Shown one piece after another: positions 1 through 43,103 of a stretch of DNA of 43,103 nt. The notes below the pieces were generated by a model, which had not been told where the DNA came from, did not search any database, and saw nothing but the letters and a program-made list of their open reading frames with translations. The translations under genes and the position numbers were made by a program. The stretch is from a virus: the IMG/VR virus record IMGVR_UViG_3300032307_000885, positions 1 to 43,103 of that record; one strand, written 5' to 3'. Each line of letters opens with the position of its first letter. Position 1 is the stretch's first letter.

Positions 1-222
1 ACTTTATCTGAAATTCAAAAACAGAAGGCAATTAAGGTGGTTGAAGATATGTTGGCAAAAAAGAAAGATTCTAATTCTGCTGACGTTGGAAAAAAGGATA
101 CCCCAAAAGATTTAGATAATTTATCTCCAGTATTGAAAAAAAATCTTCAGTCTTTATTGAAACAAGCTGAGAAACACGGATTTTCTAAAAAAGATTTAAT
201 TAAAATAATTCAAGGTGAATAA
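1..222 (+). CDS. Hypothetical protein, 5' end outside window
   Basis: The frame is open from base 1, so the gene most likely begins upstream of the window. The first usable start inside it is a GTG at 37, which is probably not the true start. The visible part is rich in Lys, Asp and Ser with a charged linker (about residues 18-40 of the visible frame), followed by a helical C-terminus ending FSKKDLIKIIQGE. No domain is recognised. The stop overlaps the GTG start of the next gene by 8 bases, which suggests translational coupling within a plus-strand operon. Confidence 0.6.
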   Translation, partial: TLSEIQKQKAIKVVEDMLAKKKDSNSADVGKKDTPKDLDNLSPVLKKNLQSLLKQAEKHGFSKKDLIKIIQGE

Positions 223-691
223 CGATTTATATAATTCGGCAAAAGGCGAAATTGAATTTCCATCAACCATGAGGGACCATATGAAAAAATGTTTCCACAT
301 GGTTAAAGGTGCCGATGAGAATACAGAAGGATTTAACCGTAACAAAGAATTACAGGATAAAAATTTTATAGAGTACAAACAATTAAAAAGAATAAAAAAC
401 TTTTTTGACAATTTTATAGGTAATCATAAGGAACCTTCATTCATTTTGAATGGTGGTGTTGAAATGAAAAATTGGGTTAATAATGAGTTACGGAAAATGA
501 GGGATTATACCAAAATGACCAAAACAAATAAAATGGATGCAGGAATGCAGAATCAATTTATTAAACCTCATGAGAAAAAAGATTTTACCAATGTTAGACC
601 ATCACAACAACACGCAAACACCTTTAACAAATATGATGCGGCGGTAACCGAAAGTCTTAAAAGAATAAACGAAATAATGAAACAATTATAA
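215..691 (+). CDS. Hypothetical phage protein (158 aa)
   Basis: Soluble, Lys/Asn-rich protein of 158 residues with no signal peptide or membrane segment. The GTG at 215 overlaps the upstream gene by 8 bases. An internal ATG near 270 (MRDHMKK) is an alternative start, because no Shine-Dalgarno sequence helps to decide. The N-terminal half looks helical, with a Cys at about residue 24, and the C-terminus is a short helix (residues 140-158). The gene lies 2 bases before the next, in a run of five small genes that could belong to a virion-assembly operon. I do not recognise the family. Confidence 0.65.
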   Translation: MNNDLYNSAKGEIEFPSTMRDHMKKCFHMVKGADENTEGFNRNKELQDKNFIEYKQLKRIKNFFDNFIGNHKEPSFILNGGVEMKNWVNNELRKMRDYTKMTKTNKMDAGMQNQFIKPHEKKDFTNVRPSQQHANTFNKYDAAVTESLKRINEIMKQL

Positions 692-693
692 TT

Positions 694-987
694 ATGGCAA
701 ACGAACTTGCAATCGATTTATCACAAGATATCCCAAATGCTTTAACTGCAATTGGTGATGTTGAAAGAGCGAAACTAATACCTAAAAATGATTTTAACGC
801 AGTTGGTAACGAATACTCTGTGGTTAACAGAGATGCAGTTGCGGATGGTGATTCTATGGGTAGAGGTACAGGAGCATTTTTGGACGTTTATAATGTCAAC
901 GCGGGAACTATTACTGACGTTGTTGAACGAAAAAATGAAATAAAAATTAACAAATTTAATTCATCAAAAACTTACCCTAACTTTTAA
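694..987 (+). CDS. Hypothetical small phage protein (97 aa)
   Basis: A 97-residue protein with no membrane segment. It has a Gly/Asp/Val-rich middle (residues 35-75, including GDSMGRGTGAF) that looks like beta structure with loops, and a basic C-terminus. The ATG at 694 follows the previous stop by 2 bases, and its own stop shares one base with the next ATG (TAATG), so expression is probably coupled. A small virion component is possible from the context, but nothing in the sequence proves it. Confidence 0.6.
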   Translation: MANELAIDLSQDIPNALTAIGDVERAKLIPKNDFNAVGNEYSVVNRDAVADGDSMGRGTGAFLDVYNVNAGTITDVVERKNEIKINKFNSSKTYPNF

Positions 988-1367
988 TGAAATTACAAGA
1001 GACACTTAAAGGTTTAATTTGTGAAATCGCTTCTGTTGATAGTGTAGTTAATGCTATTAAAAACAAACAGAAAGTGGTTATCTATTATGATGGTGATGAA
1101 CCAGGTGGTAGAGGACTCAGAGAAATTGAACCTGTGTGTTTAGGCACAAGTAAAGCGGGTAACAAAGTGTTACGAGCGTGGGATGAAGAAGGTTCATCTC
1201 ACACAGCCTACAAAGGAGAACAACCTCTACCTGGATGGAGACTTTTTAGATTAGATAAAATTCTATCCCTGAAGCCGACTGGAGAAAATTTCACAGAAAT
1301 GAGACCAAATTTCAATCCAAATGGTGACAAAAGTATGACTTCGATTATTATTATAGCAAAATTCTAA
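987..1367 (+). CDS. WYL-domain-like protein (126 aa)
   Basis: Residues about 17-95 resemble a WYL domain, the SH3-like beta barrel usually found in bacterial and phage ligand-sensing regulators. Visible features are a strand-forming VVIYYDGD, then LREIEPVCLG, NKVLRAWD and the terminal WRLFRLDKILSLKP, which matches the family pattern of R/EP..L....Y.A....R.FRLdrI. There is no helix-turn-helix, so this would be a stand-alone WYL-type module rather than a classic repressor. It sits in an operon of small unknown genes with one-base coupling on the left. The domain call is moderate and the role is unknown. Confidence 0.55.
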   Translation: MKLQETLKGLICEIASVDSVVNAIKNKQKVVIYYDGDEPGGRGLREIEPVCLGTSKAGNKVLRAWDEEGSSHTAYKGEQPLPGWRLFRLDKILSLKPTGENFTEMRPNFNPNGDKSMTSIIIIAKF

Positions 1368-1369
1368 TT

Positions 1370-1993
1370 ATGGACCAATTAATGCAAAAACTTATGATAT
1401 CTAAAGCCATTATGGATAAGACTGATGGTATCAAAAGAACTGATAGTAGAGAAATGAATTCCCCATCAAACATGGTGGAAACATTCAATATGCCACAAGC
1501 AAAATATAATATACCTCAAGAATTCTTACAGGAACAACCGTCAATGCAACAAATGAGTCAACCTTATTTGTCATCACTTCCTGTAGAAAATACAAAACCT
1601 GTTGGAGTTCCTACCATAGATGCGATTAAGAACTCAAGGCTTCCTGATGAGATTAAAAAACTTATGATGGAACATCCAATCTCTCAACCACAACAGGCAA
1701 ACCCAACTTTGTCAAACGACTTGGTAGAAAGAGCTGCAAGATTAATGAAAGAAAATCCAGGTGGATATGTTCCTGAATCCGCAAAACCAAAACAACAAGT
1801 GCAGACATCTCAACCAACAGGGAATATCGACTACAAAGTTTTACAAAAAATGATTAATGAAGCGGTTAATAATGCACTAAAAGATAATGGATTGTTAATG
1901 GAATCATCAGAAAAAACCAATGAACTTTTTAGTTTCAAAGTAGGTAAACACATATTTGAGGGTAAGGTGACCAAAATTAAAAAGTTATCCTAA
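1370..1993 (+). CDS. Hypothetical protein with Pro/Gln-rich linker (207 aa)
   Basis: The N-terminal helix (residues 1-20) is followed by a long low-complexity region rich in Pro, Gln, Met and Ser (about 25-165). A short conserved-looking C-terminal module follows (about 160-207) that ends FSFKVGKHIFEGKVTKIKKLS. The layout suggests a flexible tether carrying a small beta-rich end domain, as in some virion assembly proteins. It is the last gene before a 53-base gap holding a promoter candidate, so it probably closes the first operon. Function unknown. Confidence 0.6.
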   Translation: MDQLMQKLMISKAIMDKTDGIKRTDSREMNSPSNMVETFNMPQAKYNIPQEFLQEQPSMQQMSQPYLSSLPVENTKPVGVPTIDAIKNSRLPDEIKKLMMEHPISQPQQANPTLSNDLVERAARLMKENPGGYVPESAKPKQQVQTSQPTGNIDYKVLQKMINEAVNNALKDNGLLMESSEKTNELFSFKVGKHIFEGKVTKIKKLS

Positions 1994-2006
1994 CCACTTT
2001 TCTTAT

Positions 2007-2029
2007 TTGACATAAAAACTTATACTTTG
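2007..2029 (+). promoter_or_regulatory. Candidate promoter upstream of glycan operon
   Basis: In the 53-base gap before the large sugar operon there is TTGACA (2007-2012), then TATACTTTG (2021-2029). The same TTG(A/T)CA plus TA-rich TTTG layout occurs before the plus-strand genes at 27926 and 35780. The right-hand box resembles the Bacteroidota -7 element (TAnnTTTG), but the spacing is shorter than the usual host promoter, so a phage-specific promoter is equally possible. Confidence 0.4.
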
Positions 2030-2036
2030 GAGTATA
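2021..2036. repeat. Short perfect inverted repeat at promoter
   Basis: TATACT (2021-2026) and AGTATA (2031-2036) are perfect inverted copies around a TTGG loop. The repeat overlaps the right half of the promoter candidate and ends 10 bases before the first ATG of the glycan operon. It could be an operator or a small leader hairpin, but its length alone could be chance in AT-rich DNA. Confidence 0.3.
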
Positions 2037-2046
2037 TTCTAAATTT

Positions 2047-3267
2047 ATGTCAAAAATCAAAGTTTTAGTTGTTCCTTCTGACCGTTCAGGTGTTGGTAAA
2101 TTCCGTTCGGTCGATCCACACATTTTTCTTCAAAATCAATATCCAGATGAGTTTCACGTAGACATTGTCTATGAACCTCCATACGAGGATGTAAATTTTT
2201 GGACACAATATCAAATAGTGGCATATCACAGAAGTATTGGTCAAGATTTTGAAAAGGCAAATAGATTAATCCAAATGTTAAACTCTTTGGGAGTTGTTAC
2301 CGTTTGTGATATTGATGACTATTGGATGCCAGGTAAAGAGCACCCAATTCACGATATCATTCGAGTTAATAAAATTAACGAAAAGATTGTTGCTAATCTT
2401 AAGGTATCTAAATTTGTAACAACCACTACTGAAATATTCGCGGACGAAATTCGGAAATACAATAAAAACGTTATTGTATTTCCGAATGCTATCAATCCAA
2501 ACGAGTCTCAATTCAAAGAAAAAACTGAAGAATCGGACAAAGTTAGAATTGGGTGGTTAGGTGGTTCATCTCACTTACATGATATTCAATTATTAGATTC
2601 AGGGTTTTCCAAACTATTACATCTCAAAGACAAAGTACAATATGTATTATGTGGTTTTGATACAAGAGGAACTGTGACTGAAATCAATGCACAAACAGGA
2701 GAACAAACTAAAAGAAATATTCTACCTGCGGAAACTGTATGGGCACAATACGAAAAAATATTTACCCAAAATTATAAAATAGTTTCAGAAGGGTATAAAA
2801 ATCATCTTCTAAAATATAATCAAGAAGAATATCTTGGTGATAATGGAGAATCGTATCTTCGTGTTTGGACAAAACCAGTCACAGGTTATGCCAAAAACTA
2901 TTCTAAATTTGATGTTTCCTTGGCACCTATCAAAAACACAATGTTTAATAGAATGAAATCACAACTCAAAATAATTGAGGCAGGTTTCTATAAAAAAGCG
3001 ATTATTGCATCCAATATCGGCCCTTATACTATTGATTTGAAACATTGTTTGGATAATGGTAATTTTGTGGATGGAAATGCGATTTTAGTTAATGAGGCTA
3101 GAAACCATGCGGATTGGGCAAAGTTCATTGAAAAACTTGTTAAAAATCCAAATCTTATTAAAGATATGGGAGAAAGATTATATGAGACAGTTAAAGACAA
3201 GTATGATTTGAATAATGTAACTAACGATAGAAAACAATTTTACATAGATATCGCAAATAACTCATGA
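2047..3267 (+). CDS. GT-B glycosyltransferase (GT4-like)
   Basis: A 406-residue cytoplasmic protein with GT-B layout. The N-terminal Rossmann-like half begins KIKVLVVPSDRSGVGKFR. The C-terminal nucleotide-sugar half begins near VRIGWLGGSSHLHD (about residue 168) and contains QLKIIEAGFYKKAIIASNIGPY (about 304-325), the usual GT4 donor-site helix with Glu followed by a small-residue strand. The segment VVTVCDIDDYW near residue 80 is typical of phage and bacterial family 1/4 enzymes. It is the first gene of the glycan operon and its stop overlaps the next start by 4 bases (ATGA). Sugar donor and acceptor cannot be read from the sequence. Confidence 0.8.
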   Translation: MSKIKVLVVPSDRSGVGKFRSVDPHIFLQNQYPDEFHVDIVYEPPYEDVNFWTQYQIVAYHRSIGQDFEKANRLIQMLNSLGVVTVCDIDDYWMPGKEHPIHDIIRVNKINEKIVANLKVSKFVTTTTEIFADEIRKYNKNVIVFPNAINPNESQFKEKTEESDKVRIGWLGGSSHLHDIQLLDSGFSKLLHLKDKVQYVLCGFDTRGTVTEINAQTGEQTKRNILPAETVWAQYEKIFTQNYKIVSEGYKNHLLKYNQEEYLGDNGESYLRVWTKPVTGYAKNYSKFDVSLAPIKNTMFNRMKSQLKIIEAGFYKKAIIASNIGPYTIDLKHCLDNGNFVDGNAILVNEARNHADWAKFIEKLVKNPNLIKDMGERLYETVKDKYDLNNVTNDRKQFYIDIANNS

Positions 3268-3965
3268 TAAACATTCCCATTACCAAACTTTTATTTTTAG
3301 ACATAGAAACCGTTGGAGTTCATCCTGATTTTGAAACATTAGAATCTGTTAATCCTGAGTTGTCTTTTCAATTCAAAAATTATTTTGATTGGTTTCAAAA
3401 AAGATTTCCAGAAGATGCAGATAAAGGTCATTCTCAAATGTTTGTCAATCGTTCGGCATTAGTACCTGAATTTGCCAAAATCGCATGTGTAAGTGTTGCG
3501 TTTGTTCTTGAAAGTGGTGAAGTCAAAGTACAATCATTTAGTAACGAAAATGAGAAAGATTTGTTACAAGATGTACAGAAACTTTTACGTAGAGTTGGAG
3601 AGTTAGGATTTTTCCTATGTGGGCATAATGTCAAAGGATTTGACATTCCAATGCTTGCAAAAAGAATGATTATGAATGGTCTTCTACCTCCAAAAATATT
3701 GCCAGGCCATGACACAAAGCCGTGGGAAATTAAAGCATTGGACACAAAAGAACTTTGGCAATACGGAGGTTATGGGTCTATCGCATCTCTTGAATTGATG
3801 TGTGTTTGTATGGGTGTAGAATCTTCCAAAAATATGGAAGTTACAGGAAATAAAGTTCACGAAGCTTATTGGACAAATAAAGACATCAAAGGTATTGTTG
3901 AATACTGTGAAAAAGATGTATTGGTATTGATTGATGTCATAAAAAAAATTACAACATTAGTATGA
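3264..3965 (+). CDS. DnaQ/PolB-like 3'-5' exonuclease
   Basis: Predicted RNase H-fold DEDDy exonuclease of 233 residues. Exo I is LFLDIET (Asp13, Glu15), Exo II is GHNVKGFDIPM (Asn122, Asp127), and Exo III is YCEKD (Tyr214, Asp218). This pattern matches stand-alone exonucleases related to the proofreading domain of family B DNA polymerases. It could act in proofreading, repair or host DNA breakdown. It is odd to find it in second position in a sugar operon, with ATGA overlaps on both sides that couple it to a glycosyltransferase and to a GDP-fucose synthase. Confidence 0.85.
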   Translation: MINIPITKLLFLDIETVGVHPDFETLESVNPELSFQFKNYFDWFQKRFPEDADKGHSQMFVNRSALVPEFAKIACVSVAFVLESGEVKVQSFSNENEKDLLQDVQKLLRRVGELGFFLCGHNVKGFDIPMLAKRMIMNGLLPPKILPGHDTKPWEIKALDTKELWQYGGYGSIASLELMCVCMGVESSKNMEVTGNKVHEAYWTNKDIKGIVEYCEKDVLVLIDVIKKITTLV

Positions 3966-4885
3966 AAGTTTTAGTTACTGGGTCTAATGGATTAGTCGGG
4001 TCACCATTCAAAGAATTATTAGGTGAAGGTCACATATATCATACTAGACAAGATGTTGATTTGACCGATGAAAAATTAACTAAAGAATATATTACCTATC
4101 ATGTTAAAAATTCGGGAGTAGATACAATCATAAATTGTGCGGCAAAAGTTGGAGGAGTTCAAGCCAACATTATGGACAATGAAAATTTTTTTTTACAAAA
4201 TTATATAATAAATAATAATGTTATAAATTCGGCATTCGAAAATAACATTAAAAATTTTGTAAATTTATCCTCCACTTGTATATTTCCTGATTCAGATGTA
4301 ACATACCCTCTGACTCCAAACCAAATGGATTTAGGGGCTCCTCACCCATCAAATAGAGGATACGCATATTCTAAGAGGATTTCAGGTTATCAGACAAAAA
4401 TATTCAGACAATTAACAGGAAATAATTGGTTTACTGTTGTTCCTGCCAATGTTTACGGACCCCACGATAATTTTCATCCTGATTATAGTCATATAATTCC
4501 AGGAATTATTCAACGAGCATACAATTGTAAACACAAAAATGAAGAGTTCATTGTTTGGGGAGATGGGTCACCTTTAAGACAATTTATTCATTCTGAAGAC
4601 CTTGCAAAAAATATTTTATGGGCAATCGATAATTGGAATAATGAAACTCCATTTATGGCAGTCAACGAACTCGAATATTCGGTTATGGACATTGTTAATA
4701 TCGTTACAAAAAAATTTGAGATTGACACAGATAAAATAATTTTTGACGAAACAAAACCAAGAGGACAATTCAAAAAAACTGCAACATCAGATGTTCCTAA
4801 AGATTATGAGTACATCAACATTGAACAAGGTATTAACGAAACCATTGATTGGTTTATCAACAATTATAACACAGCAAGAAAATGA
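3962..4885 (+). CDS. fcl: GDP-L-fucose synthase
   Basis: Short-chain dehydrogenase/reductase fold enzyme that would convert GDP-4-keto-6-deoxymannose to GDP-L-fucose with NADPH. Seen: Rossmann GxxGxxG (Gly7, Gly10, Gly13); SSTCIFP with Ser103/Ser104 and the catalytic-type Cys106; YAYSK with Tyr134 and Lys138; VYGPHDNFHPDYSHIIP with the acid/base His177; and VWGDGSPLRQFIHSEDLA. At 307 residues the length is normal for the family. Its partner Gmd is encoded at 11951-12934, so both steps from GDP-mannose are in the same operon. ATGA overlaps on both sides. Confidence 0.92.
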   Translation: MKVLVTGSNGLVGSPFKELLGEGHIYHTRQDVDLTDEKLTKEYITYHVKNSGVDTIINCAAKVGGVQANIMDNENFFLQNYIINNNVINSAFENNIKNFVNLSSTCIFPDSDVTYPLTPNQMDLGAPHPSNRGYAYSKRISGYQTKIFRQLTGNNWFTVVPANVYGPHDNFHPDYSHIIPGIIQRAYNCKHKNEEFIVWGDGSPLRQFIHSEDLAKNILWAIDNWNNETPFMAVNELEYSVMDIVNIVTKKFEIDTDKIIFDETKPRGQFKKTATSDVPKDYEYINIEQGINETIDWFINNYNTARK

Positions 4886-5496
4886 CAAACGGAAATTCAA
4901 ATGATGCCGATATTTGGAAACAAATACAAGAAACATTTAACCAAATCAAACAAGACGCAGGGATTGAACCTGAAGAAGACTACATGAAAGAACTGGAAAG
5001 TATTTTGGGGATGTCTGTTGATGAAATGAATGAAACCCACATGATAATGATGAAAACAAAATCATTAGGTGTTGAATTAGTTCATGAAGATGCGAAAGTT
5101 CCCTCATATGCATATCCATCAGATTCAGGTTTTGATTTACGTTCAACTGTAGAAATAAACATACCTCCATTCGGTCGAGCACTAATTCCGACAGGTATTA
5201 AACTATCAATTCCTGAAGAGTATGAAATTCAAATCAGACCTAAAAGTGGATTGGCGTTGAATCAAGGACTTACTGTGTTGAATACACCAGGTACGGTTGA
5301 TTCAGGTTATGTAGGTGAAATTAAGGTTATTGTATTCAATACAAACAACGCAACCGTTACTGTATCCAAAGGAATGAAAATTGCTCAAGCAGTTTTATGT
5401 CCAGTAATGTGTGGAAAATATGTTTCAATAGAACTAATGGATAATGTTGGTGATAAAGATAGAATGGATAATGGATTTGGGAGTACTGGATTATGA
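4882..5496 (+). CDS. dut: dUTPase with N-terminal extension
   Basis: Trimeric-type dUTP pyrophosphatase (dUTP to dUMP and PPi), which keeps uracil out of DNA and supplies dTMP synthesis. All five motifs are visible: DSGFDLRS (81-88), RPKSGLAL (119-126), GTVDSGYVGEI (137-147, Asp140), the KIAQAV region (166-171) and GFGSTG (198-203). About 55 extra residues precede the catalytic domain. They are acidic and helical, with no recognised function, and 204 residues is longer than the usual 140-160. The ATGA overlap with the fucose synthase and with the next glycosyltransferase places this nucleotide enzyme inside the glycan operon. Confidence 0.93.
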   Translation: MTNGNSNDADIWKQIQETFNQIKQDAGIEPEEDYMKELESILGMSVDEMNETHMIMMKTKSLGVELVHEDAKVPSYAYPSDSGFDLRSTVEINIPPFGRALIPTGIKLSIPEEYEIQIRPKSGLALNQGLTVLNTPGTVDSGYVGEIKVIVFNTNNATVTVSKGMKIAQAVLCPVMCGKYVSIELMDNVGDKDRMDNGFGSTGL

Positions 5497-7118
5497 TAAC
5501 TGTAGGATATTCAACAAGAGAAAGTAAACCTGAGTTTATCGAGTATCTTAAAAAAAGTTCAGGATTCAAAAAACTTGAAGTTATTGAAAAAGTTAATAAC
5601 GGTAAAAAATCCCTTGCCCAAGTTTATAACGAAATCTTATCTGAAGCGAAAACAGATATAGTCCTTCTTTGCCATGACGACATTTATTTTGATACTCCTG
5701 CATGGTATGGCAAACTCCTTAAACATTTCGAAAAAACTGATTTTGGTATTATCGGAATGGCGGGTACTACTTTAATGCCATCAGGTGGAATGTGGTGGGA
5801 AAATAGGAAAAGAATGGTCGGTATTGTTAATCATGAAAAGGATGGAAAAAAATGGGAATCGAAGTATGCTGATGCGGTAGGTAATACGGTTCATGAAACG
5901 GTTGTTGTAGATGGTTTATTTATTGCCGTACATAAAAAAAGAATTAAGAGACCATTCAATGAAGAGTTTAATGGGTTTCACTTCTATGACATTCCATTCT
6001 GTTTTGAAAATCATTTGGAAGGTGTAAAAGTTGGTGTTATTACTAATATTAGAATGACTCACAAGTCAATTGGAGAAACTAATGAACAATGGGAAGAAAA
6101 CCGTAAAATCTTTGCGGAAAAGTACAAATCTCATCTACCACTTAAATTACCTATTGATTCAAACAAAAGACTTAAAGTTTTAATTAGTTGTTTGTTCTTT
6201 AGAACATTCACAGGTTCAGAATTATATGTTTATGAGTTGGCTAAAAACTTAATGAAACAAAATTGCGATGTGACAGTAGTATCGCAAATTGGAGGTCCAC
6301 TGACTGACTTGGCAAAAAAACAAGGTATCAAATGTGTTCCATTCGAGCAAGCTCCAGGTTTCAAATTGGGTGACGGTAAATGGGGAGTTCAAACCGAGAA
6401 TGGAATACAAACATCCCAGCCAAATGTTATGTATCGTATAGGTCAAGTTAATTTTGATATTATTCATATGCAACATAAACCTGTTGCAGAAAGAATGGTT
6501 CAGTTTTATCCTGAGATAGATAAGATATATTCAATACACTCTGAAGTGATAGAATTAGAAGACCCAATCAAACATGAATCGATTAAGAAATACATCGCTA
6601 TCAGACCTGAAATAAAAGAACATATTGTTGATAAGTTTGAAATCGACGAAAATATGGTTGAAGTAATATATAATCCTGTAGATAATGAAAAATTCAAATC
6701 CAAATCAGTAAAGGAAGAGGACTATGTGTTATTTGTTGGAACAATAGATTATCTACGCAAAGAAACAATTATGGATTTGATTGACTATACTGCGGATAAT
6801 GGTAAAGAACTTTGGTTAGTCGGTGAAGACAAGTCAAACTATCTTCCACAAATCTTAATCAATTCTCACGTTAAACATTTCCCTCCAACATGGAATGTTG
6901 ATCCATATGTTCAAAAATGTTCTGAAACTGCGGGTATTCAATTAGGTCGTACAACTATAGAAGGATGGATGTGTGGAAAACCAAGTTGGATTTACAAAGT
7001 TGATTCCGGAGGATTTATTCTTTCCAAAGAAAAATTCAATCCTCCATCAGATATAGAAAAATATTATTCGGTAAATGTTGTAACGCAAATAAAAGAAGAA
7101 TATAAAAAAGTATTATAA
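5493..7118 (+). CDS. Two-domain glycosyltransferase (GT-A plus GT-B)
   Basis: A 541-residue fusion. Residues about 1-205 look like a GT2/StrF-type GT-A domain: VGYSTRE at the start, DIVLLCHDDIYFDTPAWY around the metal-site HDD (61-63), and FYDIPFCFENHLEG near 163-176. Residues about 225-541 are a GT-B domain of the GT4 type: LKVLISCLFF, TGSELYVYELAKNL, DIIHMQHKPV, then DYVLFVGTIDYLRKE and GRTTIEGWMCGKPSWIYKVD at the donor site. Two catalytic halves in one chain suggest two consecutive sugar additions. It shares ATGA with dUTPase and one base with the next gene. Confidence 0.82.
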   Translation: MITVGYSTRESKPEFIEYLKKSSGFKKLEVIEKVNNGKKSLAQVYNEILSEAKTDIVLLCHDDIYFDTPAWYGKLLKHFEKTDFGIIGMAGTTLMPSGGMWWENRKRMVGIVNHEKDGKKWESKYADAVGNTVHETVVVDGLFIAVHKKRIKRPFNEEFNGFHFYDIPFCFENHLEGVKVGVITNIRMTHKSIGETNEQWEENRKIFAEKYKSHLPLKLPIDSNKRLKVLISCLFFRTFTGSELYVYELAKNLMKQNCDVTVVSQIGGPLTDLAKKQGIKCVPFEQAPGFKLGDGKWGVQTENGIQTSQPNVMYRIGQVNFDIIHMQHKPVAERMVQFYPEIDKIYSIHSEVIELEDPIKHESIKKYIAIRPEIKEHIVDKFEIDENMVEVIYNPVDNEKFKSKSVKEEDYVLFVGTIDYLRKETIMDLIDYTADNGKELWLVGEDKSNYLPQILINSHVKHFPPTWNVDPYVQKCSETAGIQLGRTTIEGWMCGKPSWIYKVDSGGFILSKEKFNPPSDIEKYYSVNVVTQIKEEYKKVL

Positions 7119-8275
7119 TGAAAATAGGTATCATAGGTGCCGGAAGATTAGGTTTAGCATTTGCTCTTTTATGTAAAAAGGCCGGATATGATGTAATTGT
7201 TTCAGATAAACGTGAAGACTATGTTTATAATTTGAATCAGAATATTTGTATAACAAATGAACCATTGATTCAAAAAATGTTGTTTGAACTTAATAGTTTT
7301 AGTGCGACTACAAACAATGTTGAAATTATTGAACACTCCGATATTATATTCGCCTTTGTTTCAACTCCTTCCACTACTGAAGGAAATTATGATACTTCCG
7401 CAATCTTCGAAGTTGCAAATGATTTTTTTGAAGCATCCAAATTAGATATTTCAATCTTCAATAAAAAATTTGTTATTGGTAGTACAACAAATCCTGGTGA
7501 TGTTGAACAAATTCAAAATAAACTTTCTATGTTTAGCATTCAAGTATCTTATAACCCACAGACTGTTGAGGATGGGGAAATGATTAAGGGAATTCAAGAA
7601 TCAGATATAATTTTGATTGGGACCGAATATCAAGAGTTAGGAAATGAATTAGTTCAAATTTATAGTCAAATTCAAACAACTCCTGTTAATGCTCATATTA
7701 TGTCTTCAAAGGCTGTTGAGATTACTAAACTCGGTATTAATAGTTTTATTACAAATAAAATTACTTTTGCAAATATGATGGGGAATATCTTAACAAAGTC
7801 AAATTTAATAAATGAAGTTGATTCTGTTTTGAATGCAATCGGAGGAGATAGTCGAATTGGAAAAAAACATATGAAATATGGGTTTGGATTCGGGGGGGAA
7901 TATCTTCCAAAAGATAATCGAACTTTAAGTCATTATATTAATGAACTTGAGTTGAAACAAAATATCCCTTTAACAACTGACGAGTTTAATAATGAACATT
8001 CCGATTTTCTCAAAAACTTTTTTATTCAAAAAAATCCTGACAAAAGTATTCCATTTGTTATAAATTATTTAACATATAAAAAAGAAACGGATATTTTGGA
8101 AGAGTCACAACAATTAAAATTGTGTTTGGCTTTACTCGAGGAGGGATATTACTTAAATGTAATTGAGTCAGATTCTACCATAAAACAATTATTGTATTTA
8201 GGTGAACAATTTGATGGAAAATTAAAATTTTATAAACAAGGGACTTTTCCTGAAGGATATGTAATAAACTTATGA
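7118..8275 (+). CDS. UDP-glucose/GDP-mannose dehydrogenase family, catalytic Cys missing
   Basis: A 385-residue member of the nucleotide-sugar 6-dehydrogenase family. The N-terminal Rossmann motif GAGRLG (Gly7, Gly9, Gly12), SDIIFAFVSTPST, VIGSTTNPGD, YNPQTVEDG and KAVEITKLGINSFITNKI are all present. The signature that normally reads GFGGxCxPKD here reads GFGGEYLPKD. Tyr262 stands where the thiohemiacetal-forming Cys should be (Cys260 in streptococcal UDP-glucose dehydrogenase). Oxidation to a uronic acid is therefore doubtful; a two-electron reaction or a binding role is possible. The C-terminal domain is less typical. ATGA overlap with the next gene. Confidence 0.8.
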   Translation: MKIGIIGAGRLGLAFALLCKKAGYDVIVSDKREDYVYNLNQNICITNEPLIQKMLFELNSFSATTNNVEIIEHSDIIFAFVSTPSTTEGNYDTSAIFEVANDFFEASKLDISIFNKKFVIGSTTNPGDVEQIQNKLSMFSIQVSYNPQTVEDGEMIKGIQESDIILIGTEYQELGNELVQIYSQIQTTPVNAHIMSSKAVEITKLGINSFITNKITFANMMGNILTKSNLINEVDSVLNAIGGDSRIGKKHMKYGFGFGGEYLPKDNRTLSHYINELELKQNIPLTTDEFNNEHSDFLKNFFIQKNPDKSIPFVINYLTYKKETDILEESQQLKLCLALLEEGYYLNVIESDSTIKQLLYLGEQFDGKLKFYKQGTFPEGYVINL

Positions 8276-9003
8276 TGATAAATTTTGTTGTTTGCGTTTG
8301 GAACGCAGAAAAATATGTTAAAAATTGTATTAGAACTTTGAAGTCTCAGCAAGATAAAGACTTCAAAGTTTTTATTATTGATGACATGTCTACAGACAAT
8401 ACAGTAGAAATTACTAAATCACAGATTGAAGGTGATGAAAGATTTAATTTAATCATCAACACCGAAAAAAAATTTAAGCTGAAAAATTTAGATGAATTAA
8501 TTCCAACATTTGATGATGACGATATTGTTATTGAATTGGATGGTGACGATTTTTTACTAAACACAGATGTTGTATCAGACATTAGGAGAATCTATTCAGA
8601 TGGAAAAGTTTGGTTGACTAATGGTTCATTTATGTATTCGAGTGGTAATCAAGGATTCTCAACTAAATGTAATCCTGAAACTATTCGAAAAGATGTTTTT
8701 ACATTTTCCCACTTACGTACTTGGAAATCTTTTTTATGGAAATCAATTCCAAAAGACTATCTCAAAGATGATGATGGAGAATATTTCAAATCCGCAGCAG
8801 ATGTCGCATATACGTTTTCACTTTTAGAATTGGCGGGAGAAGAGAATTATAGATTTTTACCTAAAGTATATTACGTTTATAATGAACAATCACCATATAA
8901 TGACCACAAACCAGGAAGTGCAACTGGAGGAGGGCATCGAGAACAGGAAAGATGCTCAAATATAATACGTAATAAACCAAAATTAAAAAAATTAATTAGA
9001 TGA
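8272..9003 (+). CDS. GT2 family glycosyltransferase
   Basis: A 243-residue GT-A enzyme. It begins INFVVCVWNAEKYVKNCI, followed by FKVFIIDDMSTDNT (nucleotide-binding Asp pair, about 36-43) and VIELDGDDFL with the metal-binding D-x-D at 90-93. The middle region (VWLTNGSFMYSSGNQG) and the acceptor side (SAADVAYTFSLLELAG) are typical of short soluble phage GT2 proteins. ATG codons at 8272 and 8275 are both possible starts; the first overlaps the upstream stop. No membrane helix is seen, so it is probably cytoplasmic. Confidence 0.85.
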   Translation: MMINFVVCVWNAEKYVKNCIRTLKSQQDKDFKVFIIDDMSTDNTVEITKSQIEGDERFNLIINTEKKFKLKNLDELIPTFDDDDIVIELDGDDFLLNTDVVSDIRRIYSDGKVWLTNGSFMYSSGNQGFSTKCNPETIRKDVFTFSHLRTWKSFLWKSIPKDYLKDDDGEYFKSAADVAYTFSLLELAGEENYRFLPKVYYVYNEQSPYNDHKPGSATGGGHREQERCSNIIRNKPKLKKLIR

Positions 9004-9818
9004 GTAATTTAATTTCATGTAATTTGATGGGTGGATTGGGTAACCAACTTTTTCAAGCAGCACACGCTGTCGCTCAAGGAATTACACATAATCGGGACGT
9101 AGTTTTTATCCCAAGGTCTTGGACTCCAATGCAAGGAAGACAAACTGAAAACTATGTAAATAACATTTTTCGTAATCTTAAATTTGTGGATAACATAGAT
9201 GGGTTCGAAAGAATTGTAGAAGGCCCTTGGGAATATAGTGAAGTGCCTGTCAATGAGGGTAACATTGTTTTTGATGGATATTTTCAAAGCTCAAAAAATT
9301 TTAGTCCTCACTTCGATCGTATTCGTAATATTTTTTCTCCTACAGAAGAGTTTATTTCTGAAATGTTAGAAAAATATCCCGAATTAAATCAAGATAACAC
9401 AGTTTCACTCCACATTAGAAAAGGAGATTTTCTTATGAATCCTGATATTCACCCTTCAATTGGTCTTTCTTACGTTAAAAGATGTTTTGAACTTTTAGGG
9501 GAAACTGCCCATATATTTGTATTCAGTGATGACAAAACTTGGGCTAAAGAAAATCTTCAAATGACTAATTCGACATTCGTTGATGATGAAGATTATAGAG
9601 AGTTATGGTTAATGTCTTTGTGTAAAAATAATATTATTAGTAATTCATCATTTTCATGGTGGGGCAGTTTCTTAAATAAAACTCCAAATAAAAAAGTATT
9701 TGCACCTTCTATTTGGTTTGGACCGAGAGGCCCAAGAAATTTTGTTGATATATTTCAACCAGAATGGACAGTAATAAACGTAGAATATAAAGATGGGAGT
9801 TTAGAATATGTTGCTTAA
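9000..9818 (+). CDS. GT11 alpha-1,2-fucosyltransferase-like
   Basis: A 272-residue protein with the GT11 hallmarks: GGLGNQLFQ (11-19) at the N-terminus, SLHIRKGDF (136-144) as the H-x-R-x-G-D GDP-fucose-binding motif, and SNSSFSWWGSFLN (214-226). GT11 enzymes transfer fucose from GDP-L-fucose to galactose in alpha-1,2 linkage, or act in related reactions. GDP-L-fucose synthesis is encoded in the same operon (3962 and 11951), which supports this donor. ATGA overlap upstream and an 11-base overlap with the following methyltransferase gene. Confidence 0.88.
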   Translation: MSNLISCNLMGGLGNQLFQAAHAVAQGITHNRDVVFIPRSWTPMQGRQTENYVNNIFRNLKFVDNIDGFERIVEGPWEYSEVPVNEGNIVFDGYFQSSKNFSPHFDRIRNIFSPTEEFISEMLEKYPELNQDNTVSLHIRKGDFLMNPDIHPSIGLSYVKRCFELLGETAHIFVFSDDKTWAKENLQMTNSTFVDDEDYRELWLMSLCKNNIISNSSFSWWGSFLNKTPNKKVFAPSIWFGPRGPRNFVDIFQPEWTVINVEYKDGSLEYVA

Positions 9819-10428
9819 TTTAGAAACATTAGTAGATAAGTATCAAATGAAAATCCAAGGGGTATTACATATTGGAGCCCACTTTGGTGAAGAAAATGAT
9901 ATATATGATAAGTTGAAAATTGAAAATAGAATCTTTTTTGAACCACTGAAATCAAATTATAAAGTACTTCAAGAAAAATTACAGGATAAACATCCTTCAT
10001 ATAATGTGGCGTTAGGTAATGAAAATAAGAATATTTCTATGTATGTAGAAACCGCAAATTCCGGCCAATCAAGCTCGATTCTAAAACCATCAATACATCT
10101 TAAACAATATCCACATATACAATTTAACACGATGGAAGAAGTTGAAATGTTTCGACTGGATGACATGAAATTAAATTTGGAAAAATTTAATTTTATTAAC
10201 ATCGATGTTCAAGGGTATGAACTGGAGGTATTCAAAGGTGCAGTAAAAACTTTAGAGAACATAGATTTTATAATGTCCGAAATTAATAGAGATGAAGTTT
10301 ATGAGAATTGTACAAAAATAAATGAATTAACAGATTTCCTATCTGACTTTGGGTTTGACTTTGTAGAACAAACTTGGGATGGTGGAACATGGGGAGATGG
10401 ATTTTTTATAAAAAACAAACAAAAATAA
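9808..10428 (+). CDS. FkbM-type SAM-dependent methyltransferase
   Basis: A 206-residue class I methyltransferase. It shows VLHIGAHFGEENDIYDKL as the SAM-binding loop, IFFEPLKSNY (ribose-binding acid), NVALGN, and the FkbM-typical FINIDVQGYELEVFKGA near 129-145, followed by SEIN. FkbM proteins usually O-methylate sugars or polyketides, so here it could cap a glycan made by the neighbouring glycosyltransferases. It overlaps the fucosyltransferase gene by 11 bases and shares one base with the next ATG (TAATG). Confidence 0.85.
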   Translation: MLLNLETLVDKYQMKIQGVLHIGAHFGEENDIYDKLKIENRIFFEPLKSNYKVLQEKLQDKHPSYNVALGNENKNISMYVETANSGQSSSILKPSIHLKQYPHIQFNTMEEVEMFRLDDMKLNLEKFNFINIDVQGYELEVFKGAVKTLENIDFIMSEINRDEVYENCTKINELTDFLSDFGFDFVEQTWDGGTWGDGFFIKNKQK

Positions 10429-11246
10429 TGGTAAAACTTAACATGTTATCAAGGAACTTTTCTCATGACAAAGGTTCTACCGCAAACAAGGCTCCACAAT
10501 TAATCGAATGGTGTTTCAATAGTTATGAAAATCCCATTTCAGTGTATTTGGATAATGACTTATTCAAAGGAATTGAGGACCATAAAAATGATGGAGGTGA
10601 AAAGAAAAAATTTCTTTGGGTAATAGAATCTCTTAAATTTGATGGAGGGGCAACGAATAATATCAAAAGTAACTTGGAAAGTGTATTAGAAACTTTTGAG
10701 CAAATTTGGACACATAATGATGAATTATTGGCGTTGCACCCAAAGTTCAAATGGACACCGGCATATGGAAGTTATATAAAAGACTTTGGTATCCATCCAA
10801 AAACAAAATTAGCATCGATGATTACCTCCAATAAGAGATGGACAAAACAACATGAAATTCGTCACGATTTTGCCACCGTCAATAAAGACAAAATCGATGT
10901 TTTTGGTCGAGGAATTAAAGAGATTCCTAATAAAGAAATTGGTTTGAATGATTATATGTTTTCTTTTGCAGTTGAAAATGATACATACGACACTTATTTC
11001 ACTGAAAAAATATTAGATTGTTTTGCAACTGGAACTATTCCAGTTTATATGGGAACACCAAAAGTGGTTGAATATTTTAACTCCGATGGGATTATATTTT
11101 TCGATGGAACATTTGATTTATCACAACTAACTGAAGAATTATATTACTCCAAAATGGATGCAATAAAAGATAATTATGACAGAGTCCAAAAATATAGTAT
11201 TTTGGATGACTGGATTTTTGAAAACTACTTGAGTCAATATGTCTAA
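10428..11246 (+). CDS. GT10 alpha-1,3-fucosyltransferase-like
   Basis: The open frame extends upstream to 10374, but that extension lies inside the methyltransferase gene. The ATG at 10428, sharing one base with that stop, gives a sensible 272-residue product. Residues 176-210 (YMFSFAVEND, then DTYFTEKILDCFATGTIPVYMGTP) match the GT10 donor-binding signature in which Glu and Lys contact GDP-fucose. The 157-170 segment (VFGRGIKEIPNKE) matches the strand before it. GT10 enzymes transfer fucose in alpha-1,3/4 linkage to GlcNAc or related sugars. With the GT11 gene it forms a fucosylation pair. Confidence 0.82.
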   Translation: MVKLNMLSRNFSHDKGSTANKAPQLIEWCFNSYENPISVYLDNDLFKGIEDHKNDGGEKKKFLWVIESLKFDGGATNNIKSNLESVLETFEQIWTHNDELLALHPKFKWTPAYGSYIKDFGIHPKTKLASMITSNKRWTKQHEIRHDFATVNKDKIDVFGRGIKEIPNKEIGLNDYMFSFAVENDTYDTYFTEKILDCFATGTIPVYMGTPKVVEYFNSDGIIFFDGTFDLSQLTEELYYSKMDAIKDNYDRVQKYSILDDWIFENYLSQYV

Positions 11247-11949
11247 AATTTGTTTGATAAATCAACCAGCAGGTATTGGAGATATCTTATTTCTTCAAAA
11301 ATTTGTTGACATTAAATTATCTGAAGGATTCGAGGTTATTTTTCCGGTTAATCCAAATTTAGTTTATCTCAATGATTATATAAAAAAACCTAATTTGAAA
11401 TTCGTATCTATTGACGAGGATTTTTCGCATAAAGGAGTCTATTACAGTAATAAATCAATCAAAGAGGAAAATTTTGAATTTTACCCATTCAATGTTGCCG
11501 ACCAACATATTGCAGGGTCTTGTTTAGAAGCGAAATATACATTGGCAAACCAAGATTTTAATGATTGGCAAAATCATTTAGTATGGGAAAGAAATACTGA
11601 AAAAGAAGATCAACTTTTTTATAATCACCTGAATCTGAAAGACGACGATAAATATATAATCGTATCGAATACTTGGGGGACACCTCCAGCAACCGCAAAA
11701 AGAGATATGGTGATAAATAGCCCTCACCGACTCATAAACATACAACTATTAGATGGATATACACCATTCGATTGGGGAAAGGTTTTGGAAAATGCTACTG
11801 AAATTTATATGATTGATACATCATTCAATTATATTTTAGAAAAGTTAGATTTGAAAGCCGAAAACTTATATTTGTACTCAAGGTTTACTCCGCCTAATTT
11901 TTCACATATAATTAATTTATTCAAAAAAAATTGGATTTATCAAAAATAA
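11239..11949 (+). CDS. Probable GT9/heptosyltransferase-like protein
   Basis: A 236-residue protein that begins ICLINQPAGIGDILFLQKF, a pattern typical of the N-terminus of GT9-like GT-B proteins (G-x-G-D). Later segments KYIIVSNTWGTPP and ATEIYMIDTSFNYILEKL resemble the donor-half strands that end in the S/T-S/T-F/G loop. It is shorter than full heptosyltransferases (about 320-350 residues), so one lobe is reduced. It overlaps the preceding fucosyltransferase by 8 bases. The fold is a moderate-confidence call and the sugar is unknown. Confidence 0.6.
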   Translation: MSKICLINQPAGIGDILFLQKFVDIKLSEGFEVIFPVNPNLVYLNDYIKKPNLKFVSIDEDFSHKGVYYSNKSIKEENFEFYPFNVADQHIAGSCLEAKYTLANQDFNDWQNHLVWERNTEKEDQLFYNHLNLKDDDKYIIVSNTWGTPPATAKRDMVINSPHRLINIQLLDGYTPFDWGKVLENATEIYMIDTSFNYILEKLDLKAENLYLYSRFTPPNFSHIINLFKKNWIYQK

Positions 11950-11950
11950 A

Positions 11951-12934
11951 ATGAAGAAAAAGTTTTTAATTACAGGAATTACAGGTTTTGCAGGTCCTAA
12001 TTTAGCAAAACTATTGTTGAAAGAAGGGCATGAAGTACATGGGGTAATACGTTGTCCCAACGGTCGGCAAACCGATATTTTAGATATTTTAACGTTGGAA
12101 GAATTGGATTCCATAGTTTTCCATAATTTAGATTTGAGAATGTTTAGTAGTGTACAAAAACTTTTCTCAAACCATCAGTTTGATGGAGTTTTCCATTTAG
12201 CAGCTCAATCTCACCCTCCAACAAGTTTTTCAGACCCAATATTAACTTTCGAAGAAAATGTAACCGCCAGTGTAAACATTATTACATGTTTGGAGAAAAC
12301 GGAAACTAAATTGATGTTTTGTTCAACTTCAGAGGTTTATGGTGACACATGTAAAGATAGAGGTATTTTGAAAGTTACTGACCCTCTCACCCCTCATAAC
12401 CCTTATGCCGCATCTAAAGCCGCTATAGACTTATACTTACAAGAAAGATTTAAGAATGGTTATGTAAAAGGGTTTATTACCCGAGCGTTTTCACACACCG
12501 GACCAAGAAGAGGGTTCAACTTTTCTATATCATCAGACGCTTACCAAATCGCTAAAATGGTTTTAGGGAAACAAGAAAAAGTACTTCGAATTGGTAACTT
12601 ACAGACCGAACGAGTTGTAATCGATGTGCGTGATTGTGTTAACGCCTATTACAAGTTAATGATGACTGATGAATCTAACGGAAAAGTTTTTAATATTTGT
12701 GGTAAAGATGTTTGTAAAATGCAATATTTTACAGACAAATTGATTGAAGCGTCTGGTATACCTTATGATGAAATTGAGCAAAGAATTGATAACAAACTAT
12801 ATCGGCCAATTGATATCCAAGTTCAAATTGGTGATTCTACTGAAGTAACTGAAATTACCGATTGGGTACCAGAATACACTATAGAACAAACTATGAGTGA
12901 CTTATTAAACTATTGGATTAATAAATTAAAATAA
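11951..12934 (+). CDS. gmd: GDP-mannose 4,6-dehydratase
   Basis: SDR-type enzyme making GDP-4-keto-6-deoxy-D-mannose, the substrate of the Fcl encoded at 3962-4885. Seen: GITGFAG (Gly9, Gly12, Gly15), HLAAQSHPPTSF, CSTSEVYG with Ser125/Thr126 and the catalytic-type Glu128, PYAASK with Tyr152 and Lys156, RAFSHTGPRRG, and GNLQTERVVIDVRD. The last is the family motif, although the usual ARRDFTDVRD is altered to ERVVIDVRD. At 327 residues it is slightly shorter than enterobacterial Gmd (about 370). GDP-4-keto-6-deoxymannose reductase or a UDP-sugar dehydratase would be the alternative calls, but the SSEVYG and GPRRG motifs favour Gmd. Confidence 0.85.
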   Translation: MKKKFLITGITGFAGPNLAKLLLKEGHEVHGVIRCPNGRQTDILDILTLEELDSIVFHNLDLRMFSSVQKLFSNHQFDGVFHLAAQSHPPTSFSDPILTFEENVTASVNIITCLEKTETKLMFCSTSEVYGDTCKDRGILKVTDPLTPHNPYAASKAAIDLYLQERFKNGYVKGFITRAFSHTGPRRGFNFSISSDAYQIAKMVLGKQEKVLRIGNLQTERVVIDVRDCVNAYYKLMMTDESNGKVFNICGKDVCKMQYFTDKLIEASGIPYDEIEQRIDNKLYRPIDIQVQIGDSTEVTEITDWVPEYTIEQTMSDLLNYWINKLK

Positions 12935-12935
12935 A

Positions 12936-13514
12936 ATGGGAGCAATATATCAACACGATGTCCCCGAATATATTGAAAAATATAATTTGGAAAATTATAT
13001 CGAGACTGGTACGGGCGTTGGGGATTGTCTTCAACACGCGTTAAAGTTCGATTTCAAAAAACTAATCTCCGTAGAAATTTATCCAAAGGTTTTTGAGGGT
13101 GCGGTCAATAAATTCAAAGATACGAAAGCCGAAGTTTTACTTGGTAATTCTTATGAAGTTCTACCATCTATTCTAAATAATCTTGAAGGAAATGTCTTAT
13201 TTTTTCTCGATGCACATTTTCCTGGCGCGGATTTTCACTACGAAACTTATAATAGTACAACAGATTACGACACTAGATTGCCTTTGGAAAAAGAAGTTAG
13301 GACTATTAAACAGCATAGAGATACTACAAAAGATGTTTTCATAATTGACGATTTAAGAGTTTATGAAGATAATAATTATTCCGATGGAAATTGGCCACTA
13401 AAAAGTCAGGTAGGTGGAGATGGAATAGATTTTATTTTTGAACTCTTCCAAGACACTCATAACATTGAGAGAGACTTAAGACATCAAGGATTTTTAATAA
13501 TTACACCAAAATGA
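12936..13514 (+). CDS. Predicted SAM-dependent methyltransferase
   Basis: A 192-residue protein with a compact Rossmann methyltransferase pattern. YIETGTGVGDCLQHAL (about 22-37) looks like the SAM glycine loop, ISVEIYPKVF the acidic strand 2, VLLGNSYEVLP strand 3, and NVLFFLDAHFPGAD (about 85-98) strand 4 with a possible active-site Asp-Ala-His. DVFIIDDLRVYEDN follows as strand 5. The substrate may be a sugar of the same pathway. It starts one base after gmd and ends in an ATGA overlap with the next glycosyltransferase. Confidence 0.65.
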   Translation: MGAIYQHDVPEYIEKYNLENYIETGTGVGDCLQHALKFDFKKLISVEIYPKVFEGAVNKFKDTKAEVLLGNSYEVLPSILNNLEGNVLFFLDAHFPGADFHYETYNSTTDYDTRLPLEKEVRTIKQHRDTTKDVFIIDDLRVYEDNNYSDGNWPLKSQVGGDGIDFIFELFQDTHNIERDLRHQGFLIITPK

Positions 13515-14308
13515 TAACAGTTGTCAGAAATTTTGAAGCAAACTATCCTGAAGACCCAATACGGTTTTTCAACTTTGAAGACTATAACGAAGACACAAAA
13601 GATTGTATCCTGTTTATAGGCGCTCACCCACATAATTCAATTTCAAATCCAAACAACTTACCTAAATATTTTTTATCTACCGAAGAACAAACTTGGGATT
13701 TAGACAGTACCGACAGGTATGTACCATTTGTAGAAAAAATTTTCACAATTTGTGATCCAAAGTTTACCAACCGAGCAAAGAGAGAATTTTCTTTTTTCCC
13801 GACTAATCAAAAAATGTTACCTACTACTTTTGATAAAGAATACGACGTGATATACACAGGGTACGCAAATGCTACTCACGTATCTGATTTACTTGGAGTA
13901 ATTCGTAACTACAACTATGTTTATGCGTCTTTTGGATCAACTAATCCATTCGTTACACATACTAATGTCACTTATGCCGATAAGTTGAGTTTGATTAGTA
14001 AAAGTAAAATTACTGTTGTACACAACCTAAATGGAAACAACACACCACAACTAAAAAGTAGACCATTCGAAGCTGCGTTATGTAAGTCCTTAATACTTTG
14101 TAAAAAAGATGATTGGAATTTTATTGAAACTTGGTATGAAGAAGGTAAAGAATTTTTATACTATACAGACGGGAATGATTTGAAAGAGAAAATAGATGAA
14201 GTACTATCTAACTATTCAAGTTACCAAGAAATAATAAACAACGCGTATCAAAGGTCTATTGAAAATTACACAACTGAAGCCTTTGTTAATAAACATTTCA
14301 AGAAATGA
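13511..14308 (+). CDS. CgeB/GT4-like glycosyltransferase
   Basis: A 265-residue protein. Its C-terminal half carries the GT-B donor-site pattern YADKLSLISKSKITVVHNL, then PQLKSRPFEAALCKSLILC, followed by EFLYYTDGNDLKEKI. This matches the glycosyl transferase family 1 domain found in CgeB-type and spore-coat-type proteins. The middle strand YDVIYTGYANATHVSDLLG is the usual start of the C-terminal Rossmann lobe. The N-terminal lobe is short and divergent. ATGA overlaps on both sides bind it to flanking methyltransferases. Confidence 0.72.
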   Translation: MITVVRNFEANYPEDPIRFFNFEDYNEDTKDCILFIGAHPHNSISNPNNLPKYFLSTEEQTWDLDSTDRYVPFVEKIFTICDPKFTNRAKREFSFFPTNQKMLPTTFDKEYDVIYTGYANATHVSDLLGVIRNYNYVYASFGSTNPFVTHTNVTYADKLSLISKSKITVVHNLNGNNTPQLKSRPFEAALCKSLILCKKDDWNFIETWYEEGKEFLYYTDGNDLKEKIDEVLSNYSSYQEIINNAYQRSIENYTTEAFVNKHFKK

Positions 14309-14952
14309 GTAAATATTTTTTTACCGTTGACAATCAATCAAATTGGATTGTTGACATCTATAATAAATTTATACCATTCAAAAATGATGGATTTATTGTT
14401 GAAATAGGCGTGGGACATACTTTTTCGGGAGTGGATAACATTTTGCCAAGTAATGTTGATTCATTACAAAGATGTGGAAGTAATTCTTCAGACTTATTAG
14501 ATTTGGGATGGAGTGGTATCTTAATTGAACCAGTACTGGAATATTGTGAAGAAGCTAAAATTGCACATGAAAAAAATTTAGATAGAGTCAAAATTGTAAA
14601 TTTTGGTGCATCTGATTCTGAAGGTGAAGTTTTTTTATCTTTAGGAGACGCGTTATCTAACACACATTCACATTCTCCTCGTTACCCTTGGATTGGTCGA
14701 AAAGTGGCCATAAAAGAAACCTCTAAAATTTTGGGAGAAAATGGATGTCCAAAAGAAATTGATATTATGTCAATTGACGTAGAAGGACATGAATTAAATG
14801 TCATAAATGGTATCGATTTCACAAAACATTCCCCTCATATTATCATAGTTGAAACAAACATTATACCTTCTATTGAAATATCAAAAATTCTTCCAAATAA
14901 CTATATTCAGGAAAAAACTGATGGGTTGAACACAGTGTGGGTTAGGATATAA
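14305..14952 (+). CDS. FkbM-type methyltransferase (second copy)
   Basis: A 215-residue class I methyltransferase of the FkbM type. DGFIVEIGVGHTFSGVDN forms the SAM loop, WSGILIEPVLEYCEEAK the strand 2 acid, VNFGASDSEG strand 3, and IDIMSIDVEGHELNVINGID the FkbM-typical strand 4 motif, followed by IIIVETN. It differs clearly from the FkbM gene at 9808, so this is not a recent duplication. Two methyltransferases of this type suggest that two positions of the glycan are modified. ATGA overlap upstream; 14 bases separate it from the next gene. Confidence 0.82.
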   Translation: MSKYFFTVDNQSNWIVDIYNKFIPFKNDGFIVEIGVGHTFSGVDNILPSNVDSLQRCGSNSSDLLDLGWSGILIEPVLEYCEEAKIAHEKNLDRVKIVNFGASDSEGEVFLSLGDALSNTHSHSPRYPWIGRKVAIKETSKILGENGCPKEIDIMSIDVEGHELNVINGIDFTKHSPHIIIVETNIIPSIEISKILPNNYIQEKTDGLNTVWVRI

Positions 14953-14966
14953 TACTCAAAAAAAAT

Positions 14967-15902
14967 ATGAAAAAATTTATTATAACAACAACAATCAATA
15001 GTCCAACAGAAGCTACCATCAAATTTTGTCAAATTGCAAATAAAAAGGATTTTCAATTTGTAATAGTAGGAGATACTAAAACTCCACATGATGAATATCA
15101 TAAATTAGAAGAACGATACGAAAACGTAATTTATCTTACTCCCGAAATTCAATCTGAGTTATATCCAGATTTGTCGGAAATAATTGGATGGAAAACTATT
15201 CAAAGACGTAATATTGGATTCGTTTACGCTTACGAAAACGGAGCTGAAGTCGTTGCAACAGTCGATGATGATAATATACCTTATGATTCTTGGGGGGATT
15301 CAATTTTATTAGGCCAAGAAATCGAAGTGGATGAGTTCGAAAATACTTCATGCCCTTACTTCGATGCAATATCGACAACAGAACACAATAATTTATGGCA
15401 TAGAGGATTTCCAATCGAATATCTCCAAGTTAAAAATGATATTGAATATAAAGGAAAAACTAAAATTACTCCTTTAGTTCAAGCTGAGTTTTGGGATGGT
15501 GACCCAGATATAGATGCAATTTGTAGACTAAGTAAAAAACCTATCGTTAAGTTCAAATCTTTTGAACCTTTTACCACAAAACAATTAACACCGTTCAACT
15601 CTCAGAATACATTTTTACACAGAAGTGTTCTTAAGTATTATTCAGTATTTCCTTATACTGGAAGAATGGACGACATTTGGGGGGCATATGTGATGCAACA
15701 CTATTTTCCAAATTCAGTAGTTTTTACAAAGGCATCAGTTTATCAAGCAAGAAACCCACAAGACCTTGTTAAAAACTTGGAAAATGAAGTGATTGGTTAT
15801 AGAGGAACATTGAATCTTATAAATAACATCGAAAAATTTAGGGATTTACTTCCCACTAAAACTGTCGAATATTTTGACATATATCAAAAATACTTTAACT
15901 AA
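14967..15902 (+). CDS. STELLO/RGP-like GT-A glycosyltransferase
   Basis: A 311-residue protein starting KKFIITTTINSPTEATIKF and continuing DFQFVIVGDTKTP. Residues 80-103 read RRNIGFVYAYENGAE then ATVDDDNIP, with a D-D-D metal motif at 100-102. RRNIG next to a DDD site, and a Trp/Asp-rich acceptor region (FWDGDPDIDAICRLS), resemble the DUF288/STELLO and reversibly-glycosylated-polypeptide families, better known from eukaryotes. The start lies in an A-run (AAAAAAAATATG) without a Shine-Dalgarno sequence. It shares one base with the next ATG. The GT-A call is good; the subfamily is inference. Confidence 0.68.
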   Translation: MKKFIITTTINSPTEATIKFCQIANKKDFQFVIVGDTKTPHDEYHKLEERYENVIYLTPEIQSELYPDLSEIIGWKTIQRRNIGFVYAYENGAEVVATVDDDNIPYDSWGDSILLGQEIEVDEFENTSCPYFDAISTTEHNNLWHRGFPIEYLQVKNDIEYKGKTKITPLVQAEFWDGDPDIDAICRLSKKPIVKFKSFEPFTTKQLTPFNSQNTFLHRSVLKYYSVFPYTGRMDDIWGAYVMQHYFPNSVVFTKASVYQARNPQDLVKNLENEVIGYRGTLNLINNIEKFRDLLPTKTVEYFDIYQKYFN

Positions 15903-16996
15903 TGAAAAAAATTGTAGTATTAGGTGGAGGAGGGTTCATAGGTGGGCACTTGGCCAAAAGATTAAAAGAAGAAGGTAATCATGTTAGAATATGTGACATA
16001 AAAAAACATGAATATTTTTTCCAAGATGAAATTTGTCATGAATTTATTTTAGGGGATTTGACCGACCCTAAAGTTGTTGAATTGGTTATTGAAGAGGGAG
16101 TAGATGAAGTCTATCAACTCGCAGCCGACATGGGTGGTGCATTGTATATTTTTACAGGAGAACATGATGCGGATGTTATGTACAATTCTGCAACAATCAA
16201 TCTTAATGTTGCACGTGAAGCTGTGAAGAAAAAAGTTGGAAAATTATTCTATTCATCTTCCGCTTGTATGTATCCTGAACATAATCAATTAGACCCTGAT
16301 AATCCAAACTGTGAAGAATCTTCCGCATATCCTGCAAATCCTGATTCAGAATATGGTTGGGAAAAATTATTCTCTGAAAGATTATATTTGGCGTTTAGTA
16401 GAAACTATAATTTGAATATTAGAATTGGAAGATTCCACAATATTTTTGGGCCACAAGGTACATGGATTGGTGGACGAGAAAAATCACCTGCCGCCATGTG
16501 TAGAAAAGCTGCGGAAACTGAAAATGGTGGAGAGATTGAAGTTTGGGGTAATGGATTACAGACTCGTTCATTCTTATATGTTGACGAGTGTGTTGAAGCG
16601 GTTCTTAAATTAATGGAATCTGACTTCGAGGGACCTGTAAACATTGGTAGTGAAGAAATGGTAACAATCAACCAATTGGCTAAAATGGCAATAGAAATCG
16701 CTGAAAAAGATATAAACATTAAAAATATTGAAGGTGAAGAATTTACTCAAAAGTATGGATTCAAATGTCCGTTAGGAGTAAAAGGTAGAAACTCCGATAA
16801 CAAATTATACCGAGAAAAAATTGGATGGGAAGTGAGTCAACCTCTATCCGTGGGATTAAAGAAAACTTATCAATGGATAAAGTCTCAAGTTGATAAAAAA
16901 CAAAATGAGACCGTATGGATATATGAGAGTCCTGATGGAGGAAACACCGTATATAAAAGAGAATCGCAAAGTACTGAAAAAATTAAGATAAAATAA
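15902..16996 (+). CDS. GDP-mannose 3,5-epimerase-like SDR enzyme
   Basis: A 364-residue extended SDR protein strongly resembling plant-type GDP-mannose 3,5-epimerase (GME), which makes GDP-L-galactose and GDP-L-gulose. Seen: GGGGFIGG (Gly8, Gly11, Gly14), AADMGGA, SSSACMYPE with the catalytic-type Cys122, YGWEK (Tyr151, Lys155), RFHNIFGPQGTW, GGREKSPAAMCRK with Lys194 at the second acid/base position, GLQTRSFLYVDEC, and GVKGRNSDN near the C-terminus. The remaining 30 or so residues are a basic tail beyond the fold. It follows the STELLO-like gene with a one-base overlap. Confidence 0.85.
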   Translation: MKKIVVLGGGGFIGGHLAKRLKEEGNHVRICDIKKHEYFFQDEICHEFILGDLTDPKVVELVIEEGVDEVYQLAADMGGALYIFTGEHDADVMYNSATINLNVAREAVKKKVGKLFYSSSACMYPEHNQLDPDNPNCEESSAYPANPDSEYGWEKLFSERLYLAFSRNYNLNIRIGRFHNIFGPQGTWIGGREKSPAAMCRKAAETENGGEIEVWGNGLQTRSFLYVDECVEAVLKLMESDFEGPVNIGSEEMVTINQLAKMAIEIAEKDINIKNIEGEEFTQKYGFKCPLGVKGRNSDNKLYREKIGWEVSQPLSVGLKKTYQWIKSQVDKKQNETVWIYESPDGGNTVYKRESQSTEKIKIK

Positions 16997-16997
16997 T

Positions 16998-17378
16998 ATG
17001 GTTACGATTCCAGTTAGTGTTGGAGAATTAATTGATAAACTATCAATTTTACAAGTAAAAAAACTAAAAATTACAAATCCTGAAGGATTGAAATATGTAT
17101 CCGAAGAATTTGAATTATTATATAATCAATCCGAAATTTATTTACAAGTCCATGAAATAAAGTCTTTATATGAGTCATTGACAGAAGTAAATTCAGACCT
17201 TTGGGATGTTGAGGATAAACTAAGAGTCTTTGAGTCAGAGAAAAAATTTGATGAGGAATTCATCGACTTAGCTAGAAAAGTTTATTATACAAATGATGAA
17301 AGATTTAGATTAAAGAATGAAATTAACTTAATTACATTGTCCAAAATTAGAGAAGTAAAAGATTATAAACCTTACTAA
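16998..17378 (+). CDS. DUF6165-like small protein
   Basis: A 126-residue helical protein whose start reads TIPVSVGELIDKLSILQVKKLKI. This matches the hallmark of the DUF6165 family, often met beside glycosyltransferases and tetratricopeptide proteins in bacterial surface-polysaccharide loci. The rest is charged and helical (VEDKLRVFESEKKFDEEFIDLARKVYYTNDERFRLKNEI in pieces), compatible with a coiled coil. It closes the glycan operon; a 28-base gap follows. The molecular function of the family is not known to me. Confidence 0.7.
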   Translation: MVTIPVSVGELIDKLSILQVKKLKITNPEGLKYVSEEFELLYNQSEIYLQVHEIKSLYESLTEVNSDLWDVEDKLRVFESEKKFDEEFIDLARKVYYTNDERFRLKNEINLITLSKIREVKDYKPY

Positions 17379-17406
17379 ATCTCAAACTAAGATTAAATTA
17401 CAAAAA

Positions 17407-18141
17407 ATGGGTAGATTAACAAAACCAAAACCAACTGCAACTTTACCAAGTGAAGAAGCACCGATTAAAAATAAAAAACAACAGATCTGTTCAATAATTA
17501 AACGAAAGACAAAAGAAAAATTTTTATCTGAAAGTCAAAAAGAATATTACGAAAAATTAGTTAATAACCAAATTAGTATTTGTTCAGGTCCAGCTGGTGT
17601 TGGAAAGAGTTATATCGCAATGAAGTGTGCGGTTGATTTGTTATCAGACCCAAATACTCCTTACGAAAAAATTATAATTGTAAGACCTGCAGTTGAGGCT
17701 GAAGAAAAATTAGGTAGTTTACCTGGCGGAGTGGAAGAAAAACTAGACCCATATATTTTTCCTTCGTACTATCTATTAAACAAAATAATAGGCAAAGATA
17801 CGAGAGAAAAATTAAAGGAAATTGAGGCAATAGAAGTATTCGCATTGGCTTATATGAGAGGGATGAATATTGACAATTCTATTTTGATTTTTGAAGAAGC
17901 TCAAAACTCAACACCAAGTCAAATGAAATTGTTACTAACTAGAATTGGTTTTAATTCTAAGTTTTTTATATCAGGTGATTTGGAACAATTTGATAGACAC
18001 AAAGATAAAACACAAACAGGTCTTTGGGATGCTTTGAAAAAATTTCAGAACATGGAAGACATTGGTGTTTTTGAATTTAAGCCTACAGATATCGTTAGGA
18101 ATCCATTAATATCTAAAATATTAGAAAAATACGAAGAATGA
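17407..18141 (+). CDS. phoH: PhoH-like P-loop ATPase
   Basis: A 244-residue PhoH-family protein, common in marine T4-like phages. Walker A is GPAGVGKS (61-68), IIIVRPAVEAEEKLGSLPG follows as the family-specific Arg-Pro strand, Walker B is ILIFEEAQN (about 158-166), and FISGDLEQFD carries the sensor region. It binds and hydrolyses ATP; proposed roles include RNA or nucleotide metabolism under phosphate stress, but the phage role is unsettled. A basic N-terminal tail of about 35 residues precedes the domain. ATGA overlap with the next gene. Confidence 0.9.
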   Translation: MGRLTKPKPTATLPSEEAPIKNKKQQICSIIKRKTKEKFLSESQKEYYEKLVNNQISICSGPAGVGKSYIAMKCAVDLLSDPNTPYEKIIIVRPAVEAEEKLGSLPGGVEEKLDPYIFPSYYLLNKIIGKDTREKLKEIEAIEVFALAYMRGMNIDNSILIFEEAQNSTPSQMKLLLTRIGFNSKFFISGDLEQFDRHKDKTQTGLWDALKKFQNMEDIGVFEFKPTDIVRNPLISKILEKYEE

Positions 18142-18737
18142 GAATAGGTATTGAATTGAATGGAGTATTGAGAGACACTCTAAAAAAAATACAACAAGAA
18201 TACGAAAAGTGGTTTCTTAATAATCCATTCAGAGACGAAAATGAAGAGGATAACTTTCAATATGAAGTTTTATCTGATTTAACATCTTTAGATATTTCAA
18301 AACATTTGAAATTCAGAAATGAAGATGAACTGTATGACTTTATTTATAAAGAACATACAATGGAGATTTTCGGACATGCGGGTTCTGTAGAACCTTCGGG
18401 CCTTTTAGATTTGAATGAGTTTTACTTGGACATGAGAGAGTCTCACGACATTATTATTGTTTCAGATGAAATTGGAAAATCAAAACCTGCATCATTGTTC
18501 TTTATTTCAAAATTTGGATGTTTAGTTGAATCGGTTAGATTTTATAGTGAAAGTACAATTAATTCATTATGGGATTCCGTAGACATTTTACTTACAGCAA
18601 ATCCTAAACTATTATTGAATCATCCAAAAAACAAAATTGTAATTAAATTCAACACAATTTATAATAATGATGTTGAATCTGAATTTGATATTTCAAGTCT
18701 TAAGGAGTTAAAAACAAAAATACAAGAAATAATATGA
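18138..18737 (+). CDS. HAD-like protein, probably catalytically degenerate
   Basis: A 199-residue protein whose start, RIGIELNGVLRDTLKKI, lines up with the HAD motif I of deoxyribonucleotidase-like proteins (hhhDhDGVL.D). The two Asp residues of D-x-D are replaced by Glu and Asn here (residues 5-7). HDIIIVSDEIGKSKPASLFFISKFGC (in the middle third) resembles the motif II strand followed by the motif III Lys helix, and SVDILLTANPKLL the motif IV strand without its usual Asp pair. The fold is therefore plausible but phosphatase activity is doubtful. ATGA overlaps couple it to phoH and the next gene. Confidence 0.55.
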   Translation: MRIGIELNGVLRDTLKKIQQEYEKWFLNNPFRDENEEDNFQYEVLSDLTSLDISKHLKFRNEDELYDFIYKEHTMEIFGHAGSVEPSGLLDLNEFYLDMRESHDIIIVSDEIGKSKPASLFFISKFGCLVESVRFYSESTINSLWDSVDILLTANPKLLLNHPKNKIVIKFNTIYNNDVESEFDISSLKELKTKIQEII

Positions 18738-19018
18738 TACAAGTATTAGGTGAGAATTATTTCATCGACTTAGATGAAATTGAAAACTATCTTGATATGA
18801 GTCAAACTGACGACAGTGAAGATTCAGAGTCAGGAGTAACAGAAACAAAAATTAATATTATCAAATTCGAAATGGTTAAAATGTTATTAGACACTATTTT
18901 GAATGAACAAGAAATTATTGATGAAAAACTTGGAATGAAATCTAACGCACAAGTTAGTATACCTTTTAGGTTAGCGTTCAATAGTTTATTAAATAAAAAA
19001 CTTATCAATCATTATTAA
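18734..19018 (+). CDS. Hypothetical acidic protein (94 aa)
   Basis: A 94-residue protein with an acidic low-complexity stretch (about 22-35, DDSEDSESG) between two helical parts. No Cys, membrane helix or known motif is seen. It overlaps the HAD-like gene by 4 bases (ATGA) and its stop is followed one base later by the next ATG. A regulatory or adaptor role is possible; no function can be read. Confidence 0.55.
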   Translation: MIQVLGENYFIDLDEIENYLDMSQTDDSEDSESGVTETKINIIKFEMVKMLLDTILNEQEIIDEKLGMKSNAQVSIPFRLAFNSLLNKKLINHY

Positions 19019-19019
19019 T

Positions 19020-20072
19020 ATGGAAAACCAACTTCAAGAAAAAGTAAAACAGTCCATTAATATATTAAGAGACAAGCAAGCCAGAATATATTTTTTAGTT
19101 CAAGATACTAAAGGTAATGCGAAGGCTTCGGTAAGACTTATATATCAAATGGCAAAAACATTAAAAGATAATGGATTTAATCCAATTATACTTCATGAAA
19201 AAGCCGACTATGCAGGAGTTGTTGCATGGTTAAATGAAGAGTACATGTCAATACCTCACAGAGCAATTGAAGGACAAAATTTAGAAATTTCACCAGAAGA
19301 TTTTTTAGTTATTCCTGAAATTTTTGGATATGTGATGGACCAAGTAAAACAACTCCCTTGTGCCAAAATTGTTTTGACACAACAATATGCTCACATGTTA
19401 GAAACTTTACAACCAGGCCAAACATGGAACCAATTTGGGTTTTTGAAATGTATCACAACCTCAAGTAAACAGAAAGAATATATTGAAAGGGTCATGAGAC
19501 AAATTTCTTTCGACATCATTGACCCATTAATCAGTGAAGAATTTACACCTAAATCTACTCCGGCAATGCCCATTATTGGAGTTCATTCAAAAGAACAGAG
19601 TGATGCTATTAATTTAATTAAGACCTTCTATTTGAAATTTCCACAATATAGATGGTTTACGTTTAGAGACTTAAGAGGTTTATCTGAAAAAGAATTTGCA
19701 AACTCTTTGAGGGATTGTTTTTTGAGTGTTTGGATTGATGACCATAGTGGTTTTGGTACGTTCCCTCTTGAATCTATGAAATCAAATGTTCCTGTGATTG
19801 GAAAAGTTCCAAACCTGTCACCTGATTGGATGAGTGAAGAAAATGGTATTTGGGTTACAGACCAAACTTTATTACCTGATTTGGTTGCTGATTATGCACA
19901 AAATTGGTTGGAAGATAACATCGACCCACAAATTTTTGAAAAAATGAAAGAGACCGTCGAAAGATACACGGATAAACAAAAGTTTGAATCAGCAGTAGTT
20001 TCTCTGTTTGAAGGGTACTTAACTACAAGAGCGGATTCATTTGAAAACCAAATTTCAAAAACAGAAGAATAA
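19020..20072 (+). CDS. GT-B glycosyltransferase (GT4-like)
   Basis: A 350-residue protein with two Rossmann-like lobes. The N-terminal lobe has ARIYFLVQDTKGNAKASVRLIYQMAKTLKDNG in successive strand-helix elements and LVIPEIFGYVMDQVK. The C-terminal lobe holds FRDLRGLSEKEFANSLRDCFLSVWIDDHSGFGTFPLESMKS (split over 225-265), where S-G-F-G-x-x-P-L-E-S-M-K is the GT4 donor-site motif with Glu. It then reads NVPVIGKVPNLSPDWM. It is separated from the main glycan operon by PhoH but paired with a GT2 gene downstream, so it may form a second small sugar module. Confidence 0.75.
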   Translation: MENQLQEKVKQSINILRDKQARIYFLVQDTKGNAKASVRLIYQMAKTLKDNGFNPIILHEKADYAGVVAWLNEEYMSIPHRAIEGQNLEISPEDFLVIPEIFGYVMDQVKQLPCAKIVLTQQYAHMLETLQPGQTWNQFGFLKCITTSSKQKEYIERVMRQISFDIIDPLISEEFTPKSTPAMPIIGVHSKEQSDAINLIKTFYLKFPQYRWFTFRDLRGLSEKEFANSLRDCFLSVWIDDHSGFGTFPLESMKSNVPVIGKVPNLSPDWMSEENGIWVTDQTLLPDLVADYAQNWLEDNIDPQIFEKMKETVERYTDKQKFESAVVSLFEGYLTTRADSFENQISKTEE

Positions 20073-20073
20073 T

Positions 20074-20880
20074 ATGAACAATACACTATCATTATCAGTA
20101 ATACTACCCATAAAATCTTCCAAGGCGAAAGATTTTGATGAGTACTTCGAAAAAGCAATTTCATCTCTTAAAAATCAACAAGTTGGATTTGAAGAATTGG
20201 TAATTGTTCATTCACAAGAACAATCTCTCATTGACTTATTAGACTCATATGATTTTGGTAATTTGAATGTTACAAAATTATTGTGGGACCAAGAACCAAA
20301 TTACGCAAACCAAGTTAATTTTGGAATAAAAAATGCGAAGGGAGCTTGGATTTCTCTTTTTGAATTTGATGATGAATATTCATCAATATGGTTTAAGAAT
20401 GTAAAAAAATATGTCGAGTCATTTCCTGAAGTACAAATGTTTTTACCTGTCGTGGTTGAGACAGATGAAAAGGGATTATTTGCTGGATTTACAAATGAAG
20501 CAACATTTGCCGCTAATTTCTCGCAAGAAATGGGGATTTTGACCAACGATACTTTACAAGAATATCAAAATTTCCAAACCGCAGGTTCTGTAATTAAAAA
20601 ATCTGTTATTGAGGATTTTGGAGGGTTCAAACCATCAATCAAATTGACGTTTATTTATGAGTTTTTATTACGATTAACATATAACTCTGTTTCAGTAATG
20701 ACAATTCCAAGACTTGGTTACAAACACGTAAACCTTAGAGAAGGGTCTATTTTTTGGAACTATAAATTTGGAGACAGTAAAATGGTTGAAGATGAAGTAA
20801 AGTTTTGGATTCAAACCGCAAAAAGAGAATATTTTTTCACGGACGATAGATCCATAAAATATCAATCCGAAAATGCTTAA
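20074..20880 (+). CDS. GT2 family glycosyltransferase
   Basis: The frame also opens at a TTG at 20041 inside the previous gene, but the ATG at 20074, one base after that stop, is the better start and gives 268 residues. The protein begins LSLSVILPIKSSKAKDF, continues with FEELVIVHSQEQ, and has GAWISLFEFDDEYSSIWF, where F-D-D is the metal-binding D-x-D equivalent. FQTAGSVIKKSVIEDFGGF is the usual GT2 acceptor-side segment. No membrane helix. It shares one base with the sigma factor gene (TAATG). Confidence 0.8.
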   Translation: MNNTLSLSVILPIKSSKAKDFDEYFEKAISSLKNQQVGFEELVIVHSQEQSLIDLLDSYDFGNLNVTKLLWDQEPNYANQVNFGIKNAKGAWISLFEFDDEYSSIWFKNVKKYVESFPEVQMFLPVVVETDEKGLFAGFTNEATFAANFSQEMGILTNDTLQEYQNFQTAGSVIKKSVIEDFGGFKPSIKLTFIYEFLLRLTYNSVSVMTIPRLGYKHVNLREGSIFWNYKFGDSKMVEDEVKFWIQTAKREYFFTDDRSIKYQSENA

Positions 20881-21626
20881 TGCAAGATTCACTCTCTGCT
20901 ACAACAGAGGATGTTTTATCAAAAAAACGAGGTAGAAAGGCAGTTAAAGAAAATTATTTTGATGTAAGAGAAGAAGAGGCAGTTAGAAAATTTCTAATTG
21001 CCGAATCTTCATACGAAAAAAATAAAATTTATAATCAATTTTTAAGGTCTCCTTTAGATAAAATGATTTCCTCAATCATTAGACGATATAAATTATATCG
21101 TAAAGATATGGATTTTGAGGAAATTCATACAGATACGCATTCCTTTCTTATGACTAAGGTCGATAAGTTTAAGCCTGATAAAAATAAAAAGGCTTATTCT
21201 TATTTTGGAACTATTTGTAAAAATTATCTGATGGGTCAAATTATCAAAGACCAAAAAGAAACCAACCGAAAAATATCATACGAAGATATTTCATCAAGTC
21301 TTGAGGAAAGACCTGATATGTCATACAGAATTGATGATGATGTAATCGAAACAGATTACGTTATCAACCAGTATTTGGATGAGTTAAAAATTTATATTGA
21401 ATCAGAACAATTAAACGATAATGAAAAAAAATTGGGTTATGCATTAATTGATTTATTTGATAATTACGAAACAATCTTTTCGGGGGCCGATAATAATAAA
21501 TTCAATAAGAATGTTATATTATTATCTCTCCGAGAAATGACTAACTTAAGTACTAAAGAAATACGTAGTTCAATCAAAAGATTCAAAAAATTATATATAG
21601 TAATTCAATCAAGAATTAAAAACTAA
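20880..21626 (+). CDS. gp55-like late-transcription sigma factor
   Basis: A 248-residue protein with the sigma-70 region 2-like arrangement of T4 gp55-type late sigma factors. Helical EEEAVRKFLIAESSYEK and PLDKMISSIIRRYKLYRKD precede EIHTDTHSFLMTKVDKFKPDKNKKAYSYFG (in pieces to 110). AYSYFGTICKNYLMGQI (105-121) is the region 2.4-like promoter helix. It would direct host RNA polymerase to late promoters. T4 gp55 is 185 residues, so this one has an added basic N-terminal tail (KKRGRK, 15-20) and a longer C-terminus. Confidence 0.85.
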   Translation: MQDSLSATTEDVLSKKRGRKAVKENYFDVREEEAVRKFLIAESSYEKNKIYNQFLRSPLDKMISSIIRRYKLYRKDMDFEEIHTDTHSFLMTKVDKFKPDKNKKAYSYFGTICKNYLMGQIIKDQKETNRKISYEDISSSLEERPDMSYRIDDDVIETDYVINQYLDELKIYIESEQLNDNEKKLGYALIDLFDNYETIFSGADNNKFNKNVILLSLREMTNLSTKEIRSSIKRFKKLYIVIQSRIKN

Positions 21627-21634
21627 CAAAAAAG

Positions 21635-21642
21635 TATTTATA
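21635..21642 (+). promoter_or_regulatory. TATTTATA motif before late gene
   Basis: The octamer TATTTATA ends 3 bases before the ATG at 21646. It is one of eight TATTTAT(A/C/T) copies that precede tail and head genes in the coding orientation. Here it lies too close to the start to serve as a classic -10 box unless translation starts further downstream. Confidence 0.3.
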
Positions 21643-21645
21643 GAT

Positions 21646-22014
21646 ATGCCGAGACCTCAAAGAAAAGAAATCAATTTCACCAAAGATTCTATATTATCAC
21701 TCATGCAAGAAATCTATAATGAACTTGTTGAACAAAGACAAACTGCAATTAGGATTCAAAATAAGATGTTGGCGATGCTAAAGGACCCATCCGATATGAC
21801 TACTATTGGACCCGTAATTGAAAAACAACAAAAAATCGTAAATGATTGTGTTGATAAAAAACTCAACCTATCAAAACTACAGTCAAGTATTTGGGAAAAA
21901 TCTAACAACAATAAAGAGGAATCTTTTTCTCTTGCAGATTTAGACGATGATTTGATACAAAATCTTATTGAGAAAGACGTTTCCAAAGATGAGGAATCTT
22001 ACAAAATGAGATAA
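21646..22014 (+). CDS. Hypothetical coiled-coil protein (122 aa)
   Basis: A 122-residue, largely helical protein. Residues about 12-75 form amphipathic helices (SILSLMQEIYNELVEQRQTA, then VIEKQQKIVNDCVDKKL), and the C-terminus is acidic (SLADLDDDLIQNLIEKD). It starts the probable tail/baseplate block right after the late sigma gene. A gp33-like co-activator would fit the position and acidic end, but no sequence feature proves it; a small assembly chaperone is equally possible. It ends 3 bases before the next ATG. Confidence 0.55.
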   Translation: MPRPQRKEINFTKDSILSLMQEIYNELVEQRQTAIRIQNKMLAMLKDPSDMTTIGPVIEKQQKIVNDCVDKKLNLSKLQSSIWEKSNNNKEESFSLADLDDDLIQNLIEKDVSKDEESYKMR

Positions 22015-22017
22015 ATT

Positions 22018-24108
22018 ATGCCATTAGATATAAATTCAGCTCAAGAATCAATTCAAAGCAAAATTGATGCCTACAAAACTTACAGAGAGGTTTCACAATC
22101 AGAAAAAAGTCTTTTAGGTAAGTTGGGTAACTCCGCTACTGAGGCTACCTCCAAAATTTCAAGCCAACTAGATAAGGTTAGTGAATTTCAAAAAAGATTT
22201 CAAAGAGACCCTCCGAATTCGATGGATCAATTGTTGGGATTTTTGGGTCAAACACAAGGGAATGGTAGTGCAACACTAAAATATTTAAGATCGAAAATAT
22301 TACAAGCCGCGGCACAAATCGAGCCCAAAATGGCGGATATTCTTAAAAAAGAAACGATAAAGGCTCTTGGATGTTCAGTTGAACAAACATATAATGGAGT
22401 AACCGCGGAAAGTTTATCTCTTCAACCAATACCACTTAGACCACAACAAGAAGGTATATATATTCCTGTTAATTCAGTAGATTTTTTTTCAAATCTAAAA
22501 CAATCCCCTCAAACCGGTTTTGGTAAAATTTATTACGAAAGTGAAGATCCATCTGCGGATACAACATTTCGTCCTTACGGGGGACCAATACCATTTCCAA
22601 TGAATAAACAGTTATTCAACTTAATGACTTCAGATAACAAAGATAGGTCATATAGTCAAATTAATGGTAAGAATTATTTAGGGAAATCGGGTCAAAATTT
22701 ATTTGATATGCAATACACCCAAATGAATAGTTTTGGTGTGACAGGTGATTACTACCGAATTTTTTTAATTGACCGTGAGGATGGTCAAGGTAATATCACA
22801 AATAATGTTGGTGAATTTATTTCTGACTATTATAGTACTATAAAAATAGTAGATTCTGTTGATATTGGTGCCCAAATAGTAAATTTAATTTCAGGGGCCA
22901 TGAACATTAACGCACAAGTTGGTTTTGGAGAATTAAATAATCAAAGTAGATTTGGTTTAATTACGTCAAGAATCCTTGGGTTGTGTTTTGATGAAAGAAG
23001 AGAAATTGATGTAAGTGGTGTTGCAAAAGTTGGTGAATTAGATGGAGTTGACGATTCTTTTTTTGAACTTAATGAAATTGATTTACGAAATATTGAAGTT
23101 GAAATTTCAAATGTCCAAAATGGAATTATGGAATTTGAGGATTGTGATAATATTCAATTACCTGTAGATTCTGAGGTGTTAGTTGCTCAATTGATAGAGT
23201 TTAGAAATAATTTGAGTGGGGAAACCGTTGAACGGCAAGCTGAAAATATCGGTGAAATTATTGATACAATATCAGATAACCCTGCTTGGTCTTTAACTGC
23301 ACCTTCAAACTTAAACGTTAAATTATCAATAGATAAGAGTGTAATTAAAAAAATACCGTTGGCCGTTGCGGCGGGGGTATTGACCCCAAAAAATTTACTA
23401 CCACTTTATACTCTATTATCGGTAGTGGAATCAGGAGCAACGTACACTTATAATCAAGCAGTAACTGAAATTAATCAGACTACTGCTCCAATTACTGATT
23501 TCGGAAATCAAGCGGCTAATATTGGTGCTCAAGGAAGTAATATTGTTAATAGTGGGGAGGATTTCTTAAAAAAATTCAAGACATTTTCAATCCAAGTTAT
23601 TTCTCAAATTAATGCGGAGTTTCTTCAAGTTCTTTATGAAATATTAAAAAAAGATATTATAAATTTAGTGTCTATTATAATAACTGATGTTGAGAAATCG
23701 GCTAAATTGAAGCAATATACCATGATAATTAGATTAGTACAAATTGCGTTAGTTGTGTCTCAGTTGGTAAATGATTATCGAAAATGTAAAAGCCTTTTAG
23801 ACAATATATTACTTTTACTGAATTTAATTGGTCAAACAGCACGTATTGCAATACCACAACCGTTATTGGCCTTGGCAGATTTATTACCAGGAACTTCACC
23901 TGAAAGAGCGTCAATAAATGTTATCGAAGGTCTACAAAAGGTAGGGATACCAACAGGAACTTTACCTGATGGTTCACCAAACTTAATGGGATTATACGAT
24001 TTAATTAGTAAAAGGGGAAGTGAAAAAGAAGAAGCGGAAAATGGTAAAATTTTAACAACAATAAAACCTCAATCTGGAGGATTTTTGATGGTAGGTAAAA
24101 AGTTTTAA
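22018..24108 (+). CDS. Probable virion protein, baseplate region (696 aa)
   Basis: A 696-residue protein with an N-terminal helical region (1-110), a middle with Gly/Pro/Asn-rich beta-like segments (about 130-330), and a C-terminal half containing several hydrophobic or amphipathic helices (about 440-480 and 535-620, e.g. VQIALVVSQLVNDY and LLLLNLIGQTARIAIPQPLL). The hydrophobic helices are reminiscent of tape-measure or baseplate hub proteins, yet 696 residues is short for a tape measure. Downstream genes include an OB-fold baseplate candidate. I assign it as structural from context only. Confidence 0.6.
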   Translation: MPLDINSAQESIQSKIDAYKTYREVSQSEKSLLGKLGNSATEATSKISSQLDKVSEFQKRFQRDPPNSMDQLLGFLGQTQGNGSATLKYLRSKILQAAAQIEPKMADILKKETIKALGCSVEQTYNGVTAESLSLQPIPLRPQQEGIYIPVNSVDFFSNLKQSPQTGFGKIYYESEDPSADTTFRPYGGPIPFPMNKQLFNLMTSDNKDRSYSQINGKNYLGKSGQNLFDMQYTQMNSFGVTGDYYRIFLIDREDGQGNITNNVGEFISDYYSTIKIVDSVDIGAQIVNLISGAMNINAQVGFGELNNQSRFGLITSRILGLCFDERREIDVSGVAKVGELDGVDDSFFELNEIDLRNIEVEISNVQNGIMEFEDCDNIQLPVDSEVLVAQLIEFRNNLSGETVERQAENIGEIIDTISDNPAWSLTAPSNLNVKLSIDKSVIKKIPLAVAAGVLTPKNLLPLYTLLSVVESGATYTYNQAVTEINQTTAPITDFGNQAANIGAQGSNIVNSGEDFLKKFKTFSIQVISQINAEFLQVLYEILKKDIINLVSIIITDVEKSAKLKQYTMIIRLVQIALVVSQLVNDYRKCKSLLDNILLLLNLIGQTARIAIPQPLLALADLLPGTSPERASINVIEGLQKVGIPTGTLPDGSPNLMGLYDLISKRGSEKEEAENGKILTTIKPQSGGFLMVGKKF

Positions 24109-24110
24109 TA

Positions 24111-24323
24111 ATGAAAGACGAAAAATTTAAGGAAATATTAGATAGTCAACTATCTCTCAAAGATTTACCAAATACAAAGTTGGTGGAATATATGGATTTA
24201 TTATCATCAGACTTCGAATCAACAAAAGATTCTATAATCAAAAGTACCCTATACTTAGATAAAGTAGAAGAATTATACGACAGGTTATTAAAGGTTTATC
24301 AAGAAAGAAATAATGGAAAATAA
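24111..24323 (+). CDS. Hypothetical helical protein (70 aa)
   Basis: A 70-residue charged, all-helical protein (KFKEILDSQLSLKDL, then KVEELYDRLLKVYQERN) with no membrane segment. It overlaps the next start by 11 bases and follows the 696-residue protein by 2 bases, so it is certainly in the same operon. It could be an assembly chaperone for its large neighbours, by analogy with small genes among T4 baseplate genes. That role is inference. Confidence 0.55.
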   Translation: MKDEKFKEILDSQLSLKDLPNTKLVEYMDLLSSDFESTKDSIIKSTLYLDKVEELYDRLLKVYQERNNGK

Positions 24324-25848
24324 CTCAATTTTTTTTCAGTGTAGAGTGTTAAATACTGAAGACCCAATGATGCTGGGTCGTATCAGAGGTGTTCGTCTTA
24401 TTGACAACTATGACGATATATTAAAAAGTATTAGTGACCCTCCGTGGAACGAAGAAAAAGATATATGGACTTCTCGTGACCCATTTGTATTCAACGCATT
24501 ACTTCCCTATTTCGTATATTCAGTACCCAAAGTAGACGAATTAGTTCAGGTTATTTACGTGAACAAAGATTTCCAATATCAAAATCAATACTACGTTCAA
24601 AACACATTTTCAACTCCGACAGCTACATTCAAAGAATTTTATTTTGGTGGAAATAAATTCACAGGTACGGGTATGCAAATCAAAAACCCTAAACCTCTCA
24701 AGAACCAAGATGGAACTTTTACAGACCAATCGGTTCACAAAGGGGTATTTCCACAACCAGGTGATAATGCACTTTTAGGAAGAGGAAGTGCTGACGTTGT
24801 TGTAAAACAAGACGAAGTATTAATAAGAGCAGGTAAATTCAAAGGGGAACAATTACAACCTAACGTCATACCTGTTGCTAACCAACAGAGAGGGTTTTTA
24901 CAACTATCAAAGTTTCAAAGTACATTACAGAATTTAGAACCTAAAACTTATTTTGAACTTCAGGAAGATGTTTTACTTACAAAGTATTTAATTGAATGGA
25001 CGTTGACCAACCCTGAAAATGCTCAAGATAGATTTACAGGAGCAGTCTATTTATACCAACTAAAACCTGACGTTTCTATAAATTCCAAAAATATAACAGT
25101 TGATAGTGAGATTTCAGAAAATCTAAAAAAATTAGTCGCTACGGAATCATTTACGATGTTATCAAAAATTCAAACCATTGAATTTATAAATAATTTTATT
25201 AAGACCTGTAATCAAAGTAATGTAACCAGAAGTGGTGTAAAATTATTCACTGATAACAATGATGCTAACAAATTTCCGATTTTTTATCGACCTAATACAA
25301 TAATGTATTCAAAGTTGAATCCTTCTACCCCTTTAGGGTCAACCGCAACACCAATAGAAGTAAGTAACATCAGTGACATTTATAAGGGGATAAAATTAAA
25401 TCCATCACTAAAAGGTGGGTATGGTTTGATTTACACAAAAGGGAAGGTTGGAAATCCAAGAACTCCCGTAAAAAAGGTAGTTAAGCAACAAAAATACATA
25501 AATCAGGAATCTTCTTATGGAGCTTTAGGAAGTGATGTATTATTTTTAGTTTCACACAATTCACAAGTACCTGGAAAAGGGAAAATCAATTTTGATGATA
25601 CTTTATATGGGATTACTCCTGAAAAATTCGCTAATGAATTTCTTCCAAAAACTTCGAGTATGGTTAGAGGTGAGGAACTTTTAGAATTAATTAATTTGAT
25701 TGTGAAATTCTTAGTAACTCATACTCACGCATACCCAGGTCTCCCTCCAGTACCCGTAACTCAAGACGGAACAAACGTGCAGTCTATCCTGACCGAACTC
25801 AATAATGCGGTTAACAAAATTCTAAGCAAAAATATTCGACTTAATTGA
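24313..25848 (+). CDS. Baseplate hub/spike-like OB-fold protein
   Basis: A 511-residue protein. The first 90 residues resemble the OB domain of gp5/VgrG-type spikes: FFQCRVLNTEDPMMLGRIRGVRL, a middle with PWN, then FVYSVPKVDELVQVIYVN. Residues about 145-185 (PQPGDNALLGRGSADVVVKQDEVLIRAGKF) resemble the strand-rich segments that follow it. Near the C-terminus LVTHTHAYPGLPP (about 474-486) supplies paired His residues like those in spike-tip or hub proteins. No lysozyme domain is visible, unlike T4 gp5. Moderate confidence for baseplate function. Confidence 0.65.
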   Translation: MENNSIFFQCRVLNTEDPMMLGRIRGVRLIDNYDDILKSISDPPWNEEKDIWTSRDPFVFNALLPYFVYSVPKVDELVQVIYVNKDFQYQNQYYVQNTFSTPTATFKEFYFGGNKFTGTGMQIKNPKPLKNQDGTFTDQSVHKGVFPQPGDNALLGRGSADVVVKQDEVLIRAGKFKGEQLQPNVIPVANQQRGFLQLSKFQSTLQNLEPKTYFELQEDVLLTKYLIEWTLTNPENAQDRFTGAVYLYQLKPDVSINSKNITVDSEISENLKKLVATESFTMLSKIQTIEFINNFIKTCNQSNVTRSGVKLFTDNNDANKFPIFYRPNTIMYSKLNPSTPLGSTATPIEVSNISDIYKGIKLNPSLKGGYGLIYTKGKVGNPRTPVKKVVKQQKYINQESSYGALGSDVLFLVSHNSQVPGKGKINFDDTLYGITPEKFANEFLPKTSSMVRGEELLELINLIVKFLVTHTHAYPGLPPVPVTQDGTNVQSILTELNNAVNKILSKNIRLN

Positions 25849-25856
25849 TATTTATA
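25849..25856 (+). promoter_or_regulatory. TATTTATA motif, candidate late promoter
   Basis: TATTTATA lies right after the previous stop and 13 bases before the ATG at 25870, in one of the few non-coding gaps of the tail block. It matches the octamer before the portal, scaffold and OmpA-like genes on the other strand. Confidence 0.4.
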
Positions 25857-25869
25857 AGATAAAAGATAA

Positions 25870-27372
25870 ATGTCGATCTTAAGGTCTTATATAAATAAAA
25901 ACAATACCATCATTTCAAACTCATATGTTAATACGGGAAGAAACCCTGTAATTGAGTTAAATTTTGGTGCTTCGGATTTAATTGTCCCAAACTTTGGTTA
26001 CACAAGATTTATCTTCGATTTAGATTTATCTTTATTAGAAGAAAACATTGCATCAGGCGTCATATCTACAGGATGTACTTCCGCAATGACACACACCCTG
26101 AAAATGACCAACACATCTTCATTTGACAATGAATTATTAAATTCATTTATGTCCAATGAAAGACGAAGAGCAACTTCATTTGATTTAATATTATGGAGAA
26201 TTCCTAAGTTTTCAGGAACCACAGGCCAGCCTCAATATTGGGATGAAGGTGTTGGTTATGACTATAGTGACTTCAACATTGCACAAAATAGTGCGAATGG
26301 TGGAATTTCCCCTTTAACGTACGTTGACAGTCGAGCATATTCCACACGACCATCTAACTGGTATCAAACGACAACTCTCTCTGGATGGTCTCAAAATGGT
26401 ATCTACAACAATAAGAATGAAGGGTCTGTAAACTATTCAGGTTTGACGATTGTTGCTCGACAACATTTCGAGCTCGGAAACGAAGACTTGAACATGGATA
26501 TGACCGCCGAGATTAATGGAATCTTAAATGGGTCAATTACTGGAGTCACAGGTTGGGGTATTTCATACCTCCCTCAAATAGAAAATATCACAGGTCTTAC
26601 AGAAAGTTATAGTGTGGCGTTTTTCTCAAGACACACACAAACATTCTACCAACCTTATCTTTTAACAAATTACAATGATTTTGTAGAAGATGATAGAAAC
26701 CTATTTCTCAAGAATCAAGAAAACAAGTTATTCTTGTATGTCTATCAAAATGGAGATTTCGCAAATCTTGATTCTGACCCATTCGTTAGAATTGAAGATA
26801 GAAATGGTACTGCAGTAACTGGAATGGCATCATTGACGACCTGTCTTAAAACAAAAGGAATATACGAGGTTACAGTACCTAATGGGTTTGCCAACTATCC
26901 AACACCATGTATTTTTTATGATGTATGGTCAGGACTTACAATTAACGGTCAATCCGTTCCAAATGTAACAAATCAATTCACATTACAACCATATACATCA
27001 GGAATCCAAATTGGTTCAGTTTCTAAAGACCCTGAAATATACGGATTTGATTTCTATGGTATTCTACAAAATGAAAAAATACTTAATACAGATATTCGTA
27101 AAGTTGGGGTTACAATTAAGAAAGCCTATACAGGCCAACAACTTTTATTAGACGTTTCAGGGTTCTACAGAGTTTATGTTACAGAAGGTACAACAGAGGT
27201 ACTAGTACAAGATTGGACACCACTAAATCGTACTCCAAATGAATATTATTTCATATTTGATATGAGAGACAAAATACCAAATCAATATTTTGTTGATATT
27301 CAAGTGAACACATCAGGAGAAAAAGATACTTATAAGAGACAATTAACATTTTCAATCGTAAATACAAAATGA
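25870..27372 (+). CDS. Probable tail/baseplate structural protein (500 aa)
   Basis: A 500-residue protein dominated by beta-strand patterns with many Asn, Thr, Ser, Tyr and Gly residues and few charges, as in tail or fibre components. The N-terminus (ILRSYINKNNTIISNSYVNTGRNPV) is typical of an attachment domain. The last 110 residues (VGVTIKKAYTGQQ, then FYRVYVTEGTTEVLVQDW, ending RQLTFSIVNTK) resemble an immunoglobulin-like sandwich. No signal peptide. It overlaps the next gene by 4 bases (ATGA). The exact part of the virion is unknown. Confidence 0.6.
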   Translation: MSILRSYINKNNTIISNSYVNTGRNPVIELNFGASDLIVPNFGYTRFIFDLDLSLLEENIASGVISTGCTSAMTHTLKMTNTSSFDNELLNSFMSNERRRATSFDLILWRIPKFSGTTGQPQYWDEGVGYDYSDFNIAQNSANGGISPLTYVDSRAYSTRPSNWYQTTTLSGWSQNGIYNNKNEGSVNYSGLTIVARQHFELGNEDLNMDMTAEINGILNGSITGVTGWGISYLPQIENITGLTESYSVAFFSRHTQTFYQPYLLTNYNDFVEDDRNLFLKNQENKLFLYVYQNGDFANLDSDPFVRIEDRNGTAVTGMASLTTCLKTKGIYEVTVPNGFANYPTPCIFYDVWSGLTINGQSVPNVTNQFTLQPYTSGIQIGSVSKDPEIYGFDFYGILQNEKILNTDIRKVGVTIKKAYTGQQLLLDVSGFYRVYVTEGTTEVLVQDWTPLNRTPNEYYFIFDMRDKIPNQYFVDIQVNTSGEKDTYKRQLTFSIVNTK

Positions 27373-27839
27373 GTAAAGTAGTTAAATTAACAGAAAACGA
27401 TTTGACCCATTTGGTCAACAGAGTACTTAAAGAACAAGACGAAGAACAAGCAAACTACATGTTTTTCAGTAATTTGAAACAAATTGCAAGACAATGTAAA
27501 ATGTTACTAGAAATGGATGCTGAAATGATTGACCAAATTTTACTTGATGGTCATGATTGGGCTGATGACCACGTGACTGAAGCTAAGGTGAATATGGACC
27601 AAGTTTTCGATTTCATAATGAATGAAAAAAGAAAAATGGAACAATATGTTGACTATGAAGATATGAATGAAGGTCGAAAGAAAACAGGGACTAAACTTTG
27701 CGCTAGAGGGAAGTCAGCGGCTAAATCAAAATTCAAGGTCTACCCTAGTGCTTATGCGAACGGGTACGCGGTTCAAGTATGTAAGGGTAAAATGCCAGGC
27801 TTAGATGGGAAGAAACATTGCTCGGGAGCATATTGTTAA
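27369..27839 (+). CDS. Cys-module protein with candidate prohead-targeting N-terminus
   Basis: A 156-residue protein in two parts. The N-terminus (KVVKLTENDLTHLVNRVLKEQ, residues 4-23 in two pieces) is an amphipathic helix ending L-K-E/Q, like the cleavable tags discussed in the findings. The C-terminus carries a compact basic module: KLCARGKSAAKSKFKVY and PSAYANGYAVQVCKG, with four Cys (111, 138, 151, 156) that could bind zinc or form disulfides. The module resembles DUF5872-type domains of phages and large DNA viruses. It is the last gene before a strong terminator. Confidence 0.6.
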   Translation: MSKVVKLTENDLTHLVNRVLKEQDEEQANYMFFSNLKQIARQCKMLLEMDAEMIDQILLDGHDWADDHVTEAKVNMDQVFDFIMNEKRKMEQYVDYEDMNEGRKKTGTKLCARGKSAAKSKFKVYPSAYANGYAVQVCKGKMPGLDGKKHCSGAYC

Positions 27840-27848
27840 AAAATAAAC

Positions 27849-27876
27849 AGGGAATCTTAAGGTTCCCTTTTTTTTT
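27849..27876 (+). terminator. Rho-independent terminator of the tail block
   Basis: An 8-pair stem (AGGGAATC with GGTTCCCT, one T-G pair) encloses a TTAA loop and runs into a tract of nine T (27868-27876). It starts 9 bases after the stop codon at 27839 and closes the long plus-strand run. Confidence 0.85.
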
Positions 27877-27899
27877 GTCAATCAATTTTCATACTTTTG
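27875..27899 (+). promoter_or_regulatory. Candidate promoter for gene at 27926
   Basis: TTGTCA (27875-27880) overlaps the end of the terminator T-tract, and TACTTTTG (27892-27899) is an exact TAnnTTTG box. The gap between TTG and the box is 14 bases, shorter than the typical Bacteroidota spacing. The same layout is seen at 2007 and 35741. Confidence 0.45.
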
Positions 27900-27925
27900 T
27901 ATAGTTATTATATCCCACAAAAGAC

Positions 27926-28321
27926 ATGAAAAAATTCTTCAAAAAACTTTGGATTAAGATTTTTCTTAAAGTACTCAATAGAGTAACCCCTACAATCGAA
28001 TTTGACGATAATGAAAAAACTTCAGCGTCTATCTGTCGTAAACTTATTAATCACCAAGATTCCAAGTTTTTGATTGCGCCATTATCTCAAAAAAGATATA
28101 TTAAAAATGAGACTCTTCAGATGTTTGTAGTACTACAAGACGATAGAATCAATATCACGAATCATATCTATAATTATGACATCACAGTACCGTCTCAAAT
28201 GACTCAGAAATTGAATCGTATGTTCGACAACAAGGTGGAAGAAGCTCGATTAAAATTTGAAAAAGAAATGCATAGTCAGGTAAGACATTCTCTAAAAAAA
28301 ATCTTGGAAAAACTTATCTAA
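27926..28321 (+). CDS. Hypothetical protein (131 aa)
   Basis: A 131-residue protein with a strongly basic N-terminus (MKKFFKKLWIKIFLKVL) that could sit on a membrane surface or bind nucleic acid, but is too charged for a clear signal peptide. The middle looks like mixed beta structure (FVVLQDDRINITNHIYNYDI) and the C-terminus is a long charged helix (about 95-131). It has its own promoter candidate and overlaps the convergent gene on the minus strand by 8 bases. No family recognised. Confidence 0.55.
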   Translation: MKKFFKKLWIKIFLKVLNRVTPTIEFDDNEKTSASICRKLINHQDSKFLIAPLSQKRYIKNETLQMFVVLQDDRINITNHIYNYDITVPSQMTQKLNRMFDNKVEEARLKFEKEMHSQVRHSLKKILEKLI

Positions 28322-29009
28322 AATTTTCTTGTAATACTTTTGAGATTAAATCCCTTAATGTTTCATTTTGGGATTTTTTTGGTTTATAACTTGTCATAGT
28401 TGGAGAATTTCCTGTACCTGTCTTTGGGTTTGCCTTTTCAGCTTTCCTTTTTTGTGAACACGCTGATTTTTTCTGAGAGTCTGTCATTTTGGATGCTACA
28501 CCCGCGGCTCTACATTTTGGATATCCTTTACTATCCGCTTCAGGTCTGCCACATGGAGGATGTCCTCCTCCTTCCTTTTTTCTACAAATGTTAACCCATG
28601 GACCTTTAGGTTGTTTGGACCCTTTTGGTTTTTTCTTTGTACCGAACCAAACTGCTAAGTCTTCTTTTACCAACTTTTCTTTCAACGGTTCTCCACTCAT
28701 AGTTGGATTTATTGCTGACCCATCCTCATCATTTTGGCCCATATAAGATTTTTTCTTTTGCATATTAATTTTACTCATTAATTTGGTTCGGTTTTCAATT
28801 TTTTCCCTGTCTTCAGGTGATTCAGTAAAATCTCCATCCGCCTCTTGATAGGCAAGTTGTGCATTCGTATATTTGTAAACTGGCTCTGTGAAAGGACCAA
28901 CTTGGTTATCTTTCCAAATTTGTGGTCCAAGTACAAGTGGGCCTGAATAAGATCCAGTTAAACCAGCTCCACTTACCTCTTTAATTATTTTTCTTATAAC
29001 ATCTTTCAC
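28314..29009 (-). CDS. DUF5872-like Cys protein with candidate prohead-targeting ends
   Basis: A 231-residue protein starting at a GTG (29007-29009). The N-terminus MKDVIRKIIKEVSGAG contains an I-x-E/V site at residues 9-12. The C-terminus repeats the style (LRDLISKVLQEN, 218-229). Residues about 111-190 are the likely functional module: EDLAVWFGTKKKPKGSK, WVNICRKK, PPCGRPEAD, GYPKCRAAG and SACSQKRKAE, with Cys142, Cys153, Cys166 and Cys184. This matches my memory of DUF5872-type domains in phages and large DNA viruses; a zinc-bound basic domain that binds DNA is a reasonable guess. Confidence 0.65.
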   Translation of the reverse strand: MKDVIRKIIKEVSGAGLTGSYSGPLVLGPQIWKDNQVGPFTEPVYKYTNAQLAYQEADGDFTESPEDREKIENRTKLMSKINMQKKKSYMGQNDEDGSAINPTMSGEPLKEKLVKEDLAVWFGTKKKPKGSKQPKGPWVNICRKKEGGGHPPCGRPEADSKGYPKCRAAGVASKMTDSQKKSACSQKRKAEKANPKTGTGNSPTMTSYKPKKSQNETLRDLISKVLQENFR

Positions 29010-29012
29010 AAT

Positions 29013-29020
29013 AATAAATA
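29013..29020 (-). promoter_or_regulatory. TATTTATT motif before minus-strand gene
   Basis: TATTTATT on the minus strand, 3 bases upstream of the GTG at 29009, in the 29-base divergent gap between 29009 and 29039. It is one of the variant copies of the late motif. Confidence 0.25.
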
Positions 29021-29038
29021 TACACTTTAATCAAAATT

Positions 29039-29266
29039 ATGGAACAAAAACAACCTATTGGATTACTTTTTGGAAGTGTTGGGTATTACAGTCCTGATGA
29101 CATTAATTCTATCTGTGACGATATGAATTTAGAACAAGCATATTTTATGATAATAAAATCTTTGGAATATTCTCACAATTCTAATATCTTTACACTTCAA
29201 GAATCGGAGTTAGTTTCAAAGTCACTTAGATTATTAAACAATCATTTCACAACTGAAAAACCATGA
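29039..29266 (+). CDS. Hypothetical small protein (75 aa)
   Basis: A 75-residue soluble protein with an acidic middle (DDINSICDDMNLEQAYFMII) and helical C-terminus. No signal peptide. It is transcribed divergently from the Cys-module gene, 29 bases away, and overlaps the next start by 4 bases (ATGA), so the two genes form a small plus-strand unit. No function recognised. Confidence 0.55.
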   Translation: MEQKQPIGLLFGSVGYYSPDDINSICDDMNLEQAYFMIIKSLEYSHNSNIFTLQESELVSKSLRLLNNHFTTEKP

Positions 29267-29679
29267 AAAAATTCTTGATTTTATTTTGTCTACAATTTTT
29301 ATTTTTTATCAACTCATATTCACAAGTTAGAGGAATTCCTTTGAATGTTATTAGTTTAGGAAATGACGTTGAATTGTTCGAATCAAAATTAACTCCGTCA
29401 GCAAAAAAAATGTATGACGAAGTTATTTCAAAATATCTTGGAGATATTCAATCTTATGAAATTGAAGTCCCCGATTCATTTTATGACTTTACAGTTGGAC
29501 TAAAACCAAGGAAGTATTTATACGTGTCAAAAGAGAAACGCAAAGATTCACCCGAAAAAACAGAGATTTACGAAAAGATGGATACATCTGAAACAAAATA
29601 CAAAAAAATCACCCTCTTCTATTTCACAAATGAAAATGAAAAATATGAATGTTTAGAATTTTTCTTATTTCCTCATTGA
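29263..29679 (+). CDS. Secreted hypothetical protein (138 aa)
   Basis: Residues 1-21 form a classic type I signal peptide: MKKF, the hydrophobic core LILFCLQFLFFI, then NSYSQ. The likely cut is just before Gln21, a site style often seen in Bacteroidota. The mature part (about 117 residues) is charged, with a central beta-like region and a C-terminus of FFLFPH. It would act in the periplasm or at the outer membrane of the host, for example in lysis or exclusion of other phages, but no domain is recognised. It overlaps the convergent OmpA-like gene by 15 bases. Confidence 0.65.
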   Translation: MKKFLILFCLQFLFFINSYSQVRGIPLNVISLGNDVELFESKLTPSAKKMYDEVISKYLGDIQSYEIEVPDSFYDFTVGLKPRKYLYVSKEKRKDSPEKTEIYEKMDTSETKYKKITLFYFTNENEKYECLEFFLFPH

Positions 29680-30666
29680 AATTTCAGGTAATTTGATTAT
29701 TAGTCTTCTGTTTGGTGCAGTCTTACTGCTGTCTTTTACTTCAGGCCACTTCAAATCAGGTGCAAACTTATCAGTTTGCCCTATCGGATTTGGTATAAAC
29801 TTCAATGTCGTATTACCAGTTTCTCTTTTCAATCTGTCAATAATTGCTTGTGCTCTACGTTTGGACAATTCCATGTTATATTGTTCTTTTGTAGCAGGAT
29901 CACTATCAATTGATGCCGAGGTTGTCACTGTAACATCTCCACTTACATTACTATAGAACTTTTTAATGTTTTCAATGAATTCTTTGAAACTTGTTTCAGC
30001 CTCAGGTGTCAAATCTGTTTTGTCAAACTCAAACGGACTTTCAATGTCAAAGGTTTTAGTAATGTTTTCTGGTTCAATAATTTCCGGTTCTGGTTCTCTT
30101 CCAGGAGTACCTTTTTCAATATCTCTTAATTGAATAATAAAATTATCTGTATAATTTTTCATAAATGTGACAACATTTCCCTCTCTTTCTTTTATTTCCA
30201 CTTGATCTGGAAATATCATACTACCACCATAAAAAGAACCATAAAAAGTTATTGCCGCATAGACAGGAACATTTTCTCCTGTATCAAAGTAACAAAATGG
30301 AATTGGAGTTGTAACCTGTTCGATAGGGCCAATCGGATTATATCTTGCCATCCTTCGTCCTACGTCAATACCATTTTGAGTAAGTTCTGTAGGTACAATT
30401 TTGAATTTACCGCTTGGGCTTGGATTGTTCTTTTTTTGAATTACTCCGCTAATTTCTAAGTCAGTAGGAATTTGGATTAAGTCCTCTGGAGTAACTCTTG
30501 CAAAATATTTATCACCTTGTTTTAGAATATAATTTACAAAGCCTAAGTTCCAAACTTCTACATTAGTTTGTTCCGACATCAAGTAAAGATTCTTTGTTGC
30601 AGATTCATGAAGAGATAAAATTCTATTTCTTTCGTCGTTTGATATTTCCCAAGTTTGCTTAATCAT
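29665..30666 (-). CDS. OmpA-like domain protein with tag-like N-terminus
   Basis: The frame opens at 30732, but the first 22 codons run through a terminator, so the ATG at 30666 is chosen (333 residues). There is no signal peptide. Residues 1-22 read as a short helix ending RILSLHE/SA (cut candidate after Glu21). Residues 206-328 form an OmpA/MotB-type peptidoglycan-binding domain: FDIESPFEFDKTDLTPEA, VTVTTSASID, YNMELSKRRAQAI (263-275, Arg271) and APNRRLIIKL (317-326). A middle domain (40-185) looks beta-rich. Such a protein without export signal is probably carried in the virion or released on lysis. Confidence 0.75.
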   Translation of the reverse strand: MIKQTWEISNDERNRILSLHESATKNLYLMSEQTNVEVWNLGFVNYILKQGDKYFARVTPEDLIQIPTDLEISGVIQKKNNPSPSGKFKIVPTELTQNGIDVGRRMARYNPIGPIEQVTTPIPFCYFDTGENVPVYAAITFYGSFYGGSMIFPDQVEIKEREGNVVTFMKNYTDNFIIQLRDIEKGTPGREPEPEIIEPENITKTFDIESPFEFDKTDLTPEAETSFKEFIENIKKFYSNVSGDVTVTTSASIDSDPATKEQYNMELSKRRAQAIIDRLKRETGNTTLKFIPNPIGQTDKFAPDLKWPEVKDSSKTAPNRRLIIKLPEISMRK

Positions 30667-30680
30667 AGTACACAATTTAT

Positions 30681-30688
30681 TATAAATA
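30681..30688 (-). promoter_or_regulatory. TATTTATA motif, candidate late promoter
   Basis: On the minus strand TATTTATA lies 14 bases upstream of the ATG at 30666 and just downstream of the capsid-gene terminator. A promoter is needed here for the OmpA-like gene, which makes this copy one of the more convincing ones. Confidence 0.45.
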
Positions 30689-30695
30689 TCAGGAT

Positions 30696-30727
30696 AAAAA
30701 AAAAGGGACAATTTCTTGTCCCTTTTT
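30696..30727 (-). terminator. Terminator of the major capsid gene
   Basis: GGGACAA (30705-30711) pairs with TTGTCCC (30716-30722) around a four-base loop, extended by A/T pairs. On the minus strand the hairpin is followed by nine T. It starts 19 bases after the capsid stop codon. The T and A tracts on both sides could let it work in both directions. Confidence 0.85.
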
Positions 30728-30745
30728 ACCATATCGAAATTTCGA

Positions 30746-32536
30746 TTATCTCAATTCTCTCAAGTCGAATGTTCTAACTCCATCAACTGTGATTCTACCG
30801 TAGAATCTGTTATTAACCATTTTCTTAGCGTATCTAGTCATGATACCTTTGATTGGTGTAAAGTTGAATGGATTGTACATTGTAGGAGTTAATTGTAGAG
30901 GTACATACGGTGCGTAGATGTAACCAGTGTCCAATAGAGAAGTTCCTTTGTGACCCATCAATACTTGGTTTGGTGGGAAGTAAGGGTCTCTATACACTTG
31001 ATAACGACCTGCTAATGTACCAACTCTTTCAATACCCATGTTGTACTGATCCTGCTCAGGAGCTGCGTTTGATACGTGGAAGTATTCCAAGTCATCAAAG
31101 ATAGCACTGATTTCAGAAGAAACAACGATCCAGTTAGCTCCACCTCTTAATGTAGATTTGTGGATTTGTGCTGAAATTTGGTTGATTGCGGTGATAAGAG
31201 TTTGGTTCCAATCTTTCTGAGTATAAGGAACTGCGTTAGATCCTAATCTCTTCCATCCATTGTAATCCCATCTTAAGTTCCAAGCTGCTCCTTTTCTAAG
31301 GTCTCTCAAGATTTCTCTATCGATTTCAGCTGCAACTTGCTCAGATAACAATGCAGTTAATTCAGCTTCAGCGTCGATGTTGTGGAATGCCGCAACGTCC
31401 TGAGCCATTTCTGGAGACCACTGTGCTCTTAATTTTCTTTCAGTTACAGAAACTGTTACTGACATAAGGTCGAATGAAACTTCACCAATCTTATCTTCAA
31501 ATTCCAAGTTCTTATAGATTCTATAAGTAGCTGTGAATGCGTTGTCAGCCGCCGCAGTAGATGCGAATGTTGAACCTGTGTAACCATCTAATGAACCACC
31601 ACAAGTGATACATACTGGTACTTGAAGGTCAACTTCTAAGTAGATTTTACCTTCCGCATCACAAAGGTTGTCATACTGACCACCATCTGTCTTACTGTTA
31701 GGGAATACCAACGTAGCGTTGTTGTTACCATACTGAACGATACCTTTACCATATCTCTGAGTTACAACTCTGAACAAGTAAGGGTTAGAAGTGTTTGCAG
31801 AAGTGTAAGCGTTTCCAGCAACACCATATACGGTCAAATCAGATAAGAAAGCTTCGTTATCCATTGGTTGACCATCAGGACCGATTAACTTACCAGCTCC
31901 ATCAGACGCGAAACCTGACATAACTATCAATACCTTTCTGTAGTTATCCAAAGTGTAAGCAGAAGGTACCAAGTTGTCTGCTAACCATGCTACAGTTCCA
32001 ACCTGTGCAGTGATTGCAGAATATTGTCCTTTAGAATAATCGAACAATCCTGGAGGATCCAAAGCTGGTTCGTTACCTTCATAGAATCTGTCGTAAAGGT
32101 CCTTAGTGTTATTGTAGTCATAACCACTGTTTGGAGTTTGACCATTCGCAGCGTTTGGTGAACCATAAGGTGCGTAGTGCTCAGTAGTACCTGGTTGGTA
32201 AGACTGAATGTTAGGTACGAAGTAGAATAATTTACCGATAGGTAAGTTCATAGCTTGTACTGAAACGATATCGTTTGCTAATAATTTAGAGAAAACTCTT
32301 CTTACGATAGGGAAAACAACTGTTTCAAATGCACCTGTGTCAGATGTAGATGATGCTTCGTTAATTAAGTGAGAAGCTTGGTTTTCATAAAGTTGAGCTA
32401 CGTTCTCTCTCATGTGACCTTTAAGACCCTCAAGGAATCCTAACTTGTCCCATTTGTTGATTGTGTCTTCTTTGATAACTTTAAGGTGCTTAAGACCGAT
32501 GTTACCTACAAGACCTGATTCTAATAATGCTCCCAT
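30746..32536 (-). CDS. Major capsid protein (gp23-like)
   Basis: A 596-residue protein of the T4 gp23 type. Near the N-terminus QLYENQASHLINE/ASS (49-63) resembles the T4 prohead propeptide end, with a predicted gp21-type cut between Glu60 and Ala61 (T4: after Glu65). It then reads FPIVRRVFSKLLANDIVSVQAMNLPIGKLFY in pieces (74-105), the conserved start of the mature shell fold. The C-terminal part has VASEISAIFDDL-like and KGTSLLDTGYIYAPYVPL segments typical of the family. It follows the scaffold gene by 47 bases and ends at a strong terminator. At 596 residues it is longer than T4 gp23 (521), so an insertion domain is likely. Confidence 0.93.
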   Translation of the reverse strand: MGALLESGLVGNIGLKHLKVIKEDTINKWDKLGFLEGLKGHMRENVAQLYENQASHLINEASSTSDTGAFETVVFPIVRRVFSKLLANDIVSVQAMNLPIGKLFYFVPNIQSYQPGTTEHYAPYGSPNAANGQTPNSGYDYNNTKDLYDRFYEGNEPALDPPGLFDYSKGQYSAITAQVGTVAWLADNLVPSAYTLDNYRKVLIVMSGFASDGAGKLIGPDGQPMDNEAFLSDLTVYGVAGNAYTSANTSNPYLFRVVTQRYGKGIVQYGNNNATLVFPNSKTDGGQYDNLCDAEGKIYLEVDLQVPVCITCGGSLDGYTGSTFASTAAADNAFTATYRIYKNLEFEDKIGEVSFDLMSVTVSVTERKLRAQWSPEMAQDVAAFHNIDAEAELTALLSEQVAAEIDREILRDLRKGAAWNLRWDYNGWKRLGSNAVPYTQKDWNQTLITAINQISAQIHKSTLRGGANWIVVSSEISAIFDDLEYFHVSNAAPEQDQYNMGIERVGTLAGRYQVYRDPYFPPNQVLMGHKGTSLLDTGYIYAPYVPLQLTPTMYNPFNFTPIKGIMTRYAKKMVNNRFYGRITVDGVRTFDLRELR

Positions 32537-32583
32537 TTTTAGTATTTTGTTTTGTTTGTTTTTATTTGTTTATTTAATTTTTA

Positions 32584-34155
32584 TTACCCAATTTTACTCA
32601 TCAAATCTTTCATTCTTAAGAATTGAGGATTCTCATAAGTTTTTGATTCAATTAGGGTAGTTGATGAACCTGTAGAAACACTCTTATTTAATTTAGTTTC
32701 TACTGACTCATTAATTGGTGTACTTTCAGTTTTAGACAATTCGTCTTTAATCGACTTATAAAGATTTTTAGATTCTTTCAAAGTATCTACATTATCAAAT
32801 CTTCTAAGAATATTAATTTTTTCTTTTTTAGTAGTCGAATGTTCAGTGAATAATCTTGTAGCGTATGCCAAGTTTGAATTGAAGATAGCAACTTCATTAA
32901 GTTTTTCTCTGAAAACATTTAATGCTTTTCTGTATTCTTCATTTTTCTCTCTTAACGTTGCAACTTCTGATTCTGAGGATTCAACTTTTACTCCGTTTTT
33001 ACCATAAACATAATTTCTGTTGTTAGTAATACCTTTTCTAAGTCCTCTTCCTTCTTTTGAACCCATTCCATAAGTTCTAGCAGCTTCTTTAGTTTCCTTT
33101 TTTTCAAAACCTGCGTCATCTCTACGAGCCTTAGTAGTTTTAAGATCTTTTGAAGCGATTTTACCATGCTTCATAGCCAATCTTTCATCCTCTTTGTCTT
33201 TGTATCCTTGACCTTCTTTTGTTTCTGCCTTAACAACCTTGGATTTTTGTTCCATATTTTCACCTTTCTTGTATTCGAATTTCGGTTTACCAGTACCAAC
33301 TGATTTTGGTCCTTCTTTCTTCTTCTCATCGAATCCGCCTTTAGCTTTATCTTTGTAAGTGAATTTAGGTCCAGACCCAATTCCAACACCTTTAGGTTTT
33401 ACTGTCGATTTTGCCTCTCTAACAGCTCTTCTATGGTTGTAAGATTCGTCCAAATCTTCTTCTTCCATCATGTCGTCATCTTCTTGCTCCATCATGTCTT
33501 CGTCTTCTTCCATCATGTCTTCGTCTTCTTCCATCATCTCGTCATCTCCTTCGTACATTTCTTCTTCTTCGTCGAATTCAATTTCGTACATAACTTCTTC
33601 TTGGTCCATGTCAAAATCTTCAACATCTCCGTCTTTTGAGAAAATAGCATTGATTACATCTTCTGTATCAACATCCATTTCATCGATTTCATCTACGTGC
33701 ATAGTTTCATCTAATTCTTCCTCTTCCTCGGACTCACCAAGCTTAACTAAATATTCTGAGTCAGTGTCAGTATCGCTTAAGTGAATATCTTCACCGTCTT
33801 TTTTAACGATGATACCATCTTCTTCACCCATAGCCTTGAACACCTTAAGAATTTCTTCGTCTGAAGCGTCAGTTAAATCTATTGGACTTTCTTCTGAATC
33901 CATATCCATGTCCATATCAAATTCCATGTCCATTTCCATATCATCATCATTATCAACAGGCATATCGGTATCGATATCTGTATCTAATTCAATCTCATCT
34001 TCCATATCTTGCTCTGACAGAGATTCTTTTACTAATTGGTTGATTTCTTCCTTCATAGTTGAAGCAAGTATTCCTTTTGCATTCTGGGCGATTGCTTCTT
34101 CAACATTTCTCATTTGAATTAACGCCTCTTGTACTAAGTTTTTATTTTCTTGCAT
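32584..34155 (-). CDS. Prohead core scaffold protein (gp22-like)
   Basis: A 523-residue protein in the gp22 position before the capsid gene. Residues 1-50 are helical with LVKESLSEQ. About 50-235 are extremely acidic and low-complexity (many Asp, Glu and Met, including repeated EEDEDMM). About 240-330 are basic with two KPKF-type repeats (GPKFTYKDKAKGG and GKPKFEYKKGE). The C-terminal 130 residues carry the conserved core signature FREKLNEVAIFNSNLAYATRLF and KINILRRFDNVDTLKES. It is about twice as long as T4 gp22 (269), the extra being the charged regions. It would form the prohead core and be degraded by the prohead protease. Confidence 0.85.
   Translation of the reverse strand: MQENKNLVQEALIQMRNVEEAIAQNAKGILASTMKEEINQLVKESLSEQDMEDEIELDTDIDTDMPVDNDDDMEMDMEFDMDMDMDSEESPIDLTDASDEEILKVFKAMGEEDGIIVKKDGEDIHLSDTDTDSEYLVKLGESEEEEELDETMHVDEIDEMDVDTEDVINAIFSKDGDVEDFDMDQEEVMYEIEFDEEEEMYEGDDEMMEEDEDMMEEDEDMMEQEDDDMMEEEDLDESYNHRRAVREAKSTVKPKGVGIGSGPKFTYKDKAKGGFDEKKKEGPKSVGTGKPKFEYKKGENMEQKSKVVKAETKEGQGYKDKEDERLAMKHGKIASKDLKTTKARRDDAGFEKKETKEAARTYGMGSKEGRGLRKGITNNRNYVYGKNGVKVESSESEVATLREKNEEYRKALNVFREKLNEVAIFNSNLAYATRLFTEHSTTKKEKINILRRFDNVDTLKESKNLYKSIKDELSKTESTPINESVETKLNKSVSTGSSTTLIESKTYENPQFLRMKDLMSKIG
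33462..33540 (-). repeat. 21-24 base tandem repeats in scaffold gene
   Basis: On the plus strand CCATCATG-type units recur at 33465, 33489, 33510 and 33531, with spacings of 24, 21 and 21 bases. They encode the EEDEDMM-like acidic heptads of the scaffold protein. The spacing is in multiples of three, so unit number can vary without a frameshift. Confidence 0.7.
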
Positions 34156-34179
34156 AGAAAAAAATTGTTTATTTTAACA

Positions 34180-34187
34180 TATAAATA
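34180..34187 (-). promoter_or_regulatory. TATTTATA motif upstream of scaffold gene
   Basis: On the minus strand TATTTATA lies 24 bases before the ATG at 34155, downstream of the terminator at 34231-34255. A new transcript for scaffold and capsid must start in this gap, so this is a strong candidate late promoter. Confidence 0.5.
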
Positions 34188-34230
34188 GTGTCAAAACTAA
34201 AAAAATTCATTTTACGATATCCCCAAAATA

Positions 34231-34255
34231 AAAAAAGTGGTCGATTGACCACTTT
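34231..34255 (-). terminator. Rho-independent terminator after DUF4494-like gene
   Basis: AAAGTGGTC (34234-34242) pairs perfectly with GACCACTTT (34247-34255) around a GATT loop. On the minus strand it is followed by six T and then a TATTTT stretch. It closes the protease/DUF4494 unit, separating it from the scaffold and capsid unit. The T-rich flank on the plus strand is weaker. Confidence 0.8.
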
Positions 34256-34278
34256 ATTTGTTTCAGTTTGATTATTGA

Positions 34279-34488
34279 TTACTCAATTACTTCGTCGATT
34301 TTACTTTCAGATACTGCAGTGATTCTCCAATCATGAGTGAATCCTTCGTATTTTTTAGTCACTTTAGCTTCCACATCTGTGACAGAGTAACCTTTAACAA
34401 GTTTCTCTTCTCTAACTTTTTTAATCTTACCTGTGTTTTCATCAGGGAAATCATACTGAATTTTTGCTACAAAATATTTTTCGTCCAT
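34279..34488 (-). CDS. DUF4494-like small protein
   Basis: A 69-residue protein reading YFVAKIQYDFPDENTGKIKK and KLVKGYSVTDVEAKVTKKY, ending with a short WRITAVSESKIDEVIE. It matches the layout of the DUF4494 family, which is common in Bacteroidota mobile elements and phages: an aromatic-K-strand start, KKV.E.YLV..-like strand, helix with E-A-E, then a -V..I.. strand. Function unknown. It follows the prohead protease by 4 bases and ends before a terminator, so both are expressed together. Confidence 0.7.
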   Translation of the reverse strand: MDEKYFVAKIQYDFPDENTGKIKKVREEKLVKGYSVTDVEAKVTKKYEGFTHDWRITAVSESKIDEVIE

Positions 34489-34492
34489 AATT

Positions 34493-35209
34493 TTATTTTC
34501 CTAAAAAATCGTCTAATTTTCTCATTAAGTCAACCGACTTTCCAACATAGTCGTTATTTTGTTTAGATTTTATTTCTTCTTCTAAGTTTTCTTCGTACTT
34601 ACTTCTATCGTCGGGATTAGAAAATAAATATGCTCCTGGTGTTGATGGAGAAGATACCAAGTCAAAACATATCAGTTCAAAATCATCTTGTACTTCATTT
34701 CTTTCTCCAACTTTTTTTAATGAACCAACACCTCTTGATGAAATACCTAAGGTTACTCCTTGTCTCATTAAGTTTGCCGCTTGGTCTCCTTTAGTTGAAA
34801 CAATGCCTCTTTCATGAAACCCTGGAGATGTCAATAATTTGAGTTTTCCCATTAGTATATTTTTATCCCACCATATGTCTGTGATGATGTGAGATACTCT
34901 GTCTAAGTCAATTAATGACGACTCAGGGTGGTTTAATTCTGATGTGGATAAACCCTTAGAAATTGCTTGTTTATATCTTTCAGATTCTCTTTTCAAAATC
35001 CTTTCAGGATACGTTCTACCATTTCTATTAGGTGTGTCATATTTTTGAAGAACTGCATAAAACTCAAATGGATTTCTATAATCTAAATTGGCGGCTTCTT
35101 TTAGAACATCAATATTATGAGTGTCTTTGGGAGAAACCCAACCTGCATCCATTTCAATCAATATACCATGGCCAAGTTCGCTCGCTTCTAAAATTCTTAA
35201 ATTTTTCAT
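34493..35209 (-). CDS. Prohead protease (gp21-like)
   Basis: A 238-residue serine protease of the T4 prohead type (family S80). Seen: NRNGRTYPERIL (61-72), ELNHP with the putative catalytic His94, GISSRGVGS (155-163) with the nucleophile candidates Ser157/Ser158, and LVSSPSTPGA (184-193). It would cut scaffold, capsid protein and tagged internal proteins after (Leu/Ile)-x-Glu. Its gene lies between two hypothetical genes and the DUF4494-like gene, in T4-like order relative to portal, scaffold and capsid. A TATTTATC motif lies 12 bases upstream. Confidence 0.9.
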   Translation of the reverse strand: MKNLRILEASELGHGILIEMDAGWVSPKDTHNIDVLKEAANLDYRNPFEFYAVLQKYDTPNRNGRTYPERILKRESERYKQAISKGLSTSELNHPESSLIDLDRVSHIITDIWWDKNILMGKLKLLTSPGFHERGIVSTKGDQAANLMRQGVTLGISSRGVGSLKKVGERNEVQDDFELICFDLVSSPSTPGAYLFSNPDDRSKYEENLEEEIKSKQNNDYVGKSVDLMRKLDDFLGK

Positions 35210-35221
35210 CTAATCTTTTAA

Positions 35222-35229
35222 GATAAATA
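35222..35229 (-). promoter_or_regulatory. TATTTATC motif upstream of protease gene
   Basis: On the minus strand the octamer TATTTATC, one base off the TATTTATA copies elsewhere, lies 12 bases before the ATG at 35209, in the short gap after the gene ending at 35249. Confidence 0.35.
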
Positions 35230-35248
35230 TACGGATTTGGATTGTTTG

Positions 35249-35686
35249 CTAGTTTTCGTCTTTTTTTGAAATTGAAAATTCAAAGTATTTGTTTTGAACT
35301 ACGTTATTTTTATAGATGGATTTTACTATAGTTTTTATTGATTCTTTGAGTTCATCACACTTGAAATCCATTTCACGTTGGGTGTATAGATTAATTTCCA
35401 AATTAAAGAATGATTTTTTTCCTTTTGATATCCCACTTGTTCGAAGGTCCAAATCAACAATATTTTTTTCTTGAAAGATTTTACAATCTATCGATTCATA
35501 AACTGAATTTTTTATTTCTCGTCCCAAACCTGAGACAACTCGGTTCCAATTATCTAACTCTTCTTTTGGTGTAACCCACGATTGAATATTTATGTAAACT
35601 GATTTTAAGTTTTTGGAATCTACTGTCCCATACTGTGATTTTATGGGATTGAACAGGTTAAGTTTAACACTTTTTCCTTTTTTCAT
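35249..35686 (-). CDS. Hypothetical protein in prohead operon (145 aa)
   Basis: A 145-residue mixed alpha/beta protein with a basic start (MKKGKSVKLNLFNP), a middle strand VYINIQSWVTPKEELDNW and a C-terminal helix (CDELKESIKTIVKSIYKN). No signal peptide, membrane helix or known motif is seen. It lies between portal and protease, where T4 keeps its small prohead core genes (67, 68), but it has no obvious likeness to them. The gene begins 93 bases from the divergent bS21 gene. Confidence 0.55.
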   Translation of the reverse strand: MKKGKSVKLNLFNPIKSQYGTVDSKNLKSVYINIQSWVTPKEELDNWNRVVSGLGREIKNSVYESIDCKIFQEKNIVDLDLRTSGISKGKKSFFNLEINLYTQREMDFKCDELKESIKTIVKSIYKNNVVQNKYFEFSISKKDEN

Positions 35687-35740
35687 TAATAATGATATTA
35701 TGTACGTTTATTAATGAAATTATATACATAATATGTATGA

Positions 35741-35763
35741 TTGTCAAAATTTTTTTATATTTG
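35741..35763 (+). promoter_or_regulatory. Candidate promoter for bS21 gene
   Basis: TTGTCA (35741-35746) and TATATTTG (35756-35763), an exact TAnnTTTG box, lie 16 bases upstream of the bS21 ATG. The layout matches the candidates at 2007 and 27875. The gap also contains partly palindromic AT-rich sequence (around 35717-35735) toward the divergent gene. Confidence 0.45.
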
Positions 35764-35779
35764 TGGATATTTCTAATAT

Positions 35780-35971
35780 ATGATAATAATAAAAATAAAT
35801 CAGGGTAATCCCCTTGAGAAGGCTCTCAAGACCCTAAAGTCAAAAGTAATCAAAACAAAACAAAATCAAATTTTATTTGATAGGAAACAATATACAAAAA
35901 AATCTGTACTTAGAAGAGCACAGATTTTGAAGGCAAAACATATTCAAAGTCTTAAAGACAAATCAAATTGA
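35780..35971 (+). CDS. rpsU: Ribosomal protein bS21 homologue
   Basis: A 63-residue basic protein matching bS21 along its whole length: MIIIKINQGNPLEKALKTLK lines up with the family start (II.V..GE..E.ALKR.K), RKQYTKKSVLRRAQILKAKH with the family end. Phage-encoded bS21 is known in diverse viruses and can be taken into host ribosomes at the 30S platform near the anti-Shine-Dalgarno. The gene has its own promoter candidate and no Shine-Dalgarno. It stands alone on the plus strand in the middle of the minus-strand head operon and overlaps the convergent gene by 9 bases. Confidence 0.85.
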   Translation: MIIIKINQGNPLEKALKTLKSKVIKTKQNQILFDRKQYTKKSVLRRAQILKAKHIQSLKDKSN

Positions 35972-36661
35972 TTCTTCCAAATTTTTTAATTTCAAAAAGT
36001 TTAATTGGTCGAATTTTTCAGATTTAATTTTGTCAATCGTTTCTGAAATTTTTGTTTTCATATCCTGTGAGTCTTCATTATTTTGAAGATTAGTTAGTTT
36101 GGATATTGTACTTTCTCTTAATGTTTCGAATTTTGTCTCCAAAGTTTTGGTATCTTCAGAAACTATTTGGAAAAATTCTTTTTTAGAATTTTCATCCAAA
36201 GTAAGTATGTAGTTATTAACTGTTTGGTTTGCCACCGCAACCATAGAACTAATTGGGATATTTATACTTTCCTTAATAGATTCTTTCGTTGATGTAATAA
36301 CCTTTATAATACTTTTCTTCGCATTAACTCTTTCAAGTAAATCTACTCCTTGTGTATAAACTAAGGTATCAATATCGGAATATTTGTTTTCAGTTTTTTC
36401 GGAAAGTGTGATTGGAAGTTTAATACTTGACAAAACTTTGTTTAATAGACTAATCCCTTCTTCAATAAAATATTTTGCATCCTGTTCACTTAACCCTTGG
36501 GGTGAACTCAGTTGGTCATATATTGCGTATGCTTTAGACATAGCTTTATTACTCAAAACGTTGTGTTTGAATTCTCGCAAAGTCTTCTTGAATTCTACTT
36601 CATTTTTGTAGGATTCTAAGAGATTTTTTTCAATTAGGGATTTTACTATTCCGAAGGTCAT
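35963..36661 (-). CDS. Hypothetical protein in gp67/gp68 position (232 aa)
   Basis: A 232-residue, almost entirely helical protein. The start (MTFGIVKSLIEKNLLESY, then FKKTLREFKHNVLSNKAMSK) is well-defined and includes an L-L-E/S site at residues 14-17. The rest is charged and helical, with coiled-coil character in 140-225. It lies right after the portal gene, where T4 encodes its small prohead core proteins. From position and helicity I propose a prohead core role, with low certainty. A TATTTATT motif lies 13 bases upstream. Confidence 0.6.
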   Translation of the reverse strand: MTFGIVKSLIEKNLLESYKNEVEFKKTLREFKHNVLSNKAMSKAYAIYDQLSSPQGLSEQDAKYFIEEGISLLNKVLSSIKLPITLSEKTENKYSDIDTLVYTQGVDLLERVNAKKSIIKVITSTKESIKESINIPISSMVAVANQTVNNYILTLDENSKKEFFQIVSEDTKTLETKFETLRESTISKLTNLQNNEDSQDMKTKISETIDKIKSEKFDQLNFLKLKNLEESI

Positions 36662-36674
36662 GGTGTCTTTTTCA

Positions 36675-36682
36675 AATAAATA
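36675..36682 (-). promoter_or_regulatory. TATTTATT motif after portal gene
   Basis: On the minus strand TATTTATT begins directly after the portal stop codon and ends 13 bases before the ATG at 36661. It is a variant of the late motif. Confidence 0.3.
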
Positions 36683-38527
36683 TTATGAATTTAATAACTT
36701 ATCTAACTCTTTTGAAATTTCTCCCAAAGAATCTTGTGCCTGACCCAAATTTATTATCTGTGAACCTTCGATTAAATTGTTTTCCACTAAAATATTGAGG
36801 TCTTTTTTCCTTGATTCCGGTGTTACTTCAGCTGGTGGAGCTTCTTCAGCGCCACCTGCCGGTGGTAATTCAGGTTCAGGAATCTCTCCTCCTCCACCGA
36901 ATGATGGTGGTGGTCCCAATTCTTCTCCACCATCCGTAGTTGTCGCGGCACCAGCCGTCGGAGTTGCGCCTGTTTGACTACCATACAATTTGTCGATATT
37001 ATCAAACAAACCTGTTTTGGTTATCACAGTTGGAGTTGCTTTAAGTTCTTCACCAACCGCTCTTTCAATTCTTTGTTGTTGTAAGTCTAAACGAACTTCG
37101 TCATCAGACCATCCAAATATGTGTTTCTTAGCCCATGTAGATGAAGTTGCCTGTATTCCATTTCCTGGATCTGCAACCAAATCTTTATACAACAATACTT
37201 TTTCTTTCCAAACATCAATCTTCAACAAATCCGCTTGAGTTGATGGGTTTGTTAATCCAAGTGTAAAGTTTGATAATTCATCTTCAAACCCCAATAAAAA
37301 TAAATGTACAATGGCAATCTTATTCAGTTCCGCCAACATACTTTTTTGGATTCTATTAATTGTACGAGCAAATCTAATGTCTTGTAACGCCAAGTTTTTA
37401 CCATCACCTACCACTTCTTCAAAACCCAAGAACGCTTTTGGTACTCGTAATGCAGTTAATAACTTCTTTTGAATATATTCAATATCGGCAATTTCAGACA
37501 AGTTAGTTGCTCCAGGTAATGTAGTAATTGGATCTGGTGCTGCCGGATCACGAACAGGAATAAAGAAATCTTGGTCAACAGCCATTTGATTGAATCTCAT
37601 GTCTACGTTTCCTGTCTTACTATCTACAACTTGTTCTCTTTTGAATTTGTTTGCAACACGCTGTACATACGCTTCTACATCATCATCATTCATGTTACCG
37701 ACAAAGACCTTAAATAACTTTCTTTCGGGTGCTCTTGATGTTCGATAAATCAACATAGCGTCTTCACAAAGTAATAATTGTTTCCAAATACGTCTAGCCT
37801 TTTCTAACATAGACGTTCCATAAGGAAGTTTTCTATCATCGCCTAATAATCTGAAGTGAGCAATTTCCCATGATTGGAATTCCATATTCTTATTCTTCCA
37901 AGTAAAGTGTAATGCTTTCTTGTCTTTATCAACTTCATTTTTTACATCGACAGATATTTTACCACTTGCTCCAACTTCATGTCTTTCGATTTCTATAGTT
38001 GGTAATTGTTGACATCCAACAATACCTTTCTCAGGATCTAATTTAAGATACACGAAATTGTCACCATATTTACAGGTATTCCGTGTCCACATTGGAAGGT
38101 TGGTATTAACATCTAAAGCATTGTTAAACAAATCCGCTAATACCCCTTTTATTCTTTTTGATTCAGAATAAATTTGTAGAATAAATCCATCTTCATTTGT
38201 TGTGGTGGATTCTTCGGCATAAATGTCTAACGCCGCAGAAATCTCAGGAGTATATTCCATCGACTCATAATCGTATTGAGCAGATAACCTTGTTGGTTCA
38301 TAGTAAATCGCCTGAGAATAAAGATTGTTTTCTACCTTAGCCCATTGATTGGTAAGGTAATATGTTTGTTGTGCTTGGAGTTTTTCTTTTTCGTATTCTT
38401 CTCTACTTTTGGTTCGCAGAAGTTCCTTTTTATCAAACTTGAATGTCGGATAGTCTTGATTGAGAAGTGAATTAGGTCCAAATGTTTGTGACAATCTTTG
38501 CCAAACTGTCATATTTTGTTCTGCCAT
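36683..38527 (-). CDS. Portal vertex protein (gp20-like)
   Basis: A 614-residue portal of the T4 type. The N-terminal half has YESMEYTPEISAALDIYAEESTT (about 85-107, in pieces), the gp20 signature, and NTCKYGDNFVYLKLD (about 145-159). Further on, IYRTSRAPERKLFKVFVGNM (about 260-279), FNQMAVDQDFFIPVRD, and KAFLGFEEVVGDGKNLA follow in family order, then LQDIRFARTINRIQKSML. The C-terminal 110 residues are Pro, Gly and Glu-rich (GGGEIPEPELPPAGG), an unusual low-complexity tail before a final helix. It forms the dodecameric ring for packaging and neck attachment. Confidence 0.92.
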   Translation of the reverse strand: MAEQNMTVWQRLSQTFGPNSLLNQDYPTFKFDKKELLRTKSREEYEKEKLQAQQTYYLTNQWAKVENNLYSQAIYYEPTRLSAQYDYESMEYTPEISAALDIYAEESTTTNEDGFILQIYSESKRIKGVLADLFNNALDVNTNLPMWTRNTCKYGDNFVYLKLDPEKGIVGCQQLPTIEIERHEVGASGKISVDVKNEVDKDKKALHFTWKNKNMEFQSWEIAHFRLLGDDRKLPYGTSMLEKARRIWKQLLLCEDAMLIYRTSRAPERKLFKVFVGNMNDDDVEAYVQRVANKFKREQVVDSKTGNVDMRFNQMAVDQDFFIPVRDPAAPDPITTLPGATNLSEIADIEYIQKKLLTALRVPKAFLGFEEVVGDGKNLALQDIRFARTINRIQKSMLAELNKIAIVHLFLLGFEDELSNFTLGLTNPSTQADLLKIDVWKEKVLLYKDLVADPGNGIQATSSTWAKKHIFGWSDDEVRLDLQQQRIERAVGEELKATPTVITKTGLFDNIDKLYGSQTGATPTAGAATTTDGGEELGPPPSFGGGGEIPEPELPPAGGAEEAPPAEVTPESRKKDLNILVENNLIEGSQIINLGQAQDSLGEISKELDKLLNS

Positions 38528-38554
38528 ACGTAATGTTACTATTTACCCTGATAA

Positions 38555-38562
38555 TATAAATA
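38555..38562 (-). promoter_or_regulatory. TATTTATA motif upstream of portal gene
   Basis: On the minus strand TATTTATA lies in the 36-base gap after the terminase gene, 27 bases before the portal ATG at 38527. With the scaffold copy it is the best placed for a late promoter. Confidence 0.5.
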
Positions 38563-38563
38563 G

Positions 38564-40324
38564 TTATTTAGCGCCAAATAACCAACCATATTTTTGATAA
38601 TCTGCTTTACTGGCGCCATTATTATTTAGGCTTGGGTCTCTATTCATTTGAGGTACCATTGGATTAAAAAATTCTGAAGAATTTTTATTCTCATTCACAA
38701 CTGATGCCCATGAATTCAACATTGCCTTAGTATGATTAACAACTTTTGCTAATGATTGAAATGATTTTTCCGCAATATAAATTGCCATCGATAATCCCAT
38801 AATACAGTCATCATGTTGACCCTTTTGGTGATCTGGTCTTCCATTTATATAGACGAAGGTATTCATCTCGTTGTATGTTCTATGAGAATATATTTTGAAT
38901 CCATGTCTAACACCTTCTTCAAATGCGGCAATAATCTGAACTCGTTTTGTATTAAAATTGATTCCAGGGATTTTGTCATTAATTTTCGGATCCCATTTCC
39001 ACTTATTAGATGTATCAACCCCATCAACATAAAGGCCTGGTTGGTATTGTAATTCTTGCATTTTTCTTGCGGTAGATACTCCCATACCACCAGTGATATC
39101 AATTACACAAAATGCGTTATACATCGTTCCCCACTTGTAAGCAATTTCCGCCAACACATCAGGAGGAACTTTCCCAACATATTCTAAAACTTGTTCCCTT
39201 TCATCAAAATCTATAATTTGTATGGATGAAAAATCTTCTGAATCCCCACGAGAAACGTCAACACCCATTACATACTTGTGGCCATTTACAGGTTCCTTGA
39301 AAATCCATAAGGCATTACCCATAAGTTTTGCTTGAGGGTCTCTTAACTGATTTTTTGCAATATTCTGCATTAAATCCGAATCAAATACGTTATCTCCTGA
39401 ACCCAAGAAATTACATTCCAATTCTTGGGCAACTTTACGTCTATCGTATTTAAGTTTTTTTACCATCCCCTCAAACCATGATGAACAAGGTTTGTATCCC
39501 TTGTCAATATAATCTGTAACTATACCGTGGTCTCTTTCATATGGATTATCAGTTGCCAAATCAATAACCGTATCTATTGGATAATCTTCTCTATTTAGTA
39601 GATAGTGTACTAAATCACTTGTTTTAACCACATACAAATCTTTAGTATATCTCGGGTCTCTGTACCAAAACATTTCAGAGATTTTGAAGTCGTTCATACC
39701 TCTTAATGCTTGGTCGTAGATTTCATAATAAATTGGGTCGTATCCATTTGGTGTTGAAACCACAATAACTTTACCACCCGTTGATAGTGAAGCCATACAA
39801 GCTGACCAGAAATCTCCGTCAGCCTCGATAAAGGCAGCTTCGTCAAAAATAAGAATAGTAGGAGTATAACCTCTCAACGCATCTTTCGAAGTTGCAACGG
39901 CTTTGACTTCACATCCATTATTAAGTTTGAAATGTCTTTGAGAATTTTTTTCGGCGGAAAACCCAATACCAACCCATGCTGGCCATTGTTCAATAAAACC
40001 TCTAATTTTATTTGCCATTTCAACAGAAGTATCCAACTTGTTGGCAATGATTAGAATTTTCTCAGGTTTTTCTTTTCTCGCGAAGGCTAATTTTTTTGAA
40101 GACCAAGCTGCAGTTACGGTTGATACACCTGCTTGTCTATACTTGAGGGCGATATTTTCGTTATATTTTTCGTAATCTTCAAGTAGTGAAACTTGGTCAG
40201 GAAAAAGTTCTAATGGGACATATTTTGATACCGTATTATCGTATGTCTGTAAATAAGTACGAAGTGCATAAGGGGTATTCCTCATACACTTCGTATATTC
40301 TATTATTAATTGTTCTTTGTTCAC
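38564..40324 (-). CDS. Terminase large subunit (gp17-like)
   Basis: A 586-residue packaging motor beginning at GTG (40322-40324). ATPase domain: YRQAGVST (62-69) as the Walker A variant of terminases, RGYTPTILIFDEAAF (151-165) with the Walker B Asp161/Glu162, and VSTPNG (189-194) as motif III. Nuclease domain: YVMGVDVSRGDSEDF (351-365, Asp356), AFCVIDITGG (404-413, Asp409) and HDDCIMGLSMA (504-514, Asp505 or Asp506). This is the full RNase H-fold triad. It follows the 424-residue unknown gene by 21 bases and precedes portal, as in T4-like phages. Confidence 0.94.
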   Translation of the reverse strand: MNKEQLIIEYTKCMRNTPYALRTYLQTYDNTVSKYVPLELFPDQVSLLEDYEKYNENIALKYRQAGVSTVTAAWSSKKLAFARKEKPEKILIIANKLDTSVEMANKIRGFIEQWPAWVGIGFSAEKNSQRHFKLNNGCEVKAVATSKDALRGYTPTILIFDEAAFIEADGDFWSACMASLSTGGKVIVVSTPNGYDPIYYEIYDQALRGMNDFKISEMFWYRDPRYTKDLYVVKTSDLVHYLLNREDYPIDTVIDLATDNPYERDHGIVTDYIDKGYKPCSSWFEGMVKKLKYDRRKVAQELECNFLGSGDNVFDSDLMQNIAKNQLRDPQAKLMGNALWIFKEPVNGHKYVMGVDVSRGDSEDFSSIQIIDFDEREQVLEYVGKVPPDVLAEIAYKWGTMYNAFCVIDITGGMGVSTARKMQELQYQPGLYVDGVDTSNKWKWDPKINDKIPGINFNTKRVQIIAAFEEGVRHGFKIYSHRTYNEMNTFVYINGRPDHQKGQHDDCIMGLSMAIYIAEKSFQSLAKVVNHTKAMLNSWASVVNENKNSSEFFNPMVPQMNRDPSLNNNGASKADYQKYGWLFGAK

Positions 40325-40345
40325 ACAGTTAAATCATATTCTGAT

Positions 40346-41620
40346 TTATGGTCTTGGAATTCCCAAATCTCTATAAAGTTGGTCCAAATCATCATCTTCA
40401 TCTTCGATACCTTCTTCTCCTTTGAAATCATCATACTCACTCTTTGACTGTTGAGCTTGTTTCATAATTTCTTTGAATTTTGCAGTTGCCTTTCTTACTT
40501 TTGATTCATCTTCAGAAATTGCATTACCAATTATATCTAAAAATTCTTTAGCTTCTGTCTTGTAAAGAATTGAGTAAAACCAAGGTACTAATCCTTTGTT
40601 CACATCGTCAAACATTTCGTCAGGTAATGCAAACCTTAATTTTTCAACAATTTCAGGACCAATTCTAAGTTGCATCGGTTCATTCGATAACACGTCTGTG
40701 TAAGATCTCACTTGTTGAGACATAACAGGATCTTCAGGTAATCCGTGTCTTGCAATAGATTCCTCTAATCCTTTAATTATTTCATGACACAAAATTGGGA
40801 ATATCAACCCTTCCGCAACAATTTTTGTATCAGGTTCATCTTCACCTTCTCCACCCTCGTCTTCGTCTTCATCTTTATTTTCTAACTTAACTTTTCCGGC
40901 GACGCCATTTCCTGTTTGAGACATCATTTCAATCATTTGTTCCATTGAAAAATACATGAAATCATTGATTGACATAATTTTCAAATAAGCGGGATATAAT
41001 TGTGGGTCAATTTCATCTAACCTTTCTTTAATTTCAGGTTTTTGAAAAATATAATGTCCCTTTTTTGCCGCTCCTTGAACAAGAGCGTTAATCATATTTC
41101 TTTTATGAATTTCCAATTCCATTACTTCTTCATCAGTTAAATCTTCAACATCAAAAGAAGGAATTTCAGGGGATTCTTCATCTTCCTTTTTCTTTGGTTT
41201 AGTTGCTTGCATTCTGAAGTCCGAAATATTAATAGGGGATCTATTCAATAATGCCTCAATTGTAAACCAATCAGCAGGAACTTGAGTTTCTTCTAAACAT
41301 GCATCAATTGCAAGTTGTTCTAATTCTTCTCTATGTCTTCCTTCAATTCTTGTTATTCCAGGAACTTTACTCATCATTTCTTGAAAAAGCATTCCTTGAA
41401 CTTGTTGGGAACTAAGGTCCTGTACTCCAGTCACTTGTTTCAACTTATCGGCAACTTTCCCGAATCTTGAACTTACCAATCTTTGAACATCTGCAGCCCC
41501 CTTTCTCATTGCAGGATTAGTTGCGTACAAACTTTCAGGACTTCCCAATTTTCGTTCTAATCTTGGGTCCATTCTTTCGGGCCTATCCCCGTAATTTATT
41601 TGTTCTTTAATCTTCGCCAT
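40346..41620 (-). CDS. Hypothetical virion-associated protein (424 aa)
   Basis: A 424-residue acidic, mostly helical protein upstream of the terminase gene. It has a well-defined N-terminus (DRPERMDPRLERKLGSPESLY), a helical middle, an acidic low-complexity linker (about 247-262, DEDEDEGGEGEDEPD), and a second folded region. The C-terminus is acidic again (GIEDEDDDLDQLYRDLGIPRP). No enzymatic motif is visible. The position before terminase and the length suggest a head or neck component, but no family was recognised. Confidence 0.6.
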   Translation of the reverse strand: MAKIKEQINYGDRPERMDPRLERKLGSPESLYATNPAMRKGAADVQRLVSSRFGKVADKLKQVTGVQDLSSQQVQGMLFQEMMSKVPGITRIEGRHREELEQLAIDACLEETQVPADWFTIEALLNRSPINISDFRMQATKPKKKEDEESPEIPSFDVEDLTDEEVMELEIHKRNMINALVQGAAKKGHYIFQKPEIKERLDEIDPQLYPAYLKIMSINDFMYFSMEQMIEMMSQTGNGVAGKVKLENKDEDEDEGGEGEDEPDTKIVAEGLIFPILCHEIIKGLEESIARHGLPEDPVMSQQVRSYTDVLSNEPMQLRIGPEIVEKLRFALPDEMFDDVNKGLVPWFYSILYKTEAKEFLDIIGNAISEDESKVRKATAKFKEIMKQAQQSKSEYDDFKGEEGIEDEDDDLDQLYRDLGIPRP

Positions 41621-41625
41621 TTTAC

Positions 41626-42501
41626 TTATTTCAATAAATTTAAGATAACATCAATTACTTCTTGTTTAGCATCTTCAGGAGATATTCTTCCTGCTTTCGG
41701 GTCAATTTGTTCTCCTGGTCTCGGATTTTTTCCGGGATGTGCAGGTCTTGTTCTTGGTTTCGTGTCAGGTTTAGTAATTGGTTTAGTTGGTGCAGTAGTT
41801 GGTTCACCAGCCTTTGGGTCTATTTGCTCTCCTGGTCTTGGGTTTTTACCTGGATGTGAAGGTCTTGTTGTTGGTTTGGTGTCAGGTTTGGTTATAGGTT
41901 TTGTTGGAGCTTCGGTTGGAGCTTCAGACAAATATTTCAATAAGTCACCTTTTGTAATTCTAGGAGGTAAGTTTCTTTCCACAATTTTTGTAATTTCTGA
42001 TTCAATAAACAAAGATACAGGATTTTTTCCTTCTTCCAACTGTTTTTTCACAGATTTTACGCATCTTTCGAATTTTCTGGTTCTCTTTGGTCCAACTTGA
42101 GAATGACAAATAGCCCATGGGTTTGGTTTGTTTTTCTCTTCAGACATTCCCATCATTTTTCTATTGTCATCGGAATCATCATCCATTCCGTCAGGAGCCA
42201 TATCATTCGCGTCATGAGGAGCTTCTTGGCCAGTTAAATCTTGTAAGGCTGTCGCCCCCAAAGCATTTTGGTCAGTAACATCATCTGTTTCATCTTCATC
42301 GAGTTCTTTTTCGTATACTTGAAAAGGCTTTTTCTCACTCTTTAATTTAGTTATTGTTGCAGTATCTGTTTTAGATACGTTAATCTGTTCGTTAACTAAT
42401 TTTTTATGAAGAGTATTGATTTGGGATTCTGTTAATTTACCAACCGTTTTTGCGGATAACCCTTTATCAATTAATTCGAGTGCTTTTTTATTAACTTTCA
42501 T
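41626..42501 (-). CDS. Protein with W-x-x-C module and Pro/Lys tandem repeats
   Basis: A 291-residue protein. Residues 20-40 read GKLTESQINTLHKKLVNEQ, similar to the tag-like start at 27369. An acidic linker (65-115) follows. NPWAICHSQVG (127-137) plus RKFERCVKSVKK (142-153) form a small two-Cys module (Cys132, Cys147), and DLLKYLSEAPTEAP contains an L-S-E/A site (191-194). Residues 198-271 hold two 39-residue Pro/Lys-rich repeats (TKPITKPDTKP, RPGEQIDPKAG). The last 20 residues form a helix. It may be an elongated internal or surface virion protein; function is unknown. Confidence 0.6.
   Translation of the reverse strand: MKVNKKALELIDKGLSAKTVGKLTESQINTLHKKLVNEQINVSKTDTATITKLKSEKKPFQVYEKELDEDETDDVTDQNALGATALQDLTGQEAPHDANDMAPDGMDDDSDDNRKMMGMSEEKNKPNPWAICHSQVGPKRTRKFERCVKSVKKQLEEGKNPVSLFIESEITKIVERNLPPRITKGDLLKYLSEAPTEAPTKPITKPDTKPTTRPSHPGKNPRPGEQIDPKAGEPTTAPTKPITKPDTKPRTRPAHPGKNPRPGEQIDPKAGRISPEDAKQEVIDVILNLLK
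41692..41925 (-). repeat. Two 117-base tandem repeats encoding 39-residue units
   Basis: The GGGTC-containing block near 41698 recurs at 41815, a 117-base offset, and homologous bases run through about 41692-41808 and 41809-41925. The copies differ at several third-codon positions but the peptide differs at few residues, so selection has probably kept the protein repeat while the DNA drifted. Confidence 0.8.
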
Positions 42502-42886
42502 AAACTACTTTTTTTTCGAATTCTAATATCAAATCTCTTTCGTAGAGTTTGTCTTTTATTTGTTGTTCGGACATTCCAAATCTAAAAACCATTCTTTTAT
42601 GATTTCCATATTCTTCTGTTTCCCAGGCTAATGCAACCACATCGTCGATTGCATCTTCCATAGAAAAAAAATCGGAGTTCTGAATCAATTCCAATTTTAC
42701 ATCAGTATTTCTCAGAACTCCTACTTTTTTAATATGATGTAATTCAGGAGGACTTGGATAACCGTTAGCCGGTCTACTTTCCCAAGAATCTCCCCAAACA
42801 TCAAGATTATCAGAGAAAATGAATTCGTAAAGATTGTCTCCCTTATAGTTGGGTCCTAAACCATTTACGTATATCAAATAACTCAT
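42491..42886 (-). CDS. Hypothetical T4-like phage protein (131 aa)
   Basis: A 131-residue mixed alpha/beta protein with a distinctive aromatic start (SYLIYVNGLGPNYKGDNLYEF) and a middle WGDSWESRPANGYPSPPEL. I think proteins with this start recur in marine T4-like phages, but I cannot name a function. It overlaps the next gene by 11 bases and shares ATGA with the partial gene upstream, so it is part of the head and packaging operon. Confidence 0.6.
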   Translation of the reverse strand: MSYLIYVNGLGPNYKGDNLYEFIFSDNLDVWGDSWESRPANGYPSPPELHHIKKVGVLRNTDVKLELIQNSDFFSMEDAIDDVVALAWETEEYGNHKRMVFRFGMSEQQIKDKLYERDLILEFEKKVVYES

Positions 42887-43103
42887 ACTAATAATCCTTC
42901 AGGTGATATTTTAACTTGTTTACCTTTATTTTCAAATACTAAATTTTTCTTGTTTGTAACTCCAACAATTTTCGCCGTAGAGTTTTCTTCTAAGAATTTT
43001 TTAGCGGATAATTCTTGTTCTACAGTTTCACTAAGTCTTATAACTTCTTGCATCTGCTTTTTTGGTGAACGTTTTTCTTTACTTTCAAGAATTTCCTTCT
43101 TTG
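42883..43103 (-). CDS. Hypothetical protein, 5' end outside window
   Basis: On the minus strand a frame is open from the right window edge to a TGA at 42883-42885, giving about 73 visible residues. It is charged and helical (KQMQEVIRLSETVEQELSAK) and ends with a beta-like segment KIVGVTNKKNLVFENKGKQV followed by KISPEGLLV. Its stop overlaps the next ATG (ATGA), so it is coupled to the 131-residue gene. Too little is visible to name a family. Confidence 0.6.
   Translation of the reverse strand, partial: KKEILESKEKRSPKKQMQEVIRLSETVEQELSAKKFLEENSTAKIVGVTNKKNLVFENKGKQVKISPEGLLV

Follow-up and report, generated by a model that had tools for sequence, protein, structure and literature searches.

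Do phages of the T4 type mark unrelated proteins for the head with short N-terminal helices? The question is raised by the window, a 43 kb virus contig analysed in full (43,103 nucleotides), which carries T4-type head genes (portal, prohead protease and major capsid protein) and encodes 47 proteins with 1065 Glu sites. In addition, a long series of glycosyltransferase-like, epimerase-like and other sugar-related genes can be read from its + strand (2047-16996). The preliminary description had proposed that five of the proteins, like the capsid protein, begin with a leader that ends at a prohead-protease site. All the motifs that it quoted are present where it had placed them, namely VLKE22/Q (27369), IIKE11/V (28314), LHE21/SA (29665, start at 30666), LVNE38/Q (41626), LLE16/S (35963) and, in the capsid protein, HLINE60/ASS (genes are named by their lower coordinate and a slash marks the site). 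Nine relatives were analysed whole, namely G001 to G004 and another five contigs that are longer or rich in tags (G010, G015, G018, G021 and G025); the protease of G001 (170 kb) is identical to that of the window and its capsid protein is 99% identical. Genes were called by a greedy longest-ORF rule, with some start positions uncertain.

The site pattern by itself was discarded as evidence for tags, since its frequency in the window is no higher than chance. Defined as [LIAVM]xE/[QSAVGTN] with its end between residues 6 and 40, it occurs near the N-terminus of 19/47 window proteins; the mid-protein control has it in 16/47, and shuffled sequences give 12.2 ± 3.0. With so common a pattern, the claim required a test independent of the cut site.

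Leaders shared by unrelated proteins

For each genome, pairs of proteins of at least 110 residues were counted that match over residues 1-40 (blastp E <= 0.01) and are dissimilar in the remainder. Such pairs number 63 in G025, 37 in G018, 33 in G015, 20 in G021 and 15 in G010; 8 were found in Flavobacterium phage immuto, 0-2 in G001-G004 and 1 in the window. The same test on other segments gave 0-2 pairs for the middle and 0-6 for the C-terminus. The controls T4, crAss001 and Cellulophaga phi14:2 gave 0-2 pairs at every position among proteins of at least 110 residues, the ten-residue leader of phage T4 being too short for this test. The resulting clusters are mostly tags, together with a few ordinary paralogues or signal peptides.

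The main tag, class T1 (MKKVIKLTESDLTRLVKRVIKE/Q), was used as a model against 4104 distinct proteins, where it gave 165 matches, 161 of them beginning by residue 30 (21% expected by chance). With a Met-less model, from which the first columns had been removed, 156 of 160 matches begin by residue 40. T1 is carried by 98 distinct body clusters. An alignment of these, anchored at the terminal Glu, has a relative entropy of 1-4 bits at positions -21 to +1, 0.3 at +2 and about 0.1 or less from +3; the terminal Glu and the hydrophobic P3 were selected by the pattern, whereas the boundary and the P1' Gln, found in 48/98 body clusters, were not. Over the 14 residues that precede the T1 site, the hydrophobic moment averages 0.66, compared with 0.26 for the background; over the corresponding 14 residues no raised moment was seen for classes T2 and T6.

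At least six classes exist beyond T1: T2 (MKYIITESQYNFLLE/Q), T3 (MNLNENISRIKEVMGLLxE/Q), tag class T4, not to be confused with phage T4 (MNLRETIRKVLRE/E), T5 (MNRSYSKIRHIQEANQRLEKRLLKE/Q), T6 (MKNLFNDISQDERNRILEMHKSATRKNYLSE/Q) and T9 (MKKQILSEQFRRMQKLAGIITE/S), with MKDLIKKILKE/E as an additional short form. Their leaders span about 11-35 residues, and different, unrelated classes end alike in (hydrophobic)-x-E. The core idea of the preliminary description, N-terminal tags with a gp21-type site on unrelated bodies, holds far more widely than the window shows; the tags are shared as it had supposed, but they form at least seven classes and not one.

Tag-only Pfam and PHROG scans gave no confident family. 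In an annotated phage collection the T1 peptide had no match, the T6 peptide had one weak match to an unannotated record, and the Flavobacterium tags matched essentially Flavobacterium phage immuto only. No relative of T1 was confirmed in 84,980 bacterial and archaeal genomes, and printed copies of these tags were not found in the literature searched. Phage immuto (NC_055915.1), an isolate whose host is Flavobacterium sp. LMO8, has tag classes of its own (FDLKKFLVENKLT, QFRRMQKLAGIITE and MKKSQLRQIIKE); its tagged genes lie at 1803, 25061, 60009 and 102294-118632, many of them at 102-119 kb, just upstream of head genes.

Tagged genes and head genes of the window

Table 1. Positions in the window of tags, head genes and upstream elements.
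Feature	Position	Strand	Support
Class T1 tag, residues 1-22, MSKVVKLTENDLTHLVNRVLKE/Q, gene 27369-27839	27369..27434	+	T1 model iE 4.1e-14
Tag-like C-terminal helix, NETLRDLISKVLQENFR, gene 28314-29009	28317..28367	-	Conserved in homologues (NEQLQELIKKVLRENFR, NEGLTELIRKVLRESF)
Short N-terminal tag, residues 1-11, MKDVIRKIIKE/V, gene 28314-29009	28977..29009	-	Weak match, iE 0.015
TATTTAT upstream of 28314	29014-29020		Sequence
Class T6 tag, residues 1-32, MIKQTWEISNDERNRILSLHESATKNLYLMSE/Q, gene 29665-30666	30571..30666	-	T6 model iE 2.5e-19
TATTTAT upstream of 29665	30682-30688		Sequence
Predicted propeptide, residues 1-60, ending HLINE/A, of gp23-type major capsid protein 30746-32536	32357..32536	-	PF07068 E 5.5e-72
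T1-like helix and site, residues 34-48, KEEINQLVKESLSE/Q, in acidic scaffold-like protein 32584-34155	34012..34056	-	Third-best T1-like site
Further TATTTAT copies	34181-34187, 35223-35229, 38556-38562
gp21-type prohead protease (peptidase S77), proposed tag remover	34493..35209	-	PF03420 E 4.6e-22; PHROG head maturation protease E 1e-41
Gene 35963-36661, between protease and portal	35963..36661	-	Listed in the preliminary description; no tag model match
gp20-type portal protein	36683..38527	-	PF07230 E 3.9e-74
N-terminal region with a T1-like tag (residues 22-38, KLTESQINTLHKKLVNE/Q) after a 21-residue extension, gene 41626-42501	42388..42501	-	T1 model iE 1.5e-4

The site LINE/A of the capsid protein aligns with FLTE/A of T4 gp23, which we take to be the gp21 cut; in the alignment that includes gp23, P1 is Glu in 44/44 sequences and P1' is Ala in 43/44. 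The tags have mostly Gln at P1', against Ala in the capsid protein. The window protease and T4 gp21 have an LNHP motif in common.

In the alignments of homologues the invariance of the P1 Glu was not imposed by the choice of pattern. The tag of 27369 is the best T1 site among all the Glu sites of the window, and its homologues keep P1 Glu in 22/22 and P1' Gln in 17/22; structure prediction for this family (mean pLDDT 57) was not usable. The second-best T1 site is that of 41626, where the model match spans residues 22-39 and the homologues have P1 Glu in 28/28 and P1' Gln in 21/28. The LTE(N/S) start correctly noticed in these two proteins is class T1. The body of 29665 contains an OmpA-like domain (PF00691, E 3.7e-8). 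It is tagged as had been proposed, but LHE21/SA falls inside the conserved T6 tag and the cut is better placed eleven residues downstream at the tag end, MSE32/Q; P1 Glu and the tag end SE/Q are each found in 6/6 homologues (LSE/Q in homologues). The weak match of 28314 is to the short MKDLIKKILKE class, by the tag class T4 model. Among its 28 homologues the leader is variable and the ending (I/L/V)-x-E/A or V is kept (P3 I/L/V 28/28, P1 Glu 28/28, P1' Ala 22/28), an ending that resembles that of phage T4 internal proteins.

The fifth protein, 35963, does not belong among the tagged examples. The P1 Glu of its LLE/S is present in 57/61 homologues, which adjoin head genes in relatives, and it is likely a prohead-core gene rather than tagged cargo. 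Of the other four, 27369 and 29665 are strong examples, 41626 and 28314 good ones.

The gene of the acidic scaffold-like protein lies between those of the protease and the capsid protein. Its helix ranks third of the 1065 Glu sites, with 0.19% of background Glu sites reaching its score, and its site (ending SLSE/Q) has P1 Glu in 71/72 and P1' Gln in 70/72 homologues. Against a T1 model without the scaffold seed the protein was not significant (iE 0.5); an earlier tag model, seeded with the scaffold and hence circular for it, was set aside.

The S77 protease is present in all nine T1-carrying contigs of at least 130 kb, several of which are closely related, and in 17/30 T1-carrying contigs overall, the others being shorter and possibly fragmentary; the association of protease and tag is based on few independent phages. 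In the five tag-rich genomes the tagged genes are mostly distant from the head cluster. The enrichment near head genes that had been anticipated was not found: in G025, tags occur on 2/34 genes that lie no more than 15 kb from the capsid gene, compared with 31/401 in the genome as a whole.

Tag swapping, further copies and the upstream element

Two or more tag classes occur on 13 body clusters, a few of which may be loose under single-linkage clustering. The clearest swap is in the 27369 family, which has T1 in most genomes and, in G010, a tag class T4 leader that joins the body at the same junction. Despite this change of class, the P1 Glu is retained in 11/11 aligned members.

Tags are also found away from the N-terminus. 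Three T3-like proteins, like the members of the 28314 family, terminate in a tag-like helix, and 6/8 of the matches to T3 and tag class T4 that are not N-terminal have their end no more than 12 residues from the C-terminus, against 0.5 expected; helices at the extreme C-terminus were seen in the window and in L045, G003, G018, G025 and L196. In G004 (63731-64852) a full T1 tag follows the 28314 body, at the point of the C-terminal helix, and leads into a second domain. L080 (17167-17982) has the order T1-body-(NESDLNRIVKKVLTE/Q)-second body, the second body being of the 27369 family. These two fused genes, with T1 between two bodies, resemble a small polyprotein. C-terminal helices count against removal in the manner of T4, which makes no sense at that end. 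Together, the internal and C-terminal copies point to the helix as the address, with cutting independent of it, and the address may function from either end of a protein.

K-mer counts upstream of genes in G001-G025 brought out an element, TATTTAT. Located 10-50 nt upstream, and with the comparison confined to confirmed structural and replication genes, it precedes 28/34 structural, 85/151 tagged, 1/24 replication and 346/1689 other genes. Where at least 30 nt are free upstream, these counts become 25/30, 59/68, 0/10 and 237/687, respectively. Other 7-mers of equal composition precede at most 13% of tagged genes, and inside genes TATTTAT is nearly absent (22/2322). Fisher p-values (down to 1e-20) are overstated because the genomes are related; the contrast itself is large. 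In the window the element precedes 28314, 29665, 35963 and the scaffold, protease and portal genes, while 27369 and 41626, which both appear to be intra-operon, are without it. The T4 late promoter TATAAATA has a core whose reverse complement is TATTTAT. The distance from TATTTAT to the start codon has two peaks, at 12-14 and 21-25 nt. A second motif, TATCTTTG, is also enriched upstream of genes and resembles the host promoter of Bacteroidota. TATTTAT may be a late promoter, and its sharing implies that tagged proteins would be made alongside head proteins, in time for assembly.

Proposed role, cargo and known systems

The tags are probably capsid-targeting sequences like that of T4, which here have grown into a set of address helices that can replace one another. 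A tagged protein would be produced late in infection and docked by its N-terminal helix to the scaffold core within the growing prohead. Cleavage by the prohead protease after the Glu of the (L/I/V/M)-x-E site would then release the body, which would remain in the head until ejected together with the DNA. In favour of this reading are the shared leaders with their sharp end at the site, the class swaps, the upstream element common to tagged and structural genes, the capsid-protein site that aligns with that of T4, the T1-like helix of the scaffold-like protein and the S77 protease of the large contigs. Against it are the distance of tagged genes from the head genes, the non-significant scaffold match, the C-terminal helices, the envelope-enzyme-like bodies, the difference between Gln and Ala at P1' and the few independent phages behind the protease association. 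The tags might instead be uncleaved docking helices for assembly of the head, neck or tail, the conserved Glu being part of the helix fold. The late-type upstream element, the C-terminal and internal versions and the lysozyme, transglycosylase and peptidoglycan-binding bodies, which are like tail or ejection proteins, would suit this reading; it is nevertheless unlikely, given that conservation stops abruptly at P1', that unrelated classes all end in (hydrophobic)-x-E and that the P1 Glu persists through the class swap.

A large genome has 25-32 tagged genes, and in the five tag-rich genomes their share is 7-16% of all genes. Pfam searches with 62 tagged proteins gave matches in a minority only, the domains being PPK2 with phage lysozyme, SLT, YkuD (L,D-transpeptidase), PG_binding, OmpA, GDSL and Ig-like. 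The polyphosphate kinase 2 and phage lysozyme domains form a T9-tagged fusion in G010 (86125-88074). Bodies without a Pfam match would fit fast-evolving anti-defence or injected proteins, and several envelope-enzyme-like bodies (lysozyme, SLT, L,D-transpeptidase, PG-binding and OmpA) could suit another destination. For instance, the OmpA, peptidoglycan-binding, L,D-transpeptidase and Ig-like domains would be in keeping with tags that direct proteins late in infection to the host envelope or another cell site, unconnected with the head. This is less probable still, as T1 is predicted to be an amphipathic basic helix and not a Sec signal, many tagged bodies have no envelope domain, and the site is of the prohead-protease type in tags that co-occur with the S77 protease. 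Recent duplication or shuffling of one fast-diverging family, with a functionless tag, would account for the clusters that are tandem paralogues and is highly improbable, since 22 N-terminal residues are conserved across 98 T1 body clusters without detectable body similarity and one body occurs with different tags.

If the capsid-targeting reading is extended, our judgement is evenly divided on whether a widespread, uncultured T4-like clade has a modular delivery system, in which at least seven interchangeable helices, N-terminal and perhaps internal or C-terminal, load 25-32 or more proteins per phage into the head for injection, with cargo predictable from sequence alone. Proteins injected with phage DNA are the first to act against host defences; for example, T4 IPI-III inhibit GmrSD-type restriction enzymes (PMC12373910). 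Were cargo readable from the tag, dozens of unassigned genes per phage would become candidate injected proteins, and it would be possible to measure how widely internal proteins occur among uncultured phages. The tags would also offer new packaging signals for protein loading into phage heads.

Judged from sequence, the system would work like the T4 capsid-targeting sequence, with putative packaging and cleavage. This sequence is removed by gp21 from the T4 internal proteins IPI-III and Alt (Mullaney and Black 1996, cited in PMC5694885, PMC9024508 and PMC9391042), and unrelated T4 internal proteins have only the leader in common (PMC12373910, PMC3012670). Likewise, a short N-terminal leader is shared here by unrelated bodies and ends in (L/I/V)-x-E/ or, more generally, (hydrophobic)-x-E/, in phages with T4-like head genes, including a gp23-type head, and an S77 protease. 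The T4 leaders read MKTYQEFIAE/A and MKTFKEF...TITE/A. By eye, the main tags are unlike MKTYQEFIAE, whose ten residues are too short for formal comparison, and homology of the leaders is therefore not claimed. The system differs from T4 in its seven or more leader classes, in the number of tagged genes per large genome, compared with a handful in T4, in the frequent Gln at P1' and in the internal or C-terminal copies.

In phage P1, the N-terminal 30 residues of DarB suffice to send a reporter into the capsid (PMC9024508), an N-terminal signal for capsid packaging such as is predicted here; Dar N-termini are without consensus (PMC9024508), whereas the present tags have an explicit consensus on many bodies. 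Head proteins of SPN3US and phiKZ have N-terminal propeptides that are cut off by the prohead protease in head maturation (PMC5694885). Many of these exceed 100 residues and are specific to one protein, in contrast to the short, shared tags described here.

Follow-up and report, generated by a model that had tools for sequence, protein, structure and literature searches.

The window analysed here, the whole 43,103-nt stretch of the viral record IMGVR_UViG_3300032307_000885, carries a gene for the ribosomal protein bS21 that lacks the Shine-Dalgarno (SD) signal through which flavobacteria control their own copy, rpsU. The reading we prefer, and to which we give an even chance, is that a late phage bS21, made outside SD feedback, keeps ribosomes blind to SDs and may switch off host rpsU. 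bS21 is reportedly the ribosomal protein that phages carry most often. The gene is the following:

35780..35971, + strand: phage bS21 (rpsU-like), 63 aa, with His54; PF01165 profile, relatives at loci L002-L140

Judged by similarity, this ORF is a genuine bS21 gene, as the original prediction had stated: The PF01165 profile matches it at E 2.4e-7 (30.8 bits, exceeding the curated cut-off of 27), and the closest solved chain is bS21 of F. johnsoniae (7jil_z, E 1.8e-8). Relatives came from two scans, each contributing the best 80 loci out of more than 560 related stretches; they include the contigs G001 (IMGVR_UViG_3300027804_002812, 326 kb) and G002 (317 kb), and their genes were called by a simple longest-ORF rule. 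Among the matches listed, the phage protein is 78-100% identical across a broad range of viral contigs, and dN/dS values of 0.04-0.30 for the coding sequence indicate purifying selection. A search for relatives in cultured phages returned only four records matching bS21, all of them huge metagenomic phages. Residue 54, His in the window, is either Tyr or His in each of the 40 distinct family proteins among the matches listed, and Tyr in 68/69 distinct cellular bS21 proteins. Changes specific to the family fall in the N-terminal half (T18, S21, V23, I24, K27 and Q28) and at K41, L44 and L50; the N-terminal ones are invariant or nearly so among the phage matches listed, at positions where cellular bS21 mostly has R18, R21, F23, D24, G/K27 and T/V28. 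The aromatic residue 54 and the bS21 core are conserved, as would be expected for ribosome binding.

bS21 is the sole + strand gene amid the - strand head genes of a T4-like phage, in the order major capsid protein (MCP), acidic scaffold-like ORF, DUF4494, prohead protease, divergent gene, bS21, convergent gene, portal and terminase:

30746..32536, - strand: major capsid protein gp23 (PF07068, E 5.5e-72)
34493..35209, - strand: prohead protease (PF03420, E 4.6e-22), with a ATATTTATCT box 12-21 nt before its ATG (PWM score 8.5)
35249..35686, - strand: divergent partner, 145 aa, candidate 'bS21_CN' by conserved adjacency
35963..36661, - strand: convergent neighbour, 232 aa, no family, conserved in relatives; shares 9 bp with the 3' end of bS21
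36683..38527, - strand: T4-like portal protein gp20 (PF07230, E 3.9e-74)
38564..40324, - strand: terminase large subunit (PF03237, E 1.5e-14; phrog_2)

The divergent gene adjoins bS21 in 79/79 assessable loci among the matches listed (the 80th stops at the contig edge), and the two start codons are 80-100 bp apart in 130 loci among these matches. The same pair is kept in a second, diverged phage lineage (L407-L426), where it is located between protease and portal. A structure model of the divergent protein (pLDDT 76) has no PDB match at E <= 0.001 (best E 0.07) and matches one uncharacterised phage protein in BFVD (E 4e-6); these matches being uninformative, the attempt to read a function from the predicted fold was dropped. 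No relatives of this gene were found among cultured phages. Elsewhere in the window, a hairpin between the DUF4494 gene and the scaffold gene (34234-34255, AAAGTGGTC...GACCACTTT), which has T-runs after it on either strand, resembles a bidirectional terminator. A long + strand run of ORFs (2047-16996) resembles glycosyltransferases, sugar epimerases and FkbM-type methyltransferases when the translations are judged by eye; glycosyltransferase-, epimerase- and methyltransferase-like genes have been reported in bS21-encoding phages (Chen et al. 2022, PMC9723584).

How does this phage compare with those known to encode bS21? Chen et al. (PMC9723584) described an opposite-strand bS21 in the head cluster of freshwater Bacteroidetes phages, found it highly expressed together with structural genes, and proposed late expression and ribosome swapping on the basis of metatranscriptome data. 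They likewise noted the aromatic residue 54, as well as a co-transcribed, co-evolving opposite-strand neighbour, 'bS21_CN', which is probably our 145-aa divergent gene, the convergent gene being the alternative candidate. Their myoviruses share with the present phage an opposite-strand bS21 between hypothetical genes within the TerL/portal (PVP)/protease/MCP cluster, a GC content of about 31-34%, an aromatic amino acid at position 54 and a conserved opposite-strand partner. With genomes of 293-331 kb they fit our relatives of 317-326 kb, whereas the contig studied here is a 43-kb fragment, and its His54 is the minority state. The late-expression data give the timing for close relatives rather than for this contig. 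Unlike here, promoters and leaders were not examined in the main text of that study (PMC9723584). Both the gene and a probable late role for it had thus already been published.

To quantify the SD signal, we calculated how strongly nt -22 to -4 pair with AUCACCUCCUUUCU, the 3' tail of the 16S rRNA. The bS21 leader in the window reaches -3.1 kcal/mol, and the 32 distinct family leaders among the matches listed have a median of -1.1 kcal/mol, with one at or below -7, compared with a median of -17.5 kcal/mol in 80 cellular bS21 loci, 85% of which reach -13 or lower; these loci, nearly all from Flavobacteriaceae, were picked as the most similar to the phage protein. Pairing below -13 kcal/mol marks the extended SD of Flavobacteriales rpsU, and at -3.1 the phage gene falls outside it. 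The predicted lack of an SD is thus confirmed, and it extends to the family as a whole.

SD-less leaders are, however, the default in these phages, and bS21 is no exception within its own genome. The 390 genes of G001 have a median of -1.1 kcal/mol, with 2.6% at or below -7 versus 7.1% of random positions. SDs are also depleted among the 379 genes of G002 (Mann-Whitney p 5e-13), although the effect is milder for strong pairing (4.7% versus 7.6% of random positions at or below -7). Since this rule holds phage-wide, a missing SD alone does not show that selection has acted on bS21. The strongest SD outlier, G001 205094-205795 (- strand), pairs at -17.3 kcal/mol, as strongly as host rpsU, but this SD-like leader sits within the upstream ORF. 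Phage leaders are enriched in A at -3 and at -11 to -13, in flavobacterial style, and in F. johnsoniae initiation benefits from an A at -3 (PMC6847099). The bS21 leader in the window has T at -3 and at -6 and thus lacks the favourable A, so that its translation may be modest.

The host side of the argument comes from F. johnsoniae, where bS21 contributes to hiding the anti-SD and an extended SD mediates the autoregulation of rpsU (McNutt et al. 2023, PMC9976891), which bears out the premise from which the original prediction started. There, Tyr54 stacks on A1534 and guides the 16S tail into its pocket; ribosomes without bS21 start translation more efficiently on the rpsU mRNA with its strong SD and less efficiently on mRNAs lacking one; and bS21 is late-assembling and can dissociate, its loss lowering initiation on SD-less mRNAs (PMC9976891). 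Escape of the phage gene from this control, the next step in the prediction, follows for any host that has the loop, since the SD is absent; its absence is not peculiar to bS21, SD-less leaders being the phage rule. About 20% of Flavobacteriales do not meet the strong-SD criteria for rpsU. Compared with Flavobacteriales rpsU products, the phage protein belongs to the same family and shares the aromatic position 54 as well as residues such as K17, K20, K22, T26, K40, S42, R46 and Q56, but it is only about 43-53% identical, has R18, R21, F23, D24 and P41 replaced, and is preceded by a phage-type promoter and a leader without SD (-3.1 versus about -17.5 kcal/mol).

Cellular and viral bS21 genes do not divide neatly by leader type. 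Several Flavobacteriaceae have two chromosomal bS21 genes, one with an SD of -17 to -23 kcal/mol and one SD-less (L431/L443, L433/L445, L446/L435), and Psychroflexus and relatives have a single, SD-less copy (single-copy genomes L436-L442). The SD-less chromosomal copies cluster together (support 98/96) and are possibly feedback-free paralogs within bacteria. Conversely, the bS21 gene of a 735-kb phage (LR756501.1, L428:3001-3201) encodes Tyr54 and has a strong SD, AAAGGAGGATAAATG, at -12.1 kcal/mol, unlike most genes nearby. Neither state is therefore diagnostic of virus or cell. The SD-less paralogs found here (in Mesonia, Psychroflexus and others) resemble the phage gene in encoding a bS21, theirs with Tyr54, without an SD; they differ in being chromosomal and in forming a cluster of their own, outside which the phage proteins fall in a weak tree. 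A derivation of the phage gene from such a paralog received no support from this tree, whose 64 columns resolve little.

What drives transcription of the phage gene? The start codons of bS21 and its divergent neighbour are separated by 93 bp, which contain the following elements:

35719..35747, - strand (read from 35747 to 35719): divergent-gene promoter TTGACA-N17-TATAAT with an A-tract upstream, 12/12 consensus match
35756..35763, + strand: TATATTTG, likely the promoter of the original prediction; aligns with TATATTTATA in G001
35766..35775, + strand: GATATTTCTA (GATATTTC at 35766), a degenerate TATTTATA box 4 nt before the ATG (PWM score 6.7), conserved in most of the family

By its motif, the best-conserved promoter in this gap is that of the divergent gene and points away from bS21: TTGAC[AT]-N17-TA-rich hexamer is kept in 44/44 distinct relatives among the matches listed. 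Its conservation accounts for the word GTCAAAATTTTTTT upstream of bS21, found in nearly all relatives among these matches; we rejected the idea that GTCAAAATTTTTTT serves bS21 as promoter or operator, for on the opposite strand it is the A-tract and -35 element of the divergent gene, at a fixed 17-nt spacing to the -10. A second element recurs throughout the phage, an upstream box of consensus TATTTATA, whose word ATATTTAT occurs in 34 regions versus 4.9 expected. At a score of 8, an EM model of this box detects 46% of upstream regions versus 16% on the reverse strand in the first genome, and 36% versus 13% in the second; in the window, the box precedes the scaffold, protease, portal and convergent genes. 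The copies before bS21 in the window score 6.2-7.1, a range reached by about 4-7% of random 60-mers, and TATATTTG is not conserved as such in the family alignment. A near-perfect box, TATATTTATAGA, is present at the matching place in the 326-kb relative G001, and in members of the diverged lineage (L411, L414, L418) a near-perfect ATATTTATTA box precedes the start codon of bS21 by 25-27 nt.

Promoters of the primary sigma factor of Bacteroidota have the form TTTG / TAnnTTTG. Upstream of bS21 we found no TAnnTTTG with a -33 element; the nearest TTG lies only 11 nt upstream of TATATTTG, and the G of this -7-like word is not conserved. The element singled out before is plausibly a weak copy of the phage-type box rather than a host TAnnTTTG promoter. 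The proposed stand-alone promoter is thus confirmed only in part: a candidate box is present, near-perfect in relatives yet degenerate in the window, and the strongest conserved promoter faces the divergent gene. Should transcription begin shortly downstream of the box, within a few bases as at other bacterial promoters, the bS21 leader would measure at most about 12 nt and could hardly accommodate an SD. A tentative candidate for the sigma factor acting at TATTTATA promoters is encoded in the window:

20880..21626, + strand: possible phage sigma factor (late-sigma candidate), sub-threshold Sigma70_r2 (E 0.019); tentative

Its product has no sigma-factor match among PDB sequences, and we do not assign a known late sigma factor to the TATTTATA box, this sub-threshold similarity being all that turned up.

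Together, this suggests the following scenario. A T4-like jumbo phage of Bacteroidota would produce a bS21 of its own, most probably late, using a TATTTATA promoter of phage type and a very short, SD-less leader. Because ribosomes lacking bS21 favour the strong-SD rpsU mRNA, the SD-less phage mRNA would lie outside the extended-SD feedback loop and suit ordinary, bS21-replete host ribosomes, by which it would be read. Once in ribosomes, the phage protein, with its aromatic residue 54 and conserved C-terminal core, should preserve the hiding of the anti-SD, not alter it, and would so keep ribosomes SD-blind, the condition most favourable to initiation on SD-less mRNAs of phage and host alike. 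The host's own loop would then hold rpsU translation low while phage bS21 gradually fills the bS21 site. McNutt et al. suggested that rpsU autoregulation would be a counter-defence (PMC9976891), and the arrangement proposed here would pre-empt it. A stronger form, in which the phage turns the host loop against the host, its SD-less late bS21 hiding the anti-SD so that the cell stops making its own and the pool drifts to the phage version without a protease or shut-off factor, perhaps with the divergent partner assisting the exchange, we regard as speculative, with perhaps one chance in four.

The main alternative, put forward with co-expression data by Chen et al. (PMC9723584), is a specialised ribosome, in which phage bS21 replaces the host's and its divergent N-terminal helix confers a preference for phage late mRNAs. 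The phage-specific residues T18 to Q28 are what such a preference might be built on. Yet phage leaders share the SD-less, A-rich class of the host, we saw no sequence mark on phage mRNAs, and a test of the selective step was not found in the literature. The genome-wide depletion of SDs in two relatives indicates that the phage uses host-like leaders; it speaks against SD-led phage leaders that an altered bS21 might favour and against bS21 redirecting ribosomes to special phage leaders. The original prediction of a viral bS21 favouring the leader types of the phage is thus not supported, the more so as residue 54 stays aromatic and should preserve the hiding of the anti-SD. We consider a selective ribosome unlikely, though not negligibly so.

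Slightly less probable still, in our judgement, is that phage bS21 serves as a spare part when host bS21 is short or lost, leaving mRNA choice unchanged and lacking an SD for the mere reason that phage mRNAs rarely use one. The phage-wide leader rule fits this explanation, as does a late-assembling, dissociable bS21 whose loss cuts SD-less initiation (PMC9976891); host rpsU autoregulation should refill ribosomes anyway, however, and the residues that are invariant in the phage family and specific to it point to something beyond a plain copy. A role away from the ribosome, in virion assembly or in binding phage RNA together with the divergent partner, would agree with the position of the pair in the head cluster of two diverged lineages, but is very improbable given the conserved bS21 core and aromatic residue 54, and the partner's predicted fold offers no functional hint.

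What would phage bS21 on host ribosomes mean for the infected cell? The host of Pelagibacter phage HTVC008M is not a Bacteroidota, and the context of a hidden anti-SD does not apply to it. This phage likewise encodes a bS21 (Mizuno et al. 2019), which, in the account given by Chen et al., enters E. coli 70S ribosomes (PMC6375957, as cited in PMC9723584). In hosts that autoregulate bS21 via access to the anti-SD, a phage copy outside the loop predicts falling translation of host rpsU once the phage protein is produced. If true, the missing feedback signal suggests a route by which a virus could take over the bS21 slot in host ribosomes.
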